Assembly: GCF_019933155.2 (NCBI RefSeq)
Contig: NZ_CP082944.1
Span: 4,714,001-4,778,000 of the forward strand
Direction: 5' to 3'
DNA: 64,000 bases
DNA from: Metabacillus dongyingensis
GTDB lineage: Bacteria > Bacillota > Bacilli > Bacillales > Bacillaceae
Below the pieces are notes generated by a model, which was not told where the DNA came from, did no database searches, and was given only the letters and a program-made list of their open reading frames with translations. Every line of letters begins with the position of its first letter. Positions within the stretch are counted from its first letter, which is position 1. The translations under genes were made by a program, and so were the position numbers. Positions 1-64,000 of the stretch are shown here, piece by piece.

Positions 1-755
1 ACCACTCCGCCATCAATATAAAGGGGGGACCCCATCATAAACTTCGATTCATCTGATGCCAGGTAAAGCGCAGCAAAAGCAACATCCTCAGGCTTGCCTA
101 ATCCTCCGCTTAATTGACGTGTTTTTATTTTCTCAATGGCTTCCTCTGGATCAGCATAGGACTCTTTTAAATAAGTTTCTACAAATGGAGTTAAGATTGT
201 ACCAGGCAAGAGCGCATTAACACGGATATTATAAGGAGCATAATCAACTTGCATCGACTTCGTCAGTGCTAAAACTGCTCCTTTCGAAGCAGAATAAGAT
301 GCTCGATTGCCTAACCCAATTTCTGCTATGCATGATGACATATTTATAATGGATCCCTTTTTTTGATCCATCATATAAGGCAATACAAATTTGCTAGGGA
401 GCATAACCCCATTGATATTTACGCGAATTGTTTGATCCCATTCGTTTAGGTTGGTTTCGTGAAGTTTTCCGACACCGCTAATTCCAGCATTATTAAAAAG
501 AACATCGATTCGTTTATATTTATTTATTGCTTCTTCAACCATAGTTTTCACGGAAATGGGATTTGTTACATCAGCTTGTAAAAAAAATGCATCTCCTCCA
601 AATTCAATAATTTCTGATACAGTTTTACCGCCTTTTACTGAATCCAGGTCATTTACAACGACTGACGCACCTTCTCTTGCAAATAATAATGCCGAAGACT
701 TCCCAATGCCAGAACCTGCCCCGGTTATGAGAACTACCTTATCTCTCAATCTCAT
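1..755 (-). CDS. SDR-family oxidoreductase, 3' end beyond the window
   Basis: This is an NAD(P)-dependent short-chain dehydrogenase. The translation begins MRLRDKVVLITGAGSGIG, which is the Rossmann cofactor motif TGxxxGxG. It continues with an NNAG motif and an active-site YSASK (Tyr-x-x-x-Lys). About 251 codons are visible, and the end lies off the left edge; the reading frame reaches a YIDGG motif typical of the SDR C-terminus. I chose the ATG at 753-755 because AAAGGAG precedes it at good spacing. It follows a second SDR after 22 bp, so the two are co-transcribed. The substrate is not visible. Next to a UxaA-like dehydratase and an alpha-fucosidase, a sugar, sugar lactone or keto-deoxy acid dehydrogenase is likely (inference). 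Confidence 0.85.
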   Translation of the reverse strand, partial: MRLRDKVVLITGAGSGIGKSSALLFAREGASVVVNDLDSVKGGKTVSEIIEFGGDAFFLQADVTNPISVKTMVEEAINKYKRIDVLFNNAGISGVGKLHETNLNEWDQTIRVNINGVMLPSKFVLPYMMDQKKGSIINMSSCIAEIGLGNRASYSASKGAVLALTKSMQVDYAPYNIRVNALLPGTILTPFVETYLKESYADPEEAIEKIKTRQLSGGLGKPEDVAFAALYLASDESKFMMGSPLYIDGGV

Positions 756-777
756 AATACGCTAAACTCCTTTGCTA

Positions 778-1572
778 TTAATGTTCCAGGCGGTCTTCTG
801 GCTGAGCTGCTTTTACTGTTAAACCGCCATCGACCATTAATAAATGGCCATTGATTTGATCGGCTTCATTTGAAGCCAGAAAAACAACGGCATCTCCTAT
901 TTGCCTTGCTGTTCCCAAACGCTTCATTGGATTTGCCTCTGTTTCCTTTTGTCTGATCTCTGGATCAGATAGAAAGTCCGTGCACATATCTGTATCCACA
1001 GTGCTTGGGCCGACAGCATTCACATTAATGTTATACCTCCCCAGTTCAATGGCCAGCCCCTTAGTCAACATATGCCCTGCTGCTTTTGAGGCTTGATAAT
1101 GCGGTATGACAGGGCTTGTTACCATTAAGCTTGCTGTGGATAAAATATTAATGATTTTCCCGCTCCTCTTTGGAATCATTCTCCTGGCTGCTGATTGAGA
1201 AGTGAGATAGATTGCCTTCACATTTGTATTAAAGGTTCGGTCCCAAGTATCTTCGGAGAGCTGCATAAACGATTCAAAAGGAGCAATTCCGGCATTGTTA
1301 ACTAGAATATCTATTTCCCCTAGTGATTCTTCAACTAATGCTACCATTTCTTCCACATCGTTTTTCTTGCCTGCATCGGCTTTAATTACAATTGCTTTTC
1401 TTCCAATTGCTTCTACTCTTTTTTTCACATCGTTTGCTTGAATGCGTGAACGTTCAGAGTTAAAATTAATGGCGATGTTTGCCCCTTCTTCTGCTAACCT
1501 AATAACAATCGCTTCACCTATTCCCCTGCTTCCGCCAGTAACCAAAGCAACCTTATCCAGTAATCTATTCAT
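778..1572 (-). CDS. SDR-family oxidoreductase
   Basis: This is a 264-residue classical SDR. It has the cofactor-binding TGGSRGIG motif near residue 13, NNAG near residue 90, catalytic YQASK near residue 158, and a C-terminal MVDGG. The length is normal for the family. It lies between the partial SDR downstream (22 bp gap) and the UxaA-like gene upstream (21 bp gap), all read leftward. Two SDRs beside a sugar-acid dehydratase fit an oxidative, non-phosphorylating route for a hexose or deoxyhexose such as L-fucose: one SDR oxidising the free sugar and one a keto-deoxy acid. That pathway assignment is inference, and the order of reactions cannot be read from the sequence. Confidence 0.85.
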   Translation of the reverse strand: MNRLLDKVALVTGGSRGIGEAIVIRLAEEGANIAINFNSERSRIQANDVKKRVEAIGRKAIVIKADAGKKNDVEEMVALVEESLGEIDILVNNAGIAPFESFMQLSEDTWDRTFNTNVKAIYLTSQSAARRMIPKRSGKIINILSTASLMVTSPVIPHYQASKAAGHMLTKGLAIELGRYNINVNAVGPSTVDTDMCTDFLSDPEIRQKETEANPMKRLGTARQIGDAVVFLASNEADQINGHLLMVDGGLTVKAAQPEDRLEH

Positions 1573-1593
1573 CTCCTTTAATCCCTCCCTGTC

Positions 1594-2754
1594 CTACAAA
1601 CTGATGCCTATACGGCTAATGCTGAATTCTTGATGCCCAAGAATCTCGGCTTTTGTCAAATGACCTGAAGAAACGTTTACTATTTCGTTGAATAATCGTT
1701 TTCCAGCTAGATCTAGATTTTCTTTTCCTGTTAATACTGTACTGACATCAACATCAATATTATCTGACATTCTTCTTGCCATCTCTTCATTACCAGAGAT
1801 TTTTATCACTGGTACAATTGGGTTGCCAGTAGGTGTTCCACGCCCAGTAGTAAAGCAAACTAATTGAATTCCAGCTGCTGCCATACCTGAAACACATTCA
1901 ATATCATTCCCCGGAGAGTCCATAAAATAAAATCCTTTTCCAGGTATTTCACTTGCATAATCTACTACCCCCTGCAATGGAGCTGTCCCTGCTTTGCTTA
2001 TACACCCTAAGGATTTTTCCTCTATGCTGGACAATCCACCTTCAATATTTCCTGGACTGGGGTTGCCGCCGCGCATATCTACACCCATTCTATTAATTTC
2101 TTCTTCAAACCGGGCGATTGATTGATAGAGTTTGTTTTTAACGTCATTGTTCACTGCTTTTTCTGCTAAAATATGTTCAGCTCCTATTATTTCAGTGGTT
2201 TCCCCCATCACAATGCTTCCGCCTTCTTGAATAATAAGATCCGATGCTCTTCCAAGTACTGGGTTACTGCACAAGCCTGATGTTGCATCAGATCCTCCGC
2301 ATTTAACTCCTACTATGAGCTCTGATAATGGAATATCCACCAATGGGGTGTTTTTAATCTCATTTATTAACTGATCTGCTATTTCTATTCCTTTATGAAT
2401 TGTATTTACAGATCCGCCTTCTTCCTGAATATCGATCCAAACAACTGGTTTTCCGGTTTCTGCAATTTCTTTTTGAATTTGTTTCGCATCCATCACTTCG
2501 CAGCCAAGGCTGACTAATAGAACAGCTCCAACATTGGGGTTTCTTCCCATGCCTACAAGGACCTTATGTGTTCGATCTTTGTCTTCGCCTACTTGGCTGC
2601 AGCCATGCTGATGAGGGATGGCAATTGACCCTGGGATCTGCTGTTGAATTTTTGTTACAACTTGATTTGCACATACTACTGTGGGCATTAGCAGCAAATG
2701 ATTTCTTATGCCGCTCTTTCCGTTCGGACGACGGTATCCTTTAATGGCTGCCAT
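1594..2754 (-). CDS. UxaA-family sugar-acid dehydratase (altronate/galactarate dehydratase C-terminal type)
   Basis: The 386-residue product matches the large catalytic domain of altronate hydrolase and galactarate dehydratase. It starts with the family signature GYRRPNGKSGIRNHLLLMPT and has Cys and His residues in HQHGCSQ, plus KCGGSDATSGL. These enzymes dehydrate aldonic or aldaric acids to 2-keto-3-deoxy acids. The small N-terminal SAF domain of full-length UxaA or GarD is absent, so a separate SAF subunit is expected and may lie beyond the left edge. The start overlaps the GH125 stop by 14 bp and has AAAGGAGA upstream, indicating translational coupling. With a fucosidase and two SDRs nearby, a fuconate-type substrate is a reasonable guess but is unproven. 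Confidence 0.8.
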   Translation of the reverse strand: MAAIKGYRRPNGKSGIRNHLLLMPTVVCANQVVTKIQQQIPGSIAIPHQHGCSQVGEDKDRTHKVLVGMGRNPNVGAVLLVSLGCEVMDAKQIQKEIAETGKPVVWIDIQEEGGSVNTIHKGIEIADQLINEIKNTPLVDIPLSELIVGVKCGGSDATSGLCSNPVLGRASDLIIQEGGSIVMGETTEIIGAEHILAEKAVNNDVKNKLYQSIARFEEEINRMGVDMRGGNPSPGNIEGGLSSIEEKSLGCISKAGTAPLQGVVDYASEIPGKGFYFMDSPGNDIECVSGMAAAGIQLVCFTTGRGTPTGNPIVPVIKISGNEEMARRMSDNIDVDVSTVLTGKENLDLAGKRLFNEIVNVSSGHLTKAEILGHQEFSISRIGISL

Positions 2755-4489
2755 TGATATTCTCCTTTAAATTTGATTGATCTCCTCTGCCGCGAATGCC
2801 TATTAAATTATGTACATGAACATGTTCCCCGTCTTCTATATCAGCTGTTGCCCGTCCAATAACTTCCCCATATTTTATGATTTCTTCACCTTCTATAATT
2901 TTCCGCAGGGCAAGTTTATGTCCAAATGGAGCAGCCTGTCTAGCCCTTAAAGTTTGAGGCTGACCGTCTATATCCATACTGAATGTAAGCAATTCATTTT
3001 TGTCTGCTCTTTTAAGCAGAGTGATAACGTTATCATTTTCATTCATGACAATACATGATATTTGAGATCCCTTTAATTGATTTACCGAATCCATGAAATA
3101 ATTCCCCCCTGAGAGCAATGAATTTCCAGTCTCATTTTTATAATTCAAATATAGATCAATTGTATAACTTTCTTTATTCTTGATAGAAAGATGTAACGGA
3201 CTCCCTTTCACCACTTTTCCACAAAGACTAAGAACAAATTCACTGAACATAGAATTGGACCAGGAAAACCATTCTCTCGTGTACTTTTCAGGCATATCTG
3301 CATGAAAACCTTCATGCATAAAACCCGTATTTCCATCTGTGGAAGTTAGTATCTTAAGAATATTCAACTTTTCTTCATATGAAACAGCAGTCATCCCTTG
3401 AATGGACAATGCAATAGGCCAGACATACTGTCCAGGAGTATGGGGACTTCCAATTCCTCTAGCCTTTACCCCTTCATAGTAATAGGGATTTTCCCGACTC
3501 AGTATATAGCTGCGCGTTTTTAGATAAGTTTCGTCCCTAAAACCTGTGTAACCAAGATAGGGGATAGATAATAAACTTGGAACATTTGCATCATCCATAA
3601 GGTTAAATCGCCCGAGCCCATCTGTTTCATAAGCATAAATAGAATCAAATACTGGATGATTAAAGACAGCATACTTTTCAATCCCTGTGTTAATTTCATC
3701 AGCAAGCTGCTCACAGGCTCGCTTCAGCTCCATATCCTTTATTACTTCGCCACATATCTCTGCAGCGTATTTTAATACAACAACTGCAAACATATTTGAC
3801 GGCACCAAAAATCCGTATAAACAAGCGTCATCACTTGGTCTGAAGCCGCTCCAAGTCATTCCCGTCTTCGCTGTTTTCGATCCCTTTCCATCACGTATTA
3901 GTGTGTCATAATAACGGTTGGTCTCTCTAATAAATGAATATGGGGAGTTATTTTCATGATCCTGTTCTGCCGTCCATACATTTAGAATCTTTTTCAATGC
4001 TTCAACAAATAAATGATCAAAGTGCTCCACTCTGCCTGTAGACTTCCAAAATAGGTAAGAGAGCTGAATAGGATAGCAGAGGGAATCAATTTCATATTTT
4101 CTCTCCCAAATTTCGGGAAGCATTTCTGTTTGATCAGTCTGATGCCCTTTTCCATTTGCAGATTCGTTAAAGGCATTGGCGTAAGGATCTATATTAATGA
4201 ACTGCAATTGACGTCTAATCACCCCTTCGATCATCTCAGCAATATTTTCGTCTTCTTCTGCTGCCATTAGATAAGGGCGCACCTGTGCTGCAGAGTCACG
4301 AAGCCACATAGCAGGAATATCACTAGTGATGACAAATGTTGTCCCATCCTTCTGAGACTTTAAAGTTGTTTCATACGTATTAACAAAGCATTGTTCAAAC
4401 ATCGTTTGCAGTTTTGCATCCTCAGGAAACGTTTCTTTAACAAGTGCAATTAACCTGTTTAGTGATGCTGGAATGACTTTATTTTTCAT
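2741..4489 (-). CDS. GH125 exo-alpha-1,6-mannosidase
   Basis: This 582-residue protein belongs to glycoside hydrolase family 125, metal-independent inverting exo-alpha-1,6-mannosidases acting on N-glycan and mannan arms. The family signature TSDIPAMWLRDS lies at residues 55-66, followed by NAFNE, a GMTWSGFRPSDD segment and an EWFSWSNSMFSE segment near the end of the barrel. The common catalytic core is roughly 430 residues, so the last 140 or so form an extra C-terminal domain. There is no signal peptide, so it should act in the cytoplasm on imported oligosaccharides. The ATG has AAGGGGGG eight bases upstream. It lies downstream of the fucosidase after a 139-bp gap that holds a long inverted repeat. 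Confidence 0.88.
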   Translation of the reverse strand: MKNKVIPASLNRLIALVKETFPEDAKLQTMFEQCFVNTYETTLKSQKDGTTFVITSDIPAMWLRDSAAQVRPYLMAAEEDENIAEMIEGVIRRQLQFINIDPYANAFNESANGKGHQTDQTEMLPEIWERKYEIDSLCYPIQLSYLFWKSTGRVEHFDHLFVEALKKILNVWTAEQDHENNSPYSFIRETNRYYDTLIRDGKGSKTAKTGMTWSGFRPSDDACLYGFLVPSNMFAVVVLKYAAEICGEVIKDMELKRACEQLADEINTGIEKYAVFNHPVFDSIYAYETDGLGRFNLMDDANVPSLLSIPYLGYTGFRDETYLKTRSYILSRENPYYYEGVKARGIGSPHTPGQYVWPIALSIQGMTAVSYEEKLNILKILTSTDGNTGFMHEGFHADMPEKYTREWFSWSNSMFSEFVLSLCGKVVKGSPLHLSIKNKESYTIDLYLNYKNETGNSLLSGGNYFMDSVNQLKGSQISCIVMNENDNVITLLKRADKNELLTFSMDIDGQPQTLRARQAAPFGHKLALRKIIEGEEIIKYGEVIGRATADIEDGEHVHVHNLIGIRGRGDQSNLKENINGSH

Positions 4490-4547
4490 AAATGATTCCC
4501 CCCTTGCATCCTAGTGTGATAATTTCATAGGGTCATATCTTTTCCTC

Positions 4548-4576
4548 AGCAATGGTTTGAAACATAAACCATTGCT
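4548..4576 (-). promoter_or_regulatory. 11-bp perfect inverted repeat between GH29 and GH125 genes
   Basis: AGCAATGGTTT at 4548-4558 is matched by AAACCATTGCT at 4566-4576 with a 7-base loop. On the transcribed strand the stem is followed by GAGGAAAAG rather than a U-run, so it is not a standard terminator. It could separate or stabilise the two halves of the message. Confidence 0.45.
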
Positions 4577-4628
4577 AGTCCCAATGTGAATGGGAAATAA
4601 TATGAGCCTTCTGTGGTTTCAAGTCCTC

Positions 4629-5921
4629 TTATTTTAATTTGATCTCAATGACTGGAACTAAAACATCGGGTTTAATAACCGGGATTTCAAGAACCACTTC
4701 TCCATCTTCAACTACCGGTACGTTATGGTGGTGTATATCAGACTCCATATATTCATAGAATTTCACTTCGGAATGATCATGTAAAAATTGAACATATTCT
4801 ATTTTTCCTGCCAGTTCGCTTAGATGGATTGTCCTGAATGGCCAAGAAAAAATATGAAGATAAATAGTTTGATCTTTTTGGGTTAATCGGCAATCTGGAG
4901 GAGAAGGAAACTCACTTTCCCCTGCACCATATATGGATGACTCATGATACTTCATCCATTCTGAAATTCTTTCCATAATTTCCATCGATTTTAAATCCCA
5001 TTCTCCTCTGGCGGTTGGACCTATATTCAATAAAAGATTTCCATTTTTAGATACAGTATCGATCAGCATCTTTATGACCATTTCTGGCGACTTCCAATGA
5101 AGTTCATCCCGGTCATATCCCCAGCTTCCATTCAAGGTTTGACAGGCTTCCCACACGATATCTAAGCCGTCTTTTTTTATGGACCGTTTAGGCTGATATT
5201 GCTCGGGTGTATAAACACCCCGATTCAGATCCAGCCGATTATTTAAAATGATATGCGGCTGCAGTTTAAGAATTAATGCTTCAAGCTCCTCAGCCTTCCA
5301 ATCTTTTGCCCCTTTGCCTTTGGACCAGTCCCAGTCCCTGTCCGGATAGGAAAAATCAAACCATAGATAATCGATTTTCCCATAAGACGTTAACAATTCA
5401 TGAACTTGTTGATGCAGATATTGCACATACTGGTCAAACTCTCTTTTTTTAGCCTTTTCTTCTTCGTTTTCACGAAGTGAATGCAAGCCATCAATCGTAA
5501 ACTCAGGGTGATGCCAGTCGATGAGGGAATGATAGAACCCTATTTTTATTCCTTCCGCTCTGAACGCATCTGCAAACTCTCTTACAATATCTTTTCCATA
5601 GGGTGAATTTGTAACTTTATAGTCCGTTGCGTCTGAGTCCCACATGGCAAATCCTTCATGGTGTTTTGTTGTGAGAACAGCATATTTCATGCCTGCCTTT
5701 TTTGCATTTACAGCCCATTCCCTCGCGTTAAAAAGGTCGGGATTAAATCGATCCATGTATTTTTTGTATTGCTCTGGGTGTATTTTCTCTTTCGTCATCA
5801 CCCATTCATGTCTTGCAGGCAATGCATACAATCCCCAATGAATAAACAGACCAAATCGATCCTCTATAAACCACTGAAAATCTCCGTAATGATCTGGCCA
5901 GTCATATACGCGTTCCGTCAT
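4629..5921 (-). CDS. GH29 alpha-L-fucosidase
   Basis: The product (430 residues from the chosen start) is a family GH29 alpha-L-fucosidase, which releases L-fucose with retention. Visible signatures are RFGLFIHWGLYALPARHEW at the start of the barrel, TKHHEGFAMWDS, and KIDYLWFDFSYPD, in which the Asp near residue 189 occupies the nucleophile position. NLLLNIGPTARGEW closes the barrel, and a small beta domain follows. There is no signal peptide. The frame opens with a GTG at 5930, but AAGGAG sits exactly eight bases before the ATG at 5919-5921, so that ATG is preferred. Fucose released here could feed the two SDRs and the UxaA-like enzyme downstream (inference). Confidence 0.9.
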   Translation of the reverse strand: MTERVYDWPDHYGDFQWFIEDRFGLFIHWGLYALPARHEWVMTKEKIHPEQYKKYMDRFNPDLFNAREWAVNAKKAGMKYAVLTTKHHEGFAMWDSDATDYKVTNSPYGKDIVREFADAFRAEGIKIGFYHSLIDWHHPEFTIDGLHSLRENEEEKAKKREFDQYVQYLHQQVHELLTSYGKIDYLWFDFSYPDRDWDWSKGKGAKDWKAEELEALILKLQPHIILNNRLDLNRGVYTPEQYQPKRSIKKDGLDIVWEACQTLNGSWGYDRDELHWKSPEMVIKMLIDTVSKNGNLLLNIGPTARGEWDLKSMEIMERISEWMKYHESSIYGAGESEFPSPPDCRLTQKDQTIYLHIFSWPFRTIHLSELAGKIEYVQFLHDHSEVKFYEYMESDIHHHNVPVVEDGEVVLEIPVIKPDVLVPVIEIKLK

Positions 5922-5990
5922 AAACTCCACTCCTTCTTATTCCAAATACAATGCCCGCAGGCGGGATGTCATCTCTCATAAAGCAGATTG

Positions 5991-7049
5991 TTAAAAGGTT
6001 ACCTCTATGCCTTTTTCACTGGATTCATAGATTCCGCAAAGAATCTTCATTATCTCTACTCCATCCTGTACAGGACTAATCGGCTCTTTATTTTCAAGCA
6101 CGCATTCAACAAAATGATTGATTTCTGAATGAAAAGCTTCTGTAAAGTTAAAGGTTGCATGATTGATTTGAGGCGTAATATTAAGGATCGTATTGTTTTT
6201 CTCAGATATGATTTCTAAGGAAGGCTCTATTTCTGCTCCACCTTTATCCCCATAAATTTTTATTGTTGTCTCATCTTTTTTAGCATGCAGGGTGAAGCTT
6301 GAATCTACAAAAAGAGTAGCCCCATTTTCAAAGCGAATAAGAGCATTTGCCATATCTTCTACATTATTTTTTGTCGCGTCATAATCTGCAGCTTTATAAA
6401 AAGAGAGATTCTTAACATTTGAACGATTCCCTAATAAATCATAAGTGTTGCCTGAAATAGATTTGACCTTTGGGCGGCCCATTAAATACCAGCATAAATC
6501 TATTACGTGGACACCAATATCTATTAGTGGACCACCGCCGGAACGCTCCTTATCAGAAAACCATCCTCCCGGGTTTCCCAAACGGCGAATACTTGAAGCT
6601 TTTGCATAATAAATCACGCCGAGTTCTCCAGCTTCAATAAACGTTTTTAAAATTTGGGTATTGCTTGCAAACCTTCTTACAAATCCGACTTGAAGAATTT
6701 TCCCGCTTTTTTTGACTGCATCTTCAATTTCAAGAGCTTTTTCAACACTTGTGGTTAATGGTTTTTCAACTAAAACATGTTTTCCGGCATTCAGCGCTGC
6801 AATGGCAATTTCAGCATGTGTATTATTCCATGTGCATATACTGACAGCTTGTATTTCTCTGTCTTCTAATAGTTTTGTATAGTCCGTATAGTATTTTTCT
6901 GCATTGTATTTTTCTGCTGTTGTTTTTGCTCTTTCTTCGTTTAGATCGCACACAGCGTAAAGTTCTGCACACTCATGCATTGAAAAACTGCCTAAATGCA
7001 TTTCTGCAATTGAACCCGCACCAATAACCCCTATTTTAAGTTTCCTCAT
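5991..7049 (-). CDS. Gfo/Idh/MocA-family oxidoreductase
   Basis: This is a 352-residue NAD(P)-dependent sugar oxidoreductase with the N-terminal Rossmann motif GVIGAGSIAE. The conserved EKPLTTS motif lies near residue 93, followed by the C-terminal alpha/beta domain with GGGPLIDIGVHVIDL, where a His commonly takes part in catalysis. An upstream in-frame ATG exists at 7082, but GGAGGG lies just before the ATG at 7047-7049, which fits the family's N-terminus. The gene starts 23 bp after the stop of a TIM-barrel isomerase, a pairing typical of inositol and sugar oxidation clusters. The specific substrate cannot be read from sequence. Confidence 0.87.
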   Translation of the reverse strand: MRKLKIGVIGAGSIAEMHLGSFSMHECAELYAVCDLNEERAKTTAEKYNAEKYYTDYTKLLEDREIQAVSICTWNNTHAEIAIAALNAGKHVLVEKPLTTSVEKALEIEDAVKKSGKILQVGFVRRFASNTQILKTFIEAGELGVIYYAKASSIRRLGNPGGWFSDKERSGGGPLIDIGVHVIDLCWYLMGRPKVKSISGNTYDLLGNRSNVKNLSFYKAADYDATKNNVEDMANALIRFENGATLFVDSSFTLHAKKDETTIKIYGDKGGAEIEPSLEIISEKNNTILNITPQINHATFNFTEAFHSEINHFVECVLENKEPISPVQDGVEIMKILCGIYESSEKGIEVTF

Positions 7050-7072
7050 TGATAATCCCTCCGATTTAAAAT

Positions 7073-7930
7073 CTACTTCCATAACCTTTTAATATTGTTC
7101 AAACCAATTTCAATGGCCTTGAGGCAATCTTCCATGCCTTCAAATTCAAGTGAAATGTACCCGTCATACCCAAAAGATTTGAGAACTTGAATAATTCCTG
7201 AAATATCCAAATCACCTTGTCCTGCAATTGCACCTCTTAAAAAGTTTCCAGCACTTGTCTGGAAAAATCCTTCCCCGGGGAATTGAGTATGCGGACGGAT
7301 ATAAAAATCTTTAAAATGGACCATTGATGCTAAAGGAATCGTGCGTTTTACTGCAGATAATGGATCTTCATCCACACATAGAAAATTACCAATATCCAGA
7401 GTTGTTCTAAAGTTTTTTCTATCAACCGAGTGGACAATCTGTCTAATCCGGTCTGCATGCTGAACATGAAAACCATGATTTTCGATGCTGGTAATAATTC
7501 CATACTGTGCAGCATAGTCAGCAATTTCTCTGCAAGCCTTGATAATAATCGGCAAATCCTTCACAAACCGTTCAATAGAAGTATTTTCTTTTTCTCTTGA
7601 TGCAATATCATGGCGCATTCGCTTTACTCCAAGAGCATGTGCTATGTCAACCTGCATTTTCAGCTGTTCTATTTCTTGATTAAATTGAGCTTCATCTTTG
7701 TCAACGAAATTGGCGCCTACTGCATAATTAGAGATCTCAATCCCTGCTTCTTTTGCTTTTTCTACAATATCGCTAATCAATGCGCTATTATCACTTAGCG
7801 TAAAACCAATTGGGACGATTTCGATATGTTCTCCGCCATGTTCTTTAAGCCAATCAATCGCATCTAAAATGTTCATATTTCCTGATCGAAGTGCGGAATA
7901 AAAACTGTAAGAACTTACACCTAGTTTCAT
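7073..7930 (-). CDS. Sugar phosphate isomerase/epimerase, AP-endonuclease-2-like TIM barrel
   Basis: This 285-residue protein has the xylose-isomerase-like TIM barrel of sugar epimerases and IolE/IolI-type enzymes. It starts MKLGVSSYSF and carries metal-ligand candidates in HIEIVP, SIENHG, TLDIGNF and VHFKDF, ending with SLEFEG. The start at 7928-7930 follows GGAGG; an earlier in-frame ATG at 7978 has no ribosome binding site. The product is clearly paralogous to the protein encoded at 19174-20046, with matching blocks along its full length. It is probably the first enzyme gene after the transporter operon, from which it is separated by a stem-loop at 8009-8041. Confidence 0.82.
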   Translation of the reverse strand: MKLGVSSYSFYSALRSGNMNILDAIDWLKEHGGEHIEIVPIGFTLSDNSALISDIVEKAKEAGIEISNYAVGANFVDKDEAQFNQEIEQLKMQVDIAHALGVKRMRHDIASREKENTSIERFVKDLPIIIKACREIADYAAQYGIITSIENHGFHVQHADRIRQIVHSVDRKNFRTTLDIGNFLCVDEDPLSAVKRTIPLASMVHFKDFYIRPHTQFPGEGFFQTSAGNFLRGAIAGQGDLDISGIIQVLKSFGYDGYISLEFEGMEDCLKAIEIGLNNIKRLWK

Positions 7931-8008
7931 AGATAACCTCCATAGTATGAATGGGAAATGAGAAACAATTGAGATCAAGTATTTTTTATGTAAACCAAAT
8001 AATAGTAA

Positions 8009-8041
8009 GGCTTCATCCCCTTAATGAATGGGAATGAAGCC
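8009..8041 (-). terminator. Stem-loop, probable partial terminator after the binding-protein gene
   Basis: GGCTTCAT and ATGAAGCC pair, with further CCC/GGG pairing inside. The minus-strand transcript continues with UUACUAUUAUUU, a modest U-rich tail. It lies eight bases past the stop of the substrate-binding protein gene and may set the relative levels of transporter and enzyme mRNA. Confidence 0.5.
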
Positions 8042-8048
8042 AGACCTT

Positions 8049-9632
8049 TTATTTCTCTTCTTTATACCGGTCGTATGCTTTCTGATAGATTTTAACCAAT
8101 TTATCCACGCCCATTTTATCAATGGTTTTGATGTATTCGCCCCACTTCGAAATTGGCTCTTGTCCTGTGATAAACTTAGCTTCCATTTGCTCTACATAAG
8201 CTTCAAGATCAGCATTGATAGCAGCAACTTCTTTTAGCTCCTCAGGAGTTAGAAAAACCTGCGGCATTGCTACTTGTCCAACTGGTTTGATTTTATTTTT
8301 TGTTTCAGCCACAACAAATGGATCATATTCATTTCCTTCGTATACAATTGGAGAATCTAAATGAGCCCATGTAGGAACATTTATCCCATAGTTTGGTGTT
8401 AAAGTTCCTTTGTAATCTTCAATCGATGTTCCATCTTCACGAGGTATTTGTCTTCTTAGATTCTTATCCTTATCTGCCCACTCCCAAATATCTCCTTCAT
8501 CCAGAATGCTCAGGAACTCGTTTCCTTCCTTGGAATAAGAATAGTCCACCCAGCGCATAGAAGCTTCAGGGTTTTTATTGACATTCGTAATGGCAAACTG
8601 TCCGACACTTTGTCCGGGGCTAATGGCAATAACAGGTTTATCAGCACCCTTACCGGTAACAGGCTGCATCATAGGGTTTGTTGTACCATTTGGCATACCA
8701 AGAAAATCTCCAGGCGCCCAGTTTGCAAACAATCCGACGCGATTAGCTTTTCCTTTTGCCCCCTTTTGGTCCCAAGACTGAGAGAATACTTCATTATCCA
8801 GTAACTCTTCTTTATAAAGCTTATTCATAAATTCCAGGTAATTCTTAAACCCTGGCTGAGCTGCTCCATACTTCACTTCGCCGTCATAGGTGCCTACTCC
8901 AATTGACACAACACCAAAGAATCCCATAAACCATTGATTAATATCCCACATCTCAGCTGCAGTTAGCGGAATTTCATCTTGTTTTCCATTTCCATTAGGA
9001 TCTTCTGTTTTAATTCGTACTAATAAGTCGTACAATTCCTCACTTGTTTTAGGCAGTTCTTTCACATTTAAAGCTTTTAAAAATGAGCCATTATACCACA
9101 TAGGATGAATATTCCACTGCAAGGTTCTATCTACAGTCGGCAGAGCATAAATGTGACCATCCAGGGCAGTTATACTTTTCTTTACGTCCGGATACTCTTT
9201 AAACATCGCTTGTATATTTGGAGCATACTTTTCAATTAAGTCATCTAATGGAACTAACAATTTCTGTTCGCTGTATTTTATAATTTCACTGTTCGTCAAG
9301 GAAGCGCCATAAAATATATCAGGAAGTTCATTACTGGCAAATAAGAGATTCTTTTGTGTTTCAAAACTATCATTGGGAGGCGTATCAAACTCAAAATGAA
9401 TATTTGTTTTCTTCTCCATCATTTTAAAATATTTCATATCTTCCCACTTCGCTCGGCCAACATTGGGGCCAAACATAGATAATGTAACTTTCTCATCAAC
9501 AATCGGAAAACCTTCGCTGTTAATCTCTGCACTTTTGCCTTTTTCAGAACTTGCTTCCTGATTGTTTGAACATGCAGAGAGCATACCTGCCAATAGAATT
9601 GAAATCATTGGTAAAGCTAATCTTTTCTTCAC
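8049..9632 (-). CDS. Extracellular solute-binding lipoprotein, LplA/YtcQ-like
   Basis: This is the substrate-binding protein of a CUT1 sugar ABC importer, 527 residues, the long LplA-like subclass that usually handles oligosaccharides. The N-terminus is a lipoprotein signal: KKR, a hydrophobic stretch, then lipobox GMLSAC followed by a Ser/Asn/Glu-rich linker. I place the start at the GTG at 9630-9632, six bases after AGGGGG; the upstream ATG at 9647 overlaps that Shine-Dalgarno sequence. Both permeases lie upstream in the same operon. No ATPase gene is present, as is usual for importers served by a shared MsmX-type ATPase. The bound sugar is unknown; context suggests mannose-rich or fucosylated glycans. 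Confidence 0.88.
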   Translation of the reverse strand: MKKRLALPMISILLAGMLSACSNNQEASSEKGKSAEINSEGFPIVDEKVTLSMFGPNVGRAKWEDMKYFKMMEKKTNIHFEFDTPPNDSFETQKNLLFASNELPDIFYGASLTNSEIIKYSEQKLLVPLDDLIEKYAPNIQAMFKEYPDVKKSITALDGHIYALPTVDRTLQWNIHPMWYNGSFLKALNVKELPKTSEELYDLLVRIKTEDPNGNGKQDEIPLTAAEMWDINQWFMGFFGVVSIGVGTYDGEVKYGAAQPGFKNYLEFMNKLYKEELLDNEVFSQSWDQKGAKGKANRVGLFANWAPGDFLGMPNGTTNPMMQPVTGKGADKPVIAISPGQSVGQFAITNVNKNPEASMRWVDYSYSKEGNEFLSILDEGDIWEWADKDKNLRRQIPREDGTSIEDYKGTLTPNYGINVPTWAHLDSPIVYEGNEYDPFVVAETKNKIKPVGQVAMPQVFLTPEELKEVAAINADLEAYVEQMEAKFITGQEPISKWGEYIKTIDKMGVDKLVKIYQKAYDRYKEEK

Positions 9633-9722
9633 AGTAATCCCCCTCATAATAATTAGATAGTAGTCTTGAACTTACCGCCGCTTTTTCTATCAGCATTCGC
9701 TGCCTCCAAAAAAAGCAGGCAT

Positions 9723-10610
9723 TTATCCTTTAACAGAACCAATCATCACACCTTTGACAAAGAAACGCTGCATAAACGGATAGATGATGATAATTGGCAA
9801 AGTTGCTACAATGATGACGGCATATTTCACAATATCCGCAATTTCAGCTTTTCGCTGCAAGGCCTCAGCAGTCGCCCCAGACATATCTGCACTCATTTCC
9901 TGTAAGACAAGGATTTGCCTTAAGACCAATTGTAAAGGATATAAATCCTGATCTCTTAAGTAAATAAGCGCTCCGAAATAACTATTCCAATGTCCTACTC
10001 CGTAAAACAAGGCCATTACAGCAATAATAGGAGCTGATAGTGGAAGAATGATCTTGAGAAACAAATTGAAGTTACTGCATCCATCGATTTTTGCCGCTTC
10101 TTCCAATTCATTTGGGATTGACGTTTGGAAAAAAGTGCGGCAAACAATAATATTCCAGACTGAAGCTGCACCAGGAAGGATTAAAGCCCACATAGAATCC
10201 ATTAACCCAAGACTTTTCACAATAATATAGGTTGGAATCAGGCCTCCGCTGATAAACATAGTGACAAGCATCATTCCCATGATAAAGCCTCGGCCAACAA
10301 AATCTTTCCTGGCTAACGCATAGGCAGCAGGGATTGTCACCATCAGATTAACTGCTGTTCCTACTGCTGTGTAGATGATGGTATTTTTATAGCCAAGCCA
10401 GATTTGCTCGTTTTGAAAGACACGTTCATATCCTTCAAATGTCAGGTTGATAGGGAGAAGCCACATCTCCCCTGAGTTCACAAATTTCGGATCACTAACA
10501 GACGCACTGATAATGTAGATTAGCGGATACACTACGATGATAAGTGCCAGTGATAGGTAGAAGTAGCATAAAAGCTTAAAAAATCTGTCAGCAGCTGTAT
10601 CTTTAATCAT
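9723..10610 (-). CDS. ABC sugar transporter permease, LplC/YtcP-like
   Basis: This is a 295-residue inner permease of a CUT1 importer with about six membrane helices. The ATPase-contacting EAA loop appears as EEAAKIDGCSNFNLFLKIILPLS. The C-terminus QRFFVKGVMIGSVKG is characteristic of the LplC/YtcP subgroup. I chose the ATG at 10608-10610 with a GAGGGG sequence upstream, instead of an earlier in-frame ATG at 10673 that would overlap the previous gene. It is 16 bp downstream of the LplB-like permease gene and 90 bp upstream of the binding-protein gene. Confidence 0.88.
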   Translation of the reverse strand: MIKDTAADRFFKLLCYFYLSLALIIVVYPLIYIISASVSDPKFVNSGEMWLLPINLTFEGYERVFQNEQIWLGYKNTIIYTAVGTAVNLMVTIPAAYALARKDFVGRGFIMGMMLVTMFISGGLIPTYIIVKSLGLMDSMWALILPGAASVWNIIVCRTFFQTSIPNELEEAAKIDGCSNFNLFLKIILPLSAPIIAVMALFYGVGHWNSYFGALIYLRDQDLYPLQLVLRQILVLQEMSADMSGATAEALQRKAEIADIVKYAVIIVATLPIIIIYPFMQRFFVKGVMIGSVKG

Positions 10611-10626
10611 TCCAACACCCCTCTTT

Positions 10627-11646
10627 TTACCATAAGCTTGTCTCCGATTTTTTCCGGGCAATTTGGTTAACAATTATGAGCAAGGCTGCATTAATGACGG
10701 AATTGAATAATCCGACCGCAGCACCGAAGCTATATTGACCTTCTAAAAGACCGACACGATAGACAAAGGTAGATATGATATCAGATGCTTCCATATTCAA
10801 AGGATTTTGAAGAAGCAGCACTTTTTCAAACCCTACTGATAATAAGCTTCCTGCATCCAGAATAAACAGAATAACCATTGTTGGAACTAGAGCCGGAATA
10901 TTGATATTCCAAATCCTTTGCCATCTTGATGCACCATCTACAATGGCTGCTTCGTGCAGCTGCTGGTCAACGCCGGCTAATGCCGCTAAATAAATGATGG
11001 TTCCCCAACCAGCGTTTTGCCAAATTCCCGACATTACATAAACAGTCGAAAACCATTTAGGATCTGTCAGAAACGGAATAGGTTCCATCCCCAGCATCTC
11101 GATAAGATTATTAATCATTCCTGTTGTTGGAGATAAAAATGTAATAATCATCCCAGACATAATAACAATAGAAATGAAATGAGGTGCGTATGTGACGGTT
11201 TGAACTGTTTTCTTAAACATGCCATCACGTATTTCATTCAGCGCAAGTGCTAGAATAATAGGAATGGGAAAGCCTACAATCAGGCTATATACACTGATTT
11301 CGATCGTATTTTTAATCAGGTCCCAGAAATAATAGGATTCAAAAAATCTCTTGAAATGTTCAAATCCTACCCAGGGGCTCCCCCAAATACCTTGTACTGG
11401 ATAATAATCCTTAAATGCGATTTGTATGCCATACATCGGCATGTAGTGAAAAAGGATCAAGTACGTTACTAAAGGAAGTACAAAAAGATACAATTGCCAA
11501 TTCTCTCTGACATTTTTCTTGGTTTTCTTTCGCTGTATTCTTTTAAACTCCTGATCTTCCTTCTTTTTTCTAAACTTGATAATTTTACTGGCAGGCTTTA
11601 AAGTTTCAGCAGATGCACCCTCATTCTTCTTATTAAGAACACCCAA
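10627..11646 (-). CDS. ABC sugar transporter permease, LplB-like
   Basis: This 339-residue permease is the partner of the LplC-like protein. A long basic cytoplasmic N-terminus (residues 1-45, rich in Lys and Arg) precedes the first helix (YLFVLPLVTYLILF). The EAA motif is HEAAIVDGASRWQRIWNINIP. The start codon is TTG at 11644-11646 with GGGAGGGG five bases upstream. It is the first gene of the leftward operon, and a cre-like site lies about 90 bp upstream. The divergent YesL-like and AraC-type genes are probably its regulatory partners. Confidence 0.88.
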   Translation of the reverse strand: MGVLNKKNEGASAETLKPASKIIKFRKKKEDQEFKRIQRKKTKKNVRENWQLYLFVLPLVTYLILFHYMPMYGIQIAFKDYYPVQGIWGSPWVGFEHFKRFFESYYFWDLIKNTIEISVYSLIVGFPIPIILALALNEIRDGMFKKTVQTVTYAPHFISIVIMSGMIITFLSPTTGMINNLIEMLGMEPIPFLTDPKWFSTVYVMSGIWQNAGWGTIIYLAALAGVDQQLHEAAIVDGASRWQRIWNINIPALVPTMVILFILDAGSLLSVGFEKVLLLQNPLNMEASDIISTFVYRVGLLEGQYSFGAAVGLFNSVINAALLIIVNQIARKKSETSLW

Positions 11647-11734
11647 GAATTCCCCTCCCTTTATTTGATATTTTTTCTGTTTTCATTTTTTCACAATTTT
11701 GAATACGGGGTAAATATGTCATATATTTTCGTTA

Positions 11735-11748
11735 TGTAAGCGCTTAAA
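11735..11748. promoter_or_regulatory. cre-like catabolite-control site
   Basis: TGTAAGCGCTTAAA matches the CcpA operator consensus TGWAANCGNTNWCA at 13 of 14 positions. It sits in the divergent intergenic region between the LplB-like permease gene and the yesL-like gene, so CcpA could repress either operon. A weaker 12 of 14 match occurs near 11889. Confidence 0.55.
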
Positions 11749-11936
11749 AATAGTGGAAATCCAAATAAATAATCGTTTTTACACATTCACGTTAAATTCT
11801 ACATATGCCGGTTTCATAAAGACTCTATTTAAAAATCTGCGGTTTATTGTTATCCTTATGATAGATTTTATTTAGAATTTTCAATCTTGTTAACGCTTTC
11901 TTAATCAGAAATAATTTCGAACGGTGGTGATAGTTA

Positions 11937-12554
11937 ATGGGGTCTAACACTTTGATTGGAAAATTCTACACTCTGGCAGAATGGATATTAAAGGCTATGT
12001 ATCTGCATTTGCTGTGGATCATTTTTACTTTAGCAGGAGGAATTGTATTAGGGGTTATGCCTTCATCTACAGCTGTCTTTTCAATCATTAGGAAGTGGCT
12101 TCAAGGGGAGACAGATTTGAAAACCTTCCCTTTTTTCCTGTCCGTTTATAAATCAAGCTGGAAAACGACAAATTTGGCAGGCTTAATATTTTTATGTTTA
12201 AGCACTGTACTGCTGGTTGATCTGCAGCTGAATGAACTTACTATTAAATCTGCTCTTATCCATTTACCTCTTCTGCTGTTTGGTTTGTTATTAAGCAGCA
12301 CCATGATCTTATTCTTTCCTGTCTATGTGCACTATGATTTAAAAATCTTTCAGCATATTAAGCAGGCATTTATCCTATCACTGGCACAGCCATTGTGTGT
12401 AATGGCCATTTTATTATGGATCGTAACAGCGTATATCCTTTCGCTGTATATCCCTATTATCTTTTTATTCATGGGGATCTCTGTTGTAACTCTTCCAATA
12501 ATGTGGTTTTCCCTGCATTCCTTTAACAAATTAGAAGCAAAATCAATGAATTAA
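11937..12554 (+). CDS. YesL-family (DUF624) membrane protein
   Basis: This is a 205-residue integral membrane protein with five or so hydrophobic segments. It carries the YesL-family pattern near the N-terminus: an aromatic LLWIIFTLAGGIVLGVMPSS segment followed by FSIIRKWLQGE. Family members sit next to LplABC-type importers and two-component or AraC regulators in Bacillus and Paenibacillus; their biochemical role is unknown. The ATG is preceded by a GGTGGTGAT ribosome binding site. The AraC gene starts 13 bp after its stop, so the two form a plus-strand operon divergent from the importer. Confidence 0.82.
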   Translation: MGSNTLIGKFYTLAEWILKAMYLHLLWIIFTLAGGIVLGVMPSSTAVFSIIRKWLQGETDLKTFPFFLSVYKSSWKTTNLAGLIFLCLSTVLLVDLQLNELTIKSALIHLPLLLFGLLLSSTMILFFPVYVHYDLKIFQHIKQAFILSLAQPLCVMAILLWIVTAYILSLYIPIIFLFMGISVVTLPIMWFSLHSFNKLEAKSMN

Positions 12555-12567
12555 AAGGGGTGTTGCT

Positions 12568-14787
12568 ATGAAAAAGATGACTTCGAGATTATTGCTGCAA
12601 TACATCTTTTCTTATTTAATTATATTTTTTGTTCCATTTTCTGTAATGGCCCTCATTTTATATCACAATTCTGTTTCCAGTATAAGAGAAGAAATTGAAC
12701 TGTCAAATTTGCATAATTTAAATCATGTGAAAAACCTGACAGATAATCGCATGCAGGAGCTTAGTAAGATCGGAACTCTTATATCATATGATCCAAATCT
12801 TACACCTTATATGATAAAGATGAAGGAAAATCACCCTGAGGCAAAAAAAAGCCTGGATAAATATAAAGAAAACAGTTCTATCATAACGGACCTTTATCTC
12901 TACTATAATGATCAGGATCATATTTACTCTTCTGAAGGACTAATGTCAACAAATACATTCATAGAATACAAGACAACCTATACGGAAATGAAGACATTTT
13001 TGATGGATATAGAGTCCTCAACCTACCCTTTTATAAGCAATAATCTGAAATTATCCAACAATACAACCGCCTATATTTATCCGCTTCCCTCAGGAGCTGT
13101 AAAGCAATACGGCAGTGTCATATTTAAACTGAAAGACTCTTTCTTTAAAGACATGATTAACAATATTCTTGGTACATACGAGGGGAAAGTTTTTATTTTA
13201 GATCATAATAATAAAGTAATTGCGACCAACAATAGGTATTCCGAAACCATCGATTTAAACCAGATTGAAAAGATCGCTTCTTCAAAAAAATCATTTATTG
13301 GCGAACTTAAAATTGATGGAAACTCCTATTCTATTTCATCCGTAAACTCAGAAAGAAGTAACTGGTCATTTGTTGCAGCCATACCTACTGAGCAATTTTA
13401 TGGAAAAGTATCAAAATTCAGCACGTTTATATGGCTGATTATACTTGGGATCGCAACCGCGGCTTCAATTCTTGCCATCATGCTGGGCTTATACCAATAT
13501 CGTCCGATCAAAAAAATAATTGAATTTATTAAAAATAAAGATGAAAGCTTACAATTTTCGAGTAATAACGAACTGGATACCGTACGCAGCACTTTAGAAA
13601 ACATTTATCTCAATCAGGAACAGTTAAATAAAATCGTATTGCACCAGGAGCCACTCGTACGTGATCAATGCCTAATGATGCTTTTGCAAGGACAGATGGA
13701 TAAATATATGCAGTCAGAAGGCTTATTGGAATCGCTGAACATTCAAATTGATGGTCCCTATTCATTTGTATTTACGACAGAATTAACAAGCAGGCAGCTA
13801 AGCACCATAGATATGAAGAAACTTGAGCTTTCTTCCAGCAGTTTAATAAAAGAGGTAACTATTTTTAGTGTTGAATTAATCAATAATAAGACTATGGTTT
13901 ATGTGGCCAATGGAAATTCTGATAATCCTTCTGTTAAAGAAAGACTTATTAATGAATTTCAAAGAATCCTAATGAAGCACAATCCCAATCCCAAAATTGG
14001 TGTAGGTGAAACGTATAAAGGAATTAATCACATAAATCGTTCTTTTATTGAAGCATCAGCAGCCTTGGAATTCGCAAAATTAAGCGAGAAAAGAGATATC
14101 ATTGCATTTACAGAAATAGATGAACTCAATGAAAAAATGTGGATCCCAAAAGAATACCTTTTAAAATTGTCGATGAGCTATAAACAGGGGGATGCTGAAA
14201 TTGCATCTGAAACAATCATAACTTTGTTTAACTGGCTTCGAGACAACAGTTCATCTATTCATTTACTAAAAGGGATGACCTATGACGTAGTAAACACAAT
14301 CACTAAAACAGTGAATGACATGAATGTACCGTGTAATTTCGGCAAAATCTATCAATTGATAGAAAGACAGTCATTTATCGAGATTGAAAAAAACTTAATT
14401 GAAATGACAATTGATATCTGTGCAGAAATTTCAAAAACAAAAGAATCTCAAAAAAACCAATTAGAGCAAAATATTCTCGATTATCTTTCAAACCACTACG
14501 CTGAGTACGAATTAAGCCTAGAAGGAATGGCAGAGCAATTTGGCTTATCAAGCTCTTATCTGAGCCGTTTTATAAAAGAACAGACAGGAACAACTTTTTC
14601 ACAGTATGTATGGAACTTACGGACAGACGAAGTAAAGAAACAACTGCTTCAGACTAATTCTTCCATCAAAAAAATTATATCTGAGGTAGGATATATTGAT
14701 GTACCGAACTTTATCAGGAAATTCAAAAACTCTGAAGGTATTACACCTGGGCAGTTCAGAAAATTATATACAAAAACCACGGAATAA
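12568..14787 (+). CDS. Membrane-anchored AraC-family regulator with extracellular sensor, YesS-like
   Basis: The 739-residue product has a transmembrane helix at about residues 8-33, an extracellular region to about residue 284 resembling a Cache-type sensor, and a second helix at about 285-308. A linker and middle region follow, then a C-terminal AraC double helix-turn-helix at about 635-739 (SLEGMAEQFGLSSSYLSRFIK and the second motif ending PGQFRKL). It therefore senses an external ligand and binds DNA directly, as proposed for YesS-type regulators. It is co-directional with the YesL-like gene and divergent from the LplBC importer, which is its likely target. A strong terminator follows. 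Confidence 0.88.
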   Translation: MKKMTSRLLLQYIFSYLIIFFVPFSVMALILYHNSVSSIREEIELSNLHNLNHVKNLTDNRMQELSKIGTLISYDPNLTPYMIKMKENHPEAKKSLDKYKENSSIITDLYLYYNDQDHIYSSEGLMSTNTFIEYKTTYTEMKTFLMDIESSTYPFISNNLKLSNNTTAYIYPLPSGAVKQYGSVIFKLKDSFFKDMINNILGTYEGKVFILDHNNKVIATNNRYSETIDLNQIEKIASSKKSFIGELKIDGNSYSISSVNSERSNWSFVAAIPTEQFYGKVSKFSTFIWLIILGIATAASILAIMLGLYQYRPIKKIIEFIKNKDESLQFSSNNELDTVRSTLENIYLNQEQLNKIVLHQEPLVRDQCLMMLLQGQMDKYMQSEGLLESLNIQIDGPYSFVFTTELTSRQLSTIDMKKLELSSSSLIKEVTIFSVELINNKTMVYVANGNSDNPSVKERLINEFQRILMKHNPNPKIGVGETYKGINHINRSFIEASAALEFAKLSEKRDIIAFTEIDELNEKMWIPKEYLLKLSMSYKQGDAEIASETIITLFNWLRDNSSSIHLLKGMTYDVVNTITKTVNDMNVPCNFGKIYQLIERQSFIEIEKNLIEMTIDICAEISKTKESQKNQLEQNILDYLSNHYAEYELSLEGMAEQFGLSSSYLSRFIKEQTGTTFSQYVWNLRTDEVKKQLLQTNSSIKKIISEVGYIDVPNFIRKFKNSEGITPGQFRKLYTKTTE

Positions 14788-14810
14788 CACAGGGACAGTC
14801 AAACTAACAC

Positions 14811-14843
14811 AAGAAGCCTTTTCCTGAATGGGGAAAGGCTTCT
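14811..14843. terminator. Bidirectional intrinsic terminator
   Basis: AAGAAGCCTTTTCC and GGAAAGGCTTCTT form a 13-bp stem with a short loop, and T-rich sequence lies on both sides. It lies between the convergent AraC-type gene and the large glycosidase gene and can serve both. Confidence 0.85.
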
Positions 14844-14853
14844 TTTCTTTGTA

Positions 14854-17800
14854 CTACTTAATGTGGGTGAAACCAGATTGAATGACCGCTGCAGATACTT
14901 CATGGTCACGATATACACCTATTAGCTTTCCATCCTTCCCGGCTGCAAAAAGCACAGACCGTTCAGCTTCCAGCAGGAACTCATATGTTGTTCCGTTTTG
15001 CGTGTTTTGTATTTCCATCTCAATATCTTCCCCGCATTCGGAAACAAAGATAAACAGATCCTCAGAATGAAAACTGAGCTTGCGTCCATATATACCTGGA
15101 TAATTGCCTTTTATCCATCTTAAATCTTCAGTGACACCAGCAACATTCAAAGCATACTTATAAAGTTCGGAAATTGGTTCATTTCTTTCGTTTAGTTCAA
15201 TTGATAACGGAGACCACAAAAGCTTCCCTTTTCCGATCTTGTATTGCTGAATCTCTGTTGGCTGGATACAATCCAGCGGGATCTCCTTCATTACTTCTGC
15301 TATTCGTTTGTCTGGGAACGATGCGAGATGCCTTGTATTATTAATGAACATAAATTCTTCTCTTCTAATATTTCCGACTGAAGTTTTTCCGACAATTCGC
15401 TTTGCTCTTTCAGTCTTATTCCAATACTCATCCAAGCTTATTGGCCCGGTATATAACAATGTAGCTCCAGTAGCCTCCACTATTTCAAGAAGCTTTTCAA
15501 AAGCATTTGTATTAAAGGTATGCGCACTTGGCACTATGATTAATTTAGATGGATTTATCCTTAAATCATCCAAATGATATTCACTTATTGCCCGAAAAGC
15601 TACATTTAATTCGCAGGCCATAACTCTAGTTAATCGTGCAGTAGAATCAAAAGCCAAACGCCTATTTGAAAAATCATTGGAAAATGGGAAAATAACAGCT
15701 ACTTCTTCCATTTTTCTTCCTTCAAATATATGGCTGATGTCTTTCATAAACGCCCCAAAATCATACGATACATCAGCCTCCGGCTTTTCTGTGCCATCGG
15801 CTCTTAATGCTCCAATATTAGACTCATTTATATTGTTCATAAAATAATTTGTATTCCATATCCATTGAACAGCGCCAGCCCCGGCCCCGGCGAAAGAATA
15901 AGCATATTTCCTTTCGAGAATATTCCTTAACTCTTCTTCCGTTCTCTTTGCGATATTATCTGGACGCTCGACATACATGATTCCTGTTTCTTGAATTAAA
16001 TTTGGTTTATTTGGAGCTTTCGTAAAGATGCTGTCCCATAAAAGCTGATCCATAAACCACCACGAATGATTCGTTGTATAGTCTACAGCCTCTTCATAAA
16101 ACATCGGTGAGGGTCTTTGAGACGTCAATGCTTCATCCTGTCCCACTGTTACCAATTGATCCGGTGTGAAATGCTTAATTGCAGCTGTTAAATCTTTTGC
16201 CCATTTATTATGCATATCCATAGTGTAGAAGGTATAGTCAAACCATTTTAGTCCGCGATTTCCCCAAGCCATGTTTTGAATATGTGAGTTGATTTCACTA
16301 GGTTCAGGGGTATCGATGCTGTTGAAATCAGCAATTTCTGCCGGAGTTGCATTCCAATTTTCTTGAAGGTTTTCAATTGTTCGATGTTTATTCTTTAACC
16401 ACTTGCGAAATTCCTTTTTATCGTATGAATCATGAAGAGATCTCGGTCCGGAAAATCCGCGATCTGGATCAAACATAGATGGTTCATTAATTAAGTCCCA
16501 ATTTAAATTCTTCGTCTCTTTATGTCTTTGCACAATTGTTGTAATAAACCGTTTTTGTGCTTCTACACTCCTTGGATCTAAGTATGGATTTTCTCCATCC
16601 CACATTTCCGGCGTGAATGAGAAAAAGCAGAAAGTAACATCAATTTCATACTTTTTTGCACAAAGAACAAACGCATCTAAAGCTCTCAAGACTTCCTCAC
16701 TTACATGCCCGTCCACAAACATGATGTTGCGGTAAGCGGTCCAGATGCCTGTTCTTACATAATTAATATTTGCCTTTTTCATCTGGGCAAAATCACGATC
16801 CCAGACCGCAGGGTTAGGCAGAAATAAAAAATAGCGCGATACATCTGAGGTCATGTAAGTCATGCCAACAATAGGCAAAGGCTTCCCGTTCTTTCGGAAA
16901 TAATCCCGATCGACTGCTAAAGGCTCCCCTTTACTTAATAAAGATCGGTCCATTCCCCAGAATCCCTGCTTATAAATCAGTTTTTCTCCTGCATTTGAAG
17001 TCGCCGTACACACAACATTATATAAGCCAGGTGATATTGTAATATCAGGATGAATTCTTTTAAAACCCAAGTAGCTTGAAACCGTTGCTTGAAAACTATG
17101 AGTAAATACTTCAGCATGATCTTTTGTAATTTTTAACTCAAAGGTCCATTCTGTGCTCTTCTTATGAATGGACTGAAATTGAAGAGAAATTGCTGGTGAT
17201 TCATTCACTTCATAACAGGCATAATTAGTTTTCAGCCAAATTTCTGTAACGCCGCAGTTCATGTATTGGGAAAGATTTTCTAACAGGTGAATGCTTTGTT
17301 CATTATAAAAAGGATTTGCCAGCTCTTGATTAATAAAAATCCATCTTCCGCCCGGAAATTTCCCCTTATAATTTTCTATCAATACAACAGGAGCCGTTAT
17401 TTTTCTTTCTCCCTTATTTTCACCTGTAAGCAAAGGATAAATTCTGGCATCCATAGGTCCGTTAGAACCCATCTCTTTTTCTATCGAACTTTTTTTTGTT
17501 ACATGCAAAATAAAATTATAGGTGTCTTCTTTAGAAAATAGGGCTTCAAAGCCATCAAGTAATGGAATTTCCTTATTATGATTCAGGGTTTTTACATCTT
17601 TAGATTTTACTGAGAGCGCTTCATGTATGTTTAGATGCATGTGATATCCGGTTTGTTCTCTTTCTATTTCCCACGAACCATTTATAAAGTTGCATGGCTT
17701 GCGAAAAGGAATGCCGCCAAGATATAAAAGCCCCTTACCCTTTTCTAAAAATGACGATATATGGCCCCAAGATCTTTTAGGAAAATAAGGACCATGCATG

Positions 17801-17958
17801 TGGATAAAACTGCTGTATACAGGATTCCTAAGTTCCATTTCCAAATTCTTCGAATCCACAACAGTAAACTTTTCCTTTAAAAGATTTAACCATTCACGTG
17901 TTGGCCTTAATCCAGCAAAGGGAAACGCTTCATCATAAAATACCAGAACCTGCTTCAA
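14854..17958 (-). CDS. Large clan A glycoside hydrolase, GH42/GH164/GH5-like; candidate beta-mannosidase or beta-galactosidase
   Basis: The 1034-residue protein has an N-terminal Rossmann-like domain (about 1-240), an Ig-like segment (about 245-335), a TIM barrel (about 345-715), and a GH42-trimerisation-like Rossmann domain (about 745-870) with a beta C-terminus. The barrel shows the clan A catalytic pair: acid/base Glu492 in LINEPS and nucleophile candidate Glu657 in LIQETG. Clan A enzymes retain configuration and usually cleave beta-linked mannose, galactose or glucose. In a locus with GH85 and alpha-mannosidases, cleavage of the core Man-beta-1,4-GlcNAc is an attractive role (inference). 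The start is TTG after GGGGGGATTTTAG. There is no signal peptide. It appears monocistronic. Confidence 0.72.
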   Translation of the reverse strand: MKQVLVFYDEAFPFAGLRPTREWLNLLKEKFTVVDSKNLEMELRNPVYSSFIHMHGPYFPKRSWGHISSFLEKGKGLLYLGGIPFRKPCNFINGSWEIEREQTGYHMHLNIHEALSVKSKDVKTLNHNKEIPLLDGFEALFSKEDTYNFILHVTKKSSIEKEMGSNGPMDARIYPLLTGENKGERKITAPVVLIENYKGKFPGGRWIFINQELANPFYNEQSIHLLENLSQYMNCGVTEIWLKTNYACYEVNESPAISLQFQSIHKKSTEWTFELKITKDHAEVFTHSFQATVSSYLGFKRIHPDITISPGLYNVVCTATSNAGEKLIYKQGFWGMDRSLLSKGEPLAVDRDYFRKNGKPLPIVGMTYMTSDVSRYFLFLPNPAVWDRDFAQMKKANINYVRTGIWTAYRNIMFVDGHVSEEVLRALDAFVLCAKKYEIDVTFCFFSFTPEMWDGENPYLDPRSVEAQKRFITTIVQRHKETKNLNWDLINEPSMFDPDRGFSGPRSLHDSYDKKEFRKWLKNKHRTIENLQENWNATPAEIADFNSIDTPEPSEINSHIQNMAWGNRGLKWFDYTFYTMDMHNKWAKDLTAAIKHFTPDQLVTVGQDEALTSQRPSPMFYEEAVDYTTNHSWWFMDQLLWDSIFTKAPNKPNLIQETGIMYVERPDNIAKRTEEELRNILERKYAYSFAGAGAGAVQWIWNTNYFMNNINESNIGALRADGTEKPEADVSYDFGAFMKDISHIFEGRKMEEVAVIFPFSNDFSNRRLAFDSTARLTRVMACELNVAFRAISEYHLDDLRINPSKLIIVPSAHTFNTNAFEKLLEIVEATGATLLYTGPISLDEYWNKTERAKRIVGKTSVGNIRREEFMFINNTRHLASFPDKRIAEVMKEIPLDCIQPTEIQQYKIGKGKLLWSPLSIELNERNEPISELYKYALNVAGVTEDLRWIKGNYPGIYGRKLSFHSEDLFIFVSECGEDIEMEIQNTQNGTTYEFLLEAERSVLFAAGKDGKLIGVYRDHEVSAAVIQSGFTHIK

Positions 17959-18221
17959 CTAAAATCCCCCCATATGTGTTTGCCGATAATAAAAGAGCAC
18001 CTCATTATTGAAAAGCTCTGCATCAGTTTACCATTCCTATTGATTCGTACAATATGTGTATTATGACTAGGCTTTGTAAGAATTTACTTTCCATTATAGA
18101 CCGGATATTTCTGCTGCTCTTGCGGCATCTATTTAAATTCTCTCCACAGTAACAGCCTATTTTTTTAAAAAGGCAAATAAAAAAGGGAAAGGAACTTGTC
18201 ATCCCTCACCCTGGCCATTGT

Positions 18222-19118
18222 TTACTTAAACTTTTGTATAAAAGCAATTGCTTCCGTAATATCTTGGATGGGATTTGCTTTAACTTCTCTCTCTATTGTC
18301 AGGTAGCCCCTGTAATCTGCCTCTTGAAGAGCTGCGAAGTAATCTGTAAAATTGACATGCCCTTTACCCAGCGGCACTTCCATAAAATATTCTCCTGAAC
18401 TAACCATCTCGGCAATTTTCTCATGATCCGTTCCGCTGTCATGGCCAAGGAACCCATAAACATTCCTTGGATCAACTGGTTTGTATTGGATTCCATCTTT
18501 GACATGAGTATGGACGAGATACTCTTTAAGCAATTTCACACCCTCAACTGGATCATCTCCAGTTACCATAACCATATTTGCAGGATCAAAATTAACGGAA
18601 ACACCATTTGTACTGAGCGAGTCTAAAAATGATTTCAGCCGTTTAGCCGTTTCAGGGCCTGTCTCGATGGCAAAGTAAGCATTCAGGCTCTTCGCATAAA
18701 CACCCAGATCCTCACATGCCCTTTGCATAGAATCATATATTCTGGAATCAGGATCTTCAGGTATGATTCCAATATGAGTAGTCACAATGTTTGTACCCAG
18801 CTCTACTGCCAAATCTAGTATTCTTTTTGATTTCTCAATTTTTAAGGGATTAAGACCATGATCTTGAAATCCGTGTCCGCCTAAGTCCCCGCAAAGGGCA
18901 CTTATCTCTAAACCTAATCCGTCTATCATTGATTTAAGGTTTTTTCTGGCTGCAGATGATACATTTTCAGGACTCATTTCACCTGAAACAGCGTAGATCT
19001 GAACACCATCCGCACCGAGCTTTTTTGCTGTTATTAAACCCTCTTCAAGCGGCAATTGCAAACTGTCAACAATAATACCCGTTTTATTCTTTAATTTTTT
19101 TATATTCTTGGTATCCAT
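18222..19118 (-). CDS. Sugar phosphate isomerase/epimerase family protein
   Basis: This 298-residue TIM-barrel protein has metal-site segments typical of AP-endonuclease-2-like epimerases: AIETGPETA, NFDPANMVM, VHTHVKDG and LTIEREV. Between them, ISALCGDLGGHGFQ is a loop seen in IolE-like members. It is the last gene of a three-gene unit after GH85 and another TIM-barrel protein (55 bp gap). It is only distantly similar to the pair at 7073 and 19174, so a different reaction is likely. Function within the glycan pathway is unknown; handling of a keto-sugar or inositol-like intermediate is possible. Confidence 0.8.
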   Translation of the reverse strand: MDTKNIKKLKNKTGIIVDSLQLPLEEGLITAKKLGADGVQIYAVSGEMSPENVSSAARKNLKSMIDGLGLEISALCGDLGGHGFQDHGLNPLKIEKSKRILDLAVELGTNIVTTHIGIIPEDPDSRIYDSMQRACEDLGVYAKSLNAYFAIETGPETAKRLKSFLDSLSTNGVSVNFDPANMVMVTGDDPVEGVKLLKEYLVHTHVKDGIQYKPVDPRNVYGFLGHDSGTDHEKIAEMVSSGEYFMEVPLGKGHVNFTDYFAALQEADYRGYLTIEREVKANPIQDITEAIAFIQKFK

Positions 19119-19173
19119 TTTAACTCTCCTTCCTTTATAAGCAGTTCTGTTCAGTCATACTCACACTCTAAAA

Positions 19174-20046
19174 TTAAACTTCATCCCAGATTCGGCGGAC
19201 GTTATCCATGCCAATTCTGGTGCCTTCCTGACAGTTTTCCATCCCCTCAAATTCTACAGTTAAATAGCCATCGTAGCCTGATTGCTTGACCAGCCTTAAT
19301 GCTTCACGGATATTAATATCTCCATGCCCAACAATAGCCCCGCGCAGATAATTATTGTTTACCGTTCTGAACCAGTCACCGCCGCCGGGATTCTCATAGT
19401 AAGGGCGTATATAAAAATCTTTGACATGGACTGTCTTGGCATATTTGACATTCTTCTTTACTCCCACCAGAGGGTCTTCGTCAATACATAAGAAATTACC
19501 TATATCAAGGGTTGTTTTAAAATTATCCCGCTTTACAGCATGAAGCACGCGCTGTACACGATCACTAGATTGTACGTTGAAGCCATGATTTTCAATTGTT
19601 GTTGTTATGCCAAATTGATCTGCATAATCAGCAATCAGCTGACTTCCTCTTACCATCTGCTCAAAGTGCTCTTCAAAATAGTGTATGGTCATTTCTTCTT
19701 GCTCTAGTCTAAATGAAGTAACATCATGCCGCATAATTTTAATGCCCATTCGGTTCACAACATCCACATGTTTTTTTAATCTTTCTACTTCTTCTAAAAA
19801 CGCCTGTTCCGTTTCCTGGATAAAATTAGCCGGGAGGGAATAGGCAGATAATTCGATTCCTGCATCAAGAGCTTTTTCTCTTATTGCATCTGCCAGTTCG
19901 ATATTGTCAACTACCGAAAAACCGTATGGAACGAGTTCAAGATGAGTACCCCCATTTTCAGCTACCCACTGTACAACATCCAATATGGTAAGGCTTCCAT
20001 TTGTAAGATCCTTTAATAAACTATAAGAACTAATTCCAACTTTCAC
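19174..20046 (-). CDS. Sugar phosphate isomerase/epimerase, paralogue of the 7073-7930 protein
   Basis: This is a 290-residue AP-endonuclease-2-like TIM barrel starting with GTG (MKVGISSYSLL). Segments TIENHGFNVQ, TLDIGNFLCIDEDP, VHVKDFYIRP and LTVEFEGMENC are nearly the same as in the product of 7073-7930, so the two are clear paralogues sitting in different operons of the same locus. It lies 77 bp downstream of the GH85 gene. The duplicated enzyme suggests that the same kind of sugar intermediate arises from both the GH85 unit and the fucosidase/GH125 unit, but the substrate is not known. Confidence 0.82.
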   Translation of the reverse strand: MKVGISSYSLLKDLTNGSLTILDVVQWVAENGGTHLELVPYGFSVVDNIELADAIREKALDAGIELSAYSLPANFIQETEQAFLEEVERLKKHVDVVNRMGIKIMRHDVTSFRLEQEEMTIHYFEEHFEQMVRGSQLIADYADQFGITTTIENHGFNVQSSDRVQRVLHAVKRDNFKTTLDIGNFLCIDEDPLVGVKKNVKYAKTVHVKDFYIRPYYENPGGGDWFRTVNNNYLRGAIVGHGDINIREALRLVKQSGYDGYLTVEFEGMENCQEGTRIGMDNVRRIWDEV

Positions 20047-20123
20047 TATTCATACACTCCTTATATTTTAAGATTCTGCAAGATAAGTTTTTTTGCTTGT
20101 TTAAAGCTAATTGAGAGATAAAA

Positions 20124-22145
20124 CTAGTTTGCTGACCAGGTAATATCTTTGCACAATGCCGTGCTTCTCGAATGATCAGGGCTGACAGCCAGCAATTCTA
20201 AATAGGTTTTTCGTTCATGATGTCTATTTTTTAATTGATGAATATAGTAAACTTCATCATAAATTCTACCTACTAATTCGCGATTCCTCTCTCCTGTTAC
20301 ATGGTATATTTCATAAAATAAGACATTTTCCGCATCGAAGTCCCAGGATAGGAATACATCGGCTGTTCCCTCACTCATTTTCAGATGATCAATTGTAAAC
20401 CCTTTTGGCTCTTTTGGTTTGTCTGTTTGTTCTCCTTTTGCCAAATGAATTTGTCCAAGATTCAGACAATAATCTCTTTGGCCGTTAGCAACTTGTATTC
20501 CTATAGCTGCTATTACTCTCCCTTTAAAGTTTGCCAGTGAAAGAGAATTTGAAGTCCAATCAGAGGTCATTTTTTCTTCACTGTCCACCCAATAGAACTG
20601 ATATGGCTGATCTTCAAAAATAAGACCAAACTTAAAGTCTTTTGAGTGATCTTTTAGATTGCTTTTATATGTAAATGAAAGAGAAACATCATCATCTACT
20701 GGTAAGCATGTCTTAAAAAGTCTTATTTCTGCTGCTTGATCTTCCGTTAAATCTCCGCTTATTTTAAGTGATGAGCCTCCATCGTAGGCTGTTTGGTAAT
20801 CATAAGAAACAGAGATTGAGTGATCGGACCTGCTGTTTGTCACCCACCATTGCCATGTTGGCAAAATATCTTGAATACTGGCATTATTCCATTCTTCCGC
20901 GCTTGCCAGTTTCCCATTTACAAAGAATCTTTTCCCATGCCCTGTATTGAAACTTGTAAGAAAAGGATAGGAACCAATAACAGATCTCTCAGGTATATAA
21001 CGGGAAACACCGTCCCAGCAGCGAAACTCTTCAGGATTGACTGCTTTATATTCATCTTTGTACGGCTTATATAACGTTCTCCCTATAGGATCTAAAGGAC
21101 TTTCTGTAGGACCGCACCAATAACGTCTTTCTCGTCTATATACTTCTTCTTGATCTTCTGGGTCCAATTTATTATCGTAGCGATTCCATACAAAATCTGT
21201 GCCGAACAGAGCCCAGCCTGTTCTAGGCTCACCGTTCTCAGGGAATATCAGTCTCGTATCATACGGGGGATTATATCCATATTTATCATTTTCTGTTCCT
21301 GCAAATACTTCTGTATAAGGGTCTAAACCTATTTTTTCAGCATGGCTATTAGAATACTCCAATCGCTTATCATTCCACGCATAATTTAAGAAAATGCTGT
21401 TGCTGACCCTTTCTGCCCCATCTCTTACCCATCTATCATTTTTTTCGTTAAACTCATTCTGATAGTTTAACTTTCCATCTTTAAGAATGGCATCATACCA
21501 TTGAACATGAAAAGGCTTTGATGCTTTTTTTTGCATGTATTTCATCATTTTCATTAAACTCTCACTGTCTTCTTGTGTGATCGTAGCTTCCTGATTAATA
21601 AAGTATCCATCAAATCCGAAATATTCACTCATTTCCAGCAGTTTGTCGGCAACTGGAAAGGTATGATCTTCTTTCTCCTCAACCCATTCAGAAAATTTTT
21701 GGCCTTCACGGGGCCAAAACCATTTCCCTAAGCTTAAGACACCGTTCCGATGTGCAGCGTCCGTATAAGCGGGGTTAGGTAAATTGATCACACCATATTG
21801 AGGATTCTCTTCTTGTGAATCTAAAATAGGCAGCCCATGCCATGCCCCGTAAATATCTGTATACTGCCAAAATTTAAGGAGGTTCTTTGCAAAAGATTTA
21901 CCGTATTTAAAACTGATTGCTGATTTATCATAATCTGCTGATAAATTCATTACCTGTGGAAGCGGACTGAGTTTGGGATTAACTTGAGTTGGTGCAAAAA
22001 ATGGAATTCTCTTTGCCAATGGAACACGGGACCGATTATATTTTGCAAAGGGATCTGACTCAGCACTCCAATTTTTAATATCATTCACATTATAGCCATG
22101 AAGACGAACCGGATTCGTTTCTCTGCCTTTAACACTATTAGTCAA
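20124..22145 (-). CDS. GH85 endo-beta-N-acetylglucosaminidase
   Basis: This 673-residue GH85 enzyme cleaves the chitobiose core (GlcNAc-beta-1,4-GlcNAc) of N-glycans by substrate-assisted catalysis. The family motif FGFDGYFINQE lies at residues 176-186, with Asn184 and Glu186 at the positions of the catalytic Asn and Glu. Upstream, a WQYTDIYGAWHG segment and YTDAAHRNGV are typical of the barrel start. The C-terminal 230 residues look like beta-sandwich modules (FDAENVLFYEIY). No signal peptide is present, so the enzyme should act inside the cell. The start is TTG with GGGAGGAG seven bases upstream. It heads a unit with two TIM-barrel isomerases. Confidence 0.9.
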   Translation of the reverse strand: MTNSVKGRETNPVRLHGYNVNDIKNWSAESDPFAKYNRSRVPLAKRIPFFAPTQVNPKLSPLPQVMNLSADYDKSAISFKYGKSFAKNLLKFWQYTDIYGAWHGLPILDSQEENPQYGVINLPNPAYTDAAHRNGVLSLGKWFWPREGQKFSEWVEEKEDHTFPVADKLLEMSEYFGFDGYFINQEATITQEDSESLMKMMKYMQKKASKPFHVQWYDAILKDGKLNYQNEFNEKNDRWVRDGAERVSNSIFLNYAWNDKRLEYSNSHAEKIGLDPYTEVFAGTENDKYGYNPPYDTRLIFPENGEPRTGWALFGTDFVWNRYDNKLDPEDQEEVYRRERRYWCGPTESPLDPIGRTLYKPYKDEYKAVNPEEFRCWDGVSRYIPERSVIGSYPFLTSFNTGHGKRFFVNGKLASAEEWNNASIQDILPTWQWWVTNSRSDHSISVSYDYQTAYDGGSSLKISGDLTEDQAAEIRLFKTCLPVDDDVSLSFTYKSNLKDHSKDFKFGLIFEDQPYQFYWVDSEEKMTSDWTSNSLSLANFKGRVIAAIGIQVANGQRDYCLNLGQIHLAKGEQTDKPKEPKGFTIDHLKMSEGTADVFLSWDFDAENVLFYEIYHVTGERNRELVGRIYDEVYYIHQLKNRHHERKTYLELLAVSPDHSRSTALCKDITWSAN

Positions 22146-22360
22146 CGTTTCTCTCCTCCCTAATAAATAATTAATACCTCAATGTCACAGCATGAAGTAA
22201 AGTGATTTTTTAAACACAGCCTCCAATCTAACAATTAATTATTTATAGCTTTGCAAATTAATAGCATTATTTATATATGTATCTTTTTTTTAATGTGTCG
22301 TAACTGACAATTCTCTGCTAAATTGGGAATGTGTATATTTTAGTTAAGGCGTGCAGTACA
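22146..22360. other. Non-coding upstream region of the GH85 gene
   Basis: This AT-rich stretch should hold the GH85 promoter, but no convincing -35/-10 pair or operator was found, and no copy of the LacI operator or a cre site is present. The 52-bp repeat array follows it to the right. Confidence 0.5.
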
Positions 22361-22788
22361 GAATTTGGGGATGCATAAGGGGTCTATGAGTATCCAAGTC
22401 TGGGTTTTTGTAGATTTTGGGGAAGCATAAGAGGTCTTTGAGTATCCAAGTCTGGGGTTTAGTGGAATTTGGGGTGCATAGAGGGTCTATGAGTATTCAA
22501 GTCTGGGGTTTAGTGGAATTTGGGGATGCATAGAGAGTCTATGAGTATCCAAGTCTGGATTTTTGTAGATTTTGGGGAAGTATAAGAGGTCTTTGAGTAT
22601 CCAAATCTGGGGTCTAGTAGAATTTGGGGAAGCATAGAGAGTCTATGAGTATCCAAGTCTGGGTTTTTGTAGATTTTGGGGAAGCATAAGGGGTCTATGA
22701 GTATCCAAGTCAGGTATTTTGTAGAATTTTGGGAAGCATAGGGGGTCTATGAGTATCCAAGTCTGGATTTTTGTAGAATTTGGGGAAT
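22361..22788. repeat. Tandem array of eight 52-bp units plus a partial ninth
   Basis: Units begin at 22361, 22413, 22465, 22516, 22568, 22620, 22672 and 22724, with a partial unit at 22776. Seven units are 52 bp and one (22465) is 51 bp. Each opens with GAATTTGGGG or GATTTTGGGG and contains a conserved GAGTATCCAAGTCTGG core. Variants alternate, for example TTTTTGTAG versus GTTTAGTGG tails. Since 52 is not a multiple of 3, no continuous peptide repeat is encoded. Confidence 0.92.
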
Positions 22789-22804
22789 CTTCAGATAAAA
22801 AAAC

Positions 22805-22844
22805 AACCTAAAAAACCTTGATATACTCAAGGTTTTTTTAGGTT
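22805..22844 (-). terminator. Intrinsic terminator of the ROK kinase gene
   Basis: AACCTAAAAAACCTTGA and its complement TCAAGGTTTTTTTAGGTT form a long stem with a five-base loop. The minus-strand transcript then has a run of seven U residues. It begins 11 bases after the ROK stop codon. Confidence 0.88.
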
Positions 22845-22854
22845 ATTCCATCTG

Positions 22855-23754
22855 CTAATTCTGCAAAAATTGCCTTGGGATCATCCCCGCTCCAACCACT
22901 CCAGCTTTCTGATCCAATAAAGCATGCTTTAATTTTAAATGGGGTCTAAGACTTGGATACAAAAGCGGAACCACTTTCTCCTTTAAAGGATCAAGCATCA
23001 AATCCTTAGATTTCATCACTCCGCCTCCAAGAACGATAACCTCGGGATTTAAAGTATGAACAATATTGGCAATCCCCATTGCCAAATAGCTAAGCGCTTC
23101 ATCAATAATCTCAGCTGCCTCTTGATTGCCTTCTTGAGCAAACAGGAACACTTCTTTTGCACCGTGGCCTGGCCCAAATACAGACTCAGCTTTTCTCCCA
23201 ATTGCCGTGCCGCTTGCAAGTGCCTCTAATGCTCCTTTGTTAAGGTTAGGAGCATCTATTGCATGTGGATCTACTATCATATTTCCAATTTCACCGCAGT
23301 TTCCCTGAGCCCCTGATATTAGCTTTCCGTTATAAACGTACCCCCCGCCAATGCCTGTAGAAACGGTTATATAAAAGACGCTTTCTGCTTCTTTACCAGC
23401 ACCGATCAGTGCTTCTGCAAGTGCAGCTGCATTGGCATCGTTTTCAAGATACACCGGCAAATGAATGGCAGACTCAATCATTTTTGTTAACTCAATATTT
23501 TTCCAGCTGGAAAGATTGGGAGGTTCAATAATGATTCCCTTTTTTGCATCCAATGGTCCTGGCGCTCCAATACCTACTGATCGTACAGCATGTTTTTCCT
23601 GCAGTGATTGTATCATTGCAATGATCTTTTCAATAGCTGGAAGCGGTCCATTTTCCGCTTCTGTCGGGCATCCAAGCTCTTCTATAATAATCCCGTTATC
23701 ATCCATTACTGCCACCCGAATGTTTGTCCCGCCTAAATCGACTCCGATGTTCAT
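22855..23754 (-). CDS. ROK-family sugar kinase lacking the usual zinc motif
   Basis: This 299-residue ROK (repressor, ORF, kinase) protein lacks a DNA-binding domain, so it is a sugar kinase. The phosphate-1 motif DLGGTNIR opens the protein, GAPGPLDA lies near residue 64, and the catalytic Asp is Asp106 in LENDANAA. Two features are odd: the conserved His of GEIGH is Asn158, and the CxCGxxGCxE zinc motif is replaced by DAPNLNKGALE (167-177) with no cysteines. The fold and catalytic Asp are intact. It could phosphorylate glucose, mannose or N-acetyl sugars released from glycans. I chose the ATG at 23752-23754 after GGTGGGGG. It is flanked by terminators and probably monocistronic. Confidence 0.82.
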   Translation of the reverse strand: MNIGVDLGGTNIRVAVMDDNGIIIEELGCPTEAENGPLPAIEKIIAMIQSLQEKHAVRSVGIGAPGPLDAKKGIIIEPPNLSSWKNIELTKMIESAIHLPVYLENDANAAALAEALIGAGKEAESVFYITVSTGIGGGYVYNGKLISGAQGNCGEIGNMIVDPHAIDAPNLNKGALEALASGTAIGRKAESVFGPGHGAKEVFLFAQEGNQEAAEIIDEALSYLAMGIANIVHTLNPEVIVLGGGVMKSKDLMLDPLKEKVVPLLYPSLRPHLKLKHALLDQKAGVVGAGMIPRQFLQN

Positions 23755-23848
23755 TTCCCCCACCATCCCATCAAACTTGTATAAGATTAATCATATTGTC
23801 TATGCTTCTTGTGCACAACAGGAAAATTGAAATTATTTTCTCGTTTAA

Positions 23849-23889
23849 TAATAAAACCTCAATGAGATCCAGCTCACCGAGGTTTATTC
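23849..23889 (-). terminator. Probable terminator of the eight-gene importer operon
   Basis: AATAAAACCTC and GAGGTTTATT form a stem with one bulged base, extended by GAG/CTC-type pairing in the loop. The minus-strand transcript continues UAUUAUUAAAC. It lies about 30 bases after the stop of the GH38-like gene and marks the operon end. Confidence 0.6.
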
Positions 23890-23916
23890 TTTAAACGATC
23901 TATTAAAAACAACTTC

Positions 23917-26034
23917 TTATTTTTCATATGAATGAAGCTTCAATGAAAATCTAAATTTAGCATCTTCTTCGTACCACATTGGAAAATTCGTTCCCCATAC
24001 ATTATTGTATAAATTAAAATGAAAGCCGTTTTCTAAATTCGAAGGTTTATTATCAAGCTGTAATAATCGTTTCTCTCCAGGAGACACAAGAGGGACATCC
24101 TTTGTTTCAATGACAGCCCATCCGTCGGCTCCATGGTAAGTTACTCCCGACTGTATGCCATGAAGGTTGCGGTTTCCGTTTTTTACAACCTCATATGGAG
24201 AAATCAGGGTGCCCATTTTATCCATTTTCCAAAGAGACGGATTATCTACCTGCAGACTAAATGAGAACCATATCGCTTCAGGAAGACGGTTTGCATCTTT
24301 TTCAAACCAATTCATTTCAATATCAATCGTTGGCTCATGCTTTAAAAATGTATAGATAATCTCAACTTCTCTTGGAGCACCGTACAGCTCTGCAGCCTGA
24401 ACCGGCAAACGAAGGTTTACATAGACTCGATCTAAGCTCTGATCTTTATGCTTTGTCAGGGAAATTAATTCAGGACGATAAAGAGTATGTACAGGAATGG
24501 GCTCTACCAGCTCCATGCCCGGCTTCCCTTGATCTGCCTCTGACCAGCGGTAGGTTTGATGAAGATTTTCTACATACTGCTTAAACCACGTCTGATAGTT
24601 TTCTGTTCCGAAAGATTCATAGGAAAATACACCAAGCCGCTGATCTTGACTGGCCCACTCTTTACCTGATTGATCAAGTAATCGGGAGATGGAGCCATCA
24701 TCCGAGAAGGATACTTGGAACTCCCCAAGTGAATATACAGCGCCTGTTCTCATTTCCCCTAAAAAGTTCCCTTCATTCTTAACAGGCACTAATGCCTCAA
24801 GGGCTGCCTTCACTTCCTGCTGTTTGTCAGAAGAAAGCGCGCCAACAGCCTTTTGAAGAAACCCTCTCTGTTCCTTCCATGAACTTTCAAATAAGCTGTA
24901 GCTTCTATTTTCCCATGTGGTTGAAAAAAGCTGCTTGGACATATTATCAAATTCATGCATTGCAAATGAACCAATGTAGCCGTATTTATCAGGAACCGCA
25001 TCTTTTGAAATCAAGTCCCGCTCTCTAGCCGACTTAAAATCTTGTTTTGCATAATGTTTATAGTCATTTAAATACTTTTTTTCATCAAGGCCCCATGTAT
25101 GCTCAGGAATTAACAATAACCAATCCGAAAACTCCTTGAATTCTTCGCTGTCTTCTTCAAGTCTGCCTTGTGTGATCCATGTATTTCGAAGCCTGATCAG
25201 CTCACGGTATTCCGCAACTTTTTTCGGATCGGTGCCCGCTCCATGAATCCATGTATCGCCTATCTCTTCATGCACAACTGGGAGTGTATGCTTGATCGCG
25301 AGAAGTTTTTCTGCAAAGGCATCCATAGTAGAAGCTTTAATACTGGCATTCGGGAATCGTTCTCTTAATCCAGCAAACTCTTGTTTAATATCCTCTATCG
25401 AGGGCGGTCCGCAGTTGTCGCCGGTGTGGGCAAAGACCATCACCTCATTCAATCCATCTATCCTTAAGACATCCCCATAATTATCTGCATAATTAACAAT
25501 GACATCAGAGCCATCCTCCGCTTTCCATACAAACAGGTTAGGGACGGAAGGGACCTTTGAGGCGGGGTTTACTCCAAAATGCAAATACTTGATTCCACTT
25601 TCAGCGAGCAGAGGAATCATAGCCTTTGTATGTCCCGGGACATCTGTCATTTTCCCCGCGATCGTCTTTTTTCCATATTCCGCATCAAGATTCTTCGCGA
25701 TCGTTAATGCGTATTTAAACAGATTTTTGTCCATCAATTCCGTATGTGTCGTGAAAGGAAGGCCGTGCCAGGCGATATATCCTCTAGATATGGCATCATC
25801 CATGACCTTTTTTTCATCAGCATTTGCCCGTTTTAAGTATTCATGAATGAGCCAAGAGCCCGTAGTCCATACAAACCCGGCACTGTCTTTCTCCTTCTCA
25901 AGCTCCCGGCTTAATTCAATCGCCTTGGGTATGTAGGACTGAATATATTGATTCGTCACATTTTCTGCTAAATCTGTAAAACCGATATCAAGATGTGTTT
26001 TAAATACGACATGAACAACTTCAATCTCTCTCAA
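23917..26034 (-). CDS. GH38-like glycosidase of the DUF5054 family
   Basis: This 705-residue protein has a GH38-type N-terminal barrel. The metal-binding H-x-D appears as KTHLDIGFTD (His14, Asp16), and GKMTDVPGHT has an Asp (131) at the position of the GH38 nucleophile. A GIPAWHG-like motif (IAWHGLPFTTHTEL) lies between them. The C-terminal half is beta-rich. GH38 enzymes are zinc-dependent alpha-mannosidases; DUF5054 proteins are a divergent branch whose substrates are poorly defined. Company with GH85, GH125 and mannosidase-type transporters favours an alpha-mannoside. No signal peptide is present. It is the last gene of the LacI-linked importer operon. Confidence 0.75.
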   Translation of the reverse strand: MREIEVVHVVFKTHLDIGFTDLAENVTNQYIQSYIPKAIELSRELEKEKDSAGFVWTTGSWLIHEYLKRANADEKKVMDDAISRGYIAWHGLPFTTHTELMDKNLFKYALTIAKNLDAEYGKKTIAGKMTDVPGHTKAMIPLLAESGIKYLHFGVNPASKVPSVPNLFVWKAEDGSDVIVNYADNYGDVLRIDGLNEVMVFAHTGDNCGPPSIEDIKQEFAGLRERFPNASIKASTMDAFAEKLLAIKHTLPVVHEEIGDTWIHGAGTDPKKVAEYRELIRLRNTWITQGRLEEDSEEFKEFSDWLLLIPEHTWGLDEKKYLNDYKHYAKQDFKSARERDLISKDAVPDKYGYIGSFAMHEFDNMSKQLFSTTWENRSYSLFESSWKEQRGFLQKAVGALSSDKQQEVKAALEALVPVKNEGNFLGEMRTGAVYSLGEFQVSFSDDGSISRLLDQSGKEWASQDQRLGVFSYESFGTENYQTWFKQYVENLHQTYRWSEADQGKPGMELVEPIPVHTLYRPELISLTKHKDQSLDRVYVNLRLPVQAAELYGAPREVEIIYTFLKHEPTIDIEMNWFEKDANRLPEAIWFSFSLQVDNPSLWKMDKMGTLISPYEVVKNGNRNLHGIQSGVTYHGADGWAVIETKDVPLVSPGEKRLLQLDNKPSNLENGFHFNLYNNVWGTNFPMWYEEDAKFRFSLKLHSYEK

Positions 26035-26059
26035 ATGGATGTCACCCCTTGTATGTCTC

Positions 26060-26806
26060 TCATTTGGCTGTCATTTTGATCAGGTTTGCAAGGCTGAGCT
26101 CCAAGCTATCGAATGGGCTCCCTTCACAAATATCCTGTTCAACCGCATACCACTCTACACCGTTTTGTTCTCCCCACTTAAGAATCGGTTCAAAATCGAT
26201 GCAGCCTGCGCCTATCTCTGCAAAATTTTCTTTTCCGTCGCTGGTCATATCCTTCAAATGCAGAATAGGCATTTGATTTGGAAAGCGGCGAATATAACTT
26301 AATGGATCAAGTCCTGCTTTTTTCACCCAATATGTATCAATTTCCGGAAAAACCTCTGGCGGAGCCAGAAGGTAATCCAGAGCATATTCCCCATCGATCT
26401 CAGTTTCGAACTCAAAATCATGATGATGATAGCCGATTCGAAATCCCTGCGGCACTGCTTTTTTAGAAATGGCGAGCAGGTCTTTTCTGACGTTTTTGTA
26501 TCCTTCTTCATTTTTTAAATGGTCGTCTAAATAAGGCAAGATGATTTCTGATGTTTGAAACAGTCTGGCTTCCTTTAACACCTCATCCAGTTCATGAGTC
26601 AGCCTGTCTAAGCTGACATGCATGCCGGCCGTTTTTAACCCTGTTTCGTTAAGAACCCCGGCAATCTCTTCAGGTGAATACCCATACAGGCCATCAATTT
26701 GAACAGCTTCCCAGCCCATTTTTTTTAACACCCTTAATGTGCTTGGAAAATCATTCTGAATTTCATTTCGCAGCGTATATAATTGGGCAGCGAATTTATG
26801 CTTCAT
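26060..26806 (-). CDS. Sugar phosphate isomerase/epimerase, TIM barrel
   Basis: This 248-residue member of the AP-endonuclease-2-like family starts MKHKFAAQLYTLRNE, a form typical of short sugar epimerases with QLYTLR near the N-terminus. Candidate metal-site segments are GYHHHDFEF, ILHLKDM and WYAVEQD. The gene is packed 18 bp after the aldo/keto reductase and 25 bp before the GH38-like gene. It is a third sequence type compared with the paralogous pair elsewhere in the locus. Reaction unknown; a sugar or inositol intermediate is likely. Confidence 0.8.
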   Translation of the reverse strand: MKHKFAAQLYTLRNEIQNDFPSTLRVLKKMGWEAVQIDGLYGYSPEEIAGVLNETGLKTAGMHVSLDRLTHELDEVLKEARLFQTSEIILPYLDDHLKNEEGYKNVRKDLLAISKKAVPQGFRIGYHHHDFEFETEIDGEYALDYLLAPPEVFPEIDTYWVKKAGLDPLSYIRRFPNQMPILHLKDMTSDGKENFAEIGAGCIDFEPILKWGEQNGVEWYAVEQDICEGSPFDSLELSLANLIKMTAK

Positions 26807-26824
26807 TTCTGGTCGCTCCTTTCC

Positions 26825-27790
26825 TTAAACACTTGCTTCTCGTTCCATCAAATTGAGCCAGTTCATTTCCCCAGCCGTCAGCTTAATCACTGAACCTGTT
26901 ACTGATGACATTAATTCTTCTGAATTCTCCGGCCCTATGATGGCTGCCGTTTGGTATGGCTGATTCAACACATAAGCGAGTGCGATTTGAATAGCCGTAA
27001 CACCCTTCTCTTCAGCAAGCTTCTTAGCCCGTTCATACCTTTTCCAATTATCCTCGGTGTAATAGACCCGAACCATTTCTTCATGATCTTTTCTGTCAGG
27101 AGCAAATCTTCCGCTGAAGAAGCCGCCTGCTTGAGATGACCATGAGAGCAGCGGCATCTGTGAGCCTTTGTGCCAATTCTCCATGTGCTCATCCACTGAA
27201 ATACATCCGGGCCATCTTGGTTCCCTGCATTTTGCAAGGCTCAGGTTCGGACTATTAAAGGTAAACCCTATTAATCCGTGCGCTGCAGCATATTCATTTG
27301 CTTCCTGTATGCGCTGGTGCGACCAGTTTGAAGCCCCAATCGCATGAATTTGCCCTGCAGCAAGATGCTGATTTAAAACATCCATAATCACGCCAACCTC
27401 TACGCTTTCATCATCACGATGAAGGGCATAGAAATCAATATAGTCTGTATTCAATCGCTCTAGGCTTTCTGAGATATCTTTAGAAATGGCTGACGGATTT
27501 ACGCGGGGACCTGGTTCACCATCATCATGATGAGCCCCTTTTGTTAAAATATGAACCTCACTGCGATTCTTCCTCAAATCCAGCCATTCCCCAAAAATAA
27601 CCTCGCTGTCTCTGTACTGATGAGCCATATCAAACATATTTCCGCCTATTTTGAAGTACTCATCCAGCATATCGAATGCCTGCTGCCTGCTGTCATATTG
27701 ATAGAAATGAGCCGTCCCCATAATTAACCTTGAACATGCTTTCTCAACATATTTTTGATCGATAATTCCTTTTAAACTGTGAAATTCCAT
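26825..27790 (-). CDS. Aldo/keto reductase
   Basis: This 321-residue NADPH-dependent aldo/keto reductase carries the catalytic tetrad: Asp in GGNMFDMAHQY, Tyr in the same segment, Lys in ILTKGAHH, and His in YALHRDD. The cofactor loop near the end includes AYVLNQPYQTAAIIGPENSEEL. The N-terminal strand is unusual but the length is normal. It is translationally packed between the GDPD gene (13 bp) and a TIM-barrel isomerase (18 bp). It may reduce or oxidise a sugar intermediate produced by the pathway (inference). Confidence 0.87.
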   Translation of the reverse strand: MEFHSLKGIIDQKYVEKACSRLIMGTAHFYQYDSRQQAFDMLDEYFKIGGNMFDMAHQYRDSEVIFGEWLDLRKNRSEVHILTKGAHHDDGEPGPRVNPSAISKDISESLERLNTDYIDFYALHRDDESVEVGVIMDVLNQHLAAGQIHAIGASNWSHQRIQEANEYAAAHGLIGFTFNSPNLSLAKCREPRWPGCISVDEHMENWHKGSQMPLLSWSSQAGGFFSGRFAPDRKDHEEMVRVYYTEDNWKRYERAKKLAEEKGVTAIQIALAYVLNQPYQTAAIIGPENSEELMSSVTGSVIKLTAGEMNWLNLMEREASV

Positions 27791-27803
27791 TTAAAGGCCT
27801 CCT

Positions 27804-28559
27804 TTATGAATGATGAATCGTTCTTTCTCTTATCATGACGTCAGGCAGATTCGTGTCCATCGCGTCGATTTTCCATTCCTGAAGCGTTTTCCATACACGG
27901 ATATCGTCGCTCATGCTTCCATGCACATAATAGCGGGCCTGATGAAGCTCTTCTATTAAACTTGGAGATAATTGATTGATCGGCACATTTAATACTTGTG
28001 CCTGCAGTTCTTTCAAATAACGGACAGGATCTGCTAATCGCGAAGAGCAAATGACATTTGTGAGGATGTGCTTGCTGTGATTCCTAGCTTCAGCTAAGGA
28101 TGCATGGTTAAAGGACATGAGCTGGATTTGGTCTTCCATTTGATAGCTTCGGATTAAATCTGTGACTCTTTTAGCTAATGGTTCTTTCAGGTGCTCCATC
28201 TGCTTCAGTTCGATGCTGAGCACGATTTTCCCCTTTGCCCATGCTAAAACTTCCTCGAGTACCGGAATCTGTTCATCTGCAAACTCCTCTGAAAACCACA
28301 TACCTGCATCTAATTTTTTTAAATCAGATAAAGTGTGTTCACTCACAAATCCTGTTCCATTTGTTGTCCTCTCAAGTGAAAAATCATGGAAGACAACCGC
28401 ATGCCCGTCACTTGTCAGCTGGACATCAAGCTCAAGCATATCAGCCTGCAGCTCCAGGGCTTTGCTAAAAGACGACATCGTATTCTCCGGACAATACGCA
28501 GATGCACCGCGATGAGCGCCAATTAGAGCTCTGTTCTTGCCTTGAAAGATTCTATCCAC
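27804..28559 (-). CDS. Glycerophosphodiester phosphodiesterase family protein (GDPD/UgpQ type)
   Basis: This 251-residue GDPD-domain protein has the catalytic signature GAHRGASAYCPENT near residue 15, the metal ligands in LELDVQLTSDG, and FHDFSLERTTNGTG. The enzymes hydrolyse phosphodiesters such as glycerophosphoinositol and glycerophosphocholine. No signal peptide is present. The start is GTG after AGGTGAAAAG. In a sugar importer operon it could act on glycerophosphodiester or sugar phosphodiester groups brought in with the substrate. This, with the PHP protein next to it, is the main hint of a phosphate-decorated glycan. Confidence 0.88.
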   Translation of the reverse strand: MDRIFQGKNRALIGAHRGASAYCPENTMSSFSKALELQADMLELDVQLTSDGHAVVFHDFSLERTTNGTGFVSEHTLSDLKKLDAGMWFSEEFADEQIPVLEEVLAWAKGKIVLSIELKQMEHLKEPLAKRVTDLIRSYQMEDQIQLMSFNHASLAEARNHSKHILTNVICSSRLADPVRYLKELQAQVLNVPINQLSPSLIEELHQARYYVHGSMSDDIRVWKTLQEWKIDAMDTNLPDVMIRERTIHHS

Positions 28560-28574
28560 CTTTTCACCTGCTTC

Positions 28575-29822
28575 TTATGAAAAATAAATCGGATTGCTGA
28601 TGACAATTGGAGTGTCGGTTTCCGCGTCCCATAATTCAGCACGCACATATAAGCTGCTGTCTGGAATCTCAACAGTTCTAGACAATGTTCCTGCGGGTTT
28701 ATGGCTTTTAAAAACGTCCCCTTGATCCGTAATGATTTTCAAAAGACCGCCAGTACTTTCCGGAATATCAATTTTTATAAGTGTCCTGTCATGATTCCTT
28801 TTAAAAGTGCCGCCCATCAATGTCTCACCCGTCTGCATTTGAATCCAAGGGGAAGTTGGACGGCCGGCAATACTCACTTGGCCAGCTGTTAAAGCTTCTA
28901 ATAGCTTTCTTGGCGTATGCATATCCGAATAAATCCATGTCGTTGGCGTTCCATATTTAATGGTTTCATGAAGGCGATGGGTATCGCTTCCGCCTATCGC
29001 CACGATTTTCTTCCCTTGCTGCAATTGCAGATCCCACCATGTTAAAGCAGCTTGATTTTGCTTGCTCCAAGGGCCATTCCAAATCTCCACTATTTTCACA
29101 TCGAAATGCTCCAGGCCCCATTCCCACGAGCAAAACGAACAGTGCGGATGGTTGATGGAAATAACGGCGCCGTTTGCCATCCCTTCATCAAGCTTCTCTT
29201 GAACATCTTCCTTCGTTGCACAGCGAAAATCGGCAAAGGGCTTGTGCACGCCGTAAAAGTTGCAATGCCCGCGGTTTGTCGTCAGCTCAACTCCCGGAAT
29301 GACAGCCAGATCTTCAACCAGCGGATACTGGTAGTTTTGACTGAACGTATTATGATCCGTTAATGCCACAAAATCTAAATCAGCATGCCTGGCATTTTCG
29401 ACTACTTCTGCAAGAGTAAAGGCACCATCACTGTGATTGGAATGCAGGTGCAGATCCCCTTTCAACCATCTCTTTTCGCTCATCATAAGAGTGACTAAAA
29501 CATTGACCTCACACGCCACAGGAACACGGTAAGCATTCAGGATGACCCCCCACTCGCCGGCAGGAAGTTCGCCTAACGTGTAGCCTGGTGTCGCACGGTC
29601 TTCACGGACAAAAATATCCTTGCGGGCACCGCCGCTCCACCCCTTAAAACCATTGGGATCCTCCAAACCCAAGTCAATAATATTTTCATCAGCATGACTG
29701 AAAGACAGCTCTACCTTTATTTCTTCAATATCGTCCGGGACAGAGAAAGGTAAAGTGATGTACTCGCCCTGCTGAGAATGTTCAATCCACTTAGACAGGG
29801 TGACTTTGTGAACCTGGCTCAC
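28575..29822 (-). CDS. PHP-domain metallohydrolase, CehA/McbA type
   Basis: This 415-residue protein has a beta-sandwich-like N-terminal domain (about 1-125), then a PHP metallophosphoesterase domain opening with KGDLHLHSNHSDGAFT. Further metal ligands appear in ALTDHNTF, IPGVELTT, INHPHC and GGSDTH. A C-terminal beta segment follows. PHP enzymes hydrolyse phosphoesters with a multinuclear metal site. The GTG start overlaps the permease stop as GTGA, so the two are translationally coupled. Pairing with GDPD in one operon suggests successive hydrolysis of a phosphodiester and the resulting monoester (inference). Confidence 0.85.
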   Translation of the reverse strand: MSQVHKVTLSKWIEHSQQGEYITLPFSVPDDIEEIKVELSFSHADENIIDLGLEDPNGFKGWSGGARKDIFVREDRATPGYTLGELPAGEWGVILNAYRVPVACEVNVLVTLMMSEKRWLKGDLHLHSNHSDGAFTLAEVVENARHADLDFVALTDHNTFSQNYQYPLVEDLAVIPGVELTTNRGHCNFYGVHKPFADFRCATKEDVQEKLDEGMANGAVISINHPHCSFCSWEWGLEHFDVKIVEIWNGPWSKQNQAALTWWDLQLQQGKKIVAIGGSDTHRLHETIKYGTPTTWIYSDMHTPRKLLEALTAGQVSIAGRPTSPWIQMQTGETLMGGTFKRNHDRTLIKIDIPESTGGLLKIITDQGDVFKSHKPAGTLSRTVEIPDSSLYVRAELWDAETDTPIVISNPIYFS

Positions 29823-30673
29823 GATTCTTTTCCTCCCGAACCCAGTCCTCCCAGTCCTTGCTCAAATAGAGGCTGTAGAATAAAGTACAAAATAATCATC
29901 GGCAAAGCTGCAGTAGTTGCCCCCGTCATGATTAACGGCCAATCGATGTTATATTGGCCCTGGAATGCTTTAAGAGCTATCTGTATCGTGTACATTTCCT
30001 GCGATCTCGCAATCGTCAATGGCCATAAATACTCGTTCCAGTGACTCAGGAAGCTAAAGATTGCCACTAATGCGATCGCCGGTTTATTTAAAGGCATGAT
30101 CACTTTCCAATAAATTTGAAACTTTGAGCAGCCGTCAATCGTTGCCTGCTCATCCAATTCTCTTGGTATGGCAAGGAAGTTCTGACGCATCAGAAAAATG
30201 GCAAAGCCTGTGACTGCAAAGGGAAGAATGAGTCCCACATAGGAATCAAGCCATCCATCAGGCCCAGCGAACGGTACATTTTTCATCATGAAAAAGAGCG
30301 GAACAACCATTAAGCCAGAAGGAATCATCATCGTCGCAAGCACTAAGAGGAAAAGCTTATCTCTTCCCGGAAATGTCAGTCTTGCAAAGGCAAAAGCCGC
30401 CAACGACGCAAATAACACGTTAATAATTGTAGCTAAAGCTGATACGATAAAGCTGTTTAAGAAAGCTCTCGGCAAGTTTGTTTCCTGCCAGATTCTCAGG
30501 AAATTTTCCCAATGAAATTCTGTTGGCAAAATTTTGGGCGGCCAAACCATGACATCACCCTGAGACTTCACGGCCGTCATCAGCATCCAAATATATGGAC
30601 CTAAAAACACGAATAAGACAAACGTCAGCAAAAAATACAGGATGAAGTTTTTCAGGATTTTTGACTTTTTCAT
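29819..30673 (-). CDS. ABC sugar transporter permease, MalG-like
   Basis: This is a 284-residue CUT1 permease with six predicted helices. The EAA loop is DEQATIDGCSKFQIYWKVIMP, with the family's invariant Gly. The C-terminus QPLFEQGLGGLGSGGKES is typical of MalG/UgpE-type permeases. It starts five bases after the partner permease stop and overlaps the PHP gene by four bases. It has no ATPase gene beside it. Confidence 0.9.
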   Translation of the reverse strand: MKKSKILKNFILYFLLTFVLFVFLGPYIWMLMTAVKSQGDVMVWPPKILPTEFHWENFLRIWQETNLPRAFLNSFIVSALATIINVLFASLAAFAFARLTFPGRDKLFLLVLATMMIPSGLMVVPLFFMMKNVPFAGPDGWLDSYVGLILPFAVTGFAIFLMRQNFLAIPRELDEQATIDGCSKFQIYWKVIMPLNKPAIALVAIFSFLSHWNEYLWPLTIARSQEMYTIQIALKAFQGQYNIDWPLIMTGATTAALPMIILYFILQPLFEQGLGGLGSGGKES

Positions 30674-30678
30674 CGAAT

Positions 30679-31596
30679 TTAGTCCTTTCCGGATAGCTTT
30701 AATTGAAGCCAGGTCACTGCAAGCAAGAATGGGAATAGAACAAGTGACAGTGCAGCTCCATAGCCAACATAGTTAAATTCAAACGACTGCTGCCAAATAT
30801 GTTTAATGACTACCATCGTGCTGTCCATCGGTCCGCCGTTTGTCAAAATATCTACAACCGCTACGACCTGGAACGATCCAATGACAGACATAACCATGGT
30901 GTAAACTAATATATGGGTGATCGATGGCAGTGTAATATGTATAAACTGCTTCCAGGAATTAGCTCCATCAATCCTTGCTGCTTCATATAAAGATTGAGGA
31001 ACGGCCTGAAGGGCTGCCAAGAAAATCGGGATATTATAAGCTGTGCCTCTCCATGCTCCAATCAGAATCAGAATGATCATCGCTGTAGCCGGCTGCAAAA
31101 GCCAGGCCGGCGGTGTTTCGACACCTGCAACCTTCAGCAAATAGTTAAGGATGCCCAGGTTATTATCAAACACCCACAAAAAGATCATGGCTGTAATCAC
31201 CTCAGAGGTGATCGTCGGCAGAAAATAAAACACTTTAAAAAATCGTAAGCCTCTAAGCTTTCTATTAAGAAGCACAGCAACGGCAATCGCGCCGCCCAGC
31301 CCTAAAAACATGGAACCGGCTGTATAAACGATTGTGTTTCCGAGACTCTTAATGAAAAGCTTGTCTTGAAGCATTTGAGAAAAGTTCTTTAAGCCAGTAA
31401 ACACAGCGGGATTAGGCAGGCTGTAATCATGAAAGCTCAGCCAAATTAAATAGAGAATAGGCGCTATGGAGAATATAAATAAGAAACTAAGTGCAGGTAA
31501 AACAAATAGATAAGACCCGATATAATCTTTTAATTTATGAAACTCTTTTTTCGTTTTTATTTCAGTATTCATTTGAGAAGCCATTTCTGTTTTCAT
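30679..31596 (-). CDS. ABC sugar transporter permease, MalF-like
   Basis: This is a 305-residue CUT1 permease of the MalF/UgpA type with an EAA loop YEAARIDGANSWKQFIHITLP. I use the ATG at 31594-31596 because AAGGGAG lies eight bases upstream; earlier in-frame starts at 31653 and 31602 have poor spacing. It follows the binding-protein gene after 73 bp containing a strong stem-loop, a common arrangement that keeps binding protein in excess over the permeases. Confidence 0.88.
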   Translation of the reverse strand: MKTEMASQMNTEIKTKKEFHKLKDYIGSYLFVLPALSFLFIFSIAPILYLIWLSFHDYSLPNPAVFTGLKNFSQMLQDKLFIKSLGNTIVYTAGSMFLGLGGAIAVAVLLNRKLRGLRFFKVFYFLPTITSEVITAMIFLWVFDNNLGILNYLLKVAGVETPPAWLLQPATAMIILILIGAWRGTAYNIPIFLAALQAVPQSLYEAARIDGANSWKQFIHITLPSITHILVYTMVMSVIGSFQVVAVVDILTNGGPMDSTMVVIKHIWQQSFEFNYVGYGAALSLVLFPFLLAVTWLQLKLSGKD

Positions 31597-31617
31597 TATC
31601 ATCACTCCCTTTAAAGG

Positions 31618-31645
31618 GAAAGGGCATGTCTTCACATACCCTTTC
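31618..31645 (-). promoter_or_regulatory. Intra-operon stem-loop after the binding-protein gene
   Basis: GAAAGGGCATGT and ACATACCCTTTC form a 12-bp stem (one G-U pair) with a CTTC loop. No U-run follows on the minus strand. It sits between the binding-protein stop and the MalF-like start and probably stabilises the upstream mRNA. Confidence 0.55.
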
Positions 31646-31669
31646 AAAATCAACTCTTTTTAAAAGTAT

Positions 31670-32992
31670 CTATTTAGCTGAATTAACAGCCTTTTCGGCA
31701 ATTCCCTGTGCCTCGTCCAGCGTTTTTTGCGGATCAGCCCCGTCAAACACAGCACGCAAAGCTTTACCCCATGCATCATTTGCTTCTGGATACGCTTCCA
31801 ATTTATACGGTACAGCCTCTTGCAGCGTCTCTACATATGGCTTCAATAATGGATCACTGTACATTTCATCTTCATATAAATGTGTTTTCACCGGATGACG
31901 GCCTTGCTCTTTAGCTAACCGAATTCCATACTTGTCTGAAACAAACCATTTCATCAGCTCAAAGGAAGCGACTTTGTTTTTAGATCCCTTTGGAACAAAC
32001 AAGCTGCCTCCTCCCAATACAGAACCATTTCCATCGCCAGGAAGCGGAGCTGTTGCAAGGTCTTTATAGGAATCTGGAAACTCATTTTTAATTCTTGCGA
32101 TATCCCAAGGTCCAGAAATGAAGGAAACAGCTCTTCCTGTTCCAAACATCGCTACAGGATGATCGGTTTGTCTTTCTTGCGGCGGAGGAACAGGAGATGA
32201 TTTATCCTCCGTTGCTAAGCCTGTATATTTCGCCATGGTTTCAACAATCTTTGGATCATTCAGATTTGCTGTCACCTTGTCCCCATCAAACTTCAGCGTG
32301 TTCGTTCCCGCTGCGATGACATTTCCGAAGAAACTCCATCCGCTCGCACTCGTCACGATTCCATATCTGGATCCATCTTTCTTTGTCAGTTTCTTTGAAA
32401 CAGTCACTAACTCATCAAGCGTTTTAGGCGCTTCTTTGATGCCGTTCTCTTCAAAAACCTTTTTGTTATACAAGTAGATTGTAGTATTTACATCAATCGG
32501 CATTCCGTATTTAACACCTTCCCAGGTCGTATCTTCAATACCGCCTGGAACAAATTTATCCTCTTCGCCCCACTCTTCCCACAGATCATCAACCGGTTCA
32601 GCAAGACCCTGTGCACCCATTGCAAAGGCATGGGCATGAGCCATATCAGGAACCGCTCCACTGGAAACCGCAAGCTTTACTTTATTGCTCATATCTCCCC
32701 ATTCAATTCCAACCGTTTTAATTGAAATGTTCGGATAGACTTCCTTAAATTCCTTGATTGCATCTTGAATTGGAGCTGTATTGGCATAGTCAGCTGCCAG
32801 CCAAATTTCCAAATCCGTTTTCCCCAATTCTCCAACCTTTTCATTAAACTCCGGCAAGCCGTCTGCCGCTAAATCGCGATCCGGTGCCTTTACAGGTTCC
32901 GTTTTCCCGCCGCCCGAGCTGCCCGTGCTCGATTGACACCCTGATAAAACAAGAAAAACAGCAAGTACTAAAAATATCAGTTTTTTCATCAT
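31670..32992 (-). CDS. Extracellular solute-binding lipoprotein of a CUT1 importer
   Basis: This 440-residue sugar-binding protein has a lipoprotein signal with lipobox VLSGC at about residue 19 and a Ser/Gly-rich linker. The body shows the family 1 binding-protein pattern (LEIWLAADY, DMAHAHAFAM, TTIYLYNKKVFEENG, FISGPWDI). It is the first structural gene after the LacI-type regulator gene (100 bp gap) and heads the importer, phosphoesterase and glycosidase operon. GGGGGG precedes the start; the second Met at 32989 is equally possible. The ligand is unknown; context suggests a mannosyl or phospho-mannosyl oligosaccharide. Confidence 0.88.
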   Translation of the reverse strand: MMKKLIFLVLAVFLVLSGCQSSTGSSGGGKTEPVKAPDRDLAADGLPEFNEKVGELGKTDLEIWLAADYANTAPIQDAIKEFKEVYPNISIKTVGIEWGDMSNKVKLAVSSGAVPDMAHAHAFAMGAQGLAEPVDDLWEEWGEEDKFVPGGIEDTTWEGVKYGMPIDVNTTIYLYNKKVFEENGIKEAPKTLDELVTVSKKLTKKDGSRYGIVTSASGWSFFGNVIAAGTNTLKFDGDKVTANLNDPKIVETMAKYTGLATEDKSSPVPPPQERQTDHPVAMFGTGRAVSFISGPWDIARIKNEFPDSYKDLATAPLPGDGNGSVLGGGSLFVPKGSKNKVASFELMKWFVSDKYGIRLAKEQGRHPVKTHLYEDEMYSDPLLKPYVETLQEAVPYKLEAYPEANDAWGKALRAVFDGADPQKTLDEAQGIAEKAVNSAK

Positions 32993-33020
32993 AATCCCCC
33001 TGTTAATCGTTGTTAATTAC

Positions 33021-33034
33021 TGTAAGCCCTTACA
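33021..33034. promoter_or_regulatory. cre-like palindrome upstream of the binding-protein gene
   Basis: TGTAAGCCCTTACA has perfect TGTAAG/CTTACA arms and matches the cre consensus at 13 of 14 positions. It lies 28 bp before the binding-protein start, between the lacI-type gene and the operon. A second small palindrome, GAATCTCGATAGATTC, is at 33047-33062. Confidence 0.45.
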
Positions 33035-33092
33035 ATTTAGTATGTAGAATCTCGATAGATTCCTGGTCTCCCCTCCTCTCATGCTTCATCCA

Positions 33093-34118
33093 TTACGCTT
33101 CTTGATGCTTCATATCTTGACAAGAATCGCGAATAACCAGCTTTGCAGGGATTGTTCTGATTCTTGGAACAAGCTGTTTGTTCAGCATATTAATCAGAAC
33201 CTCAGCCGCTTCCTCCCCCAGCTTCTCAGGAAACAGCTCGACACTCGTTAAGTTAGGAGTCGTCTCAAGAGCCAGGGTCTCATTATTGCTCAAAGCAATC
33301 AGGGAAACATCTCCCGGAATATCCACTTCCATTTCCCTTGCGGCTCTCATTACCCCAAGTGCAACACGATCCGAATCCGCAATGACCGCTGTATACTTCT
33401 TCTCATTTATCTTTTCTAAAAAAGAAACATACCCATATTCAGATGCGTTTGAAAAGGTCGATTGATCATAATAAACAACATTCCCCTCGTCAAACGGCAT
33501 ATTGTAATTATCATAGGCCTGCATCAGCCCAGCTTTTCTGTCCTCTGCTACCGTCATATGATAAGAAGCATTTAAAAACAAAATCTCGCGATGGCCATTG
33601 CCGATTAAATATTCCCCGACCTCTTTCGCCATTTCAATATTGTTATTATCTACACATTTGATATCCATGTCCGTTCTGTCTGGCCGCCCGATCAGGACAA
33701 AGGGCATGCTGGAATCCCTGTATTGCACAATACGCGCATCATCTTCACGGGGATTTAATAGAATCACACCGTCAACAGGATCCCTTGAAAAGTTCGTTTG
33801 GTCGTCTCCTTCATAAATGCGGTCCAAAAGAACCCGGTATCCGCTTTCCGAAGACTTTTTCACAACCCCATTAATCACTTTCGTTTCAAAGCTGCTTAAC
33901 TCATAATCTTTGACAGTCGGCATCTTAAGACCAATAATCATTGTCTTTTTAATAGCCAGACTTCTCGCCATGTGATTGGGAACATAATTCAATTCCTTTG
34001 CAACCCGAATCACACGCTTTGTCACATCCTCACTTATCGGACGCTTCTTGCTGAATACATTCGAAACCGTACTTTTAGATACACCAGCCTGCTTTGCTAC
34101 ATCACCTATTGTGACCAT
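33093..34118 (-). CDS. LacI-family transcriptional regulator
   Basis: This 341-residue repressor has the LacI helix-turn-helix at residues 2-25 (TIGDVAKQAGVSKSTVSNVF), the hinge helix (NHMARSLAIKKT), then a periplasmic-binding-protein-like effector domain. I chose the ATG at 34116-34118 with GAGGAG upstream. An earlier in-frame ATG at 34157 would lie within the operator. The gene precedes the importer operon in the same direction and may be its first cistron. Two identical operator-like palindromes, one just after the promoter and one at the untranslated leader, indicate autoregulation and control of the operon by an imported sugar. Confidence 0.9.
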   Translation of the reverse strand: MVTIGDVAKQAGVSKSTVSNVFSKKRPISEDVTKRVIRVAKELNYVPNHMARSLAIKKTMIIGLKMPTVKDYELSSFETKVINGVVKKSSESGYRVLLDRIYEGDDQTNFSRDPVDGVILLNPREDDARIVQYRDSSMPFVLIGRPDRTDMDIKCVDNNNIEMAKEVGEYLIGNGHREILFLNASYHMTVAEDRKAGLMQAYDNYNMPFDEGNVVYYDQSTFSNASEYGYVSFLEKINEKKYTAVIADSDRVALGVMRAAREMEVDIPGDVSLIALSNNETLALETTPNLTSVELFPEKLGEEAAEVLINMLNKQLVPRIRTIPAKLVIRDSCQDMKHQEA

Positions 34119-34142
34119 TAAGATCTCCTCTTCCACATTTCG

Positions 34143-34160
34143 TCGAACCGGTTTCATTAA
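34143..34160. promoter_or_regulatory. LacI-type operator, proximal copy
   Basis: TCGAACCGGTTTCATTAA contains the AACCGGTT palindrome typical of LacI-family operators. It is identical over 18 bp to the copy at 34260-34277 and lies in the leader of the lacI-type gene. Confidence 0.75.
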
Positions 34161-34259
34161 CAGTAAAAAAATAATGAAATATTAAAGAAGTATTTCATGG
34201 GTTATTGAAGATACTATTAAAATATATTTCTGTTTATGTAGAATATTCCTCTAGATGAA

Positions 34260-34277
34260 TCGAACCGGTTTCATTAA
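34260..34277. promoter_or_regulatory. LacI-type operator, distal copy at the promoter
   Basis: This is the second copy of TCGAACCGGTTTCATTAA, starting 117 bp from the first (about 11 helical turns). It lies about 10 bp downstream of the -10 element, so bound repressor would cover the transcription start, and looping between the copies is possible. Confidence 0.78.
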
Positions 34278-34286
34278 TCTGTCTTC

Positions 34287-34315
34287 ATTATAGTAAATAG
34301 TTTTAATTCAGTCAA
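34287..34315 (-). promoter_or_regulatory. Sigma-A promoter of the lacI-type gene
   Basis: On the minus strand, TTGACT (34310-34315) and TATAAT (34287-34292) are separated by exactly 17 bp, a near-consensus housekeeping promoter. The distal operator follows immediately. Confidence 0.82.
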
Positions 34316-34381
34316 TATTCAGATTAATAAATTTATAGAATGCTAAAACAAGGATTCCTGCACCGGAACCCTTGTCTTTTC

Positions 34382-34633
34382 TTATATATGAGAAACGATT
34401 AAATTACATTTACCGCTAATTGAAAAAGTTCCAGTTTCAGCAGGCAGAATAAAATGAGTTCCTTTTGGAATCGGATAGCTTTTACGATCATGAATAAGCT
34501 CGCCATCTCCTTCAATCACACTGCAAAGAAGAAAAGGCTGATCCTGCGTAAATGACGCTTGTCCATTTACTTCCCACTTGCAGACAGTAAAATACTGCTC
34601 TTCTATAAAAGTCGTAATGGTTACATCTTTCAT
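34382..34633 (-). pseudogene. manA: C-terminal remnant of mannose-6-phosphate isomerase
   Basis: The 83-residue reading frame matches only the C-terminal cupin part of type I ManA, with the family pattern FLLCSVIEGDGELI, YPIPKGTHFILPAE and the end LIVSHI. A functional ManA is about 315 residues, and the catalytic metal site lies in the missing part. Similarity appears to run a few codons further upstream (PAATK), where an in-frame TAG occurs before the alginate-lyase-like gene. I read it as a decayed stub left at a recombination junction. Whether it is still translated is unknown. A mannose pathway gene here agrees with the mannoside character of region 1. Confidence 0.75.
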
Positions 34634-34675
34634 CTTTGTTGCGGCTGGCTACAGTTTGAACTTCCACATTTAACT

Positions 34676-35842
34676 TTAATTTGAAATTATTGGAGGGATT
34701 AGTGTAGGGAAATTCCAAGCTAAATGATGTGGTCCCCTGTTAGCTATATATCCTCCTAATATCGGCCTATATTCCGTTATTAAATGATTATAATTTTCTT
34801 GAGGGTATATATGTGACATAGCTTCAATTAAACTACCCGGCCAATTGTTGTTTCCTTCCATATTTGGTTTTTCTAGATCCGTTTTAGTATAATACTGCCA
34901 ATTATTTGGATTTTCAACTGCATTATATAATTTATCGAATGCCGCTTTTATTCTTTTACCTTCTAAACTATTTAAATCAAATAAATTAGTATTTGTTTCG
35001 TTATAAATAAGAAATGCTGATTGTGTAAGTGGTGCTAATGCAAAATATGTATATCTCATACTTTTTGCCTTTCGAGCAATTTCTTCCTTCATTTTTCCAT
35101 TTGCATCAATTTGTGAAACAATTATTTTTTTGGTGTACATAACTTCCTTTTCTAATTTACTTTTATCACCTAAATAACTATAAGTAGTAAGAGAGGCCAA
35201 ATTACCCCAATTCGCCCAATTATTTGATCTATTTCGGGCGAATTGAATGGTAGGCAAGTATGTAGATTCAACCCATTTTCGGAATTGTGATTGATCCCAT
35301 TTTTTATAATCATGTAGTAATGTAGCACTATATATAAATCCTATTCCGCTATTTGCAGCTACCAGTGGAGTATCATCTTTAGCTGAGATTTGTTTATTAG
35401 TTTTTGACCAATGATTTAATATGTCTATTGCTTTTTCTGCATATATCTCTTGGTCTGTTAACTTCCATGCAAGCCCTAATATATAACTTGCATAAGCATC
35501 TTCAGTAATATCTTTTCGGGCTTTTGCATGGCCGCTGTTATCTACATAAGTTGGGGGAATATACAAGTAATCTACTGGATTAGCTTTTCTTTTTAAGTAA
35601 TTGTTTGCTAGTTCAATAAATTGTATATAGGCTTCGAGTCTTTGATCATCTTTCTTTATCATCTCTTTCACTTCATGAAACTCTTGTTCACTATAAATTC
35701 CATAAGATTCATTCTCTCGGAAAAAAATAGCACTAATCAAAATAATACATATTAAAATGAGAACAAAGAATCTTTTGAAAAACAATTTTCGTGACCTCCT
35801 CTCATTCATATAATAATAGATCTTCAGAATATCTGTTTTCAT
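34676..35842 (-). CDS. Alginate-lyase-family protein, secreted or membrane-anchored
   Basis: The product is 388 residues from the chosen start. A hydrophobic segment at about residues 22-40 (FFVLILICIILISAIFF) is a signal anchor or signal peptide. The rest is an alpha/alpha toroid-like domain with the family's NNWANWG active-site segment (compare NNHxxW in alginate lyases) and a conserved Tyr-rich C-terminal region. Such enzymes cleave uronic-acid polymers by beta-elimination. With UDP-glucose dehydrogenase in the neighbouring exopolysaccharide locus, it may trim or release the locus's own uronate-containing polymer (inference). The frame opens with TTG at 35863; the ATG at 35840-35842 after AGAAGG is preferred but uncertain. 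Confidence 0.75.
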   Translation of the reverse strand: MKTDILKIYYYMNERRSRKLFFKRFFVLILICIILISAIFFRENESYGIYSEQEFHEVKEMIKKDDQRLEAYIQFIELANNYLKRKANPVDYLYIPPTYVDNSGHAKARKDITEDAYASYILGLAWKLTDQEIYAEKAIDILNHWSKTNKQISAKDDTPLVAANSGIGFIYSATLLHDYKKWDQSQFRKWVESTYLPTIQFARNRSNNWANWGNLASLTTYSYLGDKSKLEKEVMYTKKIIVSQIDANGKMKEEIARKAKSMRYTYFALAPLTQSAFLIYNETNTNLFDLNSLEGKRIKAAFDKLYNAVENPNNWQYYTKTDLEKPNMEGNNNWPGSLIEAMSHIYPQENYNHLITEYRPILGGYIANRGPHHLAWNFPTLIPPIISN

Positions 35843-35942
35843 CACGCTATAGCCTTCTTCCAAGGTACCTTTTCATTTTAAATTACCACTTATTATAAAA
35901 ATATATATAATTTTTGAATCCTTTTTTCTTTACAATGCATAT

Positions 35943-35975
35943 AAAAGCGCCATTCCAATTGGAATGACGCTTTTA
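35943..35975. terminator. Intrinsic terminator between the repeat protein and lyase genes
   Basis: AAAAGCGCCATTCC and GGAATGACGCTTTT form a long stem (one mismatch) around AATT, with A/T runs on both sides. It could end transcription of the secreted repeat protein gene, which stops at 36093. Confidence 0.7.
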
Positions 35976-36092
35976 TGAGTGAATGATAAAGTATCCATAA
36001 AATCACGAGTAGTTAAATCTGTTATGTAGATTATTTCATTCAACTAGACTTTATTCTGTAGAAGATTTTAGATATAAAATCGACCAATTTTT

Positions 36093-38396
36093 TTACTCAA
36101 TAATAAAACGTAATTCATTCCTGGATTCATAATAATTTCCTTGGCCCGTTCTGCTCCGATCCTTTGCATGCACGATAATTTTATATGTGCCTGGATTTGT
36201 TGGCGTCCATATTGCACTGCTGCCATTTCCGTAATCCTGAATCGTAGTGAGAATTCCTTTTTCATCACGTACCAAAAATCGATAGTCTGGATTGGTTCCA
36301 CCCTCAGCAGTTGCTGTCAATTTTATGGGATGGCCATGTAATTGTGGAGAAGCTGCATCTGAGTTTATTTGAACTCCAGTTACCTTTATTCCTTCAATCA
36401 TAAACTTCATTTCAGTTCTAGCTTCATAGTAATTTCCTGAACCAGTTCTGCTTGAATCCTTTGCATGTACGATAATTTTGTATATTCCTGGTTCTGTAGG
36501 AGTCCATGATGCATTACTTCCATTGCCATATTCTTGTATTGTGGTGAGAGTTCCTTTTTCATCACGTACCAAAAATCGATAGTCTGGATTGGTTCCACCC
36601 TCAGCTGACGCAGTTAATTTTATCGAATTCCCGATGATTTGAGGTGAAACTACATCTGCATTTACATGAACGCCTGTTACTTTTATTCCTTCTACTTTAA
36701 AGCTCATATCCGTCCTGGCTTCATAGTAATTTCCTGGACCAGTTCTACTCTTATCCTTTGCATGCACAATAATTTTGTATGTTCCTGGTTCTGTTGGAGT
36801 CCAGGTTACATTACTTCCATTGCCATATTCTTGGATTGTCGTAAGAATTCCTTCTTCATCACGTACAAAAAAACGATAATCTGGATTTGTCCCACCTTCT
36901 GCAGCTGCCGTCAGTTTAATGGAGGAACCAACTTGTTGTGGAGAAGCTGTAACTGTGTTTAATTTAACTCCAGTTACCTTTGAACCTTCCACCTTGAAAC
37001 TCATATCAGCTCTAGCTTCATAATAATTCTCTGTGCCAGTTCCGCTCTGATCCTTTGCATGAACGATTAGTTTATATGTTCCTGGGATAGTTGGTGTCCA
37101 CGTTGCTGAATTCATTTCTCCATATTCTTGGATTGTAGTTAAGACCCCTTTTTCGTCTCTTATAAAGAACCGATATTCGGGACGATCGCTTCCTTCTGAA
37201 TTTGCCGTTAATTTAATAGGTGTTCCTATTTCTTCCGGACCGGTATGATCAACTGATAATGTAACTGAATCTACATGGTCATTTCCACTGTTCACGTAGA
37301 AGTCTGCTGTGAAATCCTGTTCATAATGATAATATTTTGTGTTACCTGCATGATCTGTTAAAGCAATCATATCTATCTTCCACGTACCGCCTTCGGAATT
37401 TGCGTTAGTTGGAATGGTCCCATACCATCTTCCTTGTTCATCAACAGAATAAATATTTGCCCCATATGATTGATCCCCTGACGGACTTTCTGCATGAAAA
37501 AATACATACTTTACTCCAGAAATATCATCCTTCGGTGTTATATAAATGGTGTTACTTTCCTCGGCTTTTATTTCTACTTTACTTAACTCTACATTTTCTA
37601 ATGACGGAGCAGATATATCAGCATTTTGGTTAGTTACACTAAAATCAGTCGTAAAATCCTGTCCATAATGATAATATTTGGTATTCCCTGCATGATCTGT
37701 TAATGCAATCATATCTATCTTCCAGGTACCGCCTTCGGAATTTGTGTTCGTTGGAATCGTCCCATACCATCTTCCTTGTTCATCAATAGAATAGATATTT
37801 GCTCCATATGATTGATTCCCTGACGGACTTTCTGCATGAAAAAACACATACTTTACTCCCGAAATATCATCTTTTGGTGTTATAAAGACTCTGTTGCTTT
37901 CTCCTGCATTTATTTCAGCTTTACTTAACTCTACATTTTCTAATGATGGAGCTGACGAATCGGCATTTGGGCTAGTTACACTAAATTCAGCTGTGAAGTC
38001 TTGTCCACTATGATAATATTTGGTGTTTCCAGCATGATCCGTTAATGCAATCATATCTATCTTCCAAGTACCGCCTTCAGCATTCGCATTAATTGGAATT
38101 GTCCCGTACCATCTTCCTTGTTCGTCAACAGAATAGATATTTGCTCCGTATGATTGATTACCTGACGGACTTTCTGCATGAAAAAACACATACTTTACTC
38201 CCGAAATGTCATCGTTCGGTGTTATATAAATGCTGTTACTATCTCCTGCATTTAATTCAGTTGTACCAAGCTCTACTTTTTCCAAGGCCGGCGCTGTCAA
38301 ATCCTCAACAGCCAAACTATGCGAAGAAATTGTAGTACTTATCAGTACAATCATTGCAAGAATCTTAATTATTGTTCTTACTTGATGCAATTTCAT
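36093..38396 (-). CDS. Secreted protein with three plus four tandem Ig-like repeats
   Basis: The 767-residue protein begins with a signal peptide (about residues 1-29, likely cut after SHSLA). Three repeats of about 113 residues follow (about 33-371), each containing DDISGVKYVFFHAESPSG, QGRWYGTIP and ALTDHAGNTKYYH. Then come four repeats of 99 residues (about 372-767) with DYRF..RDE.G.LTTIQ.YG, W.PT.PGTYKIIVHAKD and NYYEAR, resembling triple-tyrosine or Ig-like modules. No enzyme domain, sortase motif or anchor is visible, so an adhesin or matrix protein is plausible. The start is the ATG at 38394-38396 after GGGGGAA. Neighbouring repeats share long identical DNA, pointing to recent duplication or gene conversion. 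Confidence 0.75.
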   Translation of the reverse strand: MKLHQVRTIIKILAMIVLISTTISSHSLAVEDLTAPALEKVELGTTELNAGDSNSIYITPNDDISGVKYVFFHAESPSGNQSYGANIYSVDEQGRWYGTIPINANAEGGTWKIDMIALTDHAGNTKYYHSGQDFTAEFSVTSPNADSSAPSLENVELSKAEINAGESNRVFITPKDDISGVKYVFFHAESPSGNQSYGANIYSIDEQGRWYGTIPTNTNSEGGTWKIDMIALTDHAGNTKYYHYGQDFTTDFSVTNQNADISAPSLENVELSKVEIKAEESNTIYITPKDDISGVKYVFFHAESPSGDQSYGANIYSVDEQGRWYGTIPTNANSEGGTWKIDMIALTDHAGNTKYYHYEQDFTADFYVNSGNDHVDSVTLSVDHTGPEEIGTPIKLTANSEGSDRPEYRFFIRDEKGVLTTIQEYGEMNSATWTPTIPGTYKLIVHAKDQSGTGTENYYEARADMSFKVEGSKVTGVKLNTVTASPQQVGSSIKLTAAAEGGTNPDYRFFVRDEEGILTTIQEYGNGSNVTWTPTEPGTYKIIVHAKDKSRTGPGNYYEARTDMSFKVEGIKVTGVHVNADVVSPQIIGNSIKLTASAEGGTNPDYRFLVRDEKGTLTTIQEYGNGSNASWTPTEPGIYKIIVHAKDSSRTGSGNYYEARTEMKFMIEGIKVTGVQINSDAASPQLHGHPIKLTATAEGGTNPDYRFLVRDEKGILTTIQDYGNGSSAIWTPTNPGTYKIIVHAKDRSRTGQGNYYESRNELRFIIE

Positions 38397-38439
38397 GGTT
38401 TCCCCCGTAAAAAACAATTCTATAAAAATATAAATGTAT

Positions 38440-38476
38440 AAGGTAAATAGTTTCTAGCGATTAAACTATTTACCTT
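38440..38476 (-). terminator. Terminator at the end of the exopolysaccharide operon
   Basis: AAGGTAAATAGTTT at 38440-38453 and AAACTATTTACCTT at 38463-38476 form a perfect 14-bp stem. The minus-strand transcript continues AUACAUUUAUAUUUUU. It lies 11 bases after the flippase stop. Confidence 0.75.
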
Positions 38477-38486
38477 ATTTATTTTT

Positions 38487-39791
38487 TTAGCTTTGTTCTG
38501 TTTTCAATTTATTCCTCAACAAAACATGAAAAATAATAACCATGATCAAAAGTACACCAATATTAATATAAGGTATTAGTAAAAATGAAGTTGTACTTTT
38601 GAAAACATAAAAACCCGCTGTTGAAATAATGACTAGAAAAATTAACGAGACATAATTGACTGCTTTTTGCATTTTAAAACCGTACAGAAATCTAGTTTGT
38701 AAAATCATAATAATAGAAAGAGGTATTGTAAAGGCATAAATGCCAAGTGCATCAGATACTATACTAACTGAGCCAAGATCAAATTCCCCTCTCATAAAGA
38801 CAAGTTTTGTAATTAACTCAGAGTACATAAACATAATAATAGCGACAATGGAAAATAAAACAAATAGGCTAACACAGAGTTTAGAATACAAATTTTTTAA
38901 ATATGCTAATTTGCCCTCTCTTATTTTCCTTGAGATTAATGGGAAGATCATCGCTCCAATACCTACTAGCATCATACCTTGCGGGATTGATACTAACTTA
39001 GTCGAATAATTTACAGCTGAGACTACCCCTTCTTCATAATGGGTTGCATACATTCGTTGAAGTATGTTATTTATTTGTAATGAAGCCCCGCCAAAAATGA
39101 TCGGTAATGATATGCCCCAAAACTCTTTTACAGTCATTTCATTTTCTTCTACTTTATTAGGTTTAATATAAACTGGCTCTTTTGTTACAAATGCAGCTTT
39201 CATCATTAACAATGATAGCCAACCAATGATTGTACTTAAGGTGAAAGCTAAACTAAATGTAACGTAAATATCCCATTTAAAAAAGTCCAAGGGAACAAGA
39301 TAGATTAAAATGACAAAAAACACATTTGCGATAATCAACGAAATTTGCGGATATACCGGTTTTGAGATCATATTAAATAAGCTCGTCCTAAGTGATAAAA
39401 AGACATAGGCAGGAATAGACCAGTAGATCACTAAAATAGATGGGTGAATGAAGTCTTTATATACGAAATAAATGGTTAAAATCAACAGAAATAAACATAT
39501 TGAAGCAACTCCAATATGTTTATAAATCGTTTTTAAACCTTTCATAAAACCTGAATTATTATTTTTCGAATTGGCAAATATAATAATGGAAGTTGATAAT
39601 GCCCCGCCAATTATTAAATAAACATAAGTTGGAATACTTAATAGTAAAGATAGATTATCAGCTATAAGTGTCGTACCAAATTCATTTGCAATGACAAGTT
39701 CTCTAACGAAGCCAACAATTTTCCCAAGAAACGACAATATTCCGATCACAATAAAGACAAAATATTTATTTTTTGTTATTTTAGGAAACAT
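38487..39791 (-). CDS. MurJ/MviN-type polysaccharide flippase (Wzx role)
   Basis: This is a 434-residue membrane protein with about 12-14 helices. The N-terminus KIVGFVRELVIANEFGTT matches the MurJ/MviN branch of lipid-linked oligosaccharide flippases. At the end of a polysaccharide cluster with a Wzy-like polymerase it most likely flips the undecaprenyl-linked repeat unit across the membrane, rather than lipid II. It overlaps the upstream glycosyltransferase gene by 16 bp. A terminator follows, marking the operon end. Confidence 0.82.
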   Translation of the reverse strand: MFPKITKNKYFVFIVIGILSFLGKIVGFVRELVIANEFGTTLIADNLSLLLSIPTYVYLIIGGALSTSIIIFANSKNNNSGFMKGLKTIYKHIGVASICLFLLILTIYFVYKDFIHPSILVIYWSIPAYVFLSLRTSLFNMISKPVYPQISLIIANVFFVILIYLVPLDFFKWDIYVTFSLAFTLSTIIGWLSLLMMKAAFVTKEPVYIKPNKVEENEMTVKEFWGISLPIIFGGASLQINNILQRMYATHYEEGVVSAVNYSTKLVSIPQGMMLVGIGAMIFPLISRKIREGKLAYLKNLYSKLCVSLFVLFSIVAIIMFMYSELITKLVFMRGEFDLGSVSIVSDALGIYAFTIPLSIIMILQTRFLYGFKMQKAVNYVSLIFLVIISTAGFYVFKSTTSFLLIPYINIGVLLIMVIIFHVLLRNKLKTEQS

Positions 39792-40855
39792 TTATATAGC
39801 CTCTCTACTTTTGATACTTGTTGAGATATGGTCATACTGCGAGCATATTTCATATTTTCTTTTGTAATTTTATCCATATCTTCACTTTCTACGATTGTTA
39901 ATCCCTTTTTAATCGCAGAAGAAATATCATTTGCATTTTTAGCTTCAAATAAAATCCCTCTATTTTCTGCTAAGAGTTCTGATAAACCACCGACATTTGA
40001 ACCAAGAACTAACAGACCGCTTGCCATAGCCTCTAAGGTTACTAGACCAGCACCCTCATTGTGAGAAGGCAAAATTAGCATTTTAGAAGCACTGTAATAC
40101 TCCTTTAGTTCTCTTTTTCCAATTACTCCTGTAAATTCTACATTCAAATTATATTTATTTATGATTTCCGTACATTTCTCATAAACACTCTTATCATGTA
40201 AAGACCCTACTATACAAACATTCAATTGAGGATAATTCTTTAATGCTTCAAATAAATCTATAACACCTTTTGACTTTATAAAATTCCCTACAAACAATAT
40301 ATCGTAATTTTTTGTTTTTTCATTTGGGATGGTAAGGAATGATTCATCAATTCCCATATTAAAAACAACAACTTTTTCTGGATTTACTTCAAACTCTTTG
40401 ACAATAAGACTCTTTAGATAGTCACTAACACATTGAACGCAATCTGCCCTATTTAAAATATGCTTTGTCATTGATTTATGAAGCTTCGTCCTCTTTGCCA
40501 TATTGTCAACGTCTCCGCCATGAACTGTGACGATTGTTTTTGAACCAAGAAATTTGAAAAGGTCAATCAATAATGCAGTAGGAAAAACATAATGGAAATG
40601 GATAATTTGATATTTTTTAGAAGAGAGGAACACTTTTAATTGCTCAAGGAAAAACGTTAAATATTTTGATATAACATTTTTTTTGCCTTTCCGATGATTA
40701 TCAATCACAATCTTATCGATATGAAAACTCTCTTTTAATCTTTTATAATGGTTATAAACAAATGAACCGAACGCAGCATTTTCTTTAGAAGGAAACATAT
40801 TACTTACTAATAAGACTTCATTATTCTTACTTTTTCTCTTCGATAACTGATTCAA
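39776..40855 (-). CDS. GT4-family glycosyltransferase
   Basis: This 359-residue GT-B glycosyltransferase has LLVSNMFPSKENAAFGSFV at the N-terminal acceptor domain and an HFHYVFPTALL segment. The nucleotide-sugar site reads ILPSHNEGAGLVTLEAMASG (family E-x7-E), preceded by FVGNFIKSKG. It should add a sugar to the lipid-linked repeat unit at the cytoplasmic face. The frame overlaps the pyruvyltransferase-family gene by 29 bp upstream and the flippase gene by 16 bp, implying translational coupling. Donor and acceptor cannot be told from sequence. Confidence 0.85.
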   Translation of the reverse strand: MNQLSKRKSKNNEVLLVSNMFPSKENAAFGSFVYNHYKRLKESFHIDKIVIDNHRKGKKNVISKYLTFFLEQLKVFLSSKKYQIIHFHYVFPTALLIDLFKFLGSKTIVTVHGGDVDNMAKRTKLHKSMTKHILNRADCVQCVSDYLKSLIVKEFEVNPEKVVVFNMGIDESFLTIPNEKTKNYDILFVGNFIKSKGVIDLFEALKNYPQLNVCIVGSLHDKSVYEKCTEIINKYNLNVEFTGVIGKRELKEYYSASKMLILPSHNEGAGLVTLEAMASGLLVLGSNVGGLSELLAENRGILFEAKNANDISSAIKKGLTIVESEDMDKITKENMKYARSMTISQQVSKVERLYKCFLK

Positions 40856-41954
40856 GAATGCTTACACCCTTTGCAAATTTGCTTTGATAGATAGAATTCG
40901 CCTTAATGATATTATTTTTATTACTCTCTGATTGATTGATTTCTTCGATAAGTTTATCAACATTTAACTCATCAATTTTAAAGAAATTATTCTCTAATTC
41001 CATTTCACCAAAAAAGCCTTCTACTTTATGGTGATAACCGATACCGTAAATAGATGCATTGACTAATAAACCAATGATAAGGGAGTGCAGTCTCGTACCT
41101 ACGACTACATCTAAATCTTGTGTGAATTCAATCAAAGATTTTGGACTAAGTATTTCTTCATTCAAAATTACATTTTGTTTTTTTGTTTCCTGATAAATTT
41201 CATTTGCAAGTCTATGATCATCAGGATACTTTGTGCTATATAAGTAGATTTGATTATTTTTATTTTCAGAAAGGCCGTGAATTAACTTGATAATGTTATT
41301 TTTATATTGTTCAAACTTTTCTTTATCATATTCTGGCCAATAATAATCCGCAAAATAGGGTAATACCGTTATCCCAATTTTTTTTACTCCAGCTTCTCTT
41401 GATATAGCTAAGTGCTCATTGCCAAAGGCTGGGTCACCAATAATTTCGATTGAACGGTTCCCTGAGATCAGTTCATTCAAGATTTTTTTGGACTTTTCAT
41501 CCCTTACACTAATTACCTTAGAAGAATTTAAGATGTTTTTTACAATTTTCTTACCCAAAGATGTTTTTAGGGGACCTGCTCCTACCCCATGCACAATAAG
41601 TGTGCCATCTCGTTTAACAATATTTTTCACAATAAACCAATACAAAGGTAAATCTCTTGGATACATATCCATTAGAATACCCCCGCCACCTAAAATAACA
41701 ATGTCAAACTTTTGTTTTAATTTGAGTATTTCTTTTATAGAAAATATGATATTGACTAATTTAGATTTTTTCTCTTTATAGATCAGACTTTCTTTCACTA
41801 CACCTTCAACTGTATCTGTATTATCCTTATTATTCGTAAAAACCGTTATTTCAATATCCTTATTAATCGTAAACATTGTATGAATTAATCCTGATAAAAT
41901 CGCATCATCACCAGCATTACGGTTACCATAATTACCAACAATCGCTATCTTCAT
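40827..41954 (-). CDS. Polysaccharide pyruvyl transferase family protein
   Basis: This 375-residue protein has the GT-B-like fold of the CsaB/WcaK family. MKIAIVGNYGNRNAGDDAIL at the N-terminus and the ILGGGGILMD loop are signatures, with TRLHSLIIGLL near the C-terminus. Family members transfer pyruvate from phosphoenolpyruvate to sugar hydroxyls as a ketal, adding negative charge; some members act as glycosyltransferases. It abuts the Alg13-like gene with no gap. A pyruvylated, uronate-containing polymer would be strongly acidic. Confidence 0.83.
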   Translation of the reverse strand: MKIAIVGNYGNRNAGDDAILSGLIHTMFTINKDIEITVFTNNKDNTDTVEGVVKESLIYKEKKSKLVNIIFSIKEILKLKQKFDIVILGGGGILMDMYPRDLPLYWFIVKNIVKRDGTLIVHGVGAGPLKTSLGKKIVKNILNSSKVISVRDEKSKKILNELISGNRSIEIIGDPAFGNEHLAISREAGVKKIGITVLPYFADYYWPEYDKEKFEQYKNNIIKLIHGLSENKNNQIYLYSTKYPDDHRLANEIYQETKKQNVILNEEILSPKSLIEFTQDLDVVVGTRLHSLIIGLLVNASIYGIGYHHKVEGFFGEMELENNFFKIDELNVDKLIEEINQSESNKNNIIKANSIYQSKFAKGVSILESVIEEKK

Positions 41955-42434
41955 TTAACCAATCTCCATATAATTTATTAAATCATCTATAAGATTTTTT
42001 TCATTTGTTATCGTTGCGATTTTTAAATCCTTATTTAAAAGTTCAGCATTAAGATCTTCAATTTCATGAATGACAGGAATTTCATATTTCCCATGAAAAT
42101 AATCTGACATCTCTAATTGATGATCGTCCACATGTTCATTATACTTCTGTCTTCTCGGTACAATAATAATTGGTTTTTTCAAAGTTAACGCTTGATTAAT
42201 TGAACTGGTGCCTGCATGAGTTATTATAAGATTCGAAGCTTTGATTAACTCATTTAATTCCTCAGCATTTTTAAAATCAAACCAAATTATATCACTATTT
42301 TTTGGAGGGGAACTATAACCAGTTTGAATAGTAAACTCATACTTCTTACTATCATCGGCTAAAGTAGATAAATGATTTATTAATCTTTCAAATCCAAATT
42401 TCTGAGTACCTAAAAGAACTAATATCTTCTTAAT
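41955..42434 (-). CDS. Alg13-like glycosyltransferase catalytic subunit, possible ATT start
   Basis: This is the nucleotide-sugar-binding half of a split GT28-type glycosyltransferase (PssE/Cps14G/Alg13 type), 159 residues from the proposed start. KKILVLLGTQKFGFERL opens the domain, and ITHAGTSSINQALTLKKPIIIVPR is the donor site. The family length of about 155-160 and the N-terminus KKILVLLG place the start at 42432-42434, which is ATT. It overlaps the Alg14-like stop (TAA 42430-42432) as ATTAA and lies five bases after GAGGTGG. Conventional alternatives are GTG at 42443 or ATG at 42509, both without a ribosome binding site. Confidence 0.8.
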   Translation of the reverse strand: MKKILVLLGTQKFGFERLINHLSTLADDSKKYEFTIQTGYSSPPKNSDIIWFDFKNAEELNELIKASNLIITHAGTSSINQALTLKKPIIIVPRRQKYNEHVDDHQLEMSDYFHGKYEIPVIHEIEDLNAELLNKDLKIATITNEKNLIDDLINYMEIG

Positions 42435-42879
42435 AAAGACCACCTCTGTAAATAGCTTTTTTATATACTTTTTGCATATCTGGCCACTGTACATAAAATC
42501 GATCTGCAATGAAATACATTAGTCGACCAGTCAAAGTAGGGGATTTTACCTTCGCAAAACTTTCAATAAAGATAATTTTTGAACCCATAAGTTTCCCAAG
42601 GATCATACAAGGAATAACCGCACCTGCACCAGTAGAGATAATATATTTAGGCTTTGTTTTTCTTAATACATGAAAAGAAATTCTTGTGTTTGCAATAATA
42701 GTCTTCACAAAATTTTCTTTTCTATTAAACATATTTAAAAAGTACATATCATCCTTTGGCATTATAGAAGGATGCTTTTCAACCAAATAGGCAACATCCT
42801 CCTTATTTAAAGCCGCAGCTATTTTATTAACTTGAGTAAAATGTCCACCTGTTGAACTAGCTATCAACACTTTCTTCAA
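42430..42879 (-). CDS. Alg14-like glycosyltransferase membrane subunit
   Basis: This is a 149-residue acceptor-binding, membrane-associated half of the split glycosyltransferase (PssD/Cps14F/Alg14 type). The glycine-rich start LIASSTGGHFTQ, a KYIISTGAGAVIPCMILGKL membrane-associating segment and the end VQWPDMQKVYKKAIYRGGLY are typical. It recruits the Alg13-like subunit encoded directly downstream, with the two frames overlapping by five bases. In known systems the pair adds the second sugar of the repeat unit. It overlaps the Wzy-like gene by 23 bp. Confidence 0.85.
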   Translation of the reverse strand: MKKVLIASSTGGHFTQVNKIAAALNKEDVAYLVEKHPSIMPKDDMYFLNMFNRKENFVKTIIANTRISFHVLRKTKPKYIISTGAGAVIPCMILGKLMGSKIIFIESFAKVKSPTLTGRLMYFIADRFYVQWPDMQKVYKKAIYRGGLY

Positions 42880-44116
42880 CTTTTTTCTCCTTTAATTCCG
42901 CAGAAATTAAGCCCAACAATGTAAAAATAATGATAAATTGCGGACTTGAAAAATATATTTGTTCAGCTAAAGATTCTAAGAAAGCATGAATAAAAACAAA
43001 GATAAAAATGTAATAGTAGTAACTATTTAATCTTTTTTTAATTTGTTTTCGTTTCTTAAAAATAATTAAAAACACACAACCATAAAGGATGATCCCTAAT
43101 AATCCTGTTTCTCCAAGTATCGCTGGCCAAAAAGTATCAGTCAGCCACATTGGATTATCTGGGCTTAATCCCCAAACATGATTTAATCCGAATTCATAGT
43201 AAACGCTACTATATGGATCAATTGACTGAAATGTTCCGTACGTTCCAAAGCCAGTGCCGAATGGGAAGTAATCTTTTGCTATCACAAACGAAAATAAATA
43301 TAAAGCCTTTCTCGCTGACTCATCATAGTCAATTTGGATATATCTTTCAATCGTCAATGATAATAAATCGCCAAAGAAAAATAAAAAGGTAGGTGCTACA
43401 AATAAAATGACTACTATTATTCCTAATATCTTATTTTTTGATTTAAAAAGTAAATAGGAAATAAGAAACGCTAGTAACATGATTACTTTAAAACGTAACG
43501 AAATAATTGCAAACAAGAAAAAGATAATGGATATAATAATATTTTTTTTGTTTTTATTACTTAAAAACTTCGAGAACATAATAATTCCACATAAACTCAT
43601 AAACCATCCATAGACACCTGGATGTGTCATTAAAGACTGTACACTTACTAAACCGGCCCTAATATCTGCACGATATTCCAGATTTAATAATGCTCTAAAT
43701 CTTTCATAAAATAAAAAGTCAATCACCGCAAAAAACATAAGTAAGTATCCAATAACTATCATTGTTTTTAATATTAACTTAATTTTATTTTCATTTTTTC
43801 CCGTTAATTCGAAGATTGTTAAATATACAATAAACCCCTTCACTACTAGGAAAGAGCTAATGATAGAATTTATTGTGATTCCGTCTCTTAAAAAACTTGA
43901 TATAAAACCAATTATTAAAAATGCTATAGCTAGTAAAGATACTATCATTGTATGTTTTGATATGGTTTGAGTCTTAATTAATTTAACCAAAACCAAAAAT
44001 GCTAAGAAAACAACAATGATCTCATCTGTCATATCAATAATTGGATGTATATTTACAGCTAATAGTTCCTGAAATAATAAGACTACTAAAAGAATTTGAA
44101 TAACAATTCTGCTCAT
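42857..44116 (-). CDS. Wzy-like O-antigen/exopolysaccharide polymerase
   Basis: This is a 419-residue polytopic membrane protein with about 11-12 helices. A large extracytoplasmic loop (about residues 265-330) contains the conserved polymerase pattern FPFGTGFGTYGTF and GLSPDNPMWLTDTFW. These proteins join lipid-linked repeat units outside the membrane. I chose the ATG at 44114-44116: GGAG, inside the end of the sugar transferase gene, lies six bases upstream, and the ATG follows that gene's TAA by one base. Confidence 0.82.
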   Translation of the reverse strand: MSRIVIQILLVVLLFQELLAVNIHPIIDMTDEIIVVFLAFLVLVKLIKTQTISKHTMIVSLLAIAFLIIGFISSFLRDGITINSIISSFLVVKGFIVYLTIFELTGKNENKIKLILKTMIVIGYLLMFFAVIDFLFYERFRALLNLEYRADIRAGLVSVQSLMTHPGVYGWFMSLCGIIMFSKFLSNKNKKNIIISIIFFLFAIISLRFKVIMLLAFLISYLLFKSKNKILGIIVVILFVAPTFLFFFGDLLSLTIERYIQIDYDESARKALYLFSFVIAKDYFPFGTGFGTYGTFQSIDPYSSVYYEFGLNHVWGLSPDNPMWLTDTFWPAILGETGLLGIILYGCVFLIIFKKRKQIKKRLNSYYYYIFIFVFIHAFLESLAEQIYFSSPQFIIIFTLLGLISAELKEKKVEESVDS

Positions 44117-44117
44117 T

Positions 44118-44780
44118 TTATTCTCCATTAGGAATTAAAATTATTTTTATTGTCATAAAAATAATTTTAAAGTCAAAGAGTATCGTCCTATTTTTCAGAT
44201 AATAAAGATCTAGTTGAACCATTTCTTCAAATCCAACATTATTTCTTTCTGTTGCCTGCCAGAGTCCCGTACATCCTGGTGTTATTAGTAGTCTTTGTAA
44301 ATGGTTCTCGTTATAAGTTTCTACTTCTCTAGGTAACGGCGGACGTGGTCCGACCAAACTCATTTCACCTTTAAATACATTAAACAATTGTGGAAGTTCA
44401 TCGATAGAAGTTTTTCGTATGAATTTCCCAATCTTCGTAATTCTTGGATCGTCCTTCATCTTAAACATAGCTCCAGGAACTTCATTATGCTTTAATAATT
44501 CTTTTAATCTATCTTCTGCATCATGAACCATTGATCTGAATTTGATCATATTAAATTCTTTGCCATTTTTACCAACCCTTTTCTGAATAAAGAAAACTTT
44601 ACCTTTCGGGTCTTCCAATTTGATTAAAATTGCTACTAGTAAAAAGATAGGGAACAATAAAATTATTCCGATAAAAGAACCAATAATATCTATAACTCTC
44701 TTTCTCTTTTCGTATAGACGTTTTAATTCTAATCCGTCTCCAATTTCTGGCTCTATAACTGTAATAGAGTAGCCTTCCAT
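44118..44780 (-). CDS. Undecaprenyl-phosphate sugar transferase (initiating enzyme)
   Basis: This 220-residue bacterial sugar transferase (WcaJ/RfbP type, short form) has a reentrant hydrophobic helix at about residues 30-52. The catalytic core includes VFFIQKRVGKNGKEFNMIKFRSM, KTSIDELPQLFNVFKGEMSLVGPRP and a C-terminal PGCTGLWQ. It transfers a hexose-1-phosphate to undecaprenyl phosphate and so starts the repeat unit. It lies 16 bp after galU, which makes UDP-glucose, so glucose-1-phosphate is a likely first sugar (inference). Confidence 0.88.
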   Translation of the reverse strand: MEGYSITVIEPEIGDGLELKRLYEKRKRVIDIIGSFIGIILLFPIFLLVAILIKLEDPKGKVFFIQKRVGKNGKEFNMIKFRSMVHDAEDRLKELLKHNEVPGAMFKMKDDPRITKIGKFIRKTSIDELPQLFNVFKGEMSLVGPRPPLPREVETYNENHLQRLLITPGCTGLWQATERNNVGFEEMVQLDLYYLKNRTILFDFKIIFMTIKIILIPNGE

Positions 44781-44796
44781 ATACTACTTTCACCTC

Positions 44797-45678
44797 TTAC
44801 CCTTTAACTTTCATTACATTTAATAGGTCTTCCATGTATCTGATCATGTCGTCCTTAATATCCTCATGTTTTAAGGAAAACTCAATTGTTGTTTTAATAA
44901 ATCCTAACTTCTCACCAACATCATATCGAGTACCTTCAAAGTCGAAAGCATATACGGATTGTTTCTCATTTAAGTGTTGAATAGCGTCTGTTAGTTGTAT
45001 TTCTCCACCCGCACCTGTTTCTTGATTTTCTAATAATTCAAAAATCTCGGGAGTTATTACGTATCTGCCCATAATTGCTAGATTAGATGGTGCTGTTCCT
45101 TGTGCAGGTTTTTCTACAAAACGGTTTACTTTATAGAGTTTTCCATCTTTTTCTAGCGGATCTATTATTCCATATCGATGTGATTGATCTTCAGCAACTG
45201 ATTGAACACCAATCACAGAAGACCCCGTTTTCTCATATTCATTAATTAACTGCTTTAAACAAGGAGTTTCTGCTTCAACAATATCATCACCAAGTAATAC
45301 CGCAAATGGCTCATCACCAACAAACTTTCTAGCACACCATACTGCATGTCCTAATCCTTTTGGCTCTTTTTGGCGTATAAAATGAAGATTAATTTCTGAT
45401 GAATGTTGTACTTTTTCTAAAAGGTCAAATTTCCCTTTACCCATTAAATTCTGTTCAAGCTCAAAATTATGATCAAAATGATCTTCAATCGCACGTTTCC
45501 CTTTACCTGTCACAATAATAATATCTTCAATCCCAGACTCAATTGCCTCTTCAATTATGTATTGAATCGTAGGCTTGTCCACAATTGGTAACATTTCTTT
45601 AGGCATTGCTTTTGTTGCTGGTAAAAAACGTGTCCCTAATCCCGCTGCTGGAATAATCGCTTTCCTAACTTTTTTCAC
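44797..45678 (-). CDS. galU: UTP-glucose-1-phosphate uridylyltransferase
   Basis: This 293-residue enzyme makes UDP-glucose from UTP and glucose-1-phosphate. The nucleotide-binding signature [19 protein letters not shown] follows residue 10, with [25 protein letters not shown] and VEKP downstream. The start is the GTG at 45676-45678, spaced correctly from AAGGGGG; the TTG opening the frame at 45702 overlaps the ugd stop region and lacks a ribosome binding site. Its product feeds the UDP-glucose dehydrogenase encoded directly upstream. Paralogues are common in Bacillus, and this copy is operon-dedicated. Confidence 0.92.
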
Positions 45679-45698
45679 TTTAAATCCCCCTTGACTTA

Positions 45699-47024
45699 TC
45701 AAACATTAAGTAACTGTAAATTTTTAACTGAAGGTCTTCCCATTGAGTGGTATTCAACAAAATAGTTTTCAACAATTTTAGGATCATAACAATTACGCCC
45801 ATCAAATATTACTGGTAGTTTCATATTTTCTACAAACGTACCTATTTCTAAATCTTTAAATTCATTCCATTCTGTTAAAATCAACGCAACATCAGCATCT
45901 TTTAATGCATCAACAGTATTTGTCGCATATTTCACATTCGAATCTAATATTTTCGTCGCATTCTCCTTAGCAACTGGATCATAGGCTACAACATGCGCAC
46001 CTTTTTCAACTAAATGTTTCGTAATAACTATAGATGCTGCCTCTCTCATGTCATCTGTATTTGGTTTAAATGCTAATCCTAAAACTGCAACTTTCTTTCC
46101 TTCTAAGCTGTTAAACCGTTTGTTCAATTTATCTAGGAGGATTTCTTGTTGCTTTTGGTTAACTCTGACAACACCTTTTAGTAAATCAAAATCATACTCT
46201 ACGTTACCCGCAATTTGGATAAGTGCCTTTGTATCTTTAGGGAAACAAGAACCACCGTAACCAATTCCAGCGTTTAAGAATTGTGAACCGATTCTACTAT
46301 CCTGTCCCATTCCATTCGCAACGTCTTCTACATTTGCTCCTACTTTTTCACAAATGTTTGAGACTTCATTAATAAAGCTAATTTTTGTTGCAAGAAAAGC
46401 ATTAGCCGCATATTTAATCATTTCAGCACTTCGAACATTCGTTTTAAATACAGGAATGCCAAAAGGTTTATTAATTTCTTCTATAATACTAGCTGCACTT
46501 TCATTACTTGCTCCAACTACAATTCTATCTCCATTAAAAGAATCATAGATTGCAGCACCTTCACGTAAAAATTCAGGATTTGATACAAGATCAACTTTTA
46601 CATTATGAACGAGATTGTTTTGAATCACTTCTTTGATCCAGTCATTTGTTCCTACAGGGACTGTACTTTTTGTAACTACCACTACATCTGTTTTAACATG
46701 AGTCGCAATATCTTTTGCTACTTGCTCAACAAATGATAGATTAGCCGAACCATCTTCTTTTTCTGGAGTACCCACCGCAATATAAATTACGTCAGCCTCT
46801 TCAAATCCTTCATTATGATTTGTTGTAAAGAACAATCTTCTTCCTTGTATATTCTTTTTCATTAATTCATCTAAACCTGGTTCATAGATTGGAGATATAC
46901 CTTCACGCATTTTGTTTACTTTCTCTTGATCAATATCAATGCATGTAACTGTATGTCCAATTTCAGATAAGCAAGTACCTGTCACTAATCCAACATATCC
47001 AGTTCCTACTACTGCGATTTTCAT
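45699..47024 (-). CDS. ugd: UDP-glucose 6-dehydrogenase (YwqF/TuaD type)
   Basis: This 441-residue enzyme oxidises UDP-glucose to UDP-glucuronate with two NAD. It has the N-terminal Rossmann motif [10 protein letters not shown], the central helix and the catalytic Cys in [11 protein letters not shown], and a C-terminal domain ([17 protein letters not shown]). In B. subtilis the homologue YwqF is phosphorylated and activated by the YwqD kinase and dephosphorylated by YwqE (established knowledge); all three partners are encoded here. The presence of UDP-glucuronate implies a uronic-acid-containing polymer. Confidence 0.93.
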
Positions 47025-47236
47025 CTATTTTCACCTTTTCTTTATAATTTCTCTTTCAAAAATATCTAACGGAAAAGTACTCTTTTTTAAGTACTCTTTC
47101 GTTAAATATCTTAAGTAAAATATTTAAATTGTGCATCAAACTACACCCATGACTACAAGCGTCTAAGGTCTTTCTACCTATAAAACAGCCGAGTGCCTCC
47201 ATTGATAATGGTGGAGGAGGTATCACCAGTTCTTGC

Positions 47237-48001
47237 TTAAAAAATACCCAAAAACTTTTTCTTTTTGATTCTGCTTGGATCCATTCTATAAACTGTCAAA
47301 TTCTTAATCAGTAACTCTGCGTTTTCTTTAAAAAGGTATACTGCATCAGATCCAAATTCATGATTAAGAACACCATATCCATTAGCCAGTCGAAATGGAC
47401 GATTTTTAAGGCTGTGAACGTCCGAGGCTAAGAAATGGGTCAGCTGAGATTCAATGAGCTGCAGCGTGAATTTTTTGATGTTCTTTCCAAAATGACCCGT
47501 TAGGCTTGAAGCTGTGATTTGAGTAAGTGCTCCCTTGCTTACTAGCTTGTACAAAAGATCCGGATTTTCTATAATTTCTGAATTTCGTTCAGGATGGACG
47601 ATGATTGGCGTGAGGCCCTTCATTTGGATGTCAAATAGCATTTGTTCTGTATATCTAGGTACATGTCCAGAAGGCAGCTCAATAAATACGTAGTTTGTGT
47701 GGTTTAGTGGCAGAATAAGATCATTTTCCAGTTCAATCAGCAGATCTCCATGAATTCTTGATTCCTGCCCTGGCAAAATGGTTAGAGGAACATTTTCTTT
47801 TTTTAATGATAGATTTAGTTTTTCGACTTTTTCGAGAATGTTCTGTTTATTGTTAATGTATTTTCCATTTTGATGATGGGGTGTTGCAATAATAGTTGTA
47901 ATACCCTCAATAACAGCTGCTTTAGCAATTTGAATTGATTCTTCTAAACTGTCAGCCCCATCATCTACTTCAGGTAAAATATGTGAATGAATATCAATCA
48001 T
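47237..48001 (-). CDS. ywqE: PHP-type protein-tyrosine phosphatase
   Basis: This is a 254-residue CpsB/YwqE-family phosphatase, manganese-dependent and unrelated to low-molecular-weight phosphatases. The PHP metal site is visible as MIDIHSHILPEVDDGA at the start, IATPHHQ, LPGQESRIH, IVHPERN and LASDVHS. The ATG at 47999-48001 gives the same length as B. subtilis YwqE; a GTG at 48010 is the alternative. It resets the kinase YwqD and its targets such as Ugd. A perfect 13-bp inverted repeat lies just upstream. A 212-bp gap separates it from ugd, with no clear terminator. Confidence 0.9.
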   Translation of the reverse strand: MIDIHSHILPEVDDGADSLEESIQIAKAAVIEGITTIIATPHHQNGKYINNKQNILEKVEKLNLSLKKENVPLTILPGQESRIHGDLLIELENDLILPLNHTNYVFIELPSGHVPRYTEQMLFDIQMKGLTPIIVHPERNSEIIENPDLLYKLVSKGALTQITASSLTGHFGKNIKKFTLQLIESQLTHFLASDVHSLKNRPFRLANGYGVLNHEFGSDAVYLFKENAELLIKNLTVYRMDPSRIKKKKFLGIF

Positions 48002-48024
48002 AAGAACCACCGCCCATTGTTAAT

Positions 48025-48060
48025 TGTATAGGTATTATGAAATGCATTAATACCTATACA
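48025..48060. promoter_or_regulatory. Perfect 13-bp inverted repeat upstream of ywqE
   Basis: TGTATAGGTATTA (48025-48037) and TAATACCTATACA (48048-48060) flank a 10-bp spacer. The right arm continues into the palindrome TATACATGTATA. It begins about 20 bp before the ywqE start region, without a U-run, so it is either an operator or an mRNA structure. Confidence 0.6.
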
Positions 48061-48130
48061 TGTATAATACTTTGAGATAATAGCATAAAAAGAACTAGTC
48101 CAAAAGGGGTGTATTTTGTCGAATAATCAT

Positions 48131-48829
48131 TTATTTTGATGCGTAATAATAATATTGATTATCCTGTTGCTTTTTGTTGTTAAGGACTGTTCCAAGAATT
48201 TTAGCCTGCGCTTGCTCTAAAGCATCCTTTGCCTTTTTAGCTGATTCTAACTCTGTTTTCCCGCTGCTTACAACAAGGACAACTCCATCAACCGCATTCG
48301 AGAGAATTTGTGCATCCGTTACCGCAAGCACTGGTGGAGTATCAAATAAGACGAAATCATACTCTCCTTTAGCATCTTCAATCAGCTGTTTCATCCCTTT
48401 AGATGCTAAAAGCTCTGAAGGGTTAGGAGGAATGGGTCCACTAGTCAAAATAAACAGATTATCCTGATCTGTATATTTTGCAGCTTGGCTTAAGGTAGAT
48501 TGTTTAGTTAATATATTCGTAAGTCCTACATGATTATCAACTTTAAATGTATGGTGGCCAGTAGGCTTTCGCAGATCTCCATCTATTAAGAGGACTTTTT
48601 TACCCTGTTGAGCAAATACTACTGCAAGATTTGCTGCAGTTGTTGATTTTCCCTCACCGGGACCAGCAGAGGTAACAATCATAGAGCAAATTTCTTCATC
48701 TACCGTTGAGAATTGTATATTCGTGCGGATTGTGCGATATTGTTCAGCTATTGGCGATTTAGGTGTTGTCATCGAAACTAAACTTCTGCTTTGTAATTGA
48801 AACATTTGCTTTCGGTCTTTACGAGCCAA
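48131..48829 (-). CDS. ywqD: Bacterial tyrosine kinase, cytoplasmic subunit
   Basis: This 232-residue BY-kinase of the CapB/YwqD type has Walker A SAGPGEGKSTT (about 54-64), Walker A' LLIDGDLRKP and Walker B VLFDTPP. The C-terminal tail contains four consecutive tyrosines for autophosphorylation. It needs the membrane modulator YwqC, encoded just upstream with overlap. The frame can open at GTG 48838, but AGGTGAG lies four bases before TTG 48827-48829, and that start aligns with the B. subtilis N-terminus. Known targets in B. subtilis include Ugd and single-stranded-DNA-binding proteins, both also encoded in this window. Confidence 0.9.
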   Translation of the reverse strand: MARKDRKQMFQLQSRSLVSMTTPKSPIAEQYRTIRTNIQFSTVDEEICSMIVTSAGPGEGKSTTAANLAVVFAQQGKKVLLIDGDLRKPTGHHTFKVDNHVGLTNILTKQSTLSQAAKYTDQDNLFILTSGPIPPNPSELLASKGMKQLIEDAKGEYDFVLFDTPPVLAVTDAQILSNAVDGVVLVVSSGKTELESAKKAKDALEQAQAKILGTVLNNKKQQDNQYYYYASK

Positions 48830-49568
48830 TAGACTCACCTCTTGTTCTTGTTATCTTATTTCCTGCATTCTTTTGATCTTTCATTTCTTGTTCCATATCT
48901 ATGCGAGTAATCGCTCCTAAAACTGGTAAGCCTAAGTGTTTTTCAATGTCTTGCTCGTTTTTAATTGTGTTATCTAAGTATTCCAATAAGAAAGCTAAAC
49001 CCACACCTGCCATTAGACCTACAACTAATGCAATAGCTATATTTAATACCGGCTTTGGTTTTATTGGTGATGGATCGATACCTAAATCAGCTGTTGATAA
49101 AATGCTAACGTTATCTACATTCATTATCGTTGCTATTTCTTTTTGGAATATAGCTGCAATTGCATTTGCAATTTCTGCTGCTTGCTTTGGATCTTCATCT
49201 TGAACAGAAATGGTTACAACTTGTGAATTTTGCTCACTCTCTACAGCTACATTTTCATTTAGCTGTCCGCTAGTCATGTTCAGATCTAATTGTTGAATAA
49301 CTTTATCTAGAATCACTGGACTTTTAATAATCACATTATACGTATTAATTAATTGAAGATTCGTTTGCACCTCTCCAGGATTAAATGCCTGCTGATCACT
49401 TTTTGCTTGATTCACGAGAATTTGGGTAGAAGATTGATAGATAGGAGTTAAAATAAAGTAACTAATGATTCCACTAGTGGCTGCGGCGATTGCCGTGATA
49501 ATAATGATGAGAGAAAGACGTTTCTTTAAGGTTTGAAACAGTTCTTTCAAACTGATTGTTTCTTCCAT
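48819..49568 (-). CDS. ywqC: Tyrosine kinase modulator / chain-length determinant (Wzz-type)
   Basis: This is a 249-residue CapA/YwqC-type membrane protein: a first helix at about residues 19-41, an extracytoplasmic region with NPGEVQTNLQLINTYNVIIKSP and PKQAAEIANAIA, and a second helix at about 176-197. A cytoplasmic tail then activates the kinase. The proline-rich segment before the second helix (DPSPIKPKPVLN) is characteristic. It opens the exopolysaccharide operon and overlaps ywqD by 11 bp. The 230 bp upstream is AT-rich and should contain the operon promoter, though no clear consensus was found. Confidence 0.9.
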   Translation of the reverse strand: MEETISLKELFQTLKKRLSLIIIITAIAAATSGIISYFILTPIYQSSTQILVNQAKSDQQAFNPGEVQTNLQLINTYNVIIKSPVILDKVIQQLDLNMTSGQLNENVAVESEQNSQVVTISVQDEDPKQAAEIANAIAAIFQKEIATIMNVDNVSILSTADLGIDPSPIKPKPVLNIAIALVVGLMAGVGLAFLLEYLDNTIKNEQDIEKHLGLPVLGAITRIDMEQEMKDQKNAGNKITRTRGESIGS

Positions 49569-49760
49569 GTTGACCTCCAGTTAATTTTTGTAATAAAAAA
49601 AACACAAAGCTTATTATAATAAAAGACCTAGTTGATATCTACAAAATTTTACAATGAAAGTGATATTTTACTTATATTTTGTCGTTTATTATCTTTTTTT
49701 GAACAACAAATACAATTATAACAAGGAATTGTAAATTGTATATTAATTTTTTGTCCATTC

Positions 49761-49797
49761 AAAAAGGAGATTCGCTTTTTTGCGAATCTCCTTTTTT
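49761..49797 (-). terminator. Intrinsic terminator of the 43-residue membrane protein gene
   Basis: AAAAAGGAGATTCGC and GCGAATCTCCTTTTTT form a strong stem with a T-rich loop and U-run, directly after the stop at 49799. Confidence 0.85.
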
Positions 49798-49798
49798 A

Positions 49799-49930
49799 TC
49801 ATAGGCCGTTAATTAAAACGGTTACAATCGCTGTAAGTAAAATTGTGAAAAATGGAATGGAAACTGTCATGATACGCTTTTTCAGCTCTTTTTTTCTTTC
49901 CATTTCTTCTGGTGTAATCCAATGACTCAT
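49799..49930 (-). CDS. Small single-pass membrane protein, 43 residues, unknown function
   Basis: The peptide starts MSHWITPEEMERKKELKKR and ends in a hydrophobic stretch (about 22-40: TVSIPFFTILLTAIVTVLI). It thus has a charged cytoplasmic N-terminus and one membrane helix. A strong ribosome binding site, GAGGGGGG, lies nine bases before the ATG, and a strong terminator follows at once, which supports a real gene. It is read leftward toward ywqC but separated from it by that terminator. I do not recognise the family. Confidence 0.7.
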   Translation of the reverse strand: MSHWITPEEMERKKELKKRIMTVSIPFFTILLTAIVTVLINGL

Positions 49931-50034
49931 TTGTCTAAATCCCCCCTCGAAACCTGTCGATATTTGTCAAAATGTTTATGATTATTATATCGGAGGGAAT
50001 ACTAATAGTGTAATAGAACTTTTGTCATATGGTA

Positions 50035-50076
50035 CCGAAAAAAGTCCGCAAATTTTTCATTGCGGACTTTTTTCGG
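50035..50076 (-). terminator. Intrinsic terminator of the 47-residue gene
   Basis: CCGAAAAAAGTCCGCA and TGCGGACTTTTTTCGG form a perfect 16-bp stem 11 bases past the stop at 50087. Both strands have A/T runs inside the stem. Confidence 0.8.
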
Positions 50077-50086
50077 TGTTAATCTA

Positions 50087-50230
50087 TTATGATGCGTATA
50101 CTTTTCTAAATTGAAGAATCAGCTCATCCAGCAGTTCTTTGGTGGTAATTTCATTTGAATGCTCGCCTTTTTGGTAAGCGTGCATTAAAATTTGCAGAAG
50201 TTCTTCTTGTTTAAGGCTATTTTCTTTCAT
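50087..50230 (-). CDS. Small hypothetical protein, 47 residues
   Basis: The peptide begins MKENSLKQEELLQILMHAYQ and ends LDELILQFRKVYAS. It is predicted helical, charged and soluble. Evidence that it is real: two in-frame stops end it, a perfect terminator follows, and the 220-bp gap before the divergent ywqB gene leaves room for a promoter. The ribosome binding site (AAAGGA) is weakly spaced. I do not recognise a family; short helical proteins of this kind are often regulators of a partner protein, but nothing here shows that. Confidence 0.6.
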   Translation of the reverse strand: MKENSLKQEELLQILMHAYQKGEHSNEITTKELLDELILQFRKVYAS

Positions 50231-50451
50231 TCTACAAATTTTCCTTTCTTGTATTTTACAATTTTATACAACAAGCAGATTATACTGCGTTTTCTGTCGT
50301 ATGGCAACTATTTATACCATTCGTGTCGAACTATCTTTTATGTCCCCGAATATTCTCAACTCTAAACCTTACCGAAAATTCCCTTTCCATTTTATCCTTT
50401 GTTCAATATCAGTTATAATGAAAGAATTGAATAAAAAAGGAGCGGTGTGCC

Positions 50452-52062
50452 ATGCTTCAGCATGAACTGGATAAAGAGTTGATTCTGCATGCGGGTGAAG
50501 AGCTGCAGGATCAGCTTTCGCCTGAGTTAGAAGACGATCGCAATCTTGTTAAAAAAGGGCTGATGCTGTATCGGCAGAGCAGCGTGTACAACGTTAAAAT
50601 AGATGGACACACAGTGAGCGCCAATGTGCAGGATGTAACGCCTGTTCGGGTTGTGCTTGAGCTTGATTTTTTTACGATGAGTTCATGTTCCTGTCCTGCA
50701 GATTTCCCCTGCCGTCATGTTATGGCATCTTTTCTCTATTTATATGCAAGCGTCGAACGAGTCGGTACATATATGGACGCTTGGAATGCCAAGACGCAGC
50801 AGGCGATTCTTGCCCAGCTGAAGCCAGCCAGCCAAATGATACCGTCTGTGAGCTGGAACGATGATTCGCTTTCAAGCTGGCTATCGTTTTTTGAGTTTGA
50901 ATATAAGCGCTGGGCTCAAAATCGGCCGCGCAGCATTCAGCAGATTCAAAGCTTGTACAACCATTACTATCCCGTGTTGAAGAAGAAGGCTCCGAAAAAT
51001 GCGGACCTCAGACGGTTTTATACTATACATGCAAACCTTACGACATTGTTCTACATGCTTCGTCTACTTAATGAGACGAAACCAAATGATCATTTGTTAC
51101 ACCATGTTTATCATTCTTATTTTGAAGAGTGTATTGAATCCATTACATACGAGCTTCGGGAGATGCGGAAATTCGCGTTGCCTTTCTCTCTGGACTCACT
51201 TTTTGAGGAGAGCATCGAAGTTTTTCATCAGCTGCTTGATGTCAGCAGTTATTTGCAGTTTGAACGGATCAGTCTTTACCGTGCTCTTTGGATCGGTCTG
51301 CTTAATCGGAAGAAGTGGATTGAGCGAGAGGTTGACTGGCTGAATGAGCAGTTAAGTGAACGGGATGTTCCTGAATATCGTCTTGCTTTGATTCATATGG
51401 ATTTCCTGCAGGGTGATGATGATGCTTTGTTTGAGAAGATGAAAGTCTTTAATGATGGAGCTTTTCCGATTTTGTATGACTGGGTTGGCGATCTTGTTTC
51501 CCGGAAAAATTGGAAACGTGCTGCGAAATGGTTTACGTATTTGCTTGGGAAATCGGATGCTTTTTTAAATAGTGACATTCCATATGAAGAAAAGCGCCGT
51601 TCGATTCGTTTTTTCCTTGATATGCTGTCAGAGTATTCGACTCAGACCAAGGATGAACGGCTGTATGAGAATGCCTGCCGCAATCTTCTTCCATTTAGCT
51701 ACGCAGAGTATCATCATTTTCTCGTGAACCGTAAGCAATTCAGAACATGGGCAGAGCTGCATTTGCTGCTTGGGTTTGAATTGTATGAGATTGACCGTGA
51801 TTTGTTAAAGATGATAGAGAAGGAAAGTCCTGAGTCGCTGCTGACCATATATCACCATGCGATACGCCAGGAGATCGCTCTCAGGACGCGAACGAATTAT
51901 AAGCTTGCGGTGCGCTATTTAAAGAAAGTGCGTACGTTATATAAGAAGATAAAGAATGAAACGCAATTTGAAATCTATCTTGAAAAGCTTTCACATGAGC
52001 ACCGGCGCCTGCGTGCTTTTCAAGAGGAGCTTAAGAGAGGAAAGTTGATTCATGCTGAATGA
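50452..52062 (+). CDS. ywqB: SWIM zinc-finger protein, YwqB-like
   Basis: This 536-residue protein carries a SWIM zinc finger at residues 79-89 (Cys79, Cys81, Cys87, His89 in SCSCPADFPCRH). The remaining 450 residues are helical and of unknown fold. SWIM domains bind DNA or protein and often accompany SNF2 helicases. The gene overlaps the SNF2 helicase gene by 11 bp, so the two products probably work together in DNA remodelling or repair (inference). A TATAAT hexamer lies 33 bp before the start, with a weak -35. Confidence 0.85.
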   Translation: MLQHELDKELILHAGEELQDQLSPELEDDRNLVKKGLMLYRQSSVYNVKIDGHTVSANVQDVTPVRVVLELDFFTMSSCSCPADFPCRHVMASFLYLYASVERVGTYMDAWNAKTQQAILAQLKPASQMIPSVSWNDDSLSSWLSFFEFEYKRWAQNRPRSIQQIQSLYNHYYPVLKKKAPKNADLRRFYTIHANLTTLFYMLRLLNETKPNDHLLHHVYHSYFEECIESITYELREMRKFALPFSLDSLFEESIEVFHQLLDVSSYLQFERISLYRALWIGLLNRKKWIEREVDWLNEQLSERDVPEYRLALIHMDFLQGDDDALFEKMKVFNDGAFPILYDWVGDLVSRKNWKRAAKWFTYLLGKSDAFLNSDIPYEEKRRSIRFFLDMLSEYSTQTKDERLYENACRNLLPFSYAEYHHFLVNRKQFRTWAELHLLLGFELYEIDRDLLKMIEKESPESLLTIYHHAIRQEIALRTRTNYKLAVRYLKKVRTLYKKIKNETQFEIYLEKLSHEHRRLRAFQEELKRGKLIHAE

Positions 52063-54808
52063 TTTGAAGATCTCCGTCCATACGGAACAAATCGAGAATT
52101 TTCACTTTTACGTATGGTGCACAACGAAGGATGAGAAAACGCTCGGAACGAATCATATGCGGCGCTACTTGTTCACATGGCATGAATCCTCTTTCTTTGG
52201 ATCGCTGCTGGAAGATGTGAGCTACATTGGGGTCCCTTCTGTTCTGCTTTCCCCATGGATGATGGTTGAGCTGATCGGAAAAGATACGACGAATTCGCTG
52301 GCTGATATCGAGTACAGCGGCGATGCTGTCCCGCTGATTGATGCAGCAGAGGCCATTTACGATTGCATTGTGAACGGCGAGTTTATGCCAGATTTTGAAC
52401 GGTGGAAAAGTGGTTCTTTTGGATGGCGTGATACTGCTGGTGAGCTTGAAGGGTTTACAGCTGATTGGCTGTCTGCGGCTGTGAGCGATTTAATTGAGAG
52501 GAATCCGGATCTAGGGCGGGCATGGAGTGACATTGTTGAGGCTTATACCGCTACTGAAAAGTTTGAAGGTCATTTTCTTGACGAGCGCGACTGGCTGGAG
52601 AAGATTGGCTTCTTAATTGATGATGCTCCGTTTACGATTGGCCTGCGGTTAAACGAGCCTGATTATGATGGCGACGATTGGAAGCTTGAGCTGTTTTTAC
52701 GGGACCGAAAGAACCCGGATTCGTTTCATCTATTTCAGGGGCTAAAGGATTTGCCGACTCCTTGGCGAGGTTATATGGACCGGATTGAACGCGAGCAGCA
52801 GCGCTTTGAGGAAATTGTGCCGTGGCTTTCTTTTCAAAATGGAAACACGCATATTACCGAGGATGAGGCGTGGCTCTTTTTAACAAGTGCGAGTGAAACG
52901 TTTGTAAATACCGGTGTCGAGATTCTCCTGCCATCATGGTGGCAGGTTGTCCGTGATTCAAAGGTGATGCTGAAGGCGAAGATGTCGTCGGCCCCGCGTG
53001 GACAATCCTTTGTCGGCATGAACTCGCTGATTGATTTCAACTGGCGCTTTGCGACGAATGGCGTGGAAATGAGCGAGGAAGAATTCATGGGGATGGTGAA
53101 TGATAACCGCCGTCTTGTGAATTTTAAAGGACAGTGGATTAAGTTAGACCCTGCTTTTATCAAGCATGTGCAGTCGATTTTGAAAAAGGCGGAAAAAGAA
53201 GGTCTGCATTTTTCCGATATTCTGCAGCAGGAGCTGGCTGACGCACGTGATAGTGATGATGAGGTTCTTGATTCAAGAGCATTTGCGAATATTCATATTG
53301 AGCTTAGCCGACAGATGAAGTCGATGCTTCGTCAGCTTACGGAGATAACGGATATTCCGAAGCACGATGTTCCTTCGACGTTTCACGGTGACCTTCGTCC
53401 TTATCAGCAGCAAGGCGTTGACTGGCTGCTGTTTCTCCGGAAGTTCCATTTTGGAGCTTGTTTAGCGGACGATATGGGTCTCGGGAAAACGATACAGATG
53501 ATCGCTTATTTTGTTTATGTATTAGAACACGAAAAACGAGAAACACCATTTTTAATCATTGCTCCAACTTCGGTTCTCGGTAACTGGCAGAAGGAAATTG
53601 AGAAGTTTGCTCCTAGTTTGAAGGTTCATCTTCATTACGGTCCTAATCGGGCAAAGGGTGAAGATTTTAATGTATCGCTTGCCGATACGGATATTGTTTT
53701 GACGTCTTACGGCCTGTCTCACGCCGACCATGAAGAGATTGCTTCTGTTGCGTGGAGCACGATTTGTTTAGATGAAGCGCAGAATATTAAAAATGCGCAC
53801 ACTAAGCAGTCCCGTGCGATTCGGAAATTGAAGGGCCAGCATCATATTGCCCTGACAGGAACTCCAATGGAAAATCGCTTAACGGAATTGTGGTCGATTT
53901 TTGATTTTATCAATACAGGATTTCTTGGCAGTTTGCATAGTTTCCATAAGCGATTTGTGCTGCCGATTGAGAAGGATCGGGATCCGGCGATTATCGGAAA
54001 CTTGCAGCAGCTGATTAAGCCGTTCCTGCTGCGCCGGACGAAGCGTGATGAACAGGTTGCGCTGAATCTGCCTGAGAAGCAGGAGCAGAAAGAGTATATC
54101 CCGCTTACGGTTGAGCAGGCATCTCTTTATGAACAGCTCGTTAAGGATACCTTTGATCAGGTGTCACAGCTTGCTGGAATGCAGCGGAAGGCTTTGATTT
54201 TGAAGATGCTCGGAAAGCTGAAGCAGATCTGTAATCATCCGGCACTTTATTTGAAAGAGGAACGTGCGGAAGCAGTGACGACCCGCTCTCATAAAATTGA
54301 GAAGCTGCTTGAGCTTGTGACGGCGATTCGGGAGCAGGATGAAAGCTGTTTGATTTTCACGCAGTATATTGGCATGGGCGAGATGATTCAATCCCTGCTT
54401 GAGCGTGAGTTTGGAGAGAAAGTCTTGTTCTTAAACGGCAGTGTGGCAAAAAATGCGCGCGATAAGATGGTGGAGCAGTTCCAGAATAAAGAGTATTCGA
54501 TTTTGATCTTGTCACTGAAAGCTGGAGGAACTGGTTTGAACTTAACCGCTGCGAACCATGTCGTTCATTATGACCGCTGGTGGAACCCTGCTGTTGAGAA
54601 CCAGGCTACAGACCGTGCATACCGCATAGGGCAGAATCGTTTCGTTCACGTGCATAAGCTGATTACTACAGGAACTATTGAAGAGAAAATCGATGGCATG
54701 CTGGATAAAAAGCAATCGCTGAACGATGAAATTATTCAAAGCGAGAGCTGGATCACAGAGCTGTCCACAGACGAACTGGAAGAGCTCTTCACCCTCTCCA
54801 TGAGCTAG
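52052..54808 (+). CDS. ywqA: SNF2-family helicase, YwqA-like
   Basis: This 918-residue Swi2/Snf2 ATPase has an N-terminal helicase-associated region (about 1-440). Motor lobe 1 contains Walker A LADDMGLGKTIQ and Walker B DEAQ (a DEAQ variant of DEAH, in CLDEAQNIKN), followed by LTGTPMENRLTELW. Lobe 2 contains LIFTQYIGMGEM, SLKAGGTGLNL and the Q-x-x-GR-like ATDRAYRIGQ. These enzymes translocate on double-stranded DNA and displace proteins, rather than unwinding strands. Its start lies within the ywqB end. A 30-residue gene and a terminator follow. Confidence 0.92.
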   Translation: MLNDLKISVHTEQIENFHFYVWCTTKDEKTLGTNHMRRYLFTWHESSFFGSLLEDVSYIGVPSVLLSPWMMVELIGKDTTNSLADIEYSGDAVPLIDAAEAIYDCIVNGEFMPDFERWKSGSFGWRDTAGELEGFTADWLSAAVSDLIERNPDLGRAWSDIVEAYTATEKFEGHFLDERDWLEKIGFLIDDAPFTIGLRLNEPDYDGDDWKLELFLRDRKNPDSFHLFQGLKDLPTPWRGYMDRIEREQQRFEEIVPWLSFQNGNTHITEDEAWLFLTSASETFVNTGVEILLPSWWQVVRDSKVMLKAKMSSAPRGQSFVGMNSLIDFNWRFATNGVEMSEEEFMGMVNDNRRLVNFKGQWIKLDPAFIKHVQSILKKAEKEGLHFSDILQQELADARDSDDEVLDSRAFANIHIELSRQMKSMLRQLTEITDIPKHDVPSTFHGDLRPYQQQGVDWLLFLRKFHFGACLADDMGLGKTIQMIAYFVYVLEHEKRETPFLIIAPTSVLGNWQKEIEKFAPSLKVHLHYGPNRAKGEDFNVSLADTDIVLTSYGLSHADHEEIASVAWSTICLDEAQNIKNAHTKQSRAIRKLKGQHHIALTGTPMENRLTELWSIFDFINTGFLGSLHSFHKRFVLPIEKDRDPAIIGNLQQLIKPFLLRRTKRDEQVALNLPEKQEQKEYIPLTVEQASLYEQLVKDTFDQVSQLAGMQRKALILKMLGKLKQICNHPALYLKEERAEAVTTRSHKIEKLLELVTAIREQDESCLIFTQYIGMGEMIQSLLEREFGEKVLFLNGSVAKNARDKMVEQFQNKEYSILILSLKAGGTGLNLTAANHVVHYDRWWNPAVENQATDRAYRIGQNRFVHVHKLITTGTIEEKIDGMLDKKQSLNDEIIQSESWITELSTDELEELFTLSMS

Positions 54809-54820
54809 GAGGCGCACGAC

Positions 54821-54913
54821 ATGAGCAAGAAAAAAGAAGATTTGAAGAAAGAAACAATGAGTGCAGAGTGGAAGAAGCTGTATGAATTGATTGCTAAGAA
54901 GGTTGGGAAATAG
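54821..54913 (+). CDS. Very small basic protein, 30 residues, after ywqA
   Basis: The peptide starts MSKKKEDLKKETMSAEWKKL and ends LIAKKVGK. It is highly charged with a net positive charge and predicted helical. AGGAGG stands eight bases before the ATG, it starts 12 bases after the ywqA stop, and a terminator begins 12 bases after its own stop, so it is very probably translated as the third gene of the ywqB-ywqA operon. No family is recognised. A DNA- or nucleotide-associated accessory role is only a guess. Confidence 0.65.
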   Translation: MSKKKEDLKKETMSAEWKKLYELIAKKVGK

Positions 54914-54925
54914 GGTTATGTTGGG

Positions 54926-54951
54926 ACCAGTCCGTATTGGGCTGGTTTTTT
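54926..54951 (+). terminator. Intrinsic terminator of the ywqB-ywqA operon
   Basis: ACCAGTCC and GGGCTGGT pair around GTATT, followed by a run of T on the plus strand. Confidence 0.85.
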
Positions 54952-55039
54952 GTATTTTTTTAGTGGTTTTTCTAGATGCAGTGGGGTATTTAAAGGTTTT
55001 GGGGAAGCTGTTGGTAAGGTAATTCCGTCAGACAGTTGG

Positions 55040-55152
55040 ATTACTTTCCAATATGGGGTTTTTACTTGCCGGAATGACTCTTTTACTAGCGGGAATCGGA
55101 CAAATACTTGCCAGTATAGAGTAAATACTATCTTTTTTCCAGATACCTCCTA
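55040..55152. repeat. Dispersed intergenic repeat, copy 1
   Basis: This copy is composed of degenerate 21-bp steps, each with a TACT core: TTACTTTCC, TTTTACTTGCCGG, TTTTACTAGCGGG, AAATACTTGCC, AAATACTATC, ending TTTTTTCCAGATACCTCCTA. It is related to the copies at 58951 and 59228 and is the most diverged of the three. It lies between the ywqA operon terminator and the coiled-coil gene. Confidence 0.85.
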
Positions 55153-55161
55153 ATTTAACAT

Positions 55162-55192
55162 GAAAAAATCAACCTCTTTTTTAAGGCTGATT
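55162..55192 (-). terminator. Terminator overlapping the coiled-coil gene stop
   Basis: On the minus strand AATCAGCCT pairs with AGGTTGATT (one mismatch), followed by UUUUU. The stem includes the stop codon at 55181-55183. Confidence 0.65.
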
Positions 55193-55684
55193 GAGTTCAT
55201 GCAATTTAAAGATTTCTATGTCATGCTCTGCTGATTTTTTCTTTAAATATTCTAGTTCAAGACGCTGATATGACAGTTCTTTTAGGAGCGTCTTATCTCT
55301 AGATTCGCTTTTTGCTGCGTTGTCATTGACTTTCCCTTCTAATGCGGCCATTTCTTTAAGCAGCATGTTGTCTCTTTTTTCGCTTTTTACTTCATTGTCG
55401 TCAATCTTGCCCTCTATGATTGCCATCTCTTTAAGCAATTCTGCCCTCATTCCAGACATTTCTGTTTTCAAACTCAAGACATCTGTTTTCACTTCTGACA
55501 TGTCTGTTTTTAGGTTTGAGACATCCGCTTTCACTTCTGACATGTCTGTTTTTAGGTTTGAGACATCCGCTTTCACTTCTGACATGTCCGTTTTTAAATT
55601 TGCAACGTCTGTTTTTATCTCTGACACTTCTACTCTAATCCCGTCGATACCAGTGAGAATTCGGGTTAGCAACTCTTCATTCAT
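55181..55684 (-). CDS. Coiled-coil protein with 14-residue repeats
   Basis: This 167-residue all-helical protein contains at least four consecutive 14-residue units (TDMSEVKADVSNLK and variants, about residues 25-80), two heptads each. A longer coiled coil then runs with a second pair of related segments (LLKEMA.xEGK). No signal peptide or membrane helix is present. The ATG at 55682-55684 has GAGG nine bases upstream; a TTG precedes it. The repeats are encoded by near-identical 42-bp DNA units at 55497-55622, prone to slippage. Function is unknown; a structural or scaffold role is plausible. Confidence 0.75.
   Translation of the reverse strand: MNEELLTRILTGIDGIRVEVSEIKTDVANLKTDMSEVKADVSNLKTDMSEVKADVSNLKTDMSEVKTDVLSLKTEMSGMRAELLKEMAIIEGKIDDNEVKSEKRDNMLLKEMAALEGKVNDNAAKSESRDKTLLKELSYQRLELEYLKKKSAEHDIEIFKLHELNQP
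55497..55622. repeat. 42-bp tandem DNA repeats inside the coiled-coil gene
   Basis: Units start at 55497, 55539 and 55581 with GACATGTC(T/C)G; the first two are almost identical and the third diverges toward its end. The period of 42 bp equals 14 codons, so unit gain or loss keeps the frame. Confidence 0.85.
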
Positions 55685-55742
55685 CAAATGATACCTCGCT
55701 TTCTTAGTCTTATTATATCCTACTTTCCCCTTCTCAAGAAAG

Positions 55743-55768
55743 AACTAGCCGGAGAGTTCCGGCTAGTT
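55743..55768 (-). terminator. Probable terminator of ssbB
   Basis: AACTAGCCGGA and TCCGGCTAGTT form a perfect 11-bp stem with a four-base loop. The minus-strand transcript continues CUUUCUUG, a moderate U-rich tail, about 65 bases after the ssbB stop. Confidence 0.6.
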
Positions 55769-55833
55769 AAGTGAGGAAGTGGGGAGTTCCTTGATTCTGT
55801 TTCTGTGAGGGGTTTTGAGGGTTTGTAACTTTG

Positions 55834-56181
55834 TTATTTTTCTGTTACTGCAAGCTCACGGGTTTTGCCGCCCATGAAGCGTACGGAGTCAGCGACGACT
55901 TCTGTGACATAGACGCGCCTGCCTTCCGAGTTTTCGTAGTTGCGGGTCTGGATGCGCCCGGATACGCCTACGATTGAACCCTTGCGGCAATAGTTCGCTG
56001 TGTTTTCTGCCGTTTTTCTCCACAGGGTGCAGTTGACGAAGTCTGTGTCCATGTCACCCGCTGCATTTTTAAATGACCGGCTCACTGCGAGTGTGATATT
56101 GGCGACAGGCGCCCCTTCCGCTGTGTAGCGCATTTCCGGGTCTTTTGTTAAGCGTCCGACCAGCGTGACTGAATTAATCAC
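55834..56181 (-). CDS. ssbB: Single-stranded DNA-binding protein, short SsbB type
   Basis: This 115-residue protein consists of the OB-fold alone: [40 protein letters not shown] and [24 protein letters not shown]. The acidic C-terminal tail of the essential SsbA is missing, which is characteristic of the competence-associated SsbB (YwpH) of B. subtilis. That protein protects incoming DNA during transformation. A two-box ComK site lies about 70-100 bp upstream of the start. In B. subtilis, SSB proteins are also targets of the YwqD tyrosine kinase (established knowledge). Confidence 0.92.
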
Positions 56182-56247
56182 CTAATTCCTCCTCTCTTTA
56201 GCTTACAAGGCTATTGTAGCGGGTAATTGGAATTAGGAAAAATCTTG

Positions 56248-56281
56248 AAAATGTCGTTTTTGGGTTTTGAAAAGTGATTTT
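56248..56281 (-). promoter_or_regulatory. ComK box upstream of ssbB
   Basis: AAAATGTCGTTTT (56248-56260) is a perfect AAAA-N5-TTTT half-site. GAAAAGTGATTTT (56269-56281) is a second half-site with one mismatch. The 8-bp spacer is one of the spacings used by ComK, the competence master regulator. Confidence 0.7.
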
Positions 56282-56338
56282 CCCAGTAGAATTTCAGTGT
56301 TTTCTAGGCTCATTTCTTACGATTCGTTATGTTTGCTG

Positions 56339-56737
56339 CTATTTTCTATGTATTTGAAATAAATAGGATTGCTGTTCATGACCTGAAAAAGTGATGCTTT
56401 GGAGAATAGCTTGAAATGCTTGTGATGCGATGAGTTCATTCTGAATGGCTGTTTCTTCATAACGCTTGGTTTGTTCGATCCATACGTAAGATTTGATGGA
56501 CATTTCATTTTTTAATAAATCAAAAAGAATTCTTACGATTTGAAGCTTGTCTTTTGTTTCGTATAATATTTCTACTGACGCTTCCCTATGTACTTGGAAG
56601 TGGTGGTACTTTGTTTTGCCGGCAATGATCTCCCCTACTTTTAATAATAATGATTTATCATCTAACCTTTCTCTCACTATTTCACTCGTTTTTTGCAGAT
56701 CTTTTACTGAAATTGTTTTTAACTTAATCGTCTCCAT
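56339..56737 (-). CDS. Hypothetical protein, 132 residues, upstream of ssbB
   Basis: The product starts METIKLKTISVKDLQKTSEI and has mixed alpha/beta character with no signal peptide or membrane helix. It occupies the position of ywpG in B. subtilis (between ssbB and ywpF), but I cannot confirm the relationship by sequence. It is read in the same direction as ssbB with a 157-bp gap holding the ComK site, so ssbB has its own promoter. Function unknown. Confidence 0.6.
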   Translation of the reverse strand: METIKLKTISVKDLQKTSEIVRERLDDKSLLLKVGEIIAGKTKYHHFQVHREASVEILYETKDKLQIVRILFDLLKNEMSIKSYVWIEQTKRYEETAIQNELIASQAFQAILQSITFSGHEQQSYLFQIHRK

Positions 56738-56942
56738 TGATCAGCCTCATTTCTTAAAGTTTGCTATTTTACCATAGCAAATTTACGAGTTTATGAAAAA
56801 TGCCGGATATAGGCATTTTTACTCATATATTGTCATATTTTGTATTAAACCTCTCTCTTCCTCTTTTTTCCTCTTTTTTTCATCTGTTTAATTGATTCAT
56901 TCTGCTCATCCCTCCGTTTGGTGCTTCACTCTTTCTGTATGA

Positions 56943-56948
56943 TATAAT
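56943..56948 (+). promoter_or_regulatory. Extended -10 element of the ywpF-like gene
   Basis: TGATATAAT contains a consensus -10 with the TG extension, 49 bp before the start codon. The -35 region is poor. Confidence 0.45.
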
Positions 56949-56996
56949 GTAACAATAACCATACATGAACGATAAACTGGACTAAGGAGGGTATTT

Positions 56997-57452
56997 ATGA
57001 AAACGTTTAGACTCGTAGGGCTGACAATTGAAGTGCAAGGAGAAAACGGTGCTCGTTTAGAAGAAATCCCCTTATCGGACGGACTGATCATCAACAAAGA
57101 AGACGGGGAAAATCATTGGATGATTGAGGCTCTTTTACAAAAGGAACACCGCTCATACTTTGAAACACTCTCGCAAAAGAAAAATGAACTGCATATTTAT
57201 GTAACAATTTCCAAAAAAACAAACAAACCCGCCGAGATCGTGGCGAAGATTAAATCCATCATGGTCCTGGAAGAACATATTTCTGTCTTATTTGAGGGGC
57301 GGATGCTCGCGCGAAAAGCAAAGAACGAGCCTGAAAAATTGCTTGAGGATTTGCTGACAAAAGGTTTGCACGGTGAAGACCTAAAGAAGGCTTTCAAACA
57401 AAAGCTAAAAGAACAAAGAGAATTAAACGTGAAAAAGTCCCCTCAAACGTGA
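56997..57452 (+). CDS. ywpF: YwpF-like protein
   Basis: This 151-residue protein of the YwpF-like family starts MKTFRLVGLTIEV, followed by EIPLSDGLIINKEDGENHWMI and, near residue 98, LEEHISVLFEGRM. It is soluble with no recognised catalytic motif; function is not known. The gene lies alone on the plus strand between the hypothetical gene and the lipoprotein gene, with GGAGGG before the ATG. Its stop codon falls inside the following terminator. Confidence 0.8.
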   Translation: MKTFRLVGLTIEVQGENGARLEEIPLSDGLIINKEDGENHWMIEALLQKEHRSYFETLSQKKNELHIYVTISKKTNKPAEIVAKIKSIMVLEEHISVLFEGRMLARKAKNEPEKLLEDLLTKGLHGEDLKKAFKQKLKEQRELNVKKSPQT

Positions 57453-57466
57453 GCGGGACTTTTTCT
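57432..57466. terminator. Bidirectional terminator overlapping the ywpF stop
   Basis: AAAAAGTCCC and GGGACTTTTT form a 10-bp stem with T-runs on both strands, placed between the convergent ywpF-like and lipoprotein genes. Confidence 0.85.
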
Positions 57467-57476
57467 ATTTATGCTG

Positions 57477-57752
57477 CTATTTGTTTTCGTCTTTCATATC
57501 GTTTTCCATGTCATGTTCCATATCTTTCTCGTCTTCTTCCATGTTGTTCTCATCTTTCTGCATGTCTTCTTCCATATCCTGCTCCATGTCCTTCTCTGTT
57601 TCGTCCTCAACAGGAGGCGTGTCATCATTTGGCACTTCTTCTTCAATATTGTTATCTTCCGGTGGTGCAGGATCCTGATCGTCCGCACAGCCCGCAATCA
57701 GCATAGCTGCTAATAATGTACCAGAAATTTTAAGTATCCACTTCGTATTCAT
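57477..57752 (-). CDS. Small acidic lipoprotein, low complexity
   Basis: This 91-residue protein has a lipoprotein signal (MNTKWILKISGTLLAAMLIAGC, lipobox IAGC). The whole mature region is acidic low complexity: a Pro/Asp/Glu part followed by repeated D-M-E-x-D-M and KDE units rich in Met. The start at 57750-57752 follows GGAAGGAG. It should sit on the outer face of the membrane. Acidic Met-rich stretches could bind metal ions, but this is a guess. The gene is followed by a shared terminator. Confidence 0.72.
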   Translation of the reverse strand: MNTKWILKISGTLLAAMLIAGCADDQDPAPPEDNNIEEEVPNDDTPPVEDETEKDMEQDMEEDMQKDENNMEEDEKDMEHDMENDMKDENK

Positions 57753-57889
57753 AATCATACTCCTTCCTTAATTAGACCTTTATCCAGCGGTCGTGGTTAG
57801 GGTGTCCAGAATGATTAGGTTTATTCGGAAAATTTGTCTAAAGCAGGTGTTACAGTATTTATTTACCACATATGTGGAAATGTAAACGT

Positions 57890-58861
57890 TTATTTTAAAA
57901 TGGGGAGCTGGTATTTGCGGTTTTTATAGGAGCCTGTGTGGTGGAGGTTTAGTACAGTTAATAATTTAGACGCAGAGCTCATTGAAGAGATTCTTAGAAA
58001 CTGCCTTATTTCTTTATTTGTAATGGTCGGCCCAAGTAACAAAGCGTAATCATTCAAAGAGGCGATATAAGCTTCTTTAGATGTGAACATGCATTTTTTG
58101 CAAACCCAGCTTCCGCTAATTTTTTTCATCGGGATTGAAAAGCATTGTGTGCAATGAACACCTGTTATTAAATCTGACCTTGATAGTTGAAATTGTTGAA
58201 GTAGATCCGGGTTATTTGGTGAGTGGTGTTTAATAAGTTGCCTTGACAGCTTATTTAAATCCTTAATTGTTAAAATCTGATCTTTATACCGATTATCCAG
58301 TAAACGAATTTTATCTTGGAGTGATCCTGCATGTAACACTTTTTTCAATACTGTTTCTGAGTAGTTTGGAATGGTTTTAAGAATAGCTGCGGGATTGCTG
58401 ATGACGATATAAGAATGCAGCGGCATACTGGGGTAATTGTGTTCAGACAGCCATGTTTGAAGATTTTTCTGTTGGCGCCTTACTTGAAGAATTGGATCAG
58501 GGAATGCTTCTTCTCGTCCATTTAGTGTTCGTATTAGTTGTTTAAATGTCTGATCGAAACATAGCGTTCCACTCATGTTTTTGACTTCAAGAATTAGAAT
58601 ATAGGATCTAGTTAGGATCACAATATCTAATTGAAAATAATGTTCTTTATTCAGCAGTCTAATATCGTGCAGCACAAGGAACTCTTTACTTGATAACGGT
58701 AGCAAATGATAATCAATTGACTGTTCACCGCGATACCCCGCCATACTTTTAGCATACTCCTCTTCAATTTTAGCTCTTATTATATGGTTCTGGAGCAGCC
58801 TCCTTAGTAAAGCCTGCAGCTTTTGAATTTTTACAGGTAATTGTTTTTCTTTTTTTATCAA
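57890..58861 (-). CDS. NERD-domain protein with C-terminal zinc ribbon
   Basis: This 323-residue protein has a nuclease-related (NERD) domain at about 42-160: GYRGEQ, then FQLDIV (Asp79) and LEVKNMSG (Glu92, Lys94). These are the D...ExK residues of the restriction-endonuclease-like fold. A CxxC pair (VHCTQC and VCKKC, about 238-258) forms a zinc ribbon, and a small helical C-terminus follows. NERD proteins are presumed DNA-processing enzymes; the substrate is unknown. It is a lone gene between an acidic lipoprotein gene and a repeat-rich intergenic region. Confidence 0.82.
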   Translation of the reverse strand: MIKKEKQLPVKIQKLQALLRRLLQNHIIRAKIEEEYAKSMAGYRGEQSIDYHLLPLSSKEFLVLHDIRLLNKEHYFQLDIVILTRSYILILEVKNMSGTLCFDQTFKQLIRTLNGREEAFPDPILQVRRQQKNLQTWLSEHNYPSMPLHSYIVISNPAAILKTIPNYSETVLKKVLHAGSLQDKIRLLDNRYKDQILTIKDLNKLSRQLIKHHSPNNPDLLQQFQLSRSDLITGVHCTQCFSIPMKKISGSWVCKKCMFTSKEAYIASLNDYALLLGPTITNKEIRQFLRISSMSSASKLLTVLNLHHTGSYKNRKYQLPILK

Positions 58862-58950
58862 AAGATCACTCCTTCTCTTTATTAATTTTGTTTATTTCTA
58901 GATTTATTTTTAAACTCCTTTGCAGCGCGGCAAAATAGAATTTTATTTTT

Positions 58951-59087
58951 GCTCAGATTCAAGGATGAAGTGATTTACTTTCCAAAATGGGACTTTTACT
59001 TGCTGGAATGCCTCTTTTACTAGCGAGAATCAGGTAAATACTTTCCTTTTTGGAGCTAATACTTTCTTTTTTCCAGATACCTCCTAG
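58951..59087. repeat. Dispersed intergenic repeat, copy 2
   Basis: This copy starts GCTCAGATTCAAGGATGAAG, then gives ATTTACTTTCCAAAATGGGA, TTTTACTTGCTGG, TTTTACTAGCGAG, AAATACTTTCC, TAATACTTTC and TTTTTTCCAGATACCTCCTA. It is very similar to copy 3, 277 bp away, including the leading 30 bases that copy 1 lacks. Confidence 0.9.
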
Positions 59088-59227
59088 GTACGAAGGCTAT
59101 GATCACCGTTCAATCCTATTTTCTGTTCAAGTTCTCTATTTTCTGCCGGCAATCAGGCTTTTTCTATTTGCACTTGGCTATTTAAGTTTTTTCTTTTGAA
59201 CTGGATGGAATCTGACTGTGATTAGCC
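59088..59227. other. Non-coding spacer between repeat copies 2 and 3
   Basis: The NERD gene's upstream region up to the fabZ terminator (58862-59374) has no gene. It holds the two repeat copies; this 140-bp T-rich spacer between them shows no other recognisable element. Confidence 0.5.
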
Positions 59228-59363
59228 GCTCAGATCCAAGGATAAATCTGATTTACTTTCCAAAATGGGACTTTTACTTGCCGGAATGCCTCTTTTACTA
59301 GCGAGTACCGGGTAAATACTTTCCGGTTTGGAGCTAATACTTTCTTTTTTCCAGGCACCACCT
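59228..59363. repeat. Dispersed intergenic repeat, copy 3
   Basis: This copy starts GCTCAGATCCAAGGATAAAT and contains five steps of 21 bp with TACT cores (ATTTACTTTCC, TTTTACTTGCC, TTTTACTAGCG, AAATACTTTCC, TAATACTTTCT), ending TTTTTTCCAGGCACCACCTA. It is directly beside the fabZ terminator. Confidence 0.9.
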
Positions 59364-59374
59364 AAAAATCAGCA

Positions 59375-59400
59375 CAAAAAAACGATCCCGACAAGGATCG
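59375..59400 (-). terminator. Intrinsic terminator of fabZ
   Basis: On the minus strand CGATCC and GGATCG pair around a short loop, followed by seven U residues. It starts 10 bases after the fabZ stop. Confidence 0.87.
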
Positions 59401-59409
59401 CTCGCAAAT

Positions 59410-59844
59410 CTATTCTTTCTTTTCACCCAGCGCAAACATCAATTCTGTTTCACATACGACTTCGCCGTTTACTGTAGCGATGCCTTTGCCTTTGCCGAGT
59501 GATCCGCGCAGACGGATGATTTCAACTTCGAGGCGGAGCTGGTCGCCTGGTGTTACTTGCTTTTTAAAGCGGCAGTTGTCGATGCCTGCAAAGAAGGCAA
59601 GGCGGCCGCGGTTTTCTTCTTTGATCAGCATGGCAACAGCGCCGACTTGGGCGAGTGCTTCAACGATTAGGACGCCTGGCATGACTGGGTATTCTGGGAA
59701 ATGGCCATTGAAGAATTCTTCGTTTGCTGTTACGTTTTTTAGTCCGATTGCACGCTTGCCTTCGTCTACTTCAAGGATTTTATCGACGAGCAGGAATGGA
59801 TAACGGTGCGGAATGATTTCTTTGATTTGTGTGATGTCTAGCAT
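59410..59844 (-). CDS. fabZ: (3R)-hydroxyacyl-[acyl-carrier-protein] dehydratase
   Basis: This 144-residue hot-dog-fold enzyme of type II fatty acid synthesis dehydrates 3-hydroxyacyl-ACP to trans-2-enoyl-ACP. The active-site His48 lies in [13 protein letters not shown], and Glu62 in [21 protein letters not shown] at the N-terminus is the family signature. It is full length. A TGTATAAT extended -10 lies about 35 bases upstream on the minus strand, within the 67-bp gap after the EpuA-like gene, so it may have its own promoter. Confidence 0.94.
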
Positions 59845-59888
59845 TTTAGTACCTCCTCCTAGTACAACCTATTAGTTCTATTATACAC

Positions 59889-59914
59889 AAAAAGGAGGGG
59901 GTTAGCCCTCCTTA
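59889..59914 (-). terminator. Terminator overlapping the EpuA-like gene stop
   Basis: On the minus strand AAGGAGGG pairs with CCTCCTT around a short loop, followed by UUUUGUG. The stem overlaps the TAA at 59912-59914. Confidence 0.7.
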
Positions 59915-60169
59915 TTTTTCAGATTCTTTTTCCACCAGGTCAAAGACATGCTGCCATGTTTTTTTATCGAAGACGTCTGTTGGCTTTCCATCACCGAGTA
60001 CACCGTAGCCAATCATCGCACCGCTGATTGCGGCAATGGCCATGAAAAAAAGCAATAAAACAATGCGCAGCCAGATCGGAAATAGTCTGATTCTGATTTT
60101 GCGGCTGCTGGATTCTTCTGTTTTTTTCGTTTCTTTCATTTCTTCACGAGACCGTTCGTTTGTACTCAC
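59912..60169 (-). CDS. EpuA-like small membrane protein (annotated in relatives as RNA polymerase subunit beta-like)
   Basis: This 85-residue protein has a charged N-terminal 30 residues (Arg/Lys/Glu/Ser-rich) and then RIRLFPIWLRIVLLLFFMAI, which is the EpuA-family signature and single membrane helix. A short extracellular tail with GYGVLGDGKPTDVF follows. Relatives carry the misleading name DNA-directed RNA polymerase subunit beta; nothing here supports polymerase function. It starts 17 bp after flhP and so is the third gene of the flhO-flhP unit. Confidence 0.75.
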   Translation of the reverse strand: MSTNERSREEMKETKKTEESSSRKIRIRLFPIWLRIVLLLFFMAIAAISGAMIGYGVLGDGKPTDVFDKKTWQHVFDLVEKESEK

Positions 60170-60186
60170 TGTAAAAACCCCTTTGT

Positions 60187-60978
60187 TTATCTCACGCTAT
60201 TGATTAACCCGAGCATTTGATCGCCCATGGTGATAGATTTTGAGTTTAATTGATAAGACCTCTGAGCTACCATCAGCTCAGTCATTTCTTTTGAAAGATC
60301 GACATTTGACATTTCAAGTGCACCTTGCTGAACGCCAATTTGATCACGGTTCAAAAACTCGATCGTGCCGTTTGGTGCGTTCTCATTTAAAGCGTACCGA
60401 TTTCCGCCCTGTTTTTCAAGCATAGATTGCTGATTTACCCCAACTATTCCTAATTGAACGGACTGATTGCCCGGATCTGCCGTTAATCTGCCATCAGGTG
60501 TTACCTTCATATTTTCAAACGTATCATCAAAGAAAATCGGATTTTGATTTTCATCAAGAACAGCGTGGCCTTCAGATGTGACAAGCTGAAGCTGCGCATT
60601 TTCTGCAGGATTCAAATATAGAGCTCCATCACGTGTATACTGCACCTCACCGCTTACTTCTACTTGCAGGAATTGGCCAGGCTTTGTCAGGGCAAGGTCA
60701 AACTCCCGATTTGTCACCTTGATGCTGCCTTGGGTATACACGGTTTGTCCCGTTACCATCGCTCCGACTCCAGGCCGAACGCCAAGAGCTGTCGACCGCC
60801 CAGCAGGGTCGTCCTGAAGTCCGGCATTGTTTATTTGCTGATTAAGGAGTTCCGAGAAGCCTGTTTGTGTGCGCTTGTAGCCTTGTGTATCAATGTTTGC
60901 CATGTTATTTCCGATCAGATCCAGCTGTTTTTGCAGCTGACCTAATGTATTTGCAGCCGTAATCATCGAACGTAGCAT
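60187..60978 (-). CDS. flhP: Flagellar hook-basal body rod protein FlhP
   Basis: This 263-residue protein is of the FlgF/FlgG rod and hook family. The N-terminal rod motif LGQLQKQLDLIGNNMANIDTQGYKR and the C-terminal SNVDLSKEMTELMVAQRSYQLNSKSI form the coiled coil of rod proteins, with a beta domain between them. It follows flhO after 13 bp. In B. subtilis, FlhO and FlhP are rod components made under sigma-D. Exported by the flagellar type III system, hence no signal peptide. Confidence 0.92.
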   Translation of the reverse strand: MLRSMITAANTLGQLQKQLDLIGNNMANIDTQGYKRTQTGFSELLNQQINNAGLQDDPAGRSTALGVRPGVGAMVTGQTVYTQGSIKVTNREFDLALTKPGQFLQVEVSGEVQYTRDGALYLNPAENAQLQLVTSEGHAVLDENQNPIFFDDTFENMKVTPDGRLTADPGNQSVQLGIVGVNQQSMLEKQGGNRYALNENAPNGTIEFLNRDQIGVQQGALEMSNVDLSKEMTELMVAQRSYQLNSKSITMGDQMLGLINSVR

Positions 60979-60991
60979 GCTTATCCCCCTA

Positions 60992-61810
60992 TTATCTTAC
61001 CCTGCCGATTTCATTCACGGCTTTATCCATACTTCTATCGTAAGCCTGCAGCACTTTTTGATTCGCTTCAAAAGCGCGGTAAGCTGTCATCATTTCGGTA
61101 TACGATTTGGAAACGTCGACATTTGAGCCTTCCACATAACCCTGCTTTAGCTGATACGAAATTTCAGGATTATTGACCGCAGTCGGCAATCCATTTCCAT
61201 CCTCGGTCCGGTAAAGACCATTTCCTTCTTTAATTAACGTTCTTGTGTCACCGGCAAAGACAATTTCGATTTGTGCCTGTTCAACCCCATCCACTCTAAC
61301 CGTTCCGTCTGATGTGATTTCGAATTGATCTGAAGCAACTGAAATGGGCTGGCCGTTCGTTCCTAAAACAGGGTTGCCTGCAAGAGTAAGCTCGCCGTTT
61401 TCATTTCGTGTAAACTGTCCATTGCGTGTGTAGCGCAATTCAAAAGCTTGATTCTGCACTGCAAAAAGCAAAGCACCTTTCGCATTCGTCTCCTCATTAT
61501 AGGGAACCAGCTCTTCAACTAAGGCAACATCGCTGGAGAGACCTGTTTCACGGAGATCGCCCTGTGTAAATTGAGGAATCATCTCTTGAAGATACACGCC
61601 AGTATTCAGCGTTCCGACAGCCTGCGTGGCAGGAGCAGGAACCTTGCTGCTTTCAACTCTTTTCAAAAGCATTTCCGGGAATGCCTTTAGCGCTGCCTGA
61701 TCCGATTTATATCCAGGTGTATTCGCATTGGCTATGTTATTTGACAGCATCTCTGTTCTCCGCTGCTGGGCAAGCATCCCTGCTGTCGCTGTATAAAAAC
61801 CTCGTAGCAT
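60992..61810 (-). CDS. flhO: Flagellar hook-basal body rod protein FlhO
   Basis: This 272-residue paralogue of FlhP has MLAQQRRTEMLSNNIANANTPGYK at the N-terminus and EGSNVDVSKSYTEMMTAYRAFEANQKVLQAYD at the C-terminus. It is the first gene of the leftward flhO-flhP unit. GAGGTGAAAG precedes the ATG. A sigma-D promoter with exact 15-bp spacing lies about 130 bp upstream. The main flagellar operon is not in the window, as in B. subtilis, where flhOP is a separate locus next to mbl. Confidence 0.92.
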   Translation of the reverse strand: MLRGFYTATAGMLAQQRRTEMLSNNIANANTPGYKSDQAALKAFPEMLLKRVESSKVPAPATQAVGTLNTGVYLQEMIPQFTQGDLRETGLSSDVALVEELVPYNEETNAKGALLFAVQNQAFELRYTRNGQFTRNENGELTLAGNPVLGTNGQPISVASDQFEITSDGTVRVDGVEQAQIEIVFAGDTRTLIKEGNGLYRTEDGNGLPTAVNNPEISYQLKQGYVEGSNVDVSKSYTEMMTAYRAFEANQKVLQAYDRSMDKAVNEIGRVR

Positions 61811-61936
61811 TCTTTCACCTCATAAGAGATTCATTCTCTTTTTTCGACAATTTTTTCTATTTTCATTATATCTGACTATTTGGAACATCACCGTAAAAAT
61901 TTATAAGTTTCATAAAAAATCGAAGGTACACTCTTA

Positions 61937-61963
61937 AAATCGGCACGATTGACGAAAGGTTTA
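61937..61963 (-). promoter_or_regulatory. Sigma-D promoter of flhO-flhP
   Basis: On the minus strand TAAA (61960-61963) and GCCGATTT (61937-61944) are separated by exactly 15 bp. The consensus is TAAA-N15-GCCGATAT, so 11 of 12 positions match. Confidence 0.82.
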
Positions 61964-61982
61964 TAGGAAGTGAGAAAAAACA

Positions 61983-62013
61983 AAAAAACACCAGTCCAAA
62001 AACTGATGTTTTT
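61983..62013 (-). terminator. Intrinsic terminator of mbl
   Basis: AAAACACCAGT and ACTGATGTTTT form a stem with one mismatch, with a U-run on the minus strand, 11 bases past the mbl stop. Confidence 0.82.
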
Positions 62014-62023
62014 CAATAATCAA

Positions 62024-63025
62024 TTATCCAAACTTGCGTCTACTAAGGCGATCGACGTTATCAAGCATGATGCCTGTGCCGATTGCTACACAGTCCATTG
62101 GATTTTCTGCGATTAAGACAGGAACCTTTAATTCTTCTGCCATCAACTGATCCAGACCGTTCAGAAGGGCTCCGCCGCCTGTTAAGATGACGCCGCGGTC
62201 GATGATGTCCGCAGAGAGTTCAGGAGGTGTGCGCTCGAGTACGCTTTTTGCAGTTTGAATGATGAGGGCTACTGATTCACGCAGTGCGCCTTCAACTTCT
62301 TCAGAATTAACGGTAATGGTACGGGGCAGACCTGATACCATGTCTCTGCCGCGAATGGCAATTTCTTCGTTGCGTCCGCCTGGGAACACTGTCGCTACTT
62401 GCGTTTTAATATCCTCAGCCGTACGTTCACCAATTAAGAGCTTGTACTCTTTTTTGATGTAATTTAAGATTTCCATGTCGAACTTGTCCCCAGCCATCTT
62501 AATAGAAGAGGCGGTGACAATATCGCCCATTGAAAGGACTGCGACATCTGTCGTTCCACCGCCAATATCTACTACCATATTTCCGCTTGGCTGAAAAATG
62601 TCCATGCCGGCGCCAATTGCTGCGACCTTTGGTTCTTCTTCAAGATAAACGTATTTTCCGCCGCTCTTTTCAGCAGCTTCTTTAATGGCTTTTTGCTCAA
62701 CAGAGGTGATATTCGTCGGACAGCAGATGAGCATCCGCGGTTTCGTGAATAAACCCTTTACATTTAATTTGTTGATAAAATGCTTGAGCATAGCTTCTGT
62801 TACTTCAAAATCAGCGATGACTCCGTCTTTTAATGGACGAATCGCAACAATATTCCCAGGAGTACGTCCTACCATTCTTCTTGCTTCTTCTCCAACAGCA
62901 AGAACCTTGCCCGTGTTCTTATTAAGTGCAACTACAGATGGCTCGTTTAAGACGATGCCTTTTCCTTTTACGTGAATTAGTACATTTGCAGTACCAAGGT
63001 CAATTCCTATATCCCTTGCAAACAT
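62024..63025 (-). CDS. mbl: MreB-like actin homologue Mbl
   Basis: This 333-residue bacterial actin directs cylindrical wall growth. It has MFARDIGIDLGTANVLIHVKG at the phosphate-1 loop, MVVDIGGGTTDVAVLSMG at phosphate-2, and VILTGGGALLNGLDQLM at the adenosine loop. It is closely similar throughout to B. subtilis Mbl. I chose the ATG at 63023-63025 to match that N-terminus; AAGGAGG lies 11 bases upstream, and an ATG nine bases earlier is too close to it. It lies downstream of spoIIID, as in B. subtilis. Confidence 0.95.
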   Translation of the reverse strand: MFARDIGIDLGTANVLIHVKGKGIVLNEPSVVALNKNTGKVLAVGEEARRMVGRTPGNIVAIRPLKDGVIADFEVTEAMLKHFINKLNVKGLFTKPRMLICCPTNITSVEQKAIKEAAEKSGGKYVYLEEEPKVAAIGAGMDIFQPSGNMVVDIGGGTTDVAVLSMGDIVTASSIKMAGDKFDMEILNYIKKEYKLLIGERTAEDIKTQVATVFPGGRNEEIAIRGRDMVSGLPRTITVNSEEVEGALRESVALIIQTAKSVLERTPPELSADIIDRGVILTGGGALLNGLDQLMAEELKVPVLIAENPMDCVAIGTGIMLDNVDRLSRRKFG

Positions 63026-63086
63026 TCTTACCATATCCTCCTTGCAATCTGATCCCAGCAATTCCTACTTTGTGCCCTAATTTCAT

Positions 63087-63092
63087 ATTGTA
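63087..63092 (-). promoter_or_regulatory. Extended -10 element upstream of mbl
   Basis: On the minus strand TGATACAAT contains a good -10 (TACAAT) with a TG extension, about 62 bp before the mbl start. No strong -35 is seen. Confidence 0.45.
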
Positions 63093-63174
63093 TCATAAAT
63101 CACTAAAAAAAGTATGAAATTGTAAAATTTCCTGTTGGGATTTGTCGAAATTGCAAGAAAGACAGGTGATTTCT

Positions 63175-63450
63175 TTATTTTACTGGTTCTTCCTGAAGGA
63201 TATCCTCCTTCCGATACTTAAGCTTCGTTGCTTCCCCGCCTCTTAAATGGCGTATCGATTTATGATAATCAAGGATTTCTTTCACTTCATTCGCAAGCTC
63301 TGGATTAATTTCAGGCAGTCTTTCAGTCAAATCTTTATGGACAGTACTTTTAGAAACGCCAAATTCCTTCGCAATCACGCGAACAGTTTTCCTCGTCTCC
63401 ACGATATACTTTCCAATCTTGATAGTACGTTCTTTGATGTAATCGTGCAC
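63175..63450 (-). CDS. spoIIID: Sporulation transcriptional regulator SpoIIID
   Basis: This 91-residue mother-cell regulator activates and represses sigma-E and sigma-K genes during sporulation. It has a helix-turn-helix (TVRVIAKEFGVSKSTVHKDL, about residues 22-41) and the basic C-terminal segment HLRGGEATKLKYRKE that also binds DNA. It is almost identical to B. subtilis SpoIIID. The start codon is GTG, with GGGAGGTCG upstream. That ribosome binding site directly follows the stop of the small upstream usd frame, so translation is probably coupled. Confidence 0.96.
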   Translation of the reverse strand: MHDYIKERTIKIGKYIVETRKTVRVIAKEFGVSKSTVHKDLTERLPEINPELANEVKEILDYHKSIRHLRGGEATKLKYRKEDILQEEPVK

Positions 63451-63464
63451 ACCACTCGACCTCC

Positions 63465-63578
63465 CTAAAATGGATGTGAGAAGTGTGAAATGAGACTCGC
63501 ATACTTAATTACAGCAGCCATTTTCCGCGTAGCTGAATGTATAATAGCACCATTGCTGCGTTTACGAAAAATATTCAC
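63465..63578 (-). CDS. usd: Usd leader peptide, 37 residues, upstream of spoIIID
   Basis: The frame starts GTG after GAGGTGAGGG and encodes MNIFRKRSNGAIIHSATRKM, ending KYASLISHFSHPF. Its TAG stop abuts the spoIIID ribosome binding site (TTTTAGGGAGGTC). In B. subtilis, translation of usd is required for translation of spoIIID (established knowledge). Position, size and the overlap of stop and ribosome binding site fit that arrangement. Confidence 0.8.
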   Translation of the reverse strand: MNIFRKRSNGAIIHSATRKMAAVIKYASLISHFSHPF

Positions 63579-63618
63579 GATCCCTCACCTCATACACTCT
63601 CTTTGTTAGGTTTGTAAC

Positions 63619-63647
63619 ATTTTATTAGCTTGGATGAAGATATATGC
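63619..63647 (-). promoter_or_regulatory. Sigma-E-like promoter of usd-spoIIID
   Basis: On the minus strand GCATATA (63641-63647) and AATAAAAT (63619-63626) are 14 bp apart. They resemble the sigma-E consensus KMATATT and CATACANT at 6 of 7 and about 6 of 8 positions. It lies 41 bp before the usd start. Confidence 0.6.
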
Positions 63648-63845
63648 TAAAAAGTCAAGAGGGACAAGGGATTTGTGCGAATTTTTTTATAAATTGCGGT
63701 TTTAAAGGCAGAAATTCGGGTTATTGCATCCGAAAATATGTGGAAAGAAATGAACTTTGGAGAAATTTAAATCAATTAGAATGTTTCATTGCTTTCGTTA
63801 TTTCCCAAGAAATTTGTCGATTTAGGCCAGGGGACTGAACGTAAA
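63648..63845. other. Intergenic region between spoIIQ and usd-spoIIID
   Basis: Apart from the sigma-E-like promoter at its left and the spoIIQ terminator at its right, no gene or recognisable site is seen in these 200 bases. A 64-codon plus-strand frame here has no ribosome binding site or recognisable protein features. Confidence 0.5.
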
Positions 63846-63878
63846 ACAAAAAAAATAGTCTATCCCTATTGGATAGAC
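63846..63878 (-). terminator. Intrinsic terminator of spoIIQ
   Basis: GTCTATCC and GGATAGAC form a perfect 8-bp stem with a five-base loop, followed on the minus strand by a run of eight U residues. Confidence 0.85.
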
Positions 63879-63898
63879 AATCTATATGTTGTAGCTTA

Positions 63899-64000
63899 TT
63901 AAGCGTTTTTTGTGCTGATTGAAGCTTCAGATTGGTCTTGTGAATTCCCTTTTTCTGATCCTTCTTTACCAGCGTCTTCTTTTTCTTTGTCTTCTTCAGC
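63899..64000 (-). CDS. spoIIQ: C-terminal end of a lysine/glutamate-rich protein, probably SpoIIQ
   Basis: Only the last 33 codons are in the window. They encode an acidic, Lys/Glu-rich tail (AEEDKEKEDAGKEGSEKGNS, ending SISTKNA) with two tandem stop codons and a terminator after them. SpoIIQ, the LytM-like forespore protein of the SpoIIIA-SpoIIQ channel, is encoded upstream of spoIIID in Bacillus relatives and has a charged, low-complexity C-terminus, so it is the best candidate. The catalytic-like LytM domain lies beyond the edge, so the call rests on synteny. Confidence 0.55.
   Translation of the reverse strand, partial: AEEDKEKEDAGKEGSEKGNSQDQSEASISTKNA

Follow-up and report, generated by a model that had tools for sequence, protein, structure and literature searches.

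Bacterial GH85 endo-β-N-acetylglucosaminidases usually act outside the cell (PMC10154615). In the Streptococcus pneumoniae EndoD/ABC-NG locus, GH125, GH38, GH29, ROK and GH85 genes are linked to an importer; EndoD is secreted and wall-anchored, and GH92 and GH20C enzymes are also encoded (PMC5215778). Bifidobacterium N-glycan islands likewise unite GH125, GH38 and GH85, and the characterised bifidobacterial endoglycosidases (ENGases) carry one or two transmembrane helices (PMC8406136, PMC6109692). The pathway proposed for C. acnes imports Man3GlcNAc2 with its GlcNAc2 core, opened in the cytoplasm by GH20 and GH5_18 enzymes (PMC6160142). The L. casei alf-2 cluster treats Fuc-α-1,6-GlcNAc-Asn with a cytoplasmic GH29, a sugar kinase and glycosylasparaginase, and the fucose is excreted (PMC6960285). 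A non-phosphorylating L-fucose pathway of mutarotase, dehydrogenase, lactonase, dehydratase and later steps is described for X. campestris, with an enolase-type dehydratase (PMC5080750), and for C. jejuni, with a proposed DapA-type last step (PMC6946681).

Here we analyse a locus in Metabacillus dongyingensis (GCF_019933155.2, NZ_CP082944.1, positions 4,714,001–4,778,000, forward strand). This 64,000-nt stretch is the window, and coordinates below are counted within it. The locus resembles the pneumococcal one in its GH38 (here GH38-like), GH125, GH29, ROK, GH85 and ABC importer genes, and the bifidobacterial islands in its GH125, GH38-like and GH85 genes. Judged by gene content, it appears to depart from known N-glycan loci: its GH85 lacks a signal-like N-terminus, unlike EndoD and the bifidobacterial ENGases with their transmembrane helices, and it contains a candidate fucose oxidation operon that sets it apart from the pneumococcal locus. 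GH92 and GH20 were not among the 30 window proteins scanned. As proposed for C. acnes, the GlcNAc2 core would be imported and dismantled in the cytoplasm, but opened by GH85; as in L. casei, a cytoplasmic GH29 would act on core-fucosylated N-glycan remnants beside a sugar kinase, but with fucose oxidation genes and with no glycosylasparaginase (PF01112) found in the genome, in a search in which five of the 14 controls gave a signal. The fucose genes recall the X. campestris/C. jejuni scheme but include a UxaA-type dehydratase and an FAA-type last enzyme, and are linked to GH29 and GH125.

Results

Organization of the locus

The sequence-only reading described one 34-kb block of GH85, GH125 and GH29 enzymes, a GH38-like protein, a large clan A glycosidase, two ABC importers and three regulators. 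Pfam and NCBIfam profile searches bear out the enzymes and importers; of the regulators, only two hold up, an AraC type with a Cache domain (12568–14787, plus strand) and a LacI type (33093–34157, minus strand), one for each importer. The supposed third, a 303-residue ROK-family protein (22855–23766; PF00480, 227 bits), gave no HTH match in the Pfam scan; the NCBIfam models that it matches best are for sugar kinases, with every score under the cut-off, and it is probably a sugar kinase. This gene and the other window genes below lie on the minus strand unless stated. The locus ends on the right at 34157, and its left operon extends ~2.3 kb beyond the window edge.

Importer 1 (8049–11646) consists of a binding protein with a lipoprotein-like N-terminus, matched by no Pfam or NCBIfam model, and two permeases (PF00528); a DUF624 membrane protein and the AraC-type regulator diverge from it (11937–14787, plus strand; Pfam). 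Importer 2 (29819–32992) comprises two permeases, assigned by Pfam, and a binding protein that is lipoprotein-like by N-terminal hydropathy and has weak NCBIfam matches only. Between GH29 and importer 1 lie a Gfo/Idh/MocA oxidoreductase (5991–7082) and an AP_endonuc_2 TIM barrel (7073–7978), and two further AP_endonuc_2 proteins (18222–20046) precede GH85 in coordinate order, all assigned by Pfam. The large clan A-type glycosidase, of 1034 residues (14854–17958), matches GH42 (PF02449) at 39 bits over 95 residues only, and the predicted fold of its model (pLDDT 85.6) is equally near GH42 and GH164 in Foldseek. Its family is broad, with 771 hits, and large GH42/GH164-like proteins are common in Bacillales and Paenibacillus.

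A search for the same gene set in related genomes, which the sequence-only reading had proposed, found it in the congener G005 in the same order and at 92–100% protein identity, apart from one 75-residue TIM-barrel piece at 88% and two damaged fucose-arm genes described below. It was absent from all 80 named GH85 loci compared, which hold other, mostly less related GH85 genes. The block is several units rather than one, parts of which are found separately in other genomes. Terminator-like hairpins lie 3′ of the DUF5054 gene (23885–23854, minus strand) and of the ROK gene (22838–22810, minus strand), but their support for unit borders is weak because the region holds 15 hairpins against 14.7 in shuffles. 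The other terminator scan (12 against 12.1) and both promoter scans (46 against 61.7 and 44 against 46.0) likewise gave no excess over shuffles, and the eight cre matches (4.9 expected, and a count reached by 14 of 100 shuffles) are not relied on.

A GH85 enzyme without a signal-like N-terminus

The window GH85 (20124–22145) scores 228 bits to PF03644 (cut-off 22.2) and 44.6 bits to GH85_C (cut-off 27). Its N184 and E186, the Asn/Glu pair named catalytic in GH85 (PMC10154615), are invariant in 35 aligned GH85 proteins and align with the same motif in 3fha. The open frame spans 684 residues and leaves no room for a signal. As a proxy for signal peptides, not equivalent to SignalP, we took the highest 12-residue hydropathy within the first 45 residues. 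Values ran from −0.40 to 1.48 in the five window glycosidases, against 2.25 and 3.62 in the two binding proteins and 3.31 in a secreted GH85 elsewhere in this genome, in agreement with the earlier claim that both binding proteins have signal peptides and the glycosidases none.

A quick tree of 120 rows places the window GH85 on a long branch inside a 21-row clade (SH-aLRT 96) in which a signal-like N-terminus is absent from every row. Its named members are Paenibacillus, Bacillus and Sporosarcina, and the nearest relatives of the window enzyme are from Paenibacillus spongiae, Sporosarcina and Bacillus sp. FSL K6-3431. A second signal-less clade, of 18 rows with named members from Streptomyces, lies elsewhere in the tree. 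No bacterial GH85 described as cytoplasmic was recognised among the titles, abstract openings and passages that our literature search covered.

The same genome has a second N-glycan cluster of the ordinary type (L004/L112), whose secreted GH85 has, besides a signal, additional PKD and F5/8 domains. The signal-less strategy is thus an addition to the secreted one and not a replacement. Similar secreted clusters occur in five other genomes (G272, G202, G370, G375 and G359); they share GH85, GH38, GH125 and an importer with the window locus, but their GH85 has the signal, PKD and F5/8 domains. GH85, GH38 and GH125 occurred together in five of the six GH85 stretches of other genomes, where all GH85 frames are of secreted size; the GH29 reference matched in none of the six.

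GH125, GH29 and candidate fucose oxidation genes

GH29 (4629–5930; PF01120, 291 bits) is the sole PF01120 match in a genome search, and its nearest solved chain is 6gn6_A (1.5e-116). Every oxidative L-fucose step has a family-level candidate in one operon with it. Within the window these are two short-chain dehydrogenases (SDRs; 3–755 and 778–1572; Pfam, NCBIfam), candidates for L-fucose 1-dehydrogenase and 2-keto-3-deoxyfuconate dehydrogenase, and the large part of a UxaA/galactarate-type dehydratase (1594–2754; PF20629, 331 bits; PF04295, 141 bits; 254 of 731 bits to galactarate dehydratase), a candidate L-fuconate dehydratase. Beyond the window, Pfam and NCBIfam place an FAA hydrolase (L003:18941–19873), a FucU-type mutarotase (18495–18944) and a fuconolactonase relative (17610–18443) in the same operon. 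The fucose enzymes fall below the equivalog cut-offs (131/141, 262/400, 248/500 for the rhamnonate type and 218/400 bits for rhamnose dehydrogenase). We infer the sugar of the SDRs because the only cut-off that both pass is that of the general 'glucose 1-dehydrogenase' subfamily (223 and 235 against 215 bits). The sequence-only reading had overlooked the fucose pathway; the left operon continues past the window edge with the remaining candidates.

Fucose isomerase FucI was not found in the genome. In G506, which holds the nearest GH29 relative found (63%), an SDR (43%) and a fuconolactonase relative (42%) are encoded 6.5–8 kb from that gene. In the congener the fucose arm is damaged, with SDR1 truncated (108 of 251 residues) and the FAA hydrolase reduced to a 35-residue remnant. 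The pathway is the strongest pointer to core-fucosylated glycans.

The adjoining GH125 exo-α-1,6-mannosidase frame (2741–4489; PF06824, 527 bits, cut-off 23) reads on in this genome into a SAF domain (21.6 bits), the small part of the dehydratase. We rejected a functional GH125–dehydratase fusion as a general feature: the fused frame is seen in this genome only, and in the congener GH125 stops at 444 residues, with the small part of the dehydratase in its own frame of 117 residues.

The DUF5054 unit

The DUF5054 protein (23917–26034; PF16477, 258 bits) also matches GH38N at 28.2 bits (cut-off 25), and its model and fold search predict a GH38 α-mannosidase fold, in line with its earlier description as GH38-like. 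H14, D16 and D131 are invariant in 14 aligned rows and are candidates for the zinc-ligand and nucleophile roles of GH38. Our literature search found no papers on DUF5054. Between this gene and importer 2 are encoded a weakly IolE-like TIM barrel, an aldo-keto reductase, a GDPD phosphodiesterase and a CehA/McbA-type PHP metallohydrolase (26060–29822; Pfam, NCBIfam). These genes and the importer form a module of their own, which may act on something other than an N-glycan.

Discussion

On balance, we lean towards cytoplasmic N-glycan dismantling and fucose salvage by the GH85, GH125 and GH29 part of the locus, beside and not instead of the secreted GH85 system. Gene identities, predicted folds, missing signal-like N-termini, gene linkage and conservation in one congener are observed, and substrate, cellular location, order of steps and regulation are inferred from them. 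Importer 1 would take in oligomannose or paucimannose glycans with the GlcNAc2 core whole, either free, on a short peptide or on Asn. GH85 would cleave the chitobiose bond in the cytoplasm, releasing Man(n)GlcNAc from a stub of GlcNAc or Fuc-GlcNAc, GH125 and GH38-type enzymes would strip α-mannose, and GH29 would release fucose from the stub. Mutarotase, dehydrogenase, lactonase, UxaA-type dehydratase, second dehydrogenase and FAA-type hydrolase would then convert the fucose to pyruvate and lactate. The ROK protein would phosphorylate a released sugar, and the 1034-residue enzyme may cut a β-mannoside or β-galactoside. The DUF5054 unit would be a separate importer and GH38-fold hydrolase for a related mannoside.

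This reading is favoured by the GH85, GH125 and GH29 scores, far above Pfam cut-offs, by the lack of a signal-like N-terminus in five glycosidases and throughout the GH85 clade, by conservation in the congener, and by the linkage of similar genes in S. pneumoniae (PMC5215778). In its favour, too, the only GH29 of the genome lies here, FucI was not found, and the G506 relative of GH29 lies near an SDR and a fuconolactonase relative. A further point is the lack of GH29 matches in GH85 stretches of secreted size, most of which do combine GH85, GH38 and GH125. Against this weigh the damaged fucose arm of the congener, the missed equivalog cut-offs, the lack of GH92 and GH20 among the scanned window proteins, the long GH85 branch and the absence of PF01112, which counts against full glycoasparagine use. 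Import followed by cytoplasmic dismantling of N-glycans, as the sequence-only reading had it, is the best reading for GH85, GH125 and GH29, and need not carry over to the separate DUF5054 unit.

A broader proposal, which we hold only tentatively, is that cytoplasmic GH85 evolved at least twice in bacteria, in the 21-row and the Streptomyces clades, comparable to eukaryotic cytosolic ENGase. In this locus it would go together with import of entire glycans: a secreted GH85 leaves the Fuc-GlcNAc stub on the protein outside, whereas here the stub would arise in the cytoplasm and its fucose would be oxidised. DUF5054, on the same view, would represent a GH38-fold family distinct from others, served by a dedicated importer and directed at phosphorylated or inositol-linked mannosides.

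The locus could instead be a composite island in which independent sugar-import modules (a fucoside/mannoside operon, a GH85 unit and the DUF5054 unit) are neighbours with different substrates, a possibility that we take seriously while betting against it. The DUF5054 unit occurs without GH85 in all 13 stretches examined from outside the genus, and in G272, G300 and G190 it has its own LacI and importer; the separate regulators of the two importers and the broad family of the large glycosidase point the same way. However, the whole gene order is preserved in the congener, in G272 some 27 kb separate the unit from a GH85, and G619 encodes a partial GH38 relative (55%) directly downstream of DUF5054. 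It is improbable, in our estimate, that the DUF5054 unit imports mannosylated, phosphodiester-linked inositol or glycerol compounds (GPI-anchor pieces, phosphomannan or inositol phospho-glycolipids), with GDPD and PHP proteins acting on the phosphodiester and DUF5054 on the mannoside. The GDPD, PHP-type, reductase and IolE-like genes and the predicted GH38 fold would suit such substrates, and in G272 genes for IolG, IolC, IolA and IolE, each above its cut-off, come after the unit together with an IolB relative that falls short of its own. Yet inositol-operon relatives were found in none of the other 12 stretches examined, and the smallest unit examined, in G190, has no GDPD, reductase or TIM-barrel gene.

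We give still less credence to the enzymes leaving the cell through lysis or non-classical export to work outside. There is a precedent in SpGH92 of S. pneumoniae, which its authors argue acts extracellularly with no known signal (PMC5215778), so a missing signal is no proof of location. The other GH85 of this genome, however, has a classical signal, and the signal-less N-terminus is common to all 21 clade rows.

A conserved clade of signal-less GH85, represented in a genome with a secreted GH85 as well, brings a question within direct experimental reach: whether some bacteria take up N-glycans that retain both core GlcNAc residues and salvage the core fucose. The locus also offers assayable candidates for DUF5054, as a GH38-fold family, and for the large GH42/GH164-like family. 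Beside the secreted GH85 cluster of G202 there are also relatives of two window proteins, the Gfo/Idh/MocA oxidoreductase (64%) and the TIM barrel encoded at 19174 (78%).

Composition of the locus

In the window (G000:C1:4714001–4778000, of a 5.4 Mb genome in two contigs), a gene block extends from 34157 leftwards to ~2.3 kb past the left window edge, nearly all of it on the minus strand; only the DUF624 and AraC genes lie on the plus strand. Profile searches (Pfam and NCBIfam) identified the glycosidases as GH125, GH29, GH85, a DUF5054 protein that scores 28.2 bits against Pfam GH38N (cut-off 25), and a protein of 1034 aa that matches GH42 only in part. Also encoded are two ABC importers, two regulators (one of AraC and one of LacI type) and numerous small sugar enzymes. 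A sequence-only reading had proposed an intracellular N-glycan or mannan locus here, and its GH85, GH125, GH29, GH38-like and clan A glycosidases and two importers were all recovered. That observation is mostly right. Its count of three regulators needs correction: there are two, because the 303-aa ROK protein (22855–23766) has sugar kinases as its top matches and no HTH match among the Pfam and NCBIfam profiles.

Between GH85 and ROK, a 52-bp tandem repeat is present in eight copies (22360–22787); this intergenic region spans 710 bp in the window versus 375 bp in the congener G005, which lacks the repeat. Between DUF5054 and ROK, G005 carries a module of RpiR regulator, GH4 and PTS (L108:10920–14877) that is absent from the window. 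The window GH125 frame continues into the small dehydratase part (2741–4489); G005 has separate frames.

A clade of GH85 enzymes without signal-like N-termini

Enzyme location was queried using the highest 12-residue hydropathy within the first 45 residues, a proxy distinct from SignalP. The values for GH85 (−0.40), DUF5054 (1.12), the 1034-aa protein (1.19), GH29 (1.42) and GH125 (1.48) lie below those of the two binding proteins (2.25 and 3.62) and of the secreted GH85 from the same genome (3.31), in agreement with the prior claim that binding proteins, and not glycosidases, bear signal peptides. With 684 aa against the 673 listed, the open frame of GH85 leaves no space for a hidden signal.

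The most interesting point is the clade to which this GH85 belongs, here joined with predicted fucose salvage. An alignment was made of 35 GH85 proteins, and a quick tree was computed for 120 rows: the window GH85, the genome's secreted GH85, six proteins from other loci, and 112 of the 119 database matches listed besides the window's own (seven were left out as N-terminally truncated). Signal-like N-termini are present in 74 of these rows and absent from 46. The window GH85 lies inside a clade in which 21/21 rows are signal-less (SH-aLRT 96); besides the window, six of the 20 rows carry an organism name, namely Paenibacillus, Bacillus or Sporosarcina. A separate signal-less clade of 18 rows (including P0200, P0201 and P0205; SH-aLRT 100) has 16 named rows, all Streptomyces, and the remaining seven signal-less rows are dispersed. 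The signal label requires six changes on the tree, at least five of them forced by starred branches, and none of 500 shuffles was as low; the tree is a quick one, the window branch is long (0.71), and start codons are as others predicted them.

By sequence, GH85 enzymes of the predicted signal-less window type are rare near this genome. At E ≤ 1e-60, GH85 was detected in 14/397 genomes of the order, this one included; the 13 others share 33–40% identity, in frames of 884–1038 aa. Within the family, PF03644 matched in 6/80 genomes, full-length only in this genome and G005, with partial matches of 22–24 bits in the other four.

The large glycosidase

The model of the 1034-aa protein (pLDDT 85.6) resembles GH42 beta-galactosidases, the GH164 beta-mannosidase Bs164 and a beta-1,2-glucosyltransferase (target-normalised TM-score ~0.7). 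E492 and E657, which would be the catalytic pair by clan A precedent, are invariant in 40/40 aligned rows of a broad family (771 matches at E ≤ 0.001 among 7990 candidates scored). Three database pairs of a large glycosidase and a GH85 (P0005/P0123, P0084/P0129 and P0054/P0126, the last at 13,374 bp) sit on equally long contigs, and this equality in length suggests possible linkage. The GH85 partners are close to that of the window; P0126 was left out of the tree as truncated.

A candidate fucose arm

Downstream of GH29 and GH125 lies a putative fucose arm that the sequence-only reading omitted: a two-part UxaA-type dehydratase, two short-chain dehydrogenases (SDR1 and SDR2), an FAA hydrolase, a FucU-type mutarotase and a fuconolactonase relative. 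Equivalog cut-offs were missed by the mutarotase (131 bits/141), the lactonase (262/400), a match to a rhamnonate-type hydrolase (248/500), SDR2 against L-rhamnose 1-dehydrogenase (218/400) and the dehydratase against galactarate dehydratase (254/731). For both SDRs, the sole cut-off exceeded is that of the broad ‘glucose 1-dehydrogenase’ subfamily; we therefore infer the exact sugar acid from the neighbouring GH29, mutarotase and lactonase genes. This GH29 is the sole one of the genome, in which FucI had no match (3/14 control genomes match).

GH29 at E ≤ 1e-90 occurs in 10/398 genomes of the class, this one included, and five of the nine others were inspected. In the nearest (63%, G506), genes for an SDR (43%) and for a relative of fuconolactonase (42%) lie 6.5–8 kb away; ROK adjoins GH29 in G463 and G634, G708 contains a distant FucU-type match (27%), and the G546 GH29 is interrupted by one stop. 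In G005 (L109:17773–18613), SDR1 is cut off after ~108 residues and the FAA hydrolase is only a 35-residue remnant, which argues against a strictly kept fucose pathway.

A second N-glycan cluster and a model for glycan use

At 1.037 Mb, the genome possesses a second N-glycan cluster: GH38, GH125, a secreted GH85 bearing PKD and F5/8 domains, DUF624, another GH38, a histidine kinase and response regulator, an importer, GH1 and ROK. GH85-bearing stretches were inspected in 6/13 other order genomes; GH85, GH38 and GH125 co-occur in five (G272, G202, G370, G375 and G359; not G155), and the GH29 reference found no match in any of the six. The second contig carries LacI, importer, GH13, DUF1861, GH130 and GH2-mannosidase-type genes (L153:1739–12000), the latter four 72–90% identical to a set beside the G272 N-glycan genes; candidates for beta-mannosidic bonds are therefore present outside the window. 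In G202 (L127:742–2718), relatives of the window TIM barrel (78%) and Gfo/Idh/MocA gene (64%) adjoin a secreted GH85 cluster, which suggests a possible role in N-glycan use for these oxidoreductive window genes. In G272 (L120/L121), myo-inositol catabolism genes directly follow the DUF5054 unit, with the GH85 cluster ~27 kb off.

A secreted GH85 delivers Man(n)GlcNAc, and GlcNAc or Fuc-GlcNAc stays behind on the extracellular protein; a cytoplasmic GH85 would be sensible only with imported glycans still bearing both GlcNAc residues. The latter would generate a Fuc-GlcNAc stub inside the cell, available to GH29 and the fucose operon, which would explain why this locus, rather than the secreted cluster, contains the sole GH29 and the fucose oxidation set. 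Two-GlcNAc glycans could be supplied by PNGase, by proteolysis to glycopeptides, or by other organisms; the glycosylasparaginase PF01112 was not found in this genome (5/14 control genomes match). The initial interpretation is partly supported and needs the corrections described; substrate, location and regulation of the system are putative.

GH125, GH38, GH29, ROK, GH85 and an importer are linked in S. pneumoniae, but its EndoD is secreted and anchored (PMC5215778). A review describes bacterial GH85 as commonly extracellular (PMC10154615). Bifidobacterial N-glycan islands combine GH125, GH38 and GH85 (PMC8406136), and characterised bifidobacterial ENGases have one or two transmembrane helices (PMC6109692). 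Cytoplasmic dismantling of Man3GlcNAc2 via GH38, GH5_18 and GH20 is proposed for C. acnes (PMC6160142), and L. casei imports Fuc-GlcNAc-Asn and excretes fucose (PMC6960285).

Other features of the window

An alginate-lyase-family protein (34676–35863) adjoins a 774-aa protein with Y_Y_Y repeats (36115–38259), the coding DNA of which repeats with 297 and 342 bp periods. An epsC RNA element (47117–47228; 52.9 bits, gathering 42) adjoins a gene set, probably for exopolysaccharide, with a glycosyltransferase and a MurJ-type flippase.
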